From positions 1-33,620 of the forward strand of contig JAFXYZ010000008.1 of the NCBI GenBank assembly GCA_017541465.1: a stretch of 33,620 nt of DNA, written 5' to 3'. The translations under genes were made by a program, and so were the position numbers. Under the pieces are notes generated by a model. The model was not told the origin of the DNA. It did not search any database and was given only the letters and a program-made list of their open reading frames with translations. Shown here one piece after another: positions 1 to 33,620 of this stretch. The stretch comes from a bacterium (GTDB lineage: Bacteria > Cyanobacteriota > Vampirovibrionia > Gastranaerophilales > Gastranaerophilaceae). The first letter of the stretch is position 1; the number at the start of each line of letters is the position of its first letter.

Positions 1-41
1 CTATTATTTCCGATTTATTACAACACTTTAAATAATTAATT

Positions 42-70
42 TTGAATTTTGTCCATCCTCTTTATATAAA
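42..70 (+). promoter_or_regulatory. Candidate sigma70-type promoter for the murC operon
   Basis: TTGAAT at 42-47 and TATAAA at 65-70 are separated by 17 bp, upstream of murC. The match is 4/6 at -35 and 5/6 at -10 in very AT-rich DNA, so chance is a real alternative. Transcription would start near 77, leaving a leader of about 50 nt with AGAGGG (115-120) as ribosome binding site before the TTG start. Confidence 0.4.
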
Positions 71-127
71 GAGATTTTTGTTATAAAATCAGAGTAGTAA
101 AGATTTCAGTTCTCAGAGGGAAAAATT

Positions 128-1516
128 TTGGCAGATACATTAAAGGACAGACATTTTCATTTTATAGCAATAGGTGGCGTAGGGATGAGCGCTATCGCTA
201 TTTACCTCGCCGAAAAAGGAATAAAGGTTTCGGGTTCGGACATACAGGAGAGCAAATACACCGATAAACTAAAGAAGCTCGGAGTTGATGTATCCGTTCC
301 GCACAATAAAAATCTGATAAAAGAAGGGATGACCATTGTCTGCTCCAGCGCAATTCACTCCGACAATGTTGAACTCAAAAGGGCGAAGGAGCTAAACCTT
401 GAAATTCTTCACCGCTCGGATATGCTTGCGCTAATCGGAAACTCTTTTACCGATAATAATGCCAAATTCTTCGGCTTTTCGGGTTCTCACGGAAAAACTA
501 CAACCTCGGGGCTCTGCTCTTACGTTTTGGAAAAAGGAAATCTTAAACCTTCGTTTATTGTAGGCGGAATTATTAACGACCTCGGGTATAATGCGCAGTA
601 TGGTTCAGACGATTATTTCAGCGCAGAACTTGATGAATCGGATGGAACGATTATAAAATATTACCCGAACATATTTGTCGTGAATAATCTTGAAGAAGAT
701 CATCTTGATTTCTATAAAAACGGTTTAATCGATGAACTCAAAACCTTTAAACAGGTAATTGATAACCTCAAACCAGGTTCAAAAATCATTATAAACAATG
801 ATTCTGAAGGATGCCGGGAATTAATGAAATATGCCTCGAAAGGGAATTATATTACTTTTGGGCTCAATAACGCCGATTACACCGCAAGAAACACAGAGCT
901 AAAAGAAAACGGAATTTCTTTTGACATAGAAAAAGACGGAAAAATTATTGACACACTTGAGCTTTCTATAAAGGGAAAACACAATGTTTATAACGCGCTT
1001 TCTGTTTATGTTGCCTTAAAAGAAGCAAATACAGATGTAAAACCTCTTCTTCCTCACTTCAAAACCTTCAGCGGTATGGGAAGAAGATACCAGTTTGTGA
1101 CGGAATTTAACAATATCAGGATATATGACGACTATGCCCATCACCCGAGCGAAATAAAAACAACTCTTGAAAGCGCAAAACAGTCCTCAAAAAACAGGCT
1201 TGTCGTCATCTTCCAGCCTCACAGGTATTCGAGATTAAAAGGGCTTTGGAACGATTTTCTGACGGCTTTTGACAGCGCAGATGAACTAATCTTAACGGAT
1301 GTTTTTTCGGCAGGGGAAGAGAAAATCGAAGGAATCAACTCCGAAAACCTCATCAAAGAAATGAAGAGAGGGGTATATTTTAAAGGAAGTCTTGAAGAGA
1401 TTGCCCCAAAGGTATTAACACAATTAAAACCAAATGATATAGTAATAACAATGGGCGCAGGCTCTATAACAAAACTCGGAGCTCTAATCGAAAAAGAAAG
1501 CAAAATAAGGGTGTAG
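128..1516 (+). CDS. murC: UDP-N-acetylmuramate--L-alanine ligase MurC
   Basis: Cytoplasmic ATP-dependent ligase that adds L-alanine to UDP-MurNAc, the first step of stem-peptide synthesis. The 462 residues match the family length. Visible motifs are the N-terminal nucleotide-binding GGVGMS (16-21), the ATP P-loop GSHGKTT (119-125), FQPHRYSR (362-369) in the C-terminal domain and DYAHHP (335-340), which is characteristic of MurC. The start is TTG, chosen because AGAGGG at 115-120 is well spaced and the Rossmann motif follows at the usual distance. It is the first gene of murC-murB-ddl-ftsQ; murB begins one base after its stop. The product assignment is secure; the TTG start is likely. Confidence 0.97.
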   Translation: MADTLKDRHFHFIAIGGVGMSAIAIYLAEKGIKVSGSDIQESKYTDKLKKLGVDVSVPHNKNLIKEGMTIVCSSAIHSDNVELKRAKELNLEILHRSDMLALIGNSFTDNNAKFFGFSGSHGKTTTSGLCSYVLEKGNLKPSFIVGGIINDLGYNAQYGSDDYFSAELDESDGTIIKYYPNIFVVNNLEEDHLDFYKNGLIDELKTFKQVIDNLKPGSKIIINNDSEGCRELMKYASKGNYITFGLNNADYTARNTELKENGISFDIEKDGKIIDTLELSIKGKHNVYNALSVYVALKEANTDVKPLLPHFKTFSGMGRRYQFVTEFNNIRIYDDYAHHPSEIKTTLESAKQSSKNRLVVIFQPHRYSRLKGLWNDFLTAFDSADELILTDVFSAGEEKIEGINSENLIKEMKRGVYFKGSLEEIAPKVLTQLKPNDIVITMGAGSITKLGALIEKESKIRV

Positions 1517-1517
1517 A

Positions 1518-2420
1518 ATGGAAATCATAAAAGAGTTGGAACTAAAGAACCATACAACCTTTAAAATCGGCGGGAAGTGCCGTATCGTTGCTTTTCCTGA
1601 CACTAAGGAGGAACTTCTCTCTCTTTTAAAGGAATACCCTGATGCCATTGTCCTCGGAAGCTGCTCTGATGTTCTGATTTCATCTTTAGGGGTAATTGAG
1701 CCCATAATAATCACAACAAACATAAAGAATTTTGAGTTTGATAAGAACATAATTAAGGTTGAGTGCGGAGCAAAAGGTCCGTTTATATCAAAAGAGTGCC
1801 AGCTTCAGGGACTCAGCGGGTTTGAATTTATGATAGGCTTCCCGGGGAGCTTCGGCGGAATGCTTAATATGAACGCATCAGCGCATAATCAGGCGGTCAG
1901 CGATTATTTTAAGAGCGCAAAAGTGTTCAGCAGAAAAAAGAAAAAAGTTTTGGAATTAAAAAAATCAGATATGGATTTTGAATACAGATGTTCAAGTATA
2001 GCCAAAACAGGTGATATATTGCTTGAAGCAGAATTTGAACTTCCTGATAAAGACAGGAACGAAATTCAGGAGCTTATGGACAGGAATATCGAGTTCAGAC
2101 GGCTTCGCCAGCCTTCTTTGGCTACCCCGAACGCGGGAAGCGTATTCAAAAACCCCGAAAACGACTCGGCAGGACGGCTGCTTGATATGGCAGGAGCAAA
2201 GGGTATGTGCTCGGGCGGTGCAAATGTATGGGAAAGGCACGCAAACTTCATCGTAAATTCAGGAGATGCGACTTCGCTCGACGTTTTAACCCTTATTTAC
2301 AAAATGATTGCAACAGTAAACGACAAATACAGGATACGGTTAAATCCTGAGATAAAATACATAGGAATAAAAGAAACGGAAGAATACAGATTATGGGAAT
2401 TAATAAAGACACAAAAATAG
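1518..2420 (+). CDS. murB: UDP-N-acetylenolpyruvoylglucosamine reductase MurB
   Basis: FAD- and NADPH-dependent enzyme that reduces UDP-GlcNAc-enolpyruvate to UDP-MurNAc in the cytoplasm. The 300-residue protein has the FAD-binding fold with GFPGSFGG (107-114), the catalytic serine motif GSVFKNP (207-213, Ser208), HANFIVN (241-247) and the C-terminal NPEIKYIG (276-283) with the expected catalytic Glu278. The early FAD-loop segment reads VLGSCSD (45-51), where most family members have a G-x-GSN pattern, so this loop is atypical. Its stop overlaps the start of ddl by 28 nt, indicating translational coupling. Pairing with murC and ddl is a common cell-wall arrangement. Confidence 0.95.
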   Translation: MEIIKELELKNHTTFKIGGKCRIVAFPDTKEELLSLLKEYPDAIVLGSCSDVLISSLGVIEPIIITTNIKNFEFDKNIIKVECGAKGPFISKECQLQGLSGFEFMIGFPGSFGGMLNMNASAHNQAVSDYFKSAKVFSRKKKKVLELKKSDMDFEYRCSSIAKTGDILLEAEFELPDKDRNEIQELMDRNIEFRRLRQPSLATPNAGSVFKNPENDSAGRLLDMAGAKGMCSGGANVWERHANFIVNSGDATSLDVLTLIYKMIATVNDKYRIRLNPEIKYIGIKETEEYRLWELIKTQK

Positions 2421-3328
2421 CGGTTTTATGCGGAGGAATGTCAAACGAAAGAGAGGTTTCTCTGAGGTCAGGGAAAAATGTTTTTGAGGCAATAAAAAGG
2501 CTGGGATATACAAACGCCGAACTCCTTGACGTTGACAGAAACATCGCAAAAACTCTTGTTGAAAAGAATATAAAAGTTGCCTTCAACGCACTTCACGGAA
2601 AATACGGGGAAGATGGGTGCATACAGGGACTTCTCGAACTTTTGGGAATTGAATATACAGGCTGCGGAGTTTTTGCAAGCGCAGCATATATGAATAAATT
2701 CGACACAAAAATGATTTTAAAAGAAGCAAATGTACCGCTTATTAAGTCTGTTCTTGTTAAAAAGGAAGAGAAAAACGTAAAAGAAAAGGTAAAAGAGCTC
2801 AAATACCCGCTTATGCTGAAGCCTGTTTCAGAGGGCTCAAGCATCGGGATGTATAAGGTTGAGAGCGAAGAGCAGCTTGAAGAACTTTTCAGAAAGAGCG
2901 CACAGTATAAGCAGGATATATTAATTGAAGAATATAAGCAGGGAATTTGTGCAACAGTAGGAGTTTTAGAAGATGGCGACAGAACCTTCGCAACGGAAAT
3001 TCTTGAGTTAAGACCGAAAAACGAATGGTACGATTACGAAGCAAAATATACAAAAGGAATGACGGAATTTGTTCTTCCTGCCGAAATTTCGGAGGAAATG
3101 ACAAAAGCAGTTAAGGATTATGCGGTAAAAGCCCACAAAGCATGCGGCTGCAAAGGTGTCAGCAGGGTTGATTTCCTGATAGTCGGCAATATTCCCTATG
3201 TTCTTGAAATTAACACAAGTCCCGGAATGACCGATTTGAGCGATTTACCCGCTCAGGCAAAGGCATGCGGGATTTCTTACGATGAGCTTGTATGTATGAT
3301 TTTAAATAACGCAAGTGTAAACAGGTAA
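2393..3328 (+). CDS. ddl: D-alanine--D-alanine ligase
   Basis: ATP-grasp ligase that makes the D-Ala-D-Ala dipeptide which MurF adds to the wall precursor. The protein has 311 residues, near the usual length. It shows the N-terminal VLCGGMSNEREVSL (11-24), HGKYGEDG (68-75), KPVSEGSSIGM (143-153), the omega-loop YDYEAKY (213-219), SRVDF (257-261) and EINTSPGMT (272-280). From family knowledge, the tyrosine-containing YDYEAKY loop argues for D-Ala-D-Ala rather than D-Ala-D-Lac specificity, so this is not a Van-type ligase. The start lies inside the murB 3' end (28-nt overlap) with a GGAAG-like site about 15 bases upstream; no better in-frame ATG is seen. Confidence 0.96.
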   Translation: MGINKDTKIAVLCGGMSNEREVSLRSGKNVFEAIKRLGYTNAELLDVDRNIAKTLVEKNIKVAFNALHGKYGEDGCIQGLLELLGIEYTGCGVFASAAYMNKFDTKMILKEANVPLIKSVLVKKEEKNVKEKVKELKYPLMLKPVSEGSSIGMYKVESEEQLEELFRKSAQYKQDILIEEYKQGICATVGVLEDGDRTFATEILELRPKNEWYDYEAKYTKGMTEFVLPAEISEEMTKAVKDYAVKAHKACGCKGVSRVDFLIVGNIPYVLEINTSPGMTDLSDLPAQAKACGISYDELVCMILNNASVNR

Positions 3329-3330
3329 AA

Positions 3331-4206
3331 ATGGAAGAATCGAAATCCGTAAAAAGAAGAATGAAGTTGTTTAAACTTCAGAGCAAAGCAAGAAGGGGCA
3401 GAATAAGGATAACACGCCTTTATAAGTTTTCCCGTTTTCTTCTTGTTGTCGGAATTTTCTATTTTTGCTATCTTGTGATACACTCATCGCACTGGTTTTT
3501 CCCGACAAATTACAGGTTTGACAAAAACCACTCGGAGCGCCTTGAAATTGTCGGAAACAGTATAGTGCCTGATAAAAAAATTCTGTCTGCCCTGAGCGGG
3601 TTAAAGACAAACGGCATACCTATTTATAAACAAAACCCCTCAGAGATAAAGAAGAAAATAGAGGATATTCTTCCCGTAAAAAGAGCATTTGTGAGAAGGT
3701 ATTGGTTTCCGGCAAGATACGTTGTTATGGTGGAAGAGAGAACACCGCTTTTACTGATAGCGCCATCCGAGACCTCTCCTGCCGTTGCGATGTACACCTC
3801 CTGCGGTAAGTTCATAGGAAGAGAGTATCTTCCTCTGACAAGTGCCTACGATACAACTCTCATCTTATCTTACGGCACTCAGGGTGATGATTATGAGGAC
3901 TGGAAAGAGGATAAAATACATCTGCTCGATAAACTCTCCAAAACGATAACGAAATATTCGGGGGAAAGAGTTTCCTATATTGATTTAAGGCAGCCGAGAG
4001 ATGTCTATGTTCAGCTCCCGAGCGTACTTATCAGGCTCGGTGATTTGGATTATACCGTTTTTAAACGTGTTGAATATATAAAATCAATTCTGCCCCAGAT
4101 AAAAAAATTCAACGAAAAAGTTAAATACGTTGACCTGAGATGGGCGGATTCAAGGTATTTAAAACTAAAACATTCCGAAAATAAACCCGAAACCGAAAAC
4201 GAATAA
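3331..4206 (+). CDS. ftsQ: Cell division protein FtsQ/DivIB
   Basis: Bitopic divisome protein linking FtsL and associated proteins. The 291-residue protein has a basic cytoplasmic tail (1-33), one hydrophobic membrane segment (about 34-51) and a POTRA-like domain (about 68-136) that begins RLEIVGNSIVP and ends in the VxVEERTPLLLI strand. The rest resembles the FtsQ beta domain. It starts two bases after the ddl stop, and the murC-murB-ddl-ftsQ order is classical. The C-terminal tail (about 279-291) is hydrophilic and Lys/Glu/Asn rich. Sequence conservation in FtsQ is weak, so the call rests on topology, POTRA pattern and position. Confidence 0.88.
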   Translation: MEESKSVKRRMKLFKLQSKARRGRIRITRLYKFSRFLLVVGIFYFCYLVIHSSHWFFPTNYRFDKNHSERLEIVGNSIVPDKKILSALSGLKTNGIPIYKQNPSEIKKKIEDILPVKRAFVRRYWFPARYVVMVEERTPLLLIAPSETSPAVAMYTSCGKFIGREYLPLTSAYDTTLILSYGTQGDDYEDWKEDKIHLLDKLSKTITKYSGERVSYIDLRQPRDVYVQLPSVLIRLGDLDYTVFKRVEYIKSILPQIKKFNEKVKYVDLRWADSRYLKLKHSENKPETENE

Positions 4207-4260
4207 TTTTTTATAAACTTTTGTAAAAGAATAAAGAAAAACTATAAAGAATATTTTCTG

Positions 4261-4299
4261 ATATCCGAAAAGAATAAAATATAAGACATTTTCGGATAT
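4261..4299 (+). terminator. Inverted repeat after ftsQ, possible weak terminator
   Basis: ATATCCGAAAA (4261-4271) is repeated inverted as TTTTCGGATAT (4289-4299), an 11-bp perfect stem with a 17-nt loop, about 55 bp after the ftsQ stop. The stem is AT-rich and the following TATTTTAATGAATTTT is T-rich but interrupted, so termination would be weak. It separates the cell-wall operon from the next gene. The rest of the 219-bp gap (4207-4425) shows no gene; AAGAAAGGA near 4407-4415 is the next gene's ribosome binding site. Confidence 0.4.
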
Positions 4300-4425
4300 T
4301 ATTTTAATGAATTTTATATTAAGAACACTAAATATTAAAATTTTTGCGTTTGGTAAATTCTAATGAACCGCGTTTATTTTTGGTATTTGTATAAAAAAGG
4401 TTTGTAAAGAAAGGATATTCTTCGT

Positions 4426-4941
4426 ATGGCATTAATTAACGGCTATAACAGCTCATATAATCGGAGCTCACAGTACTATTCTTCATCATCAAGTAAAAAA
4501 ACGACTACAAGTTCAAGTAAAAAGACGAGTAGCTCAAGTCAGTCAGCAAGTGCAAAAGCAGCTCAACAGAGAGCCCAGGCTCAAGCCAGAGCGCAGGCAC
4601 AGGCTAAAGCAAGAGCTCAACAGCAGGCTGCAGCAAAAGCAGCACAGCAGAGAGCTCAGGCTCAGGCTAAAGCTAAAGCACAGCAACAGGCTCAAGCTAG
4701 AGCTAAGGCTCAAGCGCAGGCTCAAGCACAAGCAAGAGCAAAAGCTCAGCAGCAGGCAGCTGCAAAAGCAGCACAGCAGAGAGCTCAGGCAGCAGCTAAA
4801 GCAGCTCAACAACAAGCTCAGGCAAGAGCAAAACAACAGGCTCAACAAAGAGCACAGGCATATTCTTCTTATGCAAAAGCTCAGATTAATATGCAAAAAT
4901 CAAGTTCAAGCAAGAGTTCATCTTCAAGCACTAAAAAATAA
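4426..4941 (+). CDS. Low-complexity Ala/Gln/Lys/Arg protein with Ser-rich ends, function unknown
   Basis: A 171-residue protein of extreme composition. Residues 8-42 are rich in Ser, Thr, Tyr and Lys, residues 43-145 are almost only Ala, Gln, Lys and Arg in a likely long helix, and residues 158-171 are again Ser/Lys. No Asp or Glu occurs anywhere, so it is strongly basic. The decapeptide AKAAQQRAQA appears three times (43-52, 70-79, 113-122), showing internal duplication. There is no signal peptide or membrane segment. A good ribosome binding site (AAGAAAGGA, 4407-4415) and a strong downstream terminator support a real single-gene transcript. The composition is reminiscent of histone H1-like or nucleic-acid-binding tails, but that is only an analogy. 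The codon restriction leaves two other frames open here; I treat those as shadows. Confidence 0.75.
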   Translation: MALINGYNSSYNRSSQYYSSSSSKKTTTSSSKKTSSSSQSASAKAAQQRAQAQARAQAQAKARAQQQAAAKAAQQRAQAQAKAKAQQQAQARAKAQAQAQAQARAKAQQQAAAKAAQQRAQAAAKAAQQQAQARAKQQAQQRAQAYSSYAKAQINMQKSSSSKSSSSSTKK

Positions 4942-4962
4942 TAATAATTTAATTTTAAAAAT

Positions 4963-5000
4963 AAAAAAGGACATTGGATTTTTTCCTCTGTCCTTTTTTT
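4963..5000 (+). terminator. Rho-independent terminator
   Basis: AAAAAAGGACA (4963-4973) pairs with TGTCCTTTTTT (4989-4999) around a 15-nt loop and ends in a run of seven T (4994-5000). It lies 21 bp after the stop of the low-complexity gene and separates it from the rimI promoter immediately downstream. Confidence 0.8.
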
Positions 5001-5003
5001 AAA

Positions 5004-5032
5004 TTGATATTTTGTCTTCACTCTGATAAAAT
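5004..5032 (+). promoter_or_regulatory. Strong extended -10 promoter for rimI, probably giving a leaderless mRNA
   Basis: TTGATA (5004-5009), a 17-bp spacer ending in TGA (5024-5026), and TAAAAT (5027-5032) make a near-consensus extended -10 promoter. The expected transcription start is 5039-5040, which is the A of the rimI ATG. There is no Shine-Dalgarno sequence before that ATG, consistent with leaderless translation. Confidence 0.65.
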
Positions 5033-5039
5033 CAAAGTT

Positions 5040-5579
5040 ATGGAAAACAATATTTTAAGTGTAAAAATAGAGAGAATGACAAGAGAAAAGCTCAGTGAGG
5101 TGGTCGAGATTGAAAAACTTGTACACCCTAACCATCACTGGTCAAGAGATTCTTTTCTGAACGAAATTCAAAACAAACTTGCAAACTATTTTTGTTTAAC
5201 CGACACAAAAACGAATAAAATACTGGGGTATGCGGGTTTTTGGGAAATTCTTGAGGAGGCTCATATCACCTCTATTGCGGTCCATCCTGACTACAGAAGG
5301 CTCGGGCTTGCAACTATTTTGCTCAAGCACATAGTCAAAAGCTGCTACAAAAAGATGATAAAATACATCACTCTTGAGGTCAGAGCAGGCAATATTCCGG
5401 CAATTTCCCTTTATGAAAAATTCGGATTTAAATCGGTCGGAAGAAGGAAAAAATACTATCAGGACAATAATGAAGATGCACTTATAATGTTTACCGAAAA
5501 TATTTGGTTTGATACCTTTAAAACAAACTTCTTAAAAATCGAACAGGAAATACATAAGGCAAAATCAGAGAATGAATAA
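5040..5579 (+). CDS. rimI: Ribosomal protein S18-alanine N-acetyltransferase RimI
   Basis: GNAT-family acetyltransferase predicted to acetylate the N-terminal alanine of ribosomal protein bS18. I start it at ATG 5040 (179 residues) rather than an upstream in-frame ATG at 4974, because the longer version would be translated from inside the preceding terminator. Motifs are HITSIAVHPDYRRLGLA (75-91, acetyl-CoA-binding RRLGLA), LEVRAGNIPAISLYEKFGF (112-130) and the typical GRRKKYY (134-140). The family is usually about 150-160 residues, and this one has an extra C-terminal tail (about 155-179). Its end overlaps the next gene by 8 nt. RimI is the best fit; a more general GNAT role remains possible. 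Confidence 0.85.
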   Translation: MENNILSVKIERMTREKLSEVVEIEKLVHPNHHWSRDSFLNEIQNKLANYFCLTDTKTNKILGYAGFWEILEEAHITSIAVHPDYRRLGLATILLKHIVKSCYKKMIKYITLEVRAGNIPAISLYEKFGFKSVGRRKKYYQDNNEDALIMFTENIWFDTFKTNFLKIEQEIHKAKSENE

Positions 5580-6252
5580 ACGGACAAAAGCACACTGGAG
5601 CGAGCTTATAGAAAAAAATTCCAAAATAAAATTCAGTCTCGGACTGCTTGCTTTGATGTGTTTTTCGCTCCTTCTTATTGTTGTCAGTGTATTTACACAA
5701 ATTCCGATGCCGAATTTGTCTATCCCTGTTGAATATATACTTCATCCGGTAACATATTTTTCTAATTTCAGCTCGGGAAGAATAGGACTTGTTGATTACC
5801 AATACATTCCGCAGGTGCCTGTTCTGTTTTTTCCTGCAACCGTCTTAGGTCCCGTATATTCAACTCTGACTGTGCTTATCTACATTATTCTCGGACTGAC
5901 CGTATATCCTGTTTTTGCACTCGGAGGAGGGCTTTCTTACTTTCTGCAGTATGGTTTCGGGTATATTCTATCTTATCCTTTTGCAGTTTTTATTGTTGCT
6001 CAGAGTCTGAAGAAAGATATTTCAAACTTCAATATAATAAAATCAGCCTTCTTTGGAGTTATTTTAATTCACTTTACAGGCTGTATATATCTTATGGTTA
6101 TTGCATTAATAAAGCACGAGAATATAGATTTTATCCTCGACCTGATTTTTGCCCAGTCGGTTACAAAGATATTTTATGATTACATTTTTTCGCTGGCAGT
6201 TATTTTTGCTTCAAAACTGTTCAAAAAATACATCTGGCTCATTAACGGCTAA
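5572..6252 (+). CDS. bioY: BioY-family biotin transporter (ECF substrate-binding subunit)
   Basis: Polytopic membrane protein of 226 residues with about six hydrophobic segments. The core LGLTVYPVFALGGG and the following GYILSYPFAVFIVA match the BioY pattern of a Gly/Pro-Val-Phe segment followed by a GYLLGFP-like helix. BioY proteins are the S component of ECF biotin transporters and may work with a shared energizing module; no such ATPase lies in this window. The gene overlaps rimI by 8 nt and is probably co-transcribed with it. Its stop overlaps the convergent yggT by 4 nt, with no terminator between them. Substrate is inferred from family only. Confidence 0.72.
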   Translation: MNKRTKAHWSELIEKNSKIKFSLGLLALMCFSLLLIVVSVFTQIPMPNLSIPVEYILHPVTYFSNFSSGRIGLVDYQYIPQVPVLFFPATVLGPVYSTLTVLIYIILGLTVYPVFALGGGLSYFLQYGFGYILSYPFAVFIVAQSLKKDISNFNIIKSAFFGVILIHFTGCIYLMVIALIKHENIDFILDLIFAQSVTKIFYDYIFSLAVIFASKLFKKYIWLING

Positions 6253-6512
6253 AGCCCGAAGGATACAAAGAGCCTTATCAGCCCGTATTCGATAAATTTT
6301 AGCGCAATAAACGCAATAATCGGCGAAATATCAAGCATTCCGATAGGCGGAATGATTTTCCGAAAAGGGGCAAACACAAAATCAGATATAGTTTTTGCGG
6401 TTGCAAAAGGTTCTTTGTACCAGTTTACCTGAGGTATCCAGGTACAGACAATATAAAAAATCAGTATTGCATAAAGTACTATAAAGAAATAATATAAAAG
6501 CGTACTAATCAT
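6249..6512 (-). CDS. YggT family membrane protein
   Basis: Small 87-residue protein with two hydrophobic segments (about 5-25 and 62-85) flanking a loop that contains the family pattern FVFAPFRKIIPPIGMLDISPIIAF (around residues 45-68). YggT/YCF19 proteins occur across bacteria, cyanobacteria and plastids; the plastid relatives assist cytochrome b6 assembly and other roles concern osmotolerance or division, so the function here is open. It follows mtnP by 19 nt on the same strand and is probably co-transcribed with it. Confidence 0.85.
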   Translation of the reverse strand: MISTLLYYFFIVLYAILIFYIVCTWIPQVNWYKEPFATAKTISDFVFAPFRKIIPPIGMLDISPIIAFIALKFIEYGLIRLFVSFGL

Positions 6513-6531
6513 AATAAATCAAATCTTTCTT

Positions 6532-7338
6532 CTATGAAGTATGCATTGTTTTTTCGCACTCACAAGCCCTGCGCTCAACGGGGATATTTTTAATCATCTC
6601 TTTTAAGATAACAAGAAGTTTTTTGTTATTCTCGCTAAATGTTTTTAATACCTCCTGATGAGTAACGGCTGGAACATCACCGACAAGACCTGCATCATAA
6701 TCGGTAATAAGAGCGATAGTAACAGGACACATATCCATTTCTCGGACAAGATAAACCTCAGGATACTGGCTCATATTGATTACACCCCAGCCCTGATTTG
6801 TGAAGAACTGAGATTCCGCTTTAGTCGTAAATCTCGGACCGTTTATGATAACAATAGTGCCTGTTTCATGCACTTCAATATTATGTTTTTTCGCTGAGTC
6901 AATGGCGATTTTTCTGAGCTCGGGACAATAAGTATCCGCTACGGAAGGATGAATAACTTTTGGTCCTTCAACATAAGTCGAAGGACGGCCGCCGAAGGTC
7001 CAGTCAACAATCTGGTCGCAGACAACGACATCACCGGGTTTAATATGCTTTTGTAAACTTCCGGCAGCACATGGAGAAATAACTCTCGTTACCCCGAGTT
7101 CATGCATAGCCCAGACATTTGCTCTGTAATTAACAAGATGAGGGGGAAATCTGTGGTCTTTGCCGTGACGGGGAAGGAAGGCAACTCTTTTGCCCTCTAT
7201 TTCTCCGACCGTAATTTTATCGCTCGGAGCGCCGTAAGGAGTATTTATTGCAAGAGTTTCATAGGGAAGCCCCGTATCTTCAAAGAAACCATAAAATCCG
7301 CTTCCGCCGATAATACCAATGTCTGCTTTATTTTGCAT
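6532..7338 (-). CDS. mtnP: S-methyl-5'-thioadenosine phosphorylase
   Basis: Cytoplasmic nucleoside phosphorylase that splits 5'-methylthioadenosine into adenine and methylthioribose-1-phosphate, recycling the by-product of polyamine synthesis. The start is ATG 7338 (268 residues) because AGGAG lies 7 bases upstream (7346-7350 on the plus strand); a longer frame to 7386 adds an unrelated hydrophobic stretch. Motifs are GIIGGSGFYG (8-17), LPRHGKDH (55-62), INMSQYPE (187-194) and TDYDAG (212-217). The two aspartates in TDYDAG fit 6-aminopurine (adenine) specificity rather than the Asn-containing purine nucleoside phosphorylase type. It leads a two-gene unit with yggT. Confidence 0.93.
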   Translation of the reverse strand: MQNKADIGIIGGSGFYGFFEDTGLPYETLAINTPYGAPSDKITVGEIEGKRVAFLPRHGKDHRFPPHLVNYRANVWAMHELGVTRVISPCAAGSLQKHIKPGDVVVCDQIVDWTFGGRPSTYVEGPKVIHPSVADTYCPELRKIAIDSAKKHNIEVHETGTIVIINGPRFTTKAESQFFTNQGWGVINMSQYPEVYLVREMDMCPVTIALITDYDAGLVGDVPAVTHQEVLKTFSENNKKLLVILKEMIKNIPVERRACECEKTMHTS

Positions 7339-7398
7339 AACTAAACTCCTAACAATAATCTCACAGAAAAATAATAACAAAAACATGCTAATAAAACA

Positions 7399-7426
7399 AT
7401 AAGCAGACTATTAAAAGTCTGCTTAT
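7399..7426 (-). terminator. Rho-independent terminator of pilin C
   Basis: An 11-bp perfect stem (7399-7409 with 7416-7426) has a 6-nt loop. Read on the minus strand it is followed by TTGTTTTATT. It lies 28 bp beyond the pilin C stop and upstream of mtnP, so it insulates the two genes. Confidence 0.72.
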
Positions 7427-7453
7427 ATGTTTCTTATTAATTTAGAGAATTAA

Positions 7454-8074
7454 TTATCTGTGACCTTTTGAAATATTCATTGAATCTTCAAGTAATTCAT
7501 TTTCTCTTCCGTAGTCAGAAGCGCCTGTACCGACTTTACCATCGTATCTGACCTGAATCTTCAACGGGTTAACACTGCTGTCTTTCCAAGTACCATCTTT
7601 ATTGTACTGGTCTTTTCTTGTTACGATAATATCATGAACACTACTGTTTGCAGCATTAGATCCTTTATTTTCAGTACCGAATTTGTAGTTAGCCAATCTC
7701 CACCACATAACACCGTCTGTTGTCATGAAGTCAGGCTTGTGGTTTTGGTCATAAGTTCTGCCGTCAAGGCTTGACCAGGAGTTAGTTCCGCATCTGATTT
7801 CACCCGAAGTGTTTAATGCCTCGGCAACCTGAGAACAGAACTGGCTTCCATCAACATTATCATCTGCCCAATACATGGAAGCATTGGTAGATGCTTTTGA
7901 AATCTCATCAATAGCACTGCTTGCTGCACTTTGCATTGCATACATTGCTTTTTTGTACATAATTTTGTCTTTGTCAGGTCTGACATTATCAAGTACCGGA
8001 ATAAGTATTGCAGCCAAAACTCCGAGTATTGCTAATGTTACAAGAGCCTCTGATAGTGTAAATGCTTTTTTCAT
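7454..8074 (-). CDS. Type IV pilin-like protein (pilin C)
   Basis: A 206-residue protein with a class III prepilin signal: a 4-residue leader MKKA, then FTLSEALVTLAILGVLAA forming the hydrophobic N-terminal helix with the conserved Glu at mature position 5 (residue 9). The residue before the cleavage site is Ala rather than Gly. The globular part has two cysteines (about residues 79 and 95) that could form a disulfide. Family knowledge predicts processing by a prepilin peptidase and assembly into a pilus or pseudopilus; no assembly genes lie in the window. Unlike pilins A, B, D and E it has a short conventional leader without a C-tract, and its C-terminal domain is unrelated to theirs. AAGGCGG provides the ribosome binding site. 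Confidence 0.85.
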   Translation of the reverse strand: MKKAFTLSEALVTLAILGVLAAILIPVLDNVRPDKDKIMYKKAMYAMQSAASSAIDEISKASTNASMYWADDNVDGSQFCSQVAEALNTSGEIRCGTNSWSSLDGRTYDQNHKPDFMTTDGVMWWRLANYKFGTENKGSNAANSSVHDIIVTRKDQYNKDGTWKDSSVNPLKIQVRYDGKVGTGASDYGRENELLEDSMNISKGHR

Positions 8075-8107
8075 AATCCGCCTTTATTACTAAGTACCAT
8101 TAATTAC

Positions 8108-8137
8108 ATAATACCACATTTTTATATTTTTCAACAA
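8108..8137 (-). promoter_or_regulatory. Pilin-type promoter upstream of pilin C
   Basis: On the minus strand TTGTTG (8137-8132) is followed by an 18-bp spacer ending in TGTGG and then TATTAT (8113-8108), 33 bp before the pilin C ATG. Spacing, the GG before the -10 and the -10 itself match the promoters of pilins A, B, D and E. Confidence 0.6.
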
Positions 8138-8205
8138 GTTTTTTTTATTTTCACATTTTATTGTAAATAAATTTAATAATTTCTTTACCGTCAATATAAA
8201 TATAC

Positions 8206-8234
8206 TTGATATAAAAAATTTAGGTATCTATAAT
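8206..8234 (+). promoter_or_regulatory. Sigma70-type promoter for rpmE
   Basis: TTGATA (8206-8211), a 17-bp spacer and a perfect TATAAT (8229-8234) lie 40 bp before the rpmE ATG. This is the best canonical promoter in the window and probably also drives thyX and the genes after it, since I see no terminator before gpsA. Confidence 0.75.
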
Positions 8235-8274
8235 TTATATAAAACAAGTTATAAGAAAAAATTGAGGTAAAAAA

Positions 8275-8472
8275 ATGAAACAAGGAATACATCCGGAATA
8301 TAAGAAAACAACCATCAAATGTGTATGCGGCAACGAAATTGAGGCAGGTTCAATCGATGAAAACATCACTGTTGAAATTTGTAACAATTGCCACCCCTTC
8401 TACACCGGAAACCAGAAAATAGTTGACACTGAAGGCCGTGTTGAAAGATTTAACAAACGTTACAAAAAATAG
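8275..8472 (+). CDS. rpmE: 50S ribosomal protein L31 (bL31)
   Basis: A 65-residue ribosomal protein of the large-subunit central protuberance. It begins MKQGIHPEY, as typical for the family, and contains CxC (Cys16, Cys18) and CNNC (Cys36, Cys39) followed by HPFYTG. These four cysteines identify the zinc-binding C+ form rather than the zinc-free paralogue used in zinc limitation. TGAGG (8263-8267) is the ribosome binding site. rpmE next to prfA is a common arrangement. Confidence 0.97.
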
Positions 8473-8508
8473 TTTGTATATTGTTGCTTAATAAAAAGGG
8501 GATATGGG

Positions 8509-9207
8509 ATGACAGAGGGCAACAACAAACCTAAAGTACGTTTGATTTGCAAACCTGACAATATGCTTAAAACGGTCTATACCGCCTGCCGTACCTGTTA
8601 CAGCAGCGATTCACCGTTAAATATTTATGACTGCGAAGCAGACAGTGAAAAAATGCTGAAGCTGATAGAAAGAGTTATTTCTTCGGGACACTACAGCACC
8701 ATAGAGCACATCCAGGTCAGTTTTGCCATAAGCAATATTTCAAGAGCATGTTCACATCAGCTTGTCAGACACAGACACATGTCTTTTTCCCAAAAATCAC
8801 AAAGATATGTTAAAGAAAAAGGACAGTTTGATTATCTGACACCCCCGACAATCGAAAAGGACAGTGAGCTCAAAAAGAAATATGATGAATTTATGGGTAA
8901 AATCTCGGAATTTTACTTAGAACTTACGGAAAAAGGTGTACCCGCAGAGGATGCCCGTTTCGTACTTCCCAACGCAGCAGCAACCTCTATGGTTGCAAGT
9001 CTTAATTTAAGAGAACTCATTCATCTTGCAAATTTAAGACTATGCACAAGAGCACAGGCTGAAATAAGATTACTCGTCAGAATGATGTGCGACGAACTCA
9101 CAAAAGAAGAACCATGGTTAAAGAATTATCTCGTACCAAAATGCGAGCGCTGGGGCTTTTGTGACGAGGACAAATCATGCGGAAGAAAACCAAAGGCTGT
9201 TAAATAA
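8509..9207 (+). CDS. thyX: Flavin-dependent thymidylate synthase ThyX
   Basis: FAD-dependent enzyme that methylates dUMP to dTMP using methylene-tetrahydrofolate, releasing tetrahydrofolate rather than dihydrofolate. The 232-residue protein carries the diagnostic RHRx7S motif at 87-97 ([11 protein letters not shown]) and the expected C-terminal [12 protein letters not shown] segment. AAGGGG (8496-8501) is placed for ATG 8509; the ATG at 8504 is out of frame and stops at once. Stop and prfA start overlap as TAATG, implying translational coupling. Confidence 0.96.
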
Positions 9208-10289
9208 TGAAAGATATGCTTGATAAAATACTTCAGATAGAAAAGAAATACACTGAGCTTGCCCAGTTGCTTTCCGATCCTGATGTAATACAAGATTATG
9301 AAAGATTTAAAACCCTCTCCAAGCAAAGAAAAGCTATGGAGGAAACGGTTAATGTTTACCATGCCTGGCTTGAAGCAGAGAATGCCGTAAAAGACGCACA
9401 TGAAATGTTAAAAAGCGAGCAGGACGAAGAGATGAGAGGTTTTCTTCACGCGGAAATCGACTCTAATAACCAAAAGATGAGCGAACTTGAAGAAAAAATG
9501 AAGGTGCTTCTTCTTCCGAGAGATCCGCTTGATGACAAGGACATTATGCTTGAAATCAGAGGGGGCGCAGGCGGAGATGAGGCAAACATCTTTGCGGGCG
9601 ATTTAATGAGAATGTATCTGAGATATGCGGATAAGCAGGGCTGGAAAACCCAGGTGCTGAGCAAAACGGAATGTGAAGCCGGCGGTGTATCAGAGGTTAT
9701 TATCTCTATTAAAGGCGACAGTATCTACAGCAAACTCAAATATGAATCGGGTGTTCACAGGGTTCAGAGAGTTCCTGCAACGGAATCTCAGGGAAGAGTA
9801 CATACTTCAACGGCAACAGTAGCGGTTATGCCCGAGGTAGATGATGTTGAAATCGAACTCAGACCTGAAGATTTGGAAATTTCAACCGCACGCTCGGGCG
9901 GTGCGGGCGGACAAAACGTCAATAAGGTTGAAACCGCGGTCAGAGTATTCCATAAGCCTTCAGGAATAATGATTTTCTGTACTGAAGAACGTTCACAGCT
10001 TCAAAATAAAGAAAGAGCTCTGCAGATTCTTAAAAACAAATTGTACGATATGGAAGTACAAAAGCAGATGCAGGATGTAACTGATTTAAGACGTTCTCAG
10101 GTCGGAACAGGCGACCGTTCCGAGAGAATAAGAACTTATAACTTCCCTCAGGGAAGATTAACCGACCACAGAATAGGTCAAAACCTCAGTGTCTGGCAGG
10201 TTATCGAAGGTGAACTTGATGAATTAATCGGACTTTTGATGGCTTACGACCAGAAACTGAAACTCGAAAAGTTAGCTGAAATCAACTAA
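9207..10289 (+). CDS. prfA: Peptide chain release factor 1
   Basis: Class I release factor for UAA and UAG codons. The 360 residues match the family. The peptidyl-tRNA hydrolysis motif GGQ is at 234-236 within [17 protein letters not shown], and the codon-reading PxT motif appears as PAT (190-192), which marks RF1 rather than the SPF-type RF2. The start ATG overlaps the thyX stop by one base. A 41-bp gap with no terminator leads to rsmH. Confidence 0.97.
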
Positions 10290-10330
10290 CTTAAAATTAA
10301 TACTTAAAAATTTACGGGAATAAATTGGGG

Positions 10331-11266
10331 ATGACGGAATTTAAGCATTATCCTGTCATGTTAAACGAAGCCGTTGACATGCTGGACTGCAAAGAAGGAC
10401 TATTATATGTGGATGCCACTTTAGGGGGCGGAGGATATTCGCGCTTAATCCTTGACAGGATAGGAAAAAGCGGAAGACTAATTTCCTTTGATGTTGATAA
10501 AGACGCGATAGAACACTCAAAAAATGTGTTGAAAGATTACGATAATTTAACGATTGTAAACGATTCCTATACAAATATTAAGAAGTATTTAGAAGAAAAC
10601 CATATTAAAGAGATAACAGGCGGAATAGTTTTTGATTTGGGCGCATCAACACCCCAATTAACCAATGGGGAGAGGGGTTTTAGCTTCATGACCGATGCAA
10701 AACTTGATATGAGATTTAATCAAGAGCAGGAGTTTTCGGCTTATGACGTGGTTAACGGCTACAGAGAGGACGATTTAGTCCGTATTTTCAGCGAATACGG
10801 GGAAGAGAGATTTTCAAAAAGAATAGCAAAAATGATAGTCGAAAAGAGAAAAAACTCACCCGTAAAAACAACCAAAGAGCTTGTAGATATTATACTTGAG
10901 GCAACACCAAAGATAAAATCAAAAATTCACCCCGCAACGAGAGTTTTCCAGGCTATAAGGATAGAGGTAAACGGAGAACTTGAAAATATTAAAAATACAT
11001 TAAATGATGTGCTTACTTTATTAGGCAATAATGCTATAATAGTTGTGGTGACATTCCATTCGCTGGAAGACAGGATAGTAAAAAACTTTTTCAGGTATCA
11101 TTCCAACAAATGTAATTGCGAGCCGAACAAAATGATATGTGATTGTCCGAAACCCCGACTGGAGTTGATGACAAGAAAACCACTAACAGCAAATGATTTG
11201 GAGATTAAAGAGAACCCGCCGTCAAGATCGGCAAAGCTCAGGGCAGCGAGAAGAATAAACAAATAA
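10331..11266 (+). CDS. rsmH: 16S rRNA (cytosine1402-N4)-methyltransferase RsmH (MraW)
   Basis: SAM-dependent methyltransferase that modifies C1402 in the 16S rRNA decoding centre. Visible are HYPVMLNEAV near the N terminus, the SAM loop DATLGGGGYSR (about 28-38), the FDLGAST motif, FHSLEDRIVKNFFR and the conserved C-terminal NPPSRSAKLRAARR. I prefer ATG 10331 (311 residues) with ACGGGA about ten bases upstream; an in-frame TTG at 10325 is possible. The order rsmH-ftsL-ftsI-murE is the classic start of a dcw cluster, here fused behind rpmE-thyX-prfA. Confidence 0.94.
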   Translation: MTEFKHYPVMLNEAVDMLDCKEGLLYVDATLGGGGYSRLILDRIGKSGRLISFDVDKDAIEHSKNVLKDYDNLTIVNDSYTNIKKYLEENHIKEITGGIVFDLGASTPQLTNGERGFSFMTDAKLDMRFNQEQEFSAYDVVNGYREDDLVRIFSEYGEERFSKRIAKMIVEKRKNSPVKTTKELVDIILEATPKIKSKIHPATRVFQAIRIEVNGELENIKNTLNDVLTLLGNNAIIVVVTFHSLEDRIVKNFFRYHSNKCNCEPNKMICDCPKPRLELMTRKPLTANDLEIKENPPSRSAKLRAARRINK

Positions 11267-11278
11267 GGGAGAAGTAAG

Positions 11279-11731
11279 TTGGGCAGAGTTGCATACAAAT
11301 ATTCATTGCAGGAAGAACTGGAGGTGCTGGAGGCACAAACAAATCCTATTACCCAAAGGAGACCTCAGCAAAAACAGTTTACCGTAATTCATAACGAAAA
11401 AGCACCAAAAGGCAATAAATTAAACAAAATCTTGTCAACTGCAATGATTGTCCTTACATGTATTACGTTTACAAGTTATTCTTTTGTATCGGAATCGGAA
11501 AAGAAGCTGAATAAACTCGGAAAAGAAATCATTTATTATACTAATGAAAATATGGATTTACAAAATCAGCTTGATAATCTTAATTCCTTCAGACACGTTG
11601 ACAGTGTAATTAAGGCAAATACTGCACTTGATACCGCAAAGCAGATTATGGAAATCCCCTCCGCTCAGATGGCAGATACAGGCAAATCAGTTTATATCCC
11701 TCAAATCCACAATTGGGTTATCGGCTACTAA
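11279..11731 (+). CDS. ftsL: FtsL-like cell division protein
   Basis: A 150-residue single-pass membrane protein: cytoplasmic N terminus (1-49), hydrophobic segment (about 50-70, ILSTAMIVLTCITFTSYSFV) and a short coiled coil (about 71-105) on the far side. This is the FtsL/DivIC architecture, and its position between rsmH and ftsI is where ftsL sits in dcw clusters. FtsL sequences are poorly conserved, so the call depends on topology and synteny. The start is TTG, with AAGGGAGAAG just upstream; no ATG precedes the basic region. A role as divisome scaffold with FtsQ follows from the family. Confidence 0.75.
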   Translation: MGRVAYKYSLQEELEVLEAQTNPITQRRPQQKQFTVIHNEKAPKGNKLNKILSTAMIVLTCITFTSYSFVSESEKKLNKLGKEIIYYTNENMDLQNQLDNLNSFRHVDSVIKANTALDTAKQIMEIPSAQMADTGKSVYIPQIHNWVIGY

Positions 11732-11765
11732 AAAAACTCAGCCGTTTTGACTCGGAGATTAGGGA

Positions 11766-13478
11766 ATGATAACAGATAATGAGATTGAAAAACTGAAAAG
11801 AACCGATAAAAGAACAAAAATCTGCAAGATTGGAGTTCTTATTATCTTTTTGGGGATAATTTGTTATCTGTTTGCAATTCAGATAGCTGATATAAAAAAT
11901 TATAAAATGAGGGCGCAGGCGCAAAGGTTTTCAAAAAATTTCATCCTGAGGGGCGAAATCATTGACAGAAACGGACTTAAACTTGCCTCGGACAAGATGA
12001 CTTATAATCTCTATGCCCATAAAGAATATTTCGACCATTCAACAGAGGAACTGGCAGAAAAACTCGCACCTGTTTTGAATCTTCCTAAGGCACAAATTAA
12101 AAAATCGCTGGATAAAACTTCTGTTGTAACACTCGTTAAAAAGGATATTGACAGAGGAACGGCAGATAAAATAAAGAAACTGGGATTAAGAGAACTCAGT
12201 CTAGACAAGAAAAATGAGAGAGTATATCCTCAGGAAACGCTCGCAGCGCACGTTCTCGGGTATTATAACCCTGATGCAGGAATAAGTGCAGGTGTGGAAA
12301 AAACGGCACAGGAAAAACTCACAACAACGGACAAAACCGTTGAATACGAGAAAACACCGACAGGTGATGTTATTTATGATATTGAAACCGATCCTCTTCA
12401 GGCTACGGTTCCCGTTACGGGACAAACCGTTCAGCTGACCATTGATTCGGCTATTCAGCATGTTTGTGAAACAGAGCTTATAAAAGTTATCAACGAAAAA
12501 TCAGCAAGAAGAGGAACGGTTATTGTAATGAACCCGAAAAACGGCGAGATACTGGCTTATGCTGTATTTCCCGCTTATAACCCTAACAGCTACAGAAGTG
12601 CAAAAGAGGTAAGTGTAAAAAACTGGACTCTGACGGATGTTTACCCTCCGGGCTCAACCTTTAAAACACTGACTGTCGCCTCGGCGCTTGAACTCGGGGT
12701 TGTTAAACCGACCTCAACTGTTCTGGATACGGGAAAAATGAAGGTCGGAAGCTGGACAGTTCAGAATTATGACTATAATAAACACCCTTACCCCGGGAAC
12801 ATTACACTTGCTTATTTGCTTGAGCACTCCAGCAACGTAGGAAGCGCAAATCTGGCTTTTATGATGAAGCCTTCCGCATTTTATAAAATTCTGAAGGATT
12901 TCGGGATAGGAACAAAAACGGGAATAGACCTTCCCGGCGAATCTGCGGGATTGCTTCCGCCCCCAAAAAAATGGGATATATCAAGGCACGCAACCATGGG
13001 CTACGGCTACGGCGCATCAGTCAATGCAATGCAAATGATTTCGGCGGTTTCGGCTATTGCAAACGGCGGTGTAAGAGTTACTCCGCATGTAATAAAATAT
13101 TCTGATGAAGAAGCAGCGGCAAAAATAAAAGAAACAAGAGTACTGAGACCTGAAGTAGCAAGAGTTGTAGCAGGCTTAATGGCAAAGAGTACTGGAAATT
13201 CAAAAACACCGGTAAATCTTGCGGAATATACCGTTGCGGCAAAGACGGGAACATCAAGAAAGCCTATTGAACACGGAAAAGGTTATGGCGGAGGGTTATA
13301 TGCCTCCGTTATAGGATTTTTCCCGGCGATGAACCCGGAGTTATTAATATATGTAGTAGTTGATACTCCATCCACCTTCGGAGTATGGGGTTCAACCATC
13401 GCAGCGCCTATTTTTAAAGAGGTTGCTATGCAGTCAGCGAGAATTTTGAATATTCCGCCCGATAAACAGGTAAAATAA
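11766..13478 (+). CDS. ftsI: Division transpeptidase FtsI / penicillin-binding protein 2
   Basis: Class B penicillin-binding protein that crosslinks septal peptidoglycan. The 570-residue protein has a cytoplasmic tail, one membrane anchor (about 22-40), the pedestal domain starting near LRGEIIDRNG (61-70), and the transpeptidase domain with STFK (Ser297, Lys300), SSN (355-357) and KTGTS (493-497). All three active-site motifs are intact. No PASTA domain follows, unlike many Gram-positive relatives. It lies between the FtsL-like gene and murE, fitting a division rather than elongation role. Confidence 0.94.
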   Translation: MITDNEIEKLKRTDKRTKICKIGVLIIFLGIICYLFAIQIADIKNYKMRAQAQRFSKNFILRGEIIDRNGLKLASDKMTYNLYAHKEYFDHSTEELAEKLAPVLNLPKAQIKKSLDKTSVVTLVKKDIDRGTADKIKKLGLRELSLDKKNERVYPQETLAAHVLGYYNPDAGISAGVEKTAQEKLTTTDKTVEYEKTPTGDVIYDIETDPLQATVPVTGQTVQLTIDSAIQHVCETELIKVINEKSARRGTVIVMNPKNGEILAYAVFPAYNPNSYRSAKEVSVKNWTLTDVYPPGSTFKTLTVASALELGVVKPTSTVLDTGKMKVGSWTVQNYDYNKHPYPGNITLAYLLEHSSNVGSANLAFMMKPSAFYKILKDFGIGTKTGIDLPGESAGLLPPPKKWDISRHATMGYGYGASVNAMQMISAVSAIANGGVRVTPHVIKYSDEEAAAKIKETRVLRPEVARVVAGLMAKSTGNSKTPVNLAEYTVAAKTGTSRKPIEHGKGYGGGLYASVIGFFPAMNPELLIYVVVDTPSTFGVWGSTIAAPIFKEVAMQSARILNIPPDKQVK

Positions 13479-13488
13479 GGATTAGGAT

Positions 13489-14958
13489 ATGTATTTAAGC
13501 GAACTCAAAAAAGGAATTGAAAATTCCGAGGTAATTAAATTTAAAGATATTGAAGTTAAAGGAATTTCTTACAATTCAAAAACGACAAAAGAGGGAGATA
13601 TTTTCGTTTGTCTTGTCGGGGAAAACACAGACGGACACGAATATGCCAAAAGCGCAGCTGAAAAAGGCGCGGTGGCTCTGCTTGCCCAGAAGGATACGGG
13701 GCTTGATATTCCCCATATAATTGTTAAAAATACAAGACATTCAATCTCATCTTTGGCTTCAACTTTTTATTCAAAGCCCTCAAAAGATATTAATTTAATC
13801 GGTGTTACGGGAACAAACGGCAAAACGACCGTTACCCATCTTGTCCAGAGAATTATTGAAGAAACTGGAAAAAATTGCGCGCTGATAGGAACTTTAGGAT
13901 ATAAGACTTCAAGCAGTTCAGAGTATAAAGACGCAAAACACACAACCCCTCAGGCGCCCGAACTCCAGGCCGATTTGAGGATGATGGCGGACAGCGGAAT
14001 TGAAAACGTTGTTATGGAAGTCAGCTCACACGCGCTCGAACAGAACAGAGTCGGGGGATGCGAGTTTAAGGGAGCTATTTTTACAAACCTTACTCAAGAC
14101 CATCTCGACTATCATGTGACAATGTCAAACTATTTTGATGCAAAAGCAATCCTGTTTAAAGGCTTACAAAAAGGCACTTTTGCGGTTATCAATAAGGATG
14201 ATAAATATGGGGATGATTTTATATCGGTTGTTCCGAAGGAGGTCAATGTAATAACTTACGGAGTAAAGAAAAATGCTGACGTTATGGCGAAAAACATTGA
14301 TTTTTCAATACACGGTGCAACCTGCGTTTTTGTTTACGATAAGAAAGAATATAAAGTTAATCTTAAACTGAACGGTATGTTCTCTGTTTATAATTCGCTC
14401 GCAGCCTTCTCCGGTGCAATAGGTATGGGAATTGCCCCCGAAACCGCAATAAAAGCGCTCGAAGCTACTTCTTCCGTTGCGGGAAGGTTTGAGATAGTAA
14501 ACAAAGAGCCTCTTGTTATTGTCGATTATGCACATACTCCCGATGGTCTTGAAAATGTCCTGAAGGCAGCGAGAGAATTAACTCCAAAGAATTCAAAGCT
14601 CATCTGCCTGTTTGGTTGCGGCGGGGACAGAGACACGACAAAAAGACCGAAAATGGGTGCAATAGCAGAAGCCCTGGCTGATAAAGTTGTCGTAACTTCT
14701 GATAATCCGAGAAGTGAGAACCCTGATTTGATTATTTCAGACATTATGGCAGGGATAAAGAGTGTAGATACCAAGAAAATCTTTGTTGAAGCCGACAGAG
14801 GAGCAGCAATAAGATTTTTACCCTCAATTTCGGAAAAGAGTGATGTTATTGTCATCGCAGGAAAAGGGCACGAGGACTACCAGATTTTGAAGGATAAAAC
14901 AATTCACTTTGACGATCGCGAAGAAGCGAAAAAAGTTTTTTCTCAGATTAATGTATAA
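13489..14958 (+). CDS. murE: UDP-MurNAc-tripeptide synthetase MurE, diaminopimelate type
   Basis: ATP-dependent ligase that adds the third residue to UDP-MurNAc-L-Ala-D-Glu. The 489-residue protein shows the P-loop GTNGKTT (108-114), the central TNLTQDHLDYH (199-209), DYAHTPD (346-352) and DNPR (405-408). DNPR is the signature of meso-diaminopimelate selection, whereas lysine-adding enzymes differ there, so the wall is predicted to be DAP-type. It begins ten bases after ftsI and is followed by gpsA after 27 bp; AAAGGAAA precedes gpsA. Confidence 0.95.
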   Translation: MYLSELKKGIENSEVIKFKDIEVKGISYNSKTTKEGDIFVCLVGENTDGHEYAKSAAEKGAVALLAQKDTGLDIPHIIVKNTRHSISSLASTFYSKPSKDINLIGVTGTNGKTTVTHLVQRIIEETGKNCALIGTLGYKTSSSSEYKDAKHTTPQAPELQADLRMMADSGIENVVMEVSSHALEQNRVGGCEFKGAIFTNLTQDHLDYHVTMSNYFDAKAILFKGLQKGTFAVINKDDKYGDDFISVVPKEVNVITYGVKKNADVMAKNIDFSIHGATCVFVYDKKEYKVNLKLNGMFSVYNSLAAFSGAIGMGIAPETAIKALEATSSVAGRFEIVNKEPLVIVDYAHTPDGLENVLKAARELTPKNSKLICLFGCGGDRDTTKRPKMGAIAEALADKVVVTSDNPRSENPDLIISDIMAGIKSVDTKKIFVEADRGAAIRFLPSISEKSDVIVIAGKGHEDYQILKDKTIHFDDREEAKKVFSQINV

Positions 14959-14985
14959 TAAAAATAAAAGATAAAGGAAATAAGC

Positions 14986-15993
14986 ATGAAATTAGCAGTT
15001 TTAGGAGCAGGATGCTGGGGTTTAACCATCACAAAGTTGCTTAATGACAATTTTGAAGAAATCACCGTATGGGCAAGAAAAGAAGATTTATCGGACGATT
15101 TAATCAAAAACAAACACACCTCAAAACCCCTTGAAGTACAGCTTTCGGACAAAGTACAGTTTACAACCGATTTAAAAAGCGCAATAGAAAATGCCCCGAT
15201 TATCATTCTTGCAGTTGCGACAGTAGGTATAAGACCTGTTTGCCAGCAGTTAAAACAGGCAGGGTATAAGGATGAGCAGATTATAGTAAACCTCTCGAAA
15301 GGACTTGAATTGCCATCGTTAAAGAGGATGTCCGAGGTTATTAAAGATGAACTTCCGACCTCAAGACTGACAATTCTCTCAGGACCTACGCTTGCAAGAG
15401 AAATTTTAAACGGATGCCCTACGGCAGCAGTCGTTGCAAGCACCGATATGGCAGCCGCAAAAGCCGTTCAGCAGCATCTGAGTGTGCCTTCAAAGTTCAG
15501 ACTCTACACAAATAAAGACGTTATCGGGGTTGAACTTGGAGGAAGTTTCAAAAATGTTATCGCAATAGCCTCCGGATTTGCAGATGCTATGAAACTCGGT
15601 GATAACTGCAGAGGAACTCTTTTGACAAGAGGAATGGCAGAAATAGTAAGAGTTTCGGTTGAACTTGGTGCTAATCCTTCAACACTTTATGGTCTTTCAG
15701 GTATGGGTGATTTAATTGCGACCTGTTCAAGTCCGTTCAGCAGAAACTATACCGTAGGCTCTCTTCTCGGACAGGGAAAGAAAATAGACGATATTTTAGC
15801 CGAACTTGGTTCCGTTGCGGAGGGTGTAAAGACAACAAAGGCTCTTTGTGAACTTGCAAAAAAATTAAATATTGAAGTTCCCATGTCACAGGCGATGTAT
15901 GAGGCGCTTTATACGGATATAACCCCGAAAGAAGTGCTTGATAAACTCATGAACAGGAAACTCAAAAAAGAAGAAACCTATAATTTAGCATAA
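14986..15993 (+). CDS. gpsA: NAD(P)-dependent glycerol-3-phosphate dehydrogenase
   Basis: Converts dihydroxyacetone phosphate to sn-glycerol-3-phosphate for phospholipid synthesis. The 335-residue protein has the Rossmann loop GAGCWG (7-12), NLSKGLE (102-108) with a conserved Lys, LSGPTLAREI (131-140), GVELGGSFKNVIAIASG (181-197) containing the probable catalytic Lys189, and GLSGMGDLIATCSS in the C-terminal domain. It is the last gene of the rpmE-gpsA run and is followed by a strong hairpin terminator. Confidence 0.95.
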   Translation: MKLAVLGAGCWGLTITKLLNDNFEEITVWARKEDLSDDLIKNKHTSKPLEVQLSDKVQFTTDLKSAIENAPIIILAVATVGIRPVCQQLKQAGYKDEQIIVNLSKGLELPSLKRMSEVIKDELPTSRLTILSGPTLAREILNGCPTAAVVASTDMAAAKAVQQHLSVPSKFRLYTNKDVIGVELGGSFKNVIAIASGFADAMKLGDNCRGTLLTRGMAEIVRVSVELGANPSTLYGLSGMGDLIATCSSPFSRNYTVGSLLGQGKKIDDILAELGSVAEGVKTTKALCELAKKLNIEVPMSQAMYEALYTDITPKEVLDKLMNRKLKKEETYNLA

Positions 15994-15995
15994 CC

Positions 15996-16026
15996 AAAAA
16001 GGTCAGGTTTTATGCCTGACCTTTTT
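15996..16026. terminator. Bidirectional rho-independent terminator after gpsA
   Basis: AAAAAGGTCAGG (15996-16007) and CCTGACCTTTTT (16015-16026) form a 12-bp perfect stem with a 7-nt loop. It has an A-run on one side and a T-run on the other, so it can end both gpsA on the plus strand and the TSCPD gene on the minus strand. Confidence 0.9.
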
Positions 16027-16027
16027 G

Positions 16028-16291
16028 TTAAACAGAAACTTCCGATTTATATTTCATCAGACAATGAGTAAGCTGGTCGGGACAACTCGTAGGACCGCCG
16101 TTACAACTAATTCCCTGAAGTTTTTCGATAACATCATCGACCTTCATACCGATAATCAGGCTTCTTATTCCCTGAAGATTACCGTTGCAACCGCCCTCAA
16201 AATAGGCATCTTTGATGATACCGTCATCAACTTTAACCATCATAAGAGAACAGCATGTGCCTTCCGTCTGATATTTAATAACTTTTTCCAT
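16028..16291 (-). CDS. TSCPD domain protein (TIGR03905-like), function unknown
   Basis: An 87-residue protein with cysteines at 13, 14, 35, 63, 70 and 77, including the name-giving GPTSCPDQL (66-74). Small stand-alone TSCPD proteins resemble a C-terminal region found in some ribonucleotide reductases and are suspected to bind metal, but their role is not established. GAGGATTTT upstream serves as ribosome binding site. Its stop abuts the shared terminator with gpsA. Confidence 0.8.
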   Translation of the reverse strand: MEKVIKYQTEGTCCSLMMVKVDDGIIKDAYFEGGCNGNLQGIRSLIIGMKVDDVIEKLQGISCNGGPTSCPDQLTHCLMKYKSEVSV

Positions 16292-16353
16292 AATAAAATC
16301 CTCAACTTATATCTCAAAAATATTTTACAGGAAAAATGAAGAATTTGACAAAA

Positions 16354-16384
16354 GTGTTATAATTTTGAAAAAATATGGTATTAT
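16354..16384 (+). promoter_or_regulatory. Pilin-type promoter upstream of pilin A
   Basis: GTGTTA (16354-16359), a 19-bp spacer containing TTTTGAAAAAATATGG, and TATTAT (16379-16384), 36 bp before the pilin A ATG. It is the only one of the five pilin promoters with a 19-bp spacer; the extra base is in the A-run. TGTTATAAT at 16355-16363 could itself be an extended -10 element. Confidence 0.6.
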
Positions 16385-16420
16385 TAATATAAGATTAACA
16401 GAGATGAGAGGTTAGTTTTT

Positions 16421-17218
16421 ATGTTTATTAATAAAAAGAAGTCCGTTCCTACCCCCCCCTACTTCTTTTTGAAGAGAAGTAGGCAAGAAAACTTTCGTAG
16501 TTTTTCAAGTTCAACCAAGTTATGCTTCGCTCCGAATGAAGGTTTTACCCTCGCCGAGGTTTTGATAACTCTTGTTATTATCGGTGTAATTGCTGCAATT
16601 ACCGTTCCTACTCTTATTACCAAATATCAAAAAGAACAAACCATAACAAGATTAAAAAAAGCTTATTCTGCATTAGCCCAAACAACAAACAGGGCTATTG
16701 CGGATTATGGACCGATTGAGACTTGGGAACTAGGTTCAAATAACCCTGATGATGCAAAAATTTTTATTGAAAAATACATTACTCCATATATGAATATTTT
16801 AAAAGCTCCAACAACATATAATGAAGGTTTATGGAATAATCAATTATTTTATTTAAATGGAAGTCAACATAATTATGACAATTCTTATGTACGATTTTAT
16901 TTAAATGATGGTACATCCATTACCAGTCGAATTAGTACATCAAATTCTACACACAAATATATTGCATTACAAATTGATATAAATGGTGATAAAAAACCAA
17001 ATAAACTTGGTAAAGATATATTCAGGTACTACTATATTGTATTACATGATGTACAAAGTATTCAAGGTAAATTTATACCTGATGGTTTTATAACAGACCG
17101 AAATACATTATTAAGTAATAGCAATGATGCTAAATGTAATAAAAATCAATCAGGAAATCAATGCGCAGCAGTAATTATGATGGACGGCTGGCAGATAAAA
17201 GACGATTATCCTTGGTAA
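16421..17218 (+). CDS. Type IV pilin-like protein with long leader and 8-C tract (pilin A, in frame)
   Basis: A 265-residue prepilin. The mature protein starts at Phe42 after Gly41, with FTLAEVLITLVIIGVIAAITVPTL and the conserved Glu at mature position 5. The 41-residue leader is unusually long. It begins MFINKKKSVPTPP, where the PTPP codons contain eight consecutive C (16452-16459), and continues with Lys/Arg/Ser-rich sequence encoded by a hairpin repeat (16459-16482). The globular part contains DINGDKKPNKLGKDIF, a D-x-N-G-loop shared by pilins B, D and E, two late cysteines and the C-terminal WQIKDDYPW also found in pilin D. GAGAGG is about nine bases before ATG. This is the intact state of the C-tract family. 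The body is more AT-rich than the housekeeping genes. Confidence 0.85.
   Translation: MFINKKKSVPTPPYFFLKRSRQENFRSFSSSTKLCFAPNEGFTLAEVLITLVIIGVIAAITVPTLITKYQKEQTITRLKKAYSALAQTTNRAIADYGPIETWELGSNNPDDAKIFIEKYITPYMNILKAPTTYNEGLWNNQLFYLNGSQHNYDNSYVRFYLNDGTSITSRISTSNSTHKYIALQIDINGDKKPNKLGKDIFRYYYIVLHDVQSIQGKFIPDGFITDRNTLLSNSNDAKCNKNQSGNQCAAVIMMDGWQIKDDYPW
16452..16459 (+). repeat. Poly-C tract of 8 in the pilin A leader
   Basis: Eight consecutive C within CCTACCCCCCCCTAC encode Thr-Pro-Pro and keep the leader in frame with the pilin domain. The equivalent tracts in pilins B and D have 7 and 9 C and shift the frame, so 8 appears to be the ON length. Confidence 0.85.
16459..16482 (+). repeat. Hairpin repeat inside the pilin A leader
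   Basis: CTACTTCT (16459-16466) and AGAAGTAG (16475-16482) form an 8-bp stem with an 8-nt loop, directly against the C-tract. Leader codons 14-40 come from this segment and the following sequence, which are absent from the short leaders of pilins B and D. Confidence 0.6.
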
Positions 17219-17222
17219 ATTT

Positions 17223-17297
17223 GTTGGGCAGGAATGCCCAACTTACCTTTGGTAGTCTAAAGCCTACACTCCTTTTTTTGTCGGTCTGAAGCCCGAC
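17223..17297. repeat. Cluster of small palindromic repeats after pilin A
   Basis: Starting 5 bp after the pilin A stop is GTTGGGCAGGAATGCCCAAC (17223-17242, 8-bp stem). The same unit with one base changed is inside the pilin E leader (32323-32342). GTCGGTCTGAAGCCCGAC (17280-17297) is a one-mismatch copy of the perfect palindrome at 32497-32514. A degenerate GTAG/CTAC unit lies between them. They may act as a terminator but look like dispersed repeats. Confidence 0.75.
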
Positions 17298-17324
17298 CTA
17301 TATTTTTTGAATTAACGGTAAAAA

Positions 17325-17747
17325 CTAGCCATATATCGCTTTAATTCCCTGAAGGTTATAGATGAGGTTATCAAGGGCTTCTTTATCACCTTTTTTAATC
17401 TGAATAAAGCGAAGTATCATTTCTCTGCTTGCCGAACATTCAAGCACGTCAATGAGTCCGTCTATTTCGTCATCGGAGAGGGAAAATTTATCCTGCAATT
17501 TAGAAATATATAAAAGGTCATCTGTGTCTTTTGAATTAACAAACATCTGTCCAGCCCCTGTTAAGAGCCAGTTAATATTGACATGAAGCTGAGAAATCAT
17601 GGCGTTTAAAAACTTTTCACTCGGGGGTGCCTCGTCTCTTTCATAGCTTCCGATTGTGCGAAGCGGTATAGAAAGCCTTTTGGCAAGTGCCGAAGAGGTT
17701 ATATTCAGTACATTTTTGATTTTTTTTATTCTTTTTCCGACCGTCAT
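17325..17747 (-). CDS. Xre-family helix-turn-helix transcriptional regulator
   Basis: A 140-residue protein with an N-terminal HTH_3/Cro-CI domain (about 5-60): helices KRIKKIKNVL, SSALAKRLSIPLRTIGSYE as the recognition region, then HVNINWLLTGAGQMF (55-69), a phrase typical of phage-repressor-like regulators. The C-terminal half is acidic and helical and may dimerize; no peptidase active site is visible. It diverges from two small unknown genes across a 181-bp gap that contains two palindromes, one 18 bp from its start, so autoregulation is likely. AGGGAA precedes the start. A phage-derived origin is possible but no phage genes are near. Confidence 0.82.
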   Translation of the reverse strand: MTVGKRIKKIKNVLNITSSALAKRLSIPLRTIGSYERDEAPPSEKFLNAMISQLHVNINWLLTGAGQMFVNSKDTDDLLYISKLQDKFSLSDDEIDGLIDVLECSASREMILRFIQIKKGDKEALDNLIYNLQGIKAIYG

Positions 17748-17765
17748 AATAATTCCCTGTTAAAC

Positions 17766-17776
17766 AATGTTACATT
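17766..17776. promoter_or_regulatory. Candidate operator 1 for the Xre regulator
   Basis: AATGTTACATT is a perfect 5+1+5 palindrome centred 24 bp upstream of the regulator's start codon. Its half-site ACATT/AATGT recurs in the second palindrome at 17802-17817, as expected for repeated operator sites. Confidence 0.5.
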
Positions 17777-17801
17777 TTCATGCAGTTGTTATTGATTAAA
17801 C

Positions 17802-17817
17802 TTACATGATAATGTAA
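17802..17817. promoter_or_regulatory. Candidate operator 2 for the Xre regulator
   Basis: TTACATGATAATGTAA is a 6+4+6 inverted repeat, followed at once by TATAAT (17818-17823). The centre lies about 38 bp from that of operator 1. Binding here could control the divergent small genes as well as the regulator. Confidence 0.5.
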
Positions 17818-17928
17818 TATAATTTCTATAACTTCCAACAATAATATAATAACACAGTTTACAATATTTTGCCAATATAAAAATACATACATTATTAAGA
17901 AAGTTAAGAGAGAGTAAAGGAGTGGGAC

Positions 17929-18243
17929 ATGGTAAAAAAGAGGCATCTTACTTTGGTGTATTCAAATAACCGCCAAAAAGAAGAGAATAAAAATTTGATT
18001 AATCAGATACAATCGTTCTTTGAAAATCTGAAGTTTGTGTTCGTTTCACAAAACAGGAAAATCGAAACTCTGAGGGCGGTGCTTTTAAATATGTACAGAG
18101 ACTACGAAATCACCTCGGGAAATTGCGAAGTGCCATATTTTATCAGAGCAGAAAACAAAATAAACAAAATTATTCAGGAGGGAAAAATTAATTACTACTA
18201 CAAAAAGCTCAAAAAGTTTCAGGATTATATGGATTCTCTCTAG
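17929..18243 (+). CDS. Small unknown protein divergent from the Xre regulator
   Basis: A 104-residue, basic, Lys/Asn/Tyr-rich, probably helical protein with no membrane segment, signal peptide or recognised motif. AAAGGAG (about 17915-17921) is well placed for ATG 17929. It is three bases from the next gene and is likely the first gene of a two-gene unit under control of the adjacent regulator. I do not recognise the family. A toxin-antitoxin-like or phage-accessory role is conceivable from layout only. Confidence 0.6.
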   Translation: MVKKRHLTLVYSNNRQKEENKNLINQIQSFFENLKFVFVSQNRKIETLRAVLLNMYRDYEITSGNCEVPYFIRAENKINKIIQEGKINYYYKKLKKFQDYMDSL

Positions 18244-18246
18244 ATT

Positions 18247-18666
18247 ATGGCAGATAATGAACACATATTAAGGCTTTTGACCGAAGAGGAAGGAATAAAC
18301 AGGAATAATTTTCCGCTGAAATACGGAATTTCCCCGAAGTGCGCAAAGAGAATTTTTGAACTCTGTTCTGTTGTTCTGATAAATAAACCTCTCGGAATTT
18401 TAAGGCACTATAACAAAAACTCCGTATTTTTCAGAATAAAAGCGGATTATCTTCAGAATTTAAAACAAAAAACCTACTGTTTAACAATAGAAATGCCGAA
18501 AATAAAAGGAAATGCAGAAGAAATAAACAGGAAAATAAAAGAATATTTTTATTTTAAATTCGTTTTATTCCTTATGTTTAAAGGAAACAGAGCAAAAGGG
18601 ATGGAGATACTTTTAAAATCTAATCTAGTGTCGCCTTATGCCGACTCGTCATCCGAGCCGTCATAA
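18247..18666 (+). CDS. Unknown protein whose 3' end runs into a palindromic repeat
   Basis: A 139-residue, basic protein of unknown family. Residues 1-50 could include a helix-turn-helix-like segment (LKYGISPKCAKRIFEL), but this is not strong. It has no signal peptide or membrane helix. It starts three bases after the previous gene and has no good Shine-Dalgarno site, suggesting coupling. The last 13 or so residues (SPYADSSSEPS end) are encoded by the inverted-repeat element at 18627-18692, so the original C terminus has probably been replaced by repeat insertion. Confidence 0.55.
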   Translation: MADNEHILRLLTEEEGINRNNFPLKYGISPKCAKRIFELCSVVLINKPLGILRHYNKNSVFFRIKADYLQNLKQKTYCLTIEMPKIKGNAEEINRKIKEYFYFKFVLFLMFKGNRAKGMEILLKSNLVSPYADSSSEPS

Positions 18667-18727
18667 AGGCTCACCTTTTCTGACGCGACACTCACAAAAT
18701 TTGCTCACTTTACGTATCGCAAATTTT
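18627..18727. repeat. Composite inverted-repeat element
   Basis: AGTGTCGC (18627-18634) and GCGACACT (18685-18692) are terminal inverted repeats around an inner GAGCC/GGCTC stem (18654-18672). Immediately after, AAAATTTGC (18696-18704) pairs with GCAAATTTT (18719-18727). The element spans the end of the preceding gene and most of the gap to the GH35 gene. It is too short to encode a transposase. Confidence 0.6.
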
Positions 18728-18789
18728 GCTCGGTCAAATTAAAGTTCACTTTTAAATATACCGATAAACTATTTAGAGGTATATTGCCT

Positions 18790-21198
18790 ATGAAGATTGA
18801 ATACGACAAATATTCTCTTATTATTGACGGAAAGCGGACATTTATCCGCTCGGGCGCGTTTCATTATTTTCGCTCTCCCGGGTCTGAACTGGCTCAGGAC
18901 AGGTTCAGAAAGCTGAAGGCATGCGGATATAACACCGTTGATATTTATTTTTACTGGCAATATCACTCGGATAAAAGAGGGGAATGTGATTTTTCGGGAA
19001 TAAAAGACGTCAGAAAAGTTCTTCAGGCGGCAAAGGACTGCGGTTTGTTTGTGATAGCGCGCCCCGGGCCGTTTATTAACGCAGAGGTCAGCGCAGGCGG
19101 TTTTCCTCTCTGGTTTTTTGAGGATAAAACAATTATCCCCCGAAACAGAGTAGGAACGGAATATCAGTATTCCCCAAAATATATGGAATTAATTAAGGAA
19201 TGGTATGATACCATTATTCCAATTATAAACGAGTTCGATAATATTATTCTCTTCCAGATTGAAAATGAGTATGCAACGGACGAAATGGACGAAGAGTATA
19301 TGAAAGAGCTCTACGAAATGGCGAGAGAGCGGGGAGTAAAGTGTCCGATTTTCCATAATGACGCGTTTTTTGCAGGGTTATGGGCTGATGTTGTCGATAT
19401 TTATGCTCTCGACCTTTACCCTTATATAAACCCGAAACAGAACTGGAAAAAAGACCATTTTTGCTTTGATACTCTCGATAATGTCGAGGATATTTTCAGA
19501 TGTGCAAACCCGAATACCCCGCCATTTGTCGCTGAAATGCAGGCAGGCTGGTTCGATAAGTGGGATGGACTCGGCTATGACCATATAAGAGAAGCGCTCG
19601 GGGATGAACATATTAACATAATGACAAAAACCGCACTTTCTCAGGGCGTTACAATGTTTAATCACTATATGGCGGTCGGAGGCACCTCCTGGGGCAATAT
19701 TGCAAGCGATGAAGTCTATACAAGCTACGAATTTACCGCCCCGATTAACGAATACGGCTCGTTTAACCCCAATTTTTATAAGGTCAAAGAAATTAATTCC
19801 TTCTTAAAATCCTTCGGGCTAACCCAAACAGAACCCGTTGACTTTGATTTTTATGAAGAAAACATCTATGCAAAAATAAGAAAAGACCTTGAAAACGACT
19901 GTGAGTGGCTGTTTATCAGAAATTTAAACGAGGAAGAAAAAACCGTTGAGCTGCCCTTCAATAAAACTGTCGTTATTCAGCCCTATGATATGAAAATCTG
20001 CGCTAAAGATTTAAAACTCTACGCAACGGAAATTGAGTTTTCCGACATTGAAATTTTCTGCCGTCTCAGAAACGAAACAGAGGAAACTTTCTTCCTTATT
20101 TCGGACAAAAACGCAAACCTTTACACAAAAGACGGAAAAAGAATTTCAGGCGACAAAAAAGATTTTGATAACATCGTTTTTGAAAAGGGCGGGAAAATAA
20201 CAAGATTTGTATTTATCACGAGAAACAGCGCAAAAAGAGCCTGGTTCTTCGATGATAAGATAATCTTTGATGCCGATTTGGCTTACCCGGATGGAACAAT
20301 AGGGCTTTCATCCTCCTCTGAAGTCGGATATTACGACCTGAAATACGGCTTTTCAAAGCGAAGCTTCTTAGTCCAGATAGAAAACAAGCCAATTGTTTTA
20401 ACAAACCCCAAGGTTCGTTTCTGCGCAAACGAGATTGATTTGGATTTTGATTATTCAAAATGGAAGAGTGTTACAAAGAACTTTGATGCGGCCTCTTGCA
20501 GGGCATTTGATGAATTTATCTGGTATAAAGGAAAACTCCCAAAGACTATTAAGGAAATAACCCTGAGCGCCCGACATCTTTTTGCGATATATATTAACGG
20601 AAAAGAGGTGCTGAGCCGAAACAGTTATAAAATCGAACAGCTGAAACAGGTTCCCGAAACTCTTCAGGTACATCTTGACGAAAATTTGCTCACAAAAGAG
20701 GAAAATGAGCTCACGATTTTGGTTCAGAACCTCGGGTTTGACAAAGGTTTTTCGGGCGACACTAATCAGCCGAGAGGGCTCGTAACCTTTGAAACTATCC
20801 CCGACATGCCCGTAGAACTTTTTGTTTCGCAGAAACTCTCGCTCGAAAAAGGTATAAAAGAAGAGAGCAATTCTCCCTATCTCGTTAATGCTCATTTTGA
20901 GTTTGATATTGATTTCAGGCCCGATGAAATTTTCGGGAAATACCTCTATTTAAAAGAGTTTCCCTACAGGCGCGCAACCATCTTTTTAAACGGACACAAA
21001 ATCGGAAGGTTTATCAAACGCACGAGCGTTCAGGATAAATTTTACCTCATAAACACCTTTTTAGAGCCCCATAACTCGATAGATATTGTCATCTGGCAGC
21101 GCCACAAAAATATCCTATCATCGTGGGACTTTAAAACAGAGATAAAAAATGTTATCATAGAAATAGGAAACGACAACTATTTCAAACTACTGCATTAA
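18790..21198 (+). CDS. GH35-family beta-galactosidase-like glycoside hydrolase
   Basis: An 803-residue (with stop) GH-A clan enzyme predicted to remove terminal beta-galactosyl residues. The start is ATG 18790 with AGAGG at 18775-18779; an in-frame TTG at 18784 is the alternative. The N-terminal TIM barrel opens with IRSGAFHYFRSP (19-30), then RPGPFINAEVSAGGFPLWF (91-109). FQIENEY (155-161) holds the probable acid/base Glu160, and VAEMQAGW (247-254) the probable nucleophile Glu249. C-terminal beta-sandwich segments include YINGKEVL and FLNGHKIGRF. There is no signal peptide, so it should act in the cytoplasm on imported oligosaccharides, although no transporter is adjacent. The exact substrate cannot be read from the sequence. 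A 22-bp gap leads to the next gene. Confidence 0.88.
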   Translation: MKIEYDKYSLIIDGKRTFIRSGAFHYFRSPGSELAQDRFRKLKACGYNTVDIYFYWQYHSDKRGECDFSGIKDVRKVLQAAKDCGLFVIARPGPFINAEVSAGGFPLWFFEDKTIIPRNRVGTEYQYSPKYMELIKEWYDTIIPIINEFDNIILFQIENEYATDEMDEEYMKELYEMARERGVKCPIFHNDAFFAGLWADVVDIYALDLYPYINPKQNWKKDHFCFDTLDNVEDIFRCANPNTPPFVAEMQAGWFDKWDGLGYDHIREALGDEHINIMTKTALSQGVTMFNHYMAVGGTSWGNIASDEVYTSYEFTAPINEYGSFNPNFYKVKEINSFLKSFGLTQTEPVDFDFYEENIYAKIRKDLENDCEWLFIRNLNEEEKTVELPFNKTVVIQPYDMKICAKDLKLYATEIEFSDIEIFCRLRNETEETFFLISDKNANLYTKDGKRISGDKKDFDNIVFEKGGKITRFVFITRNSAKRAWFFDDKIIFDADLAYPDGTIGLSSSSEVGYYDLKYGFSKRSFLVQIENKPIVLTNPKVRFCANEIDLDFDYSKWKSVTKNFDAASCRAFDEFIWYKGKLPKTIKEITLSARHLFAIYINGKEVLSRNSYKIEQLKQVPETLQVHLDENLLTKEENELTILVQNLGFDKGFSGDTNQPRGLVTFETIPDMPVELFVSQKLSLEKGIKEESNSPYLVNAHFEFDIDFRPDEIFGKYLYLKEFPYRRATIFLNGHKIGRFIKRTSVQDKFYLINTFLEPHNSIDIVIWQRHKNILSSWDFKTEIKNVIIEIGNDNYFKLLH

Positions 21199-21220
21199 GA
21201 ATAGAACGGTTGGTGGTAAT

Positions 21221-21592
21221 ATGCCGATAGTACCTGAATTTTTAATTAAAAGGATTTATCAGAAGGGCTCACTCAAAAATGAGGCGGGGAAAATTACCCT
21301 TATGCTCAAAAACGTACTCGGGCCCGGGTTTATAAGCGGATTTGATTTTATAAGAATAAACGATTCCATCTATGGCGCGGATAAGGTTAAATTTATCACC
21401 CAGGGAAAAGAATTCAACGCAAAGGATATCACCGAAAGAACACCGATTGCCTTCAGGCTGGGACAGGAGGGAAAAATAATTCTTGACGGAATTGAAGGCT
21501 TAATCGAAGGGCTCAACAAAATCACTATTGAAGCCTTTAACCCTGAAGCGGGACGTGTCAGCATCAATATTCAGGACAATTTTGCAGCTTAG
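21221..21592 (+). CDS. Conserved-looking small beta-rich protein, function unknown
   Basis: A 123-residue protein beginning MPIVPEFLIKRIYQKGSLKN, with alternating hydrophobic strands (ITLMLKNVLGPGFISGF, KIILDGIEGL, NKITIEAF) suggesting an all-beta fold. It has no cysteines, signal peptide or membrane segment. GGTGG lies just upstream of ATG. It is 22 bp from the GH35 gene on the same strand and may be co-transcribed, but I cannot link it to sugar metabolism and do not recognise the family with confidence. Confidence 0.6.
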   Translation: MPIVPEFLIKRIYQKGSLKNEAGKITLMLKNVLGPGFISGFDFIRINDSIYGADKVKFITQGKEFNAKDITERTPIAFRLGQEGKIILDGIEGLIEGLNKITIEAFNPEAGRVSINIQDNFAA

Positions 21593-21671
21593 GCATTAAT
21601 TTTTTATATATTCTAAACTATATATGATTTTCATCATTATTACATTAAAAACAAAAATTATTTAAATTTTA

Positions 21672-21701
21672 GTGTTATTTTTTTGAAAAACATGGTATTA
21701 T
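21672..21701 (+). promoter_or_regulatory. Pilin-type promoter upstream of pilin B
   Basis: GTGTTA (21672-21677), an 18-bp spacer containing TTTGAAAAACATGG, and TATTAT (21696-21701), 32 bp before the pilin B ATG at 21734. The promoter is intact although the gene is out of frame. Confidence 0.6.
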
Positions 21702-21733
21702 ATAACTACTTCGTAAAAAAAGAGAGGAAAACT

Positions 21734-22407
21734 ATGTTTGTATATATAAAAAGAATTATTCCTACCCCCCCTATAAAAAAGGTTTTACACTTGCAGAAGT
21801 TCTTATTGCTCTTGTAATCATCGGAATAATCGCTGCAATGACAGTCCCGACTTTAAGTAATAAGACAAACAAACAAGAAACAATTGCAAGATTGAAAAAA
21901 ACATATTCAACAATGGCACAAGCAACAAATCAAATAATTGCAGAGAATGGTCCTGTTACTTCTTGGACTACTACAGGTAATGATGTGTACATGCTGTATA
22001 AAAAGAAACTTATAAACGCAAAAGAGTGCAATAAAACTACAGGTTGTTTTACTCAAGGTGATATTTCATATTTAAATGGCGGAACAACTAATTGGACTGA
22101 TGGACATTGGAATAAACTAGTATTGCAAGATGGAACACAAATATTATTTAGCGACGGATTCAACAGTCAATGTAATGATAGTAACATTAATAATCATGAT
22201 GGTTCGAATAATTATTGCGCACGATTCTTTGTTGATTTAAACGGAGCAAGAAAGCCCAATACTTACGGACGAGATATTTTTGTTTTTGTATTAAAGGCAA
22301 ATGGTCTTTATCCTGCTGGTTGTGATAATATAAGCTTATGCAGTAAGGATTATCAAGGTGCAGCCTGTGCATGTAAAGTTCTTAGAGAAGATAAAATAGA
22401 TTATTAA
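21734..22407 (+). CDS. Type IV pilin-like protein, frameshifted by a 7-C tract (pilin B, OFF state)
   Basis: The expected start ATG 21734 (AGAGAGG upstream) begins MFVYIKRIIPTPP but hits a stop after 27 codons, because the leader C-tract (21765-21771) has seven C. The pilin frame itself is open from 21781 (GFTLAEVLIALVIIGIIAAMTV) to the stop at 22407. One extra C fuses the two into a prepilin with a 17-residue leader. The downstream part alone can be read from ATG 21838, but it would lack the prepilin cleavage site and most of the membrane helix. The globular region has several cysteines, DLNGARKPNTYGRDIF and a C-terminal CACKVLRED segment shared with pilin E. Its stop is 2 bp from that of the convergent PBP gene. 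It is a switchable gene or a recent pseudogene. Confidence 0.8.
21765..21771 (+). repeat. Poly-C tract of 7 in the pilin B leader
   Basis: Seven C in the same CCTACCCC-TAT context as the 8-C tract of pilin A. The leader frame from ATG 21734 is one base out of phase with the pilin domain, and adding a single C restores it (47+1 bases = 16 codons to GGT at 21781). Confidence 0.85.
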
Positions 22408-22409
22408 CC

Positions 22410-24623
22410 TTATTCTTCACCGCTCTGAGGTGCGAAATTATCATCCTTTGCACGATTATCCATAATAATCGAATTTATCGGTATTGATTTAAAATCTCTC
22501 GGCTGAACGTCAGGTGTCTGCTGTGGCTGAGAAGGCTGAGTTTCGGTTTCTTTTTCTTTCTCTTTATCCTTCAGTCTTGACCAGGGCATAAGTGCTTTTG
22601 GAGCAGGTTTTTCAGGCTGTTTAACTTCTTCAATCGGTGTCTGTTCATCAACTCTGCCCTGAACCTCCTGAGAATTTGAAGGAGGAGCTTCGGTAATATC
22701 AGTAAAGCCTTCATCTGAAACACTGTGGATAATTTCGACCTCGTCACCTATGTAATCAAAATCAGAGTTCGGGAATTTTGCGCTCGCAACCTGCATCATA
22801 TCATGCCAAATCATCGCAGGAACAGTTCCGCCTGTCAGAGTGCCCATTTTGACGTTGTTATCGTTTCCAACCCAGACACCCGTAACAATATCAGGAGTAT
22901 AGCCAACAAACCAGGCATCTTTGTAGTCGTTTGTAGTACCTGTCTTGCCTGCCATCGGACGTTTTATATCGGCTCGTTTACCCGTACCTTCAGTAATAAC
23001 ACGTTTGAGCATAACCGTCAAAATTGCGGCGGAGTGTTGGTCTAAAACCTTATCAACTTTAGTTTTCGGAGCCTCGTAAATAACCTTGCCCCTTGTAGTT
23101 TCTATTCTTTCGACAGCATAGGGTTTAACTCTGAAACCTCCGTTTGCAAATACACCGTAAGCAACAGTCATATCATAGAGTTTAACACCGTTTGAACCCA
23201 AAGAAATTGTCATATCGTATTGAATCGGAGTTGTAATTCCAAGATTTCTTGCCATCTGGATAACAGAGCGAACCCCGTATTTTTTGATAAGTCTGACCGC
23301 AGCAACGTTTGAAGAAATCGCAAGTGCCTTATACAAAGGAAGTGCGCCCCTGTATTTGTCCCCGTAGTTTCCGGGAGACCATTTGCCGACAGTGATTGGA
23401 GTATCTTCAATAATATCATTCGGCATCATACCGCTCTGAACGGCAACGGCATAAACTATCGGCTTAAACGAAGAACCGGGAGGTCTTACAGCCTGTGTTA
23501 TTCTGTCATACTGGCTCTGCGAATAATTTTTACCTCCGACATAAGCAATTATAGCGCCGTTTATCGGTGAAAACGCAAACAGGGCAGCCTGCTGATTAGG
23601 GCCTGTCATTTTCCATTCTTTTAATTTAGCGTTTATTGCATCATTTGCAGCCTGCTGGGCTTTCATATCAAGTGTAGTCGTTATTTTGTAACCGCTTCTG
23701 GTTATATCTTTTTCGTCATAACCTAAAGCCTCTAATTCTTTAAGAACATAACCGATGAAATAGGGTGCTGCGTTTGAAGTTCCCGCTCTTGCACCATCTT
23801 TAGCCAAAACCACAGGGGTATTAAGGGCTTCTTTATACTGGCTCTTTGAAATATTCCCCATTTTATACATTCTTCCGAGTACCTGATTTCTTCTCTTTGT
23901 TGAGAGTTCAAGGTTGTTATAAGGTGAATAAACGGAAGGAGCCTGGGGAAGCCCTGCTATAAGCGCACATTCGGGAAGTGTCAAATCGCTGAGATTTTTT
24001 CCGAAATAAGTCTGCGCCGCAGCGGCAACACCATAAGAGCCCGAACCGAAATACACGTTATTCAGATACATCTCAAGAATTTGGTCTTTAGTGAGCGTTT
24101 TTTCTATTTGTGAAGCAATTATGAGTTCTTTTATCTTTCTGTCGTAAGTTTTTTCCTTCGTTAAAAATAGAACTCTTGCAAGCTGCTGGGTTATTGTACT
24201 TGCGCCCTGTTTTACCTTTTGCGATTTTATATTAACGAGAACGGAACGTGCCAAACCCCAGAGGTCATAACCTTTATGTGTATAAAAGCTCTTATCTTCG
24301 GTGGAAATCAGTGCCTGTTTGAGATAGTCGGGAATCTGGTTTAAAGAAACCTTCTCAAACTTATACGGGGTAAAGGTTTTGATTAGTTTACCATCAGAAG
24401 AATAAATTTTGGTAACAACATTCGGGTTATAGGTTTCAAGATTCGGAATAGGACTCTGGGAATCGAGGTACATAGTGAAAACGCAGAAGGCTGAAGCAAC
24501 AACAACGCAGCCGATTAAAAACATAACAAAGAAAAAGCCCAGAAATGGATGTCCTTTTTTCTTAATAACCGGCACATCAACTATTCTTGAATCCTTCTTT
24601 TTTCTGCTTTTCTCTTTTGCCAT
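22410..24623 (-). CDS. Class A penicillin-binding protein (PBP1A-like)
   Basis: Bifunctional glycosyltransferase/transpeptidase of 737 residues. It has a basic cytoplasmic tail and membrane anchor (about 28-50). The GT51 domain has the catalytic ISTEDKSFYTHKGYD (106-120, Glu109) and GASTITQQLAR (140-150). The transpeptidase domain has SSFK (Ser384, Lys387), SSN (437-439) and KTGTTNDYKDAW (560-571). All catalytic motifs are intact. The C-terminal 90 residues are Pro/Gln/Glu/Lys-rich and probably disordered in the periplasm. AGGACGGG is the ribosome binding site. It is convergent with pilin B and divergent from the YkgJ-type gene. Confidence 0.93.
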   Translation of the reverse strand: MAKEKSRKKKDSRIVDVPVIKKKGHPFLGFFFVMFLIGCVVVASAFCVFTMYLDSQSPIPNLETYNPNVVTKIYSSDGKLIKTFTPYKFEKVSLNQIPDYLKQALISTEDKSFYTHKGYDLWGLARSVLVNIKSQKVKQGASTITQQLARVLFLTKEKTYDRKIKELIIASQIEKTLTKDQILEMYLNNVYFGSGSYGVAAAAQTYFGKNLSDLTLPECALIAGLPQAPSVYSPYNNLELSTKRRNQVLGRMYKMGNISKSQYKEALNTPVVLAKDGARAGTSNAAPYFIGYVLKELEALGYDEKDITRSGYKITTTLDMKAQQAANDAINAKLKEWKMTGPNQQAALFAFSPINGAIIAYVGGKNYSQSQYDRITQAVRPPGSSFKPIVYAVAVQSGMMPNDIIEDTPITVGKWSPGNYGDKYRGALPLYKALAISSNVAAVRLIKKYGVRSVIQMARNLGITTPIQYDMTISLGSNGVKLYDMTVAYGVFANGGFRVKPYAVERIETTRGKVIYEAPKTKVDKVLDQHSAAILTVMLKRVITEGTGKRADIKRPMAGKTGTTNDYKDAWFVGYTPDIVTGVWVGNDNNVKMGTLTGGTVPAMIWHDMMQVASAKFPNSDFDYIGDEVEIIHSVSDEGFTDITEAPPSNSQEVQGRVDEQTPIEEVKQPEKPAPKALMPWSRLKDKEKEKETETQPSQPQQTPDVQPRDFKSIPINSIIMDNRAKDDNFAPQSGEE

Positions 24624-24648
24624 ATCCCGTCCTGTTGATTATAATTTA

Positions 24649-24657
24649 ATTATACCA
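24649..24657 (-). promoter_or_regulatory. Candidate extended -10 promoter for the PBP gene
   Basis: On the minus strand TGGTATAAT (24657-24649) is a perfect TGnTATAAT extended -10 element, about 25 bp before the PBP start codon. No convincing -35 is present, which extended -10 promoters do not strictly need. Confidence 0.45.
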
Positions 24658-24679
24658 AAGAAATAAAACATGGATAAAA

Positions 24680-25072
24680 ATGTTAATCGACAAAATAAAA
24701 ACTATTTATTATGAACTTCTTTCCTACTTTGTCCCTGAAAAGCAGGAGTATATAGTTGAGGGCGAATGCAACAAGTGCGGTGAATGCTGCAGAAACATAT
24801 ACAGCCTCGACACTTACAGTGAAAAAGAATTTCGGTTTATGCAGTTCATCTATCCCCCCTACAGAAGATTTTATATTAAGGGAAAAGATGAAGAAGGAAA
24901 TTTTGTGTTTTCGTGTATATATATTCAGGAGGACGGCAGATGTTCGGTTTATGATAAACGTCCGAAACTCTGCAGAAATTACCCCAAAAAGAAATTAAAC
25001 CACTACCTCAAAATGCCTGATAAATGTAGTTATCGGGTGGTAAAAAAGGATTTTAGAGATTATTTGGAGTAA
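24680..25072 (+). CDS. YkgJ-type Cys-cluster (zinc/iron-chelating) domain protein
   Basis: A 130-residue protein with the CxxCxxCC cluster ECNKCGECC (Cys30, 33, 36, 37), further cysteines at 79, 88, 98 and 116, and the family phrase CSVYDKRPKLCRNYP (88-102). Members are thought to bind Zn or an Fe-S cluster, but their cellular role is largely unknown. The ATG at 24670 is out of frame, so 24680 is used. It shares a 56-bp divergent region with the PBP gene. Confidence 0.82.
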   Translation: MLIDKIKTIYYELLSYFVPEKQEYIVEGECNKCGECCRNIYSLDTYSEKEFRFMQFIYPPYRRFYIKGKDEEGNFVFSCIYIQEDGRCSVYDKRPKLCRNYPKKKLNHYLKMPDKCSYRVVKKDFRDYLE

Positions 25073-25090
25073 ATAAAACCCTAACGGGAA

Positions 25091-25124
25091 CAACCCTCAG
25101 CCCTGCCCTCTCCCTCGGAGAGGG
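25091..25124. repeat. CCCTCTCC palindromic repeat next to the pilin D stop
   Basis: CCCTCTCC (25106-25113) and GGAGAGGG (25117-25124) form an 8-bp stem, preceded by CAACCCTCAGCCCTG. The same kind of unit is in the pilin E leader (32275-32305), with CCCTCTC, GAGAGGG and the GGGTGAGGG flank. It lies 8 bp beyond the pilin D stop and could terminate transcription. Confidence 0.7.
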
Positions 25125-25132
25125 GGTGATAT

Positions 25133-25865
25133 TTACCACGGATAATCGTCTTTAATCTGCCAGCCGTCTTTCATGATAAGGGCTGCACATTTAGTTCCAA
25201 ATTTATTTTTACTGCATAAATATTCATCAGAACCTGATATTAAATCACTTCTTGATAGTTCATTACCTGTTGGTACTAATCTTCCTCCTGCTAATTTATT
25301 ACTCGTTACGAGATTATAAGCAAATTCAAAAATATCTCTTCCTACTTTGTTTGGTTTTTTATTTCCATTTATATCAACTTTAATTATTGCTCTTTTATAA
25401 GTAGGTGAATTATTATCAACTTTTACTGCAACAAAAGTACCGTCATTTAAATGAAATCCGGCTGCATAATTGGCATAAGCACCTTGTGCACCATTCAAAA
25501 AATAGAATGTCTTATTCCAATCAGCTTCGCTATAACTTGTAACATTTCCAACTTTTTGAACATATGGTGCAATAAATTTATTTACAAACGCTTTAGTTGC
25601 TGCAGCATTTTGTGCTTCCCCTAACTCCCAAGTTTCTATCGGACCATAGTCTGATATAGCCTTTAAATTTGCTTGTGAAAGAGTTGAATATACTTTTTTT
25701 AATCTTGTAACAGTTTCCTCTTTTTGATGTTTAATAATTAATGTCGGAACGGTAATCGCAGCTATGACGCCTATAATGACAAGAGTTATCAGAACCTCGG
25801 CAAGAGTGAAACCATTATTTTTGTAGGGGGGGGGTAGGAATTAAGTCATTTTTTCTTGTAAACAT
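25133..25865 (-). CDS. Type IV pilin-like protein, frameshifted by a 9-C tract (pilin D, OFF state)
   Basis: ATG at 25865-25863 opens MFTRKNDLIPTPP, but the nine-C tract (25834-25826) moves translation out of frame, and it stops within about 26 codons. The pilin frame is open without interruption from NNGFTLAEVLITLVIIGVIAA (from about 25819) to the stop at 25133. Removing one C gives an intact prepilin with an 18-residue leader. Read alone, this frame has no ATG, GTG or TTG until 25498, so an annotation starting there misses half the protein. Its body matches pilin A: GPIETWELG, DINGNKKPNKVGRDIF, two late cysteines and the same WQIKDDYPW C terminus. A switchable gene is my preferred reading; pseudogene or assembly error are the alternatives. 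Confidence 0.8.
25826..25834 (-). repeat. Poly-C (plus-strand poly-G) tract of 9 in the pilin D leader
   Basis: Nine C on the coding strand in the same CCTACCCC-TAC context as pilin A. From ATG 25865 to the GGT of GFTLAEV is 52 bases, one more than 17 codons, so loss of a single C restores the frame. Confidence 0.85.
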
Positions 25866-25900
25866 AACTATCTCTCTTTCTCTAAAATAATCTTATATTA

Positions 25901-25930
25901 ATAATACCACATTTTTCAAAAATATAACAA
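25901..25930 (-). promoter_or_regulatory. Pilin-type promoter upstream of pilin D
   Basis: On the minus strand TTGTTA (25930-25925), an 18-bp spacer containing TTTTTGAAAAATGTGG, and TATTAT (25906-25901), 35 bp before the ATG. The stretch after the -10 (TAATATAAGATTA) is also shared with pilin A. Confidence 0.6.
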
Positions 25931-25940
25931 CTAAATAAAT

Positions 25941-26076
25941 CGACCATAACGGAGTGAGCCGTAATTGTTATGTTTTGTGCCGATTAGTCCGCACTGTTTG
26001 AACAACATCATTTTGTGTGAGTTTGCGGACTCTATACAAAACATTTACAAATTACGAGCGAACGTAGTTCAGGTCG
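25941..26076. repeat. Large imperfect inverted-repeat element
   Basis: Nested arms pair across 136 bp: CGACC (25941-25945) with GGTCG (26072-26076), CGTAATT (25960-25966) with AATTACG (26050-26056), ATGTTTTGT (25970-25978) with ACAAAACAT (26036-26044), and AGTCCGCA (25986-25993) with TGCGGACT (26024-26031). No reading frame of note is inside. It fills the gap between the pilin D promoter and the exported-protein gene and could be a MITE-like element or a structured RNA. Confidence 0.6.
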
Positions 26077-26089
26077 AGAGTTTCTTTGT

Positions 26090-26115
26090 AACTTTCTTGT
26101 CGGTACAAGAAAGTT
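26090..26115 (-). terminator. 11-bp perfect hairpin after the exported-protein gene
   Basis: AACTTTCTTGT (26090-26100) and ACAAGAAAGTT (26105-26115) form a perfect stem with a 4-nt loop, 8 bp past the stop of the minus-strand gene. There is no T-run after it on that strand, so it may be a dispersed repeat rather than a true intrinsic terminator. Confidence 0.45.
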
Positions 26116-26123
26116 AATAATCT

Positions 26124-27302
26124 TTAATACGCAAGTTCTATTAATCTCAGCCCATAGCCGTTAACAGAAATCGGCACAAAGGTTTCATCTATGGAAATTA
26201 ATCTTGAACTCGTTTCCTCAAAGTCTATACTCCAGGTTCCCAAAAAATATGGCTTTGTTTTTGAGAAAGCATAAGCATAAAAGACAATTCTGTTTTCGTC
26301 CTCAGCGCTCCAGCCGACAGGATACAAATCCCACATATATTTGGTTATATCAATACCAAAATTAACCCGCCAATAGTACTCGACAGCCTCTCTTAAAGTA
26401 TCAAGCCTATAGGTTTGCTCCGTATTAAAGTCATAGACAATGACATTTGTTTCCCAAACACCGTCAACGGTTGAGCCTATCTGCTCTTTAAAGGCTATCT
26501 TGCTTCCGTCCTTTGACCAGTCAAGCGGGAACAGGGTTGCAAGCCTGTATTCATCGAGTTTATCATTAACCGAAGAAACAATAGGCTTCATTTCCTGCTG
26601 GGTTATATAAGTCTTTTTAAGGGCATCAGGGATACTTACACCCTCTTTAACCTTTATATAGTGTGCATCATAGCCTGTCTGAACGAGCTTAGGGTAATAA
26701 TAAACACTCGTATAAACAATTCTTTGCTTGTCGGGCGACAAAATCGACTGAGAATCAAGTTTTCTGTATTTATATAACCCGTTGAGCTCAAACCTTCTCG
26801 CCCCCGGGGGTGTATTATAAAAAACAACTCTGTAATGTGGATCAGGAATAACAAACTTAGGCTTTTTCTGGTAAACCGGCTCAGGTATCTTGAAATTTTC
26901 CCTTTTAACATCTGCCGCCATTAACTTATAATCAATATTTGTCATGGGCTGACGCGACAAATCAAGATTATGGTAGTAAATCTTTCTCGTTTTTGGCAGA
27001 TGAAGTTTTCTTCTGACCTTTTCATTCAATGTTCTCGGGTCTTTGGGCTTTTTTTCCTTTTTCATTTCCCACGGCTGCTTTAGTTCATCATTTTGTTTAA
27101 CCTGCTCAATTGCCTTCTGGAAGGCTTCTTCCATTTCCTCATCCTCGTCCTTCGGCTCTGTGGTTGATTCTTCAGTTTGGGTAGTAAAATCAACCACTGT
27201 CTCTTTGTTTTCAGGGGGAATATTATTTTCCTGCTCCTCCGAAAAAGCGGTAAAAGACAGAGAAACAACAACCAAAAGGAAAAGTTTAAAAAGATGTTTC
27301 AT
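26124..27302 (-). CDS. Exported protein with WD40/TolB-like repeats, function unknown
   Basis: A 392-residue protein with a signal peptide (KHLFKLFLLVVVSLSFTAFSEE, about 1-22). A very acidic, Thr/Glu-rich linker follows (23-70), then a basic stretch. The C-terminal half has three propeller-like repeats: LSPDKQRIVYTS (about 188-199), LDWSKDGSKIAFKE (about 258-271) and GWSAEDENRIVFYAY, resembling PD40/TolB beta-propeller blades. No lipobox cysteine or anchor is seen, so it is probably periplasmic. It starts five bases after the response-regulator stop, which puts it in the same transcript, so it may be an output or partner of the two-component system. I do not recognise the family. Confidence 0.7.
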   Translation of the reverse strand: MKHLFKLFLLVVVSLSFTAFSEEQENNIPPENKETVVDFTTQTEESTTEPKDEDEEMEEAFQKAIEQVKQNDELKQPWEMKKEKKPKDPRTLNEKVRRKLHLPKTRKIYYHNLDLSRQPMTNIDYKLMAADVKRENFKIPEPVYQKKPKFVIPDPHYRVVFYNTPPGARRFELNGLYKYRKLDSQSILSPDKQRIVYTSVYYYPKLVQTGYDAHYIKVKEGVSIPDALKKTYITQQEMKPIVSSVNDKLDEYRLATLFPLDWSKDGSKIAFKEQIGSTVDGVWETNVIVYDFNTEQTYRLDTLREAVEYYWRVNFGIDITKYMWDLYPVGWSAEDENRIVFYAYAFSKTKPYFLGTWSIDFEETSSRLISIDETFVPISVNGYGLRLIELAY

Positions 27303-27307
27303 AAAGC

Positions 27308-27985
27308 CTATACCAAACCTTCTTTTACGGCGGTTATCGTTGCCTGGGTTCTGTTTGCGACATATAGCTTTTGTAAAATACTGTGAACGTGTGTTTTTAC
27401 CGTTGAAAGAGTTATAACAAGTTTGTCCGCAATATCTGAGTTGCTCATTCCATCTACGATAAGCGCAAGAACATCGAGCTCTCTTTCCGTCAGCCCGAAG
27501 GTGTTTTTAGTCTGTTTTTGGGGCTGTTTTTCCTCCTGTGGAGCAACGACGGTTTGTTTTTGCTGCTGAACGTTTGACAGCACAAGTCTTGCAATAGAAG
27601 GATCAAGCCATGCAGTCCCTTCATTTACCGCCGTAATGGCAGACATAAGCTGCTGTTCGTTTGCACCTTTTGTGATATACCCGTCAGCACCCGCCGAAAG
27701 CGCCTCAAAGACATCATCACCTGCTTCTCTGGAGGTAAAAATCAGCACCTTCGCATCACTGCCCGATTTTTTGATTAATTCAGTAGCTTCAATTCCGTCA
27801 AGTTCAGGCAGACCTATATCCATAAGCACGACATCGGGCTTTAACTCTTCAGTCATTTTAACTCCAAGCCTGCCGTTGTCGGCTTCAGCGACTATTTCGA
27901 CATTTTCAGACTTTGAAAGTGCCAGAGCAACGGCCTGTCTGAACATCGGATGATCTTCTACTATCAAAACCCTGATTTTACTCAT
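27308..27985 (-). CDS. NarL/LuxR-family response regulator
   Basis: A 225-residue regulator with an N-terminal receiver domain (2-118), Asp11 acidic pocket, phosphoacceptor Asp56 in VVLMDIGLP, Thr/Ser switch in IFTSREA and Lys105 in YITKGA. A Gln-rich linker follows (about 140-160), then a LuxR-type HTH (about 164-220): LTERELDVLALIVDGMSNSDIADKL and STVKTHVHSILQKL. It overlaps the kinase gene by 4 nt (ATGA), so the two are translationally coupled and probably a cognate pair. Target genes are unknown. Confidence 0.93.
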   Translation of the reverse strand: MSKIRVLIVEDHPMFRQAVALALSKSENVEIVAEADNGRLGVKMTEELKPDVVLMDIGLPELDGIEATELIKKSGSDAKVLIFTSREAGDDVFEALSAGADGYITKGANEQQLMSAITAVNEGTAWLDPSIARLVLSNVQQQKQTVVAPQEEKQPQKQTKNTFGLTERELDVLALIVDGMSNSDIADKLVITLSTVKTHVHSILQKLYVANRTQATITAVKEGLV

Positions 27986-29547
27986 GCTACAATCCTATCA
28001 TGTTTTACAGCACCCGAGAGGATAAAGAAGAACTCGCTCCCCTTTCCCTTATCGCTTTCGAGCCAAATCTTTCCGCCGTGCGCATCAATAATTTGTTTGG
28101 CAAGATAAAGCCCGAGCCCCGTACTCATCGACCTTCGTTCTGACGTCCCCTGCGAAAAACGTTTAAAAAGCTTAGGTATATCCTGTTTTGAAATGCCTAT
28201 TCCGTTATCTTTAACCGAGAACTGCAAATCATCTCCGTCAGTTGAAGCCTTCAACTCGATAGAACCGCCGTCATTTGTATAGTTTATGGCATTTCCCATA
28301 AAATTCATTATTACTCTTCTGATTTCGTTCCTGTCGGCTTCTATTTTTAAATCTTTTTCAAGATTAAAACACTTTACTATCTCAATATTCTTACTTTCTG
28401 CTAAAGACTTAACCTGTTCAGCGCACTCATCGACCAGTTTTTCAAACTCAAAAACAGTTTTAACCGTTGTCATTTTACCTGATTCATACTTATAGACCTC
28501 TAAAAGAGTGTTTACAAGCCCGAGCATATCCTGATTACTTTTTTTCATAGTAGTCAAAAGCATCTTTTGTTTTTCCTCTAAAGCGCCAAGCGAGCCGTCA
28601 AGAAAATATTCAAGAGTCTGAATTGCAGCAAGTGCAGGTGTTCTTAGGTCATGCGTGAGTGTCGCAATAAAGTCATCTCTCAGACGTTCCATATCTTTCA
28701 TTATGGAAATATCACGGATAACAACGACAAAATTACCGTTTTCCCCTTCTTTTTCAGGTGAAATATATGAACTGCTAATCTCAACCGAAATGTTTTTGCC
28801 GTCAGCCGCATTCACAATGCTCAAATCCCTGACAAATTTAACCTCCTCTTTATTGAGAACCGAATTTAGAGGGATATTGTTTTCGGGAATAATAACCTCT
28901 GAAATGTTGTGTGTTTTGAGCATATCGGAGCATAGCCCGAACATCTTTTCCGCTGCAGGGTTCGAGGAAACAATTTTTCCCTCTTCCGAAACGAGCAAAA
29001 TTCCGTCTGCGCAATAGTTAATGACGGCATTCAGCCTTGAGTTCATCTCAATAATATCAGCCGTCTTTGCCTTAACCAAATCCTCAAGAGACTCAGAGTA
29101 TTCAGTCAGCTTTTTGTTTGCGTTTTCGAGCAAAACCATTTTTTCTTTTAAAGCAAGTTTTAATCTTGTTCTCTCAATTGCGTTTTTTACAGGGATAAGA
29201 ATATTATTGTTATCATTTCCCCAGGGTTTTTCAATGTAGCGGTATATTCCGACCTCATTAATCGCTTTAATTGCGTTTTCTTTATCCGCATAGCCCGTTA
29301 CCAAAATCAGACTCAAATCGGGGTATAGCCTTTTAACCTTTGAAAGAAACTCAACACCGTTCATCTCGGGCATAGCAAAGTCGGAAACTACAACATCGAC
29401 AGGGTTATTCTCAAGGTATTCAAGCGCCTTCAGAGGACTGTTAAACGCAAAAACCTCCCCAACTCCTTCAAGTTCAAACAGAATTTTCATTGAAGAAGTA
29501 AAGACGGTTTCATCATCCAAAATTAAGATTTTGTTGTGCTCTGACAT
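27982..29547 (-). CDS. REC-PAS-histidine kinase (hybrid sensor, soluble)
   Basis: A 521-residue cytoplasmic sensor. An N-terminal receiver domain (phosphoacceptor Asp at about 56, VVSDFAMPEMNG) is followed by a coiled linker, a PAS domain (about 170-285, with VIRDISIMKDMERLRDDF leading out) and a HisKA domain with phosphoacceptor His in TLTHDLRTPALAA (about 299). The HATPase domain has N-box NFMGNAINYT, DNGIGIS and GTSERRSMSTGLGLYLAKQI. No membrane helix is present. I choose ATG 29547 because AGGGG lies six bases before it; the ATG at 29553 directly abuts that site. It leads kinase-regulator-exported protein. A receiver before the kinase suggests input from another phosphorelay protein. Confidence 0.92.
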   Translation of the reverse strand: MSEHNKILILDDETVFTSSMKILFELEGVGEVFAFNSPLKALEYLENNPVDVVVSDFAMPEMNGVEFLSKVKRLYPDLSLILVTGYADKENAIKAINEVGIYRYIEKPWGNDNNNILIPVKNAIERTRLKLALKEKMVLLENANKKLTEYSESLEDLVKAKTADIIEMNSRLNAVINYCADGILLVSEEGKIVSSNPAAEKMFGLCSDMLKTHNISEVIIPENNIPLNSVLNKEEVKFVRDLSIVNAADGKNISVEISSSYISPEKEGENGNFVVVIRDISIMKDMERLRDDFIATLTHDLRTPALAAIQTLEYFLDGSLGALEEKQKMLLTTMKKSNQDMLGLVNTLLEVYKYESGKMTTVKTVFEFEKLVDECAEQVKSLAESKNIEIVKCFNLEKDLKIEADRNEIRRVIMNFMGNAINYTNDGGSIELKASTDGDDLQFSVKDNGIGISKQDIPKLFKRFSQGTSERRSMSTGLGLYLAKQIIDAHGGKIWLESDKGKGSEFFFILSGAVKHDRIVA

Positions 29548-29571
29548 CCGCATCCCCTAATCAATAACTAT

Positions 29572-29600
29572 ATAATAGTCTTTTTTACTACCCATGACAA
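29572..29600 (-). promoter_or_regulatory. Sigma70-type promoter for the kinase operon
   Basis: On the minus strand TTGTCA (29600-29595), a 17-bp spacer and TATTAT (29577-29572), about 24 bp before the kinase start. The predicted leader is under 20 nt. The -35 lies just beyond the stop of the upstream HNH gene. Confidence 0.6.
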
Positions 29601-29618
29601 TTTGTTAAGAAAAATGAC

Positions 29619-31538
29619 TTATTGCGGAAGATACTCACTCTCTTTTTTCAGAGCATTTTCGAGGTTTGAAATAGTTGACTGAATGAGTTTGAGTTCAGTT
29701 TTGGCAGAATTTATCTTATCAACAATTTTTAAATCGTCATAAATTCCCTGAACTCTTGTTATCTCTTTTGAAAGCTCCTGAGATTTTCGGACAGCCTCAT
29801 CTCTGGAGCATATCGCTTTTAATTCTGAGTATTTTTCCTGCTCTTTTTGGATTTGAGCGAGCTGAGCCTCAGCATTTTGTCTTACAGAAGTAACCTTCGG
29901 CTGTTTTGTCTTTGCAAGGTACTGTCCTCTCTTAAATTCAGCTTTTGCGATGAGCGGATTTGACATCATAGAACTGATTTCGTTTTCTATATTACTCTGA
30001 GCATGAGCATAAATCTGCCTTGTAGTATCGCTCTGAGACATAGTTTGGCTCATTTTGTTCAGAAGGTCAATAAGTGATTTATACTTTTCAAACTGAGATC
30101 GCTCATCAGGAGTGCATTTATCAGGTGTTACATCGGGAGGCGGCTGGCGCTTCAGTATTTCATCCAGCTCCAATTCCTCCGCTAAGGCCTTATCAAGCGC
30201 CTTCTGACGTCTTTCCTCCTCGGGAACATTCTCTTCAAACTTGTCATAAGCAGAAATGACGTCATCATACTGAGATTTTTCAGCGGTCAGCTCGGGAAGC
30301 GGGGTGTATTTTTCGGATATTGCGTCAAATTTTTCCTGTTTTTCCTCGATTTCCTTCTCAACCTTCGACAACTCGGATTTCGTCTCATCAATAGAAAGCA
30401 TTATCTCAGCTTTCTTTTGCTCTGCCTGTTTTTCGGTTAACTGCTTTTTCTTCTTTGATTTAATATGCTCAGTGCCCACAACCTCGCCGATTTTGTCATT
30501 AAGACGATATATAGAACCGTTTAAACTTATCTTCTTATCCATCAGTTCTTTTAATTCAGACGTAAGCACTGCCTGTTTTTGTCTTACGCTGTGTTCTTCG
30601 TCCATATAGAACCCCTCTTTTTCCTTTTCAAGAGCGGCTATCTGGGCTTCTTTTTCAGCCTTTTCCTTTTTGGAACACGAAAGAGAGTATCTTATATCTT
30701 CAAAACAATTTTTAAATCTTAGATTTATCGAATCAAGAGTGCTTATTGCGTGAGCGCGCTGGGAAGAGAGAGTATCGAGCATTTTGAGAAGGTTTTGTGA
30801 GGAGATTTCCGCCCTTACCTGATTTCCCGAGTTTTCAAGAACATTTGCGAGTGCATACTGGTATTTATATTCAGGCATGTGCTTTTCAATACTGGGATAA
30901 AGAGAATTAAACTCCGAAAACTCCATACCCTGCTTTAAATCGTGGTTACATGTGTAGCAGGTTTCAACAAGATTAATGTCCTCATCAGAGTTGTCAATAT
31001 TCTTTCTCTGGGGTGTGATATGGTCAACTGTCTTTAAAAGAGGCTTCAGATGAGATTTAATTTCTTCTTTTACCTCGTTTTCATCTTTAAACCCTGCGTT
31101 TTTAATCAGCAACTCTAAGCCCGTCTGAGAGCCTGAGTTATTTGAAAAGGAAGAAAGCTGTCTGAAGAAGGCGATATGCTCCTTATTCATCTTTCTCTTA
31201 TCAACCGCTAAATCGGTGTAGTTATCGGGCATATCGAGTTTTTCCAGGATACTTCTCAGTTTACCCCCCAGCCTTGCCCCCTTCAGCTTCATAACCTCAA
31301 CGCAGAGAGCATCGATTTCCTGATCGGAATATACCTTTTCCCCGCAGTAGGCACAGTGTCCGGTGGGCTCTTTGATTTTATCAAGACTGTAATTTTTCCC
31401 TTTAAATGAAACTGTATCTTGTTTTAAGGGTGAAAGATTAGAGAAAATTTCCCGGACATCAGAAAACTTCTTCTCTTTTTTATCCGGATAAAGGAAGATG
31501 TTTTTGTTCAGATAGGAATTTATACTTAAAATCTGCAT
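29619..31538 (-). CDS. HNH-like zinc-binding protein with long coiled coil
   Basis: A 639-residue protein. After an N-terminal tail ending in the VSFKGK phrase (43-48), the region 60-205 looks like an HNH endonuclease fold: HCAYC (Cys62, Cys65), KTVDHITPQRKN (169-180, with the candidate catalytic His173), EDINLVETCYTCNHDL (186-201, with Asn189, Cys194 and Cys197). The remaining 400-odd residues are Glu/Lys/Gln-rich helices with heptad-like spacing, forming long coiled coils interrupted near 465-480 (KRQPPPDVTP). No P-loop is seen, so it is not an SMC ATPase. It is flanked by its own start signals and is transcribed ahead of the kinase promoter. A nuclease role is plausible but unproven; the zinc site could be structural. 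Confidence 0.72.
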   Translation of the reverse strand: MQILSINSYLNKNIFLYPDKKEKKFSDVREIFSNLSPLKQDTVSFKGKNYSLDKIKEPTGHCAYCGEKVYSDQEIDALCVEVMKLKGARLGGKLRSILEKLDMPDNYTDLAVDKRKMNKEHIAFFRQLSSFSNNSGSQTGLELLIKNAGFKDENEVKEEIKSHLKPLLKTVDHITPQRKNIDNSDEDINLVETCYTCNHDLKQGMEFSEFNSLYPSIEKHMPEYKYQYALANVLENSGNQVRAEISSQNLLKMLDTLSSQRAHAISTLDSINLRFKNCFEDIRYSLSCSKKEKAEKEAQIAALEKEKEGFYMDEEHSVRQKQAVLTSELKELMDKKISLNGSIYRLNDKIGEVVGTEHIKSKKKKQLTEKQAEQKKAEIMLSIDETKSELSKVEKEIEEKQEKFDAISEKYTPLPELTAEKSQYDDVISAYDKFEENVPEEERRQKALDKALAEELELDEILKRQPPPDVTPDKCTPDERSQFEKYKSLIDLLNKMSQTMSQSDTTRQIYAHAQSNIENEISSMMSNPLIAKAEFKRGQYLAKTKQPKVTSVRQNAEAQLAQIQKEQEKYSELKAICSRDEAVRKSQELSKEITRVQGIYDDLKIVDKINSAKTELKLIQSTISNLENALKKESEYLPQ

Positions 31539-31605
31539 ATGCTCTTTTCTCTATGCAGTTTTAAGTATTTAACAGATTTATTTTTGTTAGTTTATTAAGA
31601 TATTT

Positions 31606-32412
31606 TTAATAATTTATCGCACCCTCGCGAAGAACTTTGCAGGTACAACCCCAACCTGTTTTATTGCCATCATTATCTGTAGATGTACAATAAGTCAAGT
31701 CATCACACCCATCAGGGTACAAACCATTTTCCTTTAAAACGAAATAGAAACCATCTCGACCAAACATATTAGGCTTTCTTGCACCATTAATATCAACAAA
31801 AATCCAAGCACATACATTATTAGAACCCTGCGATGATTGTGAACAATCGTTATAAACACCTTCAAACATTACTTGCGTTCCATCTGCAAGAACAAGTTTA
31901 CCTCTTGATGTATTACTATTCCAATTATTAGCTATCTTTTTACCACTTAATAGTCTATACCAATTATCACCATCAACTTGATTAAAGCATCCTTCTTGCA
32001 TAGTGCAATCTTTTGCATTATGTAAATGCTTTTTGTATAAATTACTCAAATGTTCTACAGAAGAAGCCCAGCCGCCTTTATCAGCTCTTGGGATTCCTTC
32101 TTCAGCAATAATCAAATTTGTTGCCTGAGCAAGTGTAGAATATGCTTTCTTGAGTTTTGATACATATTCCTGATTATTAGTTTTATTCATCAATGTCGGA
32201 ACAGTTATTGCTGCAATAACACCAATGATTACAAGAGTTATTAAAACCTCGGCGAGGGTAAAAGCACATCTATTCCCTCTCTTTTGGGAGAGGGCTGGGG
32301 TGAGGGTAGATTTTACAGAATTGTTGGGCAAGAATGCCCAACCTACACTATTTTCTAAATCATCGCAACTGTGGGAGGGGGTAGGAATGACTTTATTTTT
32401 CAAATTAAACAT
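31606..32412 (-). CDS. Type IV pilin-like protein with a 50-residue repeat-derived leader (pilin E)
   Basis: A 268-residue prepilin in frame throughout. The mature part starts at Phe51 after Ala50 (FTLAEVLITLVIIGVIAA, Glu at mature position 5). The leader begins MFNLKNKVIPTPS; here the C-tract is interrupted by T (CCTACCCCCTCCC), so it should not slip. It then carries residues encoded by two palindromic units: VGWAFLPNN from the GTTGGGC repeat and TLTPALSQKRGN from the CCCTCTC repeat. The globular part has several cysteines, DINGARKPNMFGRDGF and a CTCKVLREGAINY C terminus like pilin B. From family knowledge, leaders this long are unusual for a prepilin. Cleavage at Ala50 is a prediction. Confidence 0.84.
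   Translation of the reverse strand: MFNLKNKVIPTPSHSCDDLENSVGWAFLPNNSVKSTLTPALSQKRGNRCAFTLAEVLITLVIIGVIAAITVPTLMNKTNNQEYVSKLKKAYSTLAQATNLIIAEEGIPRADKGGWASSVEHLSNLYKKHLHNAKDCTMQEGCFNQVDGDNWYRLLSGKKIANNWNSNTSRGKLVLADGTQVMFEGVYNDCSQSSQGSNNVCAWIFVDINGARKPNMFGRDGFYFVLKENGLYPDGCDDLTYCTSTDNDGNKTGWGCTCKVLREGAINY
32275..32305. repeat. CCCTCTC palindromic repeat inside the pilin E leader
   Basis: CCCTCTC (32275-32281) and GAGAGGG (32288-32294), followed by CTGGGGTGAGGG, match the unit beside pilin D (25091-25124). Here it is read in frame as part of the leader (TLTPALSQKRG), directly before the prepilin cleavage site. Confidence 0.7.
32323..32342. repeat. GTTGGGC palindromic repeat inside the pilin E leader
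   Basis: GTTGGGCAAGAATGCCCAAC has an 8-bp stem and a 4-nt loop and differs by one loop base from 17223-17242 after pilin A. On the coding strand it is read as GWAFLPN within the leader. Confidence 0.75.
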
Positions 32413-32445
32413 AAAAACTCTCTCTTTCGTTTACTAATTAAGTAT

Positions 32446-32475
32446 ATAATACCACATTTTTCAAGAAATTAACAT
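32446..32475 (-). promoter_or_regulatory. Pilin-type promoter upstream of pilin E
   Basis: On the minus strand ATGTTA (32475-32470), an 18-bp spacer containing CTTGAAAAATGTGG, and TATTAT (32451-32446), 33 bp before the pilin E ATG. Confidence 0.6.
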
Positions 32476-32496
32476 AAAAATTCAAAAGAAACTTTT

Positions 32497-32514
32497 GTCG
32501 GGCTGAAGCCCGAC
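32497..32514. repeat. GTCGGGCT palindromic repeat
   Basis: GTCGGGCTGAAGCCCGAC is a perfect palindrome with an 8-bp stem and a 2-nt loop, just upstream of the pilin E promoter. A one-mismatch copy lies after pilin A at 17280-17297, also followed by CTAT. Confidence 0.75.
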
Positions 32515-32561
32515 CTATTTTTAGAATGAAAAATTATAAATAATTAATACTTACAAAGACA

Positions 32562-32594
32562 AAAAAAGAGCCGATATAAAATCGACTCTTTTTT
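32562..32594 (-). terminator. Rho-independent terminator of tuf
   Basis: The plus-strand arms AAAAAAGAGCCGAT (32562-32575) and ATCGACTCTTTTTT (32581-32594) form a 14-bp stem with one G-U wobble on the tuf transcript. The loop is 5 nt and the transcript ends in a T-run. It lies about 20 bp beyond the tuf stop. Confidence 0.88.
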
Positions 32595-32612
32595 GGTTAT
32601 ATTGTCTGAAAA

Positions 32613-33620
32613 TTATTCAATAATTTTGTCAACAACACCTGCACCAACAGTACGTCCGCCTTCACGAATAGCGAATCTCATACCTTGTTCGATAGCAACA
32701 GGAGCGATTAATTCAACGTCCATTACTACGTTATCGCCTGGCATTACCATTTCGCCGTTGAATTTGATTGAACCGGTTACGTCAGTTGTTCTGATGTAGA
32801 ACTGAGGTCTGTATCCGGGGAAGAACGGAGTATGACGTCCGCCTTCGTCTTTTGTCAATACGTAAACGTTTGCTGTGAATTTGGTGTGCGGTTTGATTGA
32901 ACCGGGAGCAGCCAATACCTGACCTCTCTGAATGTCTGTCTTATCAACACCACGGAGCAATGCACCGATGTTGTCGCCTGCAAGACCTTCGTCAAGTAAT
33001 TTTCTGAACATTTCAACACCTGTTACGGTTGTTTTCTTAGTTTCGCCGAAACCAACGATTTCAACTTCGCTGCCAACCTTAACACGTCCTCTTTCAATTC
33101 TTCCGGTAGCAACTGTACCACGACCTGTGATAGAGAAGATATCCTCAACAGGCATTAAGAACGGTTGGTCAACATCACGTTCGGGAGTAGGAATCCAGCT
33201 ATCAACTGCATCCATAAGTTCCCAAATCTTGTCAACCCATTTATCTTCGCCTCTCTTAACAGCAGGATTAGCCTGAACAGCTTCGAGAGCTTTTAATGCA
33301 GAGCCTTTGATAAACGGTGTATTGTCGCCATCGAACTCGTACTTAGAAAGCAATTCTCTTGATTCCATTTCAACGAGGTCAAGCAATTCAGCGTCTTCAA
33401 CTGCATCACATTTGTTAAGGAATACTACCAATTTAGGAACACCAACCTGTCTTGCGAGCAAGATGTGTTCTCTGGTCTGAGGCATTGCACCGTCTGTAGC
33501 AGCAATAACAAGGATTGCGCCGTCCATCTGAGCTGCACCGGTGATCATATTCTTAACATAGTCAGCGTGGCCCGGGCAGTCAACGTGTGCATAGTGTCTT
33601 TTTTCTGTTTCATATTCTAC
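32613..33620 (-). CDS. tuf: Translation elongation factor Tu, partial (5' end beyond window)
   Basis: GTPase that delivers aminoacyl-tRNA to the ribosome. The frame stays open to the window edge: 24 codons before the internal Met at 33548 read [24 protein letters not shown], which is the EF-Tu G3 region (DCPGHADY). NKCD (G4) and the SAL element in GSALKAL (G5) follow, then domains II and III, ending [11 protein letters not shown]. About 60 N-terminal residues, including the P-loop, are missing because of the window boundary. A strong terminator follows, so no further gene (such as rpsJ) is co-transcribed downstream. Confidence 0.97.

Follow-up and report, generated by a model that had tools for sequence, protein, structure and literature searches.

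The window analysed here is a stretch of 33,620 nucleotides, contig 42 of a 74-contig genome (2.12 Mb, 99.7% complete) belonging to the Gastranaerophilales, the non-photosynthetic cyanobacterial lineage of the gut. It includes four genes, A, B, D and E, whose products all display the type IV prepilin hallmark, i.e., an N-terminal G/A-F-T-L-x-E cleavage/methylation motif followed by a hydrophobic helix; all four pass TIGR02532, and the Pfam N_methyl cut-off (PF07963) is passed by A and E, leader included. Gene A (16421..17218, + strand) codes for 265 aa and is in frame (ON) in the assembly; its leader spans 16421-16543, the mature part starts with FTLAEV at 16544 (PF07963/TIGR02532), and the C8 tract of the leader (16452-16459, +) is in frame through to GFTLAEV. 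Gene B (21734..22407, +) is out of frame (OFF) in the assembly, with a C7 tract at 21765-21771 (+) by direct reading and a mature frame that is open from 21784 to 22407, corresponding to 207 codons from FTLAEV to the stop. Gene D (25133..25865, - strand, ATG at 25865) is also OFF in the assembly; the direct reading gives a C9 tract at 25826-25834 (-), and the mature frame is open from 25810 to 25133, with 225 codons from FTLAEV to the stop. Gene E (31606..32412, -, ATG at 32412; 268 aa, with the mature part starting with FTLAEV at 32262) carries an interrupted tract, CCCCCTCCC, at 32373-32381 (-); it is in frame and, judging from this interruption, presumably locked ON. These tract states, with C8 in frame in A, frameshifts caused by C7 in B and C9 in D, and a broken yet in-frame tract in E, had been proposed in a first-pass annotation, and rereading returned each of them as stated. 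The four genes that it described as a family are all real; however, it overlooked a fifth prepilin, at 7454-8074 (-), which has an ordinary short leader (MKKAFTLSEALVTL) and no tract, and the fact that the window holds just 4 of about 70 genes in the genome with the leader type of A, B, D and E.

Runs of seven or more C occur three times in the window, every one within the leaders of A, B and D; 3 of 100 shuffled sequences matched this count and, because shuffles yield C7 runs fairly often, the number of runs in the window carries little weight by itself. Between the tract and the cleavage site, A contains a repeat-like insert (16460-16500, +) with the hairpin TACTTCTTTTTGAAGAGAAGTAGG..., translated as KRSRQENFRS, close copies of which are found in about 15 further leaders of the same genome. 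Hairpin elements (TACTTCTTTTGGAAAAGAAGTAGG..., CCCTCTCCC...GAGAGGG) occupy this position at 16460-16500 and 32269-32348 of the window and in the leaders L010-L086; they remain open as leader sequence, and the leader length reaches about 75 residues. A shared -10-like element near TGTGGTATTATA is located upstream of all five prepilins of the window, at 8107, 16374, 21691, 25900 and 32445 (8 matches vs 2.8 expected), and could possibly serve as a common promoter. The window also comprises an ORF at 4426-4941 of low complexity, with Ala-Gln-Ala repeats (AQAQARAKAQQQ), the opposite strand of which is open as well.

The whole genome (2.1 Mb) contains 83 N_methyl prepilin genes, nearly all of which were retrieved for leader analysis. 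A run of C7-C10 is present in the leader of about 66 of the 83, usually in the layout ATG-TTT-...-GTT-CCT-A-C(n); all the data derive from consensus MAG assemblies, in which tract lengths are possibly off by one. When both strands of the genome were searched for C runs of at least seven, 77 were found, 65 of them in prepilin leaders, three at leader-like contig ends and nine elsewhere, with a length of eight or more in only three of these nine; thus, the C tract is specific to the prepilin family. The pilin types of this genome have near-invariant N-termini and variable loops, with conserved cysteines in the E/B type. AlphaFold models of both mature types (pLDDT 90 and 93) predict a 53-residue N-terminal helix and a beta-rich head; a PDB fold search with these two models returned no significant match, the head fold being uninformative.

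The reading frames on the two sides of the tract are both preserved. The distance from the ATG to the tract, modulo 3, is identical in 63 of the 63 analysable genes, while among the 42 genes with at least 60 nt between tract and FTLAEV this stretch, which often consists of repeat-like inserts, is free of stops in the mature-pilin frame in 41, none of which is stop-free in either of the other two frames; in the OFF genes alone, 26 of 26 are open in the mature frame only. The lone exception, L061, has a stop inside the leader and was tallied separately, since any gene with a stop in the tract-FTLAEV interval is excluded by the frame filter. As both the ATG side and the mature side are kept in frame, both are coding and the tract is the sole frame breaker. 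In the assembly, the 63 genes are distributed as 25 in frame, 24 at +1 and 14 at +2 (p=0.17 against equal thirds). The length that restores the frame is 8 or 9, depending on the leader, and the length found in the assembly does not depend on it (C8/C9 counts of 17/24 and 10/8 in the two groups, Fisher p=0.40); frame classes close to one third, together with this independence, are what one would expect of slippage that is faster than selection on the consensus. The interrupted tracts, those of E, L045, L055 and L064, are in frame in four cases of four, compared to 25 of 63 for the uninterrupted ones (p=0.03). The genes thus resemble simple-repeat contingency loci on two counts: a slippage-prone run of C7-C10 lies inside the reading frame of about 66 leaders, and a change of one unit toggles between full product and early termination, the remainder of the gene being intact.

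The first-pass annotation had described the frameshifted genes as otherwise intact. Median body lengths in the three frame classes of the window's genome are 214, 215 and 212 aa; Nei-Gojobori dN/dS, computed without the conserved N-terminus, is 0.65 among ON-ON pairs and 0.61 among OFF-OFF pairs, rough values as dS is near saturation, and OFF-OFF pairs in related genomes give 0.19 (47 pairs, G060) and 0.35 (16 pairs, G059). Out-of-frame paralogs, although OFF in the assembly, therefore stay under purifying selection as proteins, and the equal lengths and dN/dS values refute the decay of their bodies. That the out-of-frame genes are pseudogenes, or their tract lengths assembly errors, is accordingly very unlikely: the consensus nature of the assemblies, the leader stop in L061 and a few truncated bodies would fit this explanation, but it has to face, besides the body lengths and dN/dS, OFF leaders that are open in the mature frame only, the occurrence of several tract lengths in one assembly, and an arrangement that recurs across assemblers and projects.

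The hairpin elements raise the question of whether the tract might be a hot spot of recombination or insertion, or the tail of a repeat, with a length that is incidental and translation that begins at another start. Repeat-like hairpin elements are indeed found 3′ of the tract in about 40 leaders; however, in 22 leaders the tract occurs with no insert at all, B and D contain no start codon between tract and FTLAEV, an alternative start in the mature frame is absent from most related leaders, and the frame between ATG and tract is constant in all of the 63 genes, so that this possibility appears very unlikely.

The distribution of the arrangement was investigated by scanning about 85,000 species genomes for a C6+ tract followed, after a short gap, by F-T-(L/F)-(A/S)-E. 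The matches that are pilins come from Gastranaerophilales MAGs only, plus L146, which is labelled as an uncultured bacterium; matches in Blautia, Clostridia and others are due to chance, as the genes there are not pilins. Within the window's family, the arrangement occurs in 44 of 383 genomes and in 8 of 41 genera, with both poly-C and poly-G tracts, and a reversed-pattern control on the same family sample yielded zero matches. A strict TAC pattern, applied to one genome per genus, gave 0 of 58 outside the window's own genome, a sampling effect when compared with the wider 44 of 383. Tract lengths in the relatives are C10-C13 in G060 and mostly 10 in genus g7, while in G059 C9 and G9 are modal (C9 in 25 of 27). 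In G327, a 2.2-Mb genome of this family, the N_methyl prepilin genes number at least 144, and leader tracts of both C10 and G10 occur among them (L380-L409, L422-L429). The modal length thus depends on the genome and is shared by its poly-C and poly-G tracts (9 and 9 in G059, 10 and 10 in G327), an equality that fits slippage in DNA. In G059, all of 67 near-identical pairs share the same tract length; in G060, a difference of one C in the tract separates paralogs whose 40-nt flanks are identical, and lengths from 7 to 10 coexist inside the window's genome. These last two observations argue against a single fixed tract length. In G059 (L164, L197, L234 and L240), remnant ATG-...-G9 leaders lie 5′ of pilins with their own ordinary start, and it looks as if the leaders had been replaced. 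One paralog of G060 (L276), with a tract collapsed to only two C's, is out of frame and may be an allele locked OFF.

Outside the window's genome, the frame classes are far from equal. Of 119 tract genes from 31 other genomes, only 6 are in frame and 113 are not (63 in class 2 and 50 in class 1), with narrow length distributions; these genes were sampled via the tract pattern and are mutually non-independent. The frame offset is nearly constant within single related genomes. Such an excess, with such narrow lengths, goes against free slippage, which predicts that lengths are more widely spread and that about one third of the genes are in frame; nevertheless, the leader architecture is common by descent, and one modal length can therefore shift a whole set out of frame. 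The modal length may correspond to an equilibrium of DNA slippage, one slip from ON, which would result in a display that is OFF by default. A stronger proposal is that genomes of the family, with dozens to more than 140 pilins (144 in G327), maintain nearly all of their tract genes, by design, a single slip away from being in frame, whether for a default-OFF combinatorial display, in which a random few are ON in each cell, or for a genome-wide poly-C/poly-G recoding at low level; we regard it as tentative and rather doubtful.

Recoding deserves to be considered as an alternative reading of the tracts. The tract would then be a site at which RNA polymerase (or the ribosome, though this is less likely) is programmed to slip, and the share of transcripts or ribosomes brought into frame in this way would give out-of-frame genes a constitutive low expression, with no heritable switching. 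It could account for relatives in which nearly every tract gene is out of frame at a near-constant length and bodies are nonetheless under selection (dN/dS of 0.19 in G060 and 0.35 in G059), as well as for the in-frame state of every interrupted tract, which is unable to slip. On the other hand, 40% of the tract genes in the window's genome are already in frame, and the offsets of the others go in both directions; poly-C, coding for Pro, and poly-G, coding for Gly, have the same modal length, which argues against both a tRNA-specific ribosomal and a strand-asymmetric RNA-polymerase slippage; and inspection by eye revealed no stop directly 3′ of the tract and no conserved stimulatory element. 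On balance, recoding is an unlikely explanation. Programmed ribosomal frameshifting in particular was rejected, as the offset is not constant in the window's genome (0 in 25 genes, +1 in 24 and +2 in 14). Slippage in DNA is favoured over slippage of RNA polymerase, an inference from the genome-specific modal length, equal for poly-C and poly-G, and from the mixture of both directions in the window's genome.

Taken together, these findings indicate that the genome probably carries a giant family of type IV pilins subject to slipped-strand phase variation, in which each gene has its own tract (about 66 of 83). The reading given by the first-pass annotation is thereby supported, in that the tract is the only frame breaker, the frames are kept on both sides and the OFF bodies are selected, with switching by slippage as the inferred step. 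Replication slippage would gain or lose one C at each tract; at one length in three the leader would be in frame with the pilin (ON), while the other two lengths would lead to an early stop (OFF). The genome codes for one Peptidase_A24 protein, i.e., a prepilin peptidase, and for two T2SSF (GspF/PilC-type) proteins. From homology, this single peptidase is expected to remove the leader together with the tract, and pilus assembly would be performed by one of the two T2SSF-containing systems. Because the peptidase would remove both tract and variable leader, the mature pilin should be unchanged at any in-frame length. With dozens of loci switching independently, each cell could display a pilin subset of its own, with a common N-terminal helix and variable heads; the slippage rate, the ON/OFF expression, the cleavage and the surface display are all deduced from the genomic data. 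A mutator phenotype due to a broken MutS1 was rejected, the flagged stop being the natural terminator of the gene; MutS1 is intact and therefore the strain is not deficient in mismatch repair, as far as MutS goes.

If this phase variation is real, an uncultured order of animal gut commensals varies its surface cell by cell, with a bearing on immune evasion, phage resistance and strain persistence. A practical consequence concerns gene callers, by which many such pilins would be missed or truncated in assembled genomes.

To our knowledge, no single-gene-family phasome of such size has been described. The first-pass annotation knew of nothing of this kind in the lineage, and this agrees with a literature search, in which no paper joined the lineage with phase variation. 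Campylobacter phasome genes have mostly varied surface-modification functions and do not constitute one expanded pilin family. The likeness with Campylobacter resides in the many genes with C/G mononucleotide tracts per genome (PMC6321876, PMC8355987). The word pilin is absent from the main text of a general survey of frame transitions (PMC3711429), and a relative from the termite gut is reported to have type IV pilus genes (PMC5877343).

The closest points of comparison are found in Neisseria. As in pilE/pilS, it is the type IV pilin itself that varies, and repeats are carried by 23 of 607 pilS alleles (PMC5953494); there, however, sequence from silent cassettes is transferred to a single expression locus by gene conversion. 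A cassette system of this type was rejected here, since every copy comes with a start codon and leader of its own, a purine-rich upstream sequence and a similar -10-like sequence. The likeness with pilC is that a pilus gene contains a G/C mononucleotide tract in its reading frame, slippage of which turns the gene ON and OFF in pilC (PMC5953494), although pilC is present in one or two copies and codes for a pilus-associated protein, while here the pilin subunits themselves are concerned. As such, the placement of repeats in a leader that is cleaved off is not new, the precedent being the Neisseria opa genes, in which CTCTT repeats are contained within the leader-coding region; like opa, the family described here is a multigene surface family in which each copy would be toggled by frame-shifting repeats in the cleaved leader, with the mature protein unchanged (PMC3960869). 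The opa genes, however, have a pentameric repeat, number about 2-12 per genome and code for outer-membrane barrels, whereas the tracts of this genome are mononucleotide, extend to about 66 genes and belong to type IV pilins.

Follow-up and report, generated by a model that had tools for sequence, protein, structure and literature searches.

Pilus genes of Neisseria are switched by slippage within repeat tracts, as the consulted sections of PMC5953494 and PMC3711429 describe, and 23 of 607 pilS alleles are given there as carrying repeats (PMC5953494). The leader of type IV prepilins is removed by prepilin peptidase prior to assembly (PMC4471445, sections consulted). Two papers on the bacterial group studied here mention type IV pili, and the terms ‘phase vari’ and ‘homopolymer’ are absent from the main text of both (PMC4451040, PMC5877343); the literature searched, which had preprints and most subscription papers outside its scope, held no report of phase-variable pilins in this lineage.

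We analysed a 33,620-nucleotide stretch of DNA from a Gastranaerophilaceae bacterium (contig JAFXYZ010000008.1; the whole stretch is referred to as the window), in which the start codon of one pilin gene, designated pilin B, stands out of frame with its own intact pilin sequence. The elements of this locus are:

21693–21701, + strand: extended −10-like promoter element TGGTATTAT, 32 nt 5′ of the pilin B ATG (sequence read)
21722–21727, + strand: ribosome binding site GAGAGG of pilin B, common to sister genes (sequence read)
21734–21817, + strand: zero-frame open reading frame of the pilin B leader; 27 codons, in a different register from the pilin
21765–21771, + strand: C7 homopolymer, proposed as the pilin B switch (sequence read)
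21781–22407, + strand: mature pilin B frame (GFTLAEV..., 208 aa), intact (PF07963, TIGR02532, AF2 model)

From the ATG (21734–21736) the zero-frame leader, MFVYIKRIIPTPP.., closes at a TAA at 21815–21817; the GFTLAEV frame begins 47 bases after the ATG and is open for 208 codons until the stop at 22405–22407. Upstream, the promoter-like ATGGTATTAT and GAGAGG are the same as in sister genes. A preliminary description of this DNA had given the ATG, a 7-C tract, a stop after 27 codons and, from 21781, an intact pilin frame in a different register from the start, all of which proved exact on direct reading, and it had held that promoter and ribosome binding site were kept, which is the case for both. 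An A6 run (21775–21780) lies directly 3′ of the C7, so slippage in this leader could also occur outside the C run.

Pilin B scores 21.2 bits against PF07963 (N_methyl), at the cut-off of 21.2, and 22.4 bits against TIGR02532 (cut-off 16.3), and pilin C passes TIGR02532 only. The AF2 model of pilin B (pLDDT 84) places a helix at residues 4–56 followed by strands, an arrangement of long helix and beta domain as expected for pilins. Foldseek with this model gave no match at E ≤ 0.001, and its VIA-align matches were weak, the best rows including FimA (Z 4.9, rmsd 4.3, 129 aligned) and PilE reaching Z 3.8 (rmsd 3.9, 118 aligned), each tied with unrelated chains. One Peptidase_A24 (prepilin peptidase) and four strong T2SSE ATPase matches were found in the host genome.

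The other pilins of the window are:

16421–17218, + strand: pilin A, in frame, C8 at 16452–16459, 40-residue leader
25826–25834, − strand: C9 homopolymer of pilin C; ATG at 25865–25863; out of frame
25133–25813, − strand: mature pilin C frame, intact, 226 aa, out of frame with its own ATG
31606–32412, − strand: pilin D, in frame, C run broken by a T (CCCCCTCCC), 49-residue leader
7454–8074, − strand: pilin E, without homopolymer, ordinary short leader

Runs of C7, C8 and C9 at one position in three genes of a single contig look like a length-variable switch. Elsewhere in the window, positions 4426–4941 encode a 171-aa low-complexity protein with Gln/Ala/Lys/Arg repeats between Ser/Lys-rich ends.

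The reading that we favour, at a probability of roughly 80%, is a phase-variable pilin repertoire in which slippage within a peptidase-removed leader toggles at least 68 pilin genes. Every one of these genes has a homopolymer among its leader codons and, where readable, a promoter-like element, a ribosome site and a start codon of its own. Slipped-strand mispairing during replication would alter the run by one base, and this change would bring the mature pilin frame into or out of register with the start codon, turning the gene on or off, presumably reversibly. As the leader is then expected to be cut off by the prepilin peptidase, neither the run nor any extra leader sequence would change the mature subunit, and the leader can be a pure switch. 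Each leader would toggle the expression of its own pilin independently, so that sister cells may differ in their pilus make-up.

The host genome (2.12 Mb, 74 contigs) contains TTCCTACCCCC 40 times, against none for a reversed control pattern, and all 40 sites lie in pilin leaders, with a ribosome site/ATG before them and a [G/A]FTLAEV-type motif after. A TIGR02532 search recovered 82 prepilin N-termini. A C run is present in 68 of the leaders, and the other 14 N-termini either lack one or have lost the leader at a contig end, a tally that combines the TIGR02532 matches with further sites of eight or more C's and the remaining pilins. Among the matches listed (100 of 108), 66 distinct runs of eight or more C's were placed: 61 in pilin leaders, three in sequence that resembles a leader but is interrupted by a contig end, and two elsewhere. 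These two (L070 and L072, C9 each), the sole long C runs placed outside pilins among the matches listed, look intergenic. In the 65 host genes with a recognised start the run is 5 (interrupted) to 10 bases long, mostly 7–10, and since CCC is rare in the pilin bodies (43 of 508 proline codons), an unbroken C run for the leader prolines is not simply codon usage. Outside the host, TTCCTACCCCC matched in 19 of 99 genomes, and at none of the 19 foreign loci inspected did a pilin motif follow within 399 nt downstream; viral contigs searched with pilin B gave four pattern matches, none confirmed. Contigs frequently break ca. 200–300 nt from a pilin start (contigs C9, C10, C22, C32, C37, C43, C50 and C61 of genome G000, and many contigs of G003), which suggests that the leaders are near-identical repeats and that the pilin counts are probably too low.

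A promoter-like element, a ribosome site and an ATG were seen in the 64 upstream regions, with ATGGTATTAT or GTGGTATTAT in 26 and mostly a TGATAATATA/TGATATTATA-type variant, judged by eye, in the rest. Promoter-like elements and ribosome sites are alike in in-frame and out-of-frame genes (the second promoter type by eye). Their presence with an ATG in these 64 regions sets the genes apart from silent cassettes of the pilS type, which have no promoter and no start.

Among the 65 host genes whose start was recognised by rule, 26 are in frame with the pilin and 39 are out of frame, an in-frame share compatible with one third (p 0.29). The offset is zero in 27, one base too many in 24 and one too few in 14; L098, whose leader has the right length and contains stops, accounts for 27 zero offsets against 26 genes in frame. 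Three tract genes (L068, L077 and L089) fall outside the 65 (contig end or ribosome-site rule), pilin E, L093 and L104 were not captured by the motif used for the frame tally, and one of the 80 ‘distinct’ pilins that this tally gave is spurious (34 aa, in L003). The leaders are stop-free in the pilin register in 64 of 65 genes. Where more than 60 nt follow the run, the pilin frame is open in 41 of 42 leaders, with the other two frames closed in every one of the 42, and such a long leader stays open in 7% of cases on average after a mono-nucleotide shuffle, though long leaders share modules by descent and are not independent in this count.

The bodies behind these leaders are largely intact, 63 of the 65 tract pilins being 202–244 aa long, and purifying selection is equal in out-of-frame and in-frame pilins: across 2,850 pairs from 76 full-length pilins, kept where identity exceeded 50% and dS was usable, median dN/dS was 0.27 for off-off (149 pairs), 0.28 for on-off (151) and 0.28 for on-on (37). 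It is therefore scarcely credible that the out-of-frame pilins are ordinary decaying pseudogenes, for which the two truncated bodies (L004 and L033, 93 and 31 aa) and the stops in the L098 leader would speak, since each truncated body follows its start in frame, and in-frame and out-of-frame genes have equal dN/dS. A lone pseudogene is ruled out by the 40 motif sites, the intact bodies and dN/dS. That the two truncated copies are in frame looks like selection for loss where a pilin is expressed, with n = 2 only. Alternative starts as a general rescue are ruled out as well: the pilin frame upstream has no ATG, GTG or TTG in 27 of the 39 out-of-frame genes, pilin B included, and has a start codon in the other 12, three of these after a ribosome-site-like stretch.

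Changes in run length were compared between genomes and between tandem copies, among relatives that included no second genome of the window's genus. In L258 and L259, from two genomes of one genus, 2,506 aligned columns contain four substitutions and two indels, both indels in the leader; two bases are lost and one gained, and the net one base divides an out-of-frame from an in-frame gene. This change consists of two nearby indels and is no clean one-base slip. L280 and L281 differ over 1,958 columns by 14 substitutions and a single two-base indel at the run, and both are out of frame with different offsets. Tandem leaders in L300 have G12 and G10 between identical flanks (75 nt on the 5′ side and 51 nt on the 3′ side, 126 nt in all), and those in L194 have C11 and C12 with 77 identical nt before and 66 of 68 after. 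Over 22 pairs of related loci (excluding L162/L162 and L300/L300, which at 100% are self-overlaps of adjacent segments, and repeats of one genome: L257, L255, L262, L161) run length differs in 11 and is equal in 11; in L298/L299 the lengths differ and the offset is the same. The equal-length pairs include several C10 pairs, 80–89% identical across species and all out of frame.

The preliminary description had proposed that pilin B is not decaying and that its frame is switched, and had set against this a uniform 7-C tract with stops in the body. That case was not seen, the runs being mostly of 7–10 and the bodies intact, and the proposed switch is supported by the 26 in-frame and 39 out-of-frame genes, the 63 of 65 full-length bodies and a dN/dS of 0.27–0.28 in either state, and is further backed by the run-length changes between near-identical relatives. 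Its scope was too narrow, as at least 68 genes, pilin B among them, share this arrangement.

Homopolymers at this site extend well into the family. Across 36 family genomes the number of prepilins ranges from 0 to 118 and correlates with the number of runs of eight or more C's (rho 0.73). In a search of 191 family genomes, which catches short leaders only, eight G's followed by the pilin motif within 33 nt occurred in 40 genomes (14 of 41 genera), the same arrangement with eight C's in 16 (6 of 41 genera) and either pattern in 44 (15 of 41 genera), each with 0 in the control. The leaders of relatives have G runs (Gly-rich) or C runs (Pro-rich) at the one site, so a feature of the DNA is kept and the peptide is not. 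Named genomes contain at least 108 stretches with the C pattern; 80 of these are listed, and by title 51 belong to Gastranaerophilales/Melainabacteria, two to Vampirovibrio chlorellavorus, 12 to ‘Fusobacterium sp. CAG:439’, 11 to ‘uncultured bacterium’ and four to other groups. The ‘Fusobacterium sp. CAG:439’ pilin loci are 85–88% DNA-identical to Gastranaerophilales MAGs (L137/L167 and L162/L168), and judged by this identity the Fusobacterium label is probably wrong. In Vampirovibrio chlorellavorus, a predatory relative, one pilin leader has 26 C's and is out of frame (L163, LAPX01000001.1, position 6112) and another has nine and is in frame (L159).

Homopolymers are error-prone in sequencing, and most of the compared genomes are draft assemblies; out-of-frame genes could then be an artefact of sequencing or assembly. 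We regard this as very improbable, since runs of 7–9 are short for such errors and errors cannot account for nearly all placed long C runs lying in pilin leaders, nor for 40 (G) and 16 (C) of 191 family genomes against none in the controls.

In relatives with short leaders, in-frame genes are rarer than one third, at 10 of 103 loci with poly-C and 4 of 33 with poly-G, although the 103 take in three chance matches from other phyla (L171, L207 and L211), all in frame, and the poly-C figure is otherwise 7 of 100; 10 of the 146 related sites have no start by rule, and a few loci may stem from one genome counted twice. One offset is common to 79 of the 103 poly-C loci, mostly at C10, and the C10 relatives taken alone would approach a single conserved shift direction. 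Offsets in the poly-G relatives are zero in four and fall 16 and 13 in the two directions (n = 33). The mostly out-of-frame relatives could reflect shared leader ancestry together with a preferred length and selection for ‘off’, or they could reflect slippage at the RNA level. Extended to all of these genes, the latter becomes an alternative in which DNA length is fixed and RNA polymerase or the ribosome slips at the run, with out-of-frame genes expressed at a low built-in level. It would fit the C10 group, where one base out is the rule and this offset is kept across species at 80–89% identity, and RNA polymerase is known to slip on runs of eight or more, chiefly of A or T (PMC3711429, sections consulted). 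We nevertheless consider it unlikely, as it requires a single direction and the poly-G relatives have all three offsets, and run length varies among copies with identical flanks. The three offsets within the host genome (27, 24 and 14) are evidence against one-way recoding there, and rule out a one-way programmed frameshift as the general mechanism.

A broader form of the switching repertoire, towards which we lean slightly, is a combinatorial surface code across the gut Gastranaerophilales. Tens of full pilin genes would each have a cleavable leader as a dedicated switch, built on C or G runs depending on the genus, each cell would present a random subset of more than 60 pilins, and one group would be held one base out by default, as an ‘off’ set point or for slippage at the RNA level.

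Host leaders are 15–79 residues long, and long ones contain extra sequence. A palindromic module, CTTCTTTT..AAAAGAAGTAGGCAAGAAAAC, occurs in several (window 16460–16540; L001, L002, L009 and others) and is read through in the pilin frame. It has 22 matches at up to two mismatches and 18 at up to one, the latter all in pilin leaders by position, and for this commonest module the possibility that the inserted DNA is a genome-wide dispersed repeat fails on these 18 of 18 near-exact copies. Separately, window 32254–32370 and the leaders of L026, L030 and L099 contain sequence encoding PLPSPLPRRGN or GWAYLPNN, which resembles dispersed repeats.

If the phase-variable repertoire is real, one small genome of a commensal lineage contains a very large number of genes from a single family that can each be switched independently. 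It would explain how surface variation could arise in these gut bacteria with no need of donor cassettes, and why their pilins would be missed or truncated by gene callers.

Among described systems, Neisseria pilC (also opa and pgl) is alike in that an in-frame poly-G/C or other repeat tract switches a full-length product on and off (PMC5953494, sections consulted). There, however, the tract lies in a gene for pilus assembly or modification present in one or two copies, whereas here it lies in the pilin genes themselves, in a removable leader, and in at least 68 genes of one genome. The pilE/pilS system of Neisseria shares a large stock of pilin sequence within one genome, but pilS copies are silent donors, while the copies described here have a promoter-like element, ribosome site, start codon and leader of their own, so transfer to an expression site would not be needed. 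Phasomes of Campylobacter and Neisseria (PhasomeIt surveys) likewise comprise many homopolymer loci with independent switching; those span mixed gene classes, whereas the present loci share a single gene family and a single site, in a non-photosynthetic lineage related to Cyanobacteria. With type IV prepilins bearing a class III signal peptide these pilins share the [G/A]FTLAEV N-terminus and a single prepilin peptidase, and they differ in leader length (6–26 residues in the consulted sections of PMC4471445, against the longer range here) and in position −1, which is Ala about as often as Gly. The principle of the switch is thus known, and what is new, as far as the literature searched extends, is its place in the pilins' own leader, its number (68 in one genome) and its lineage.
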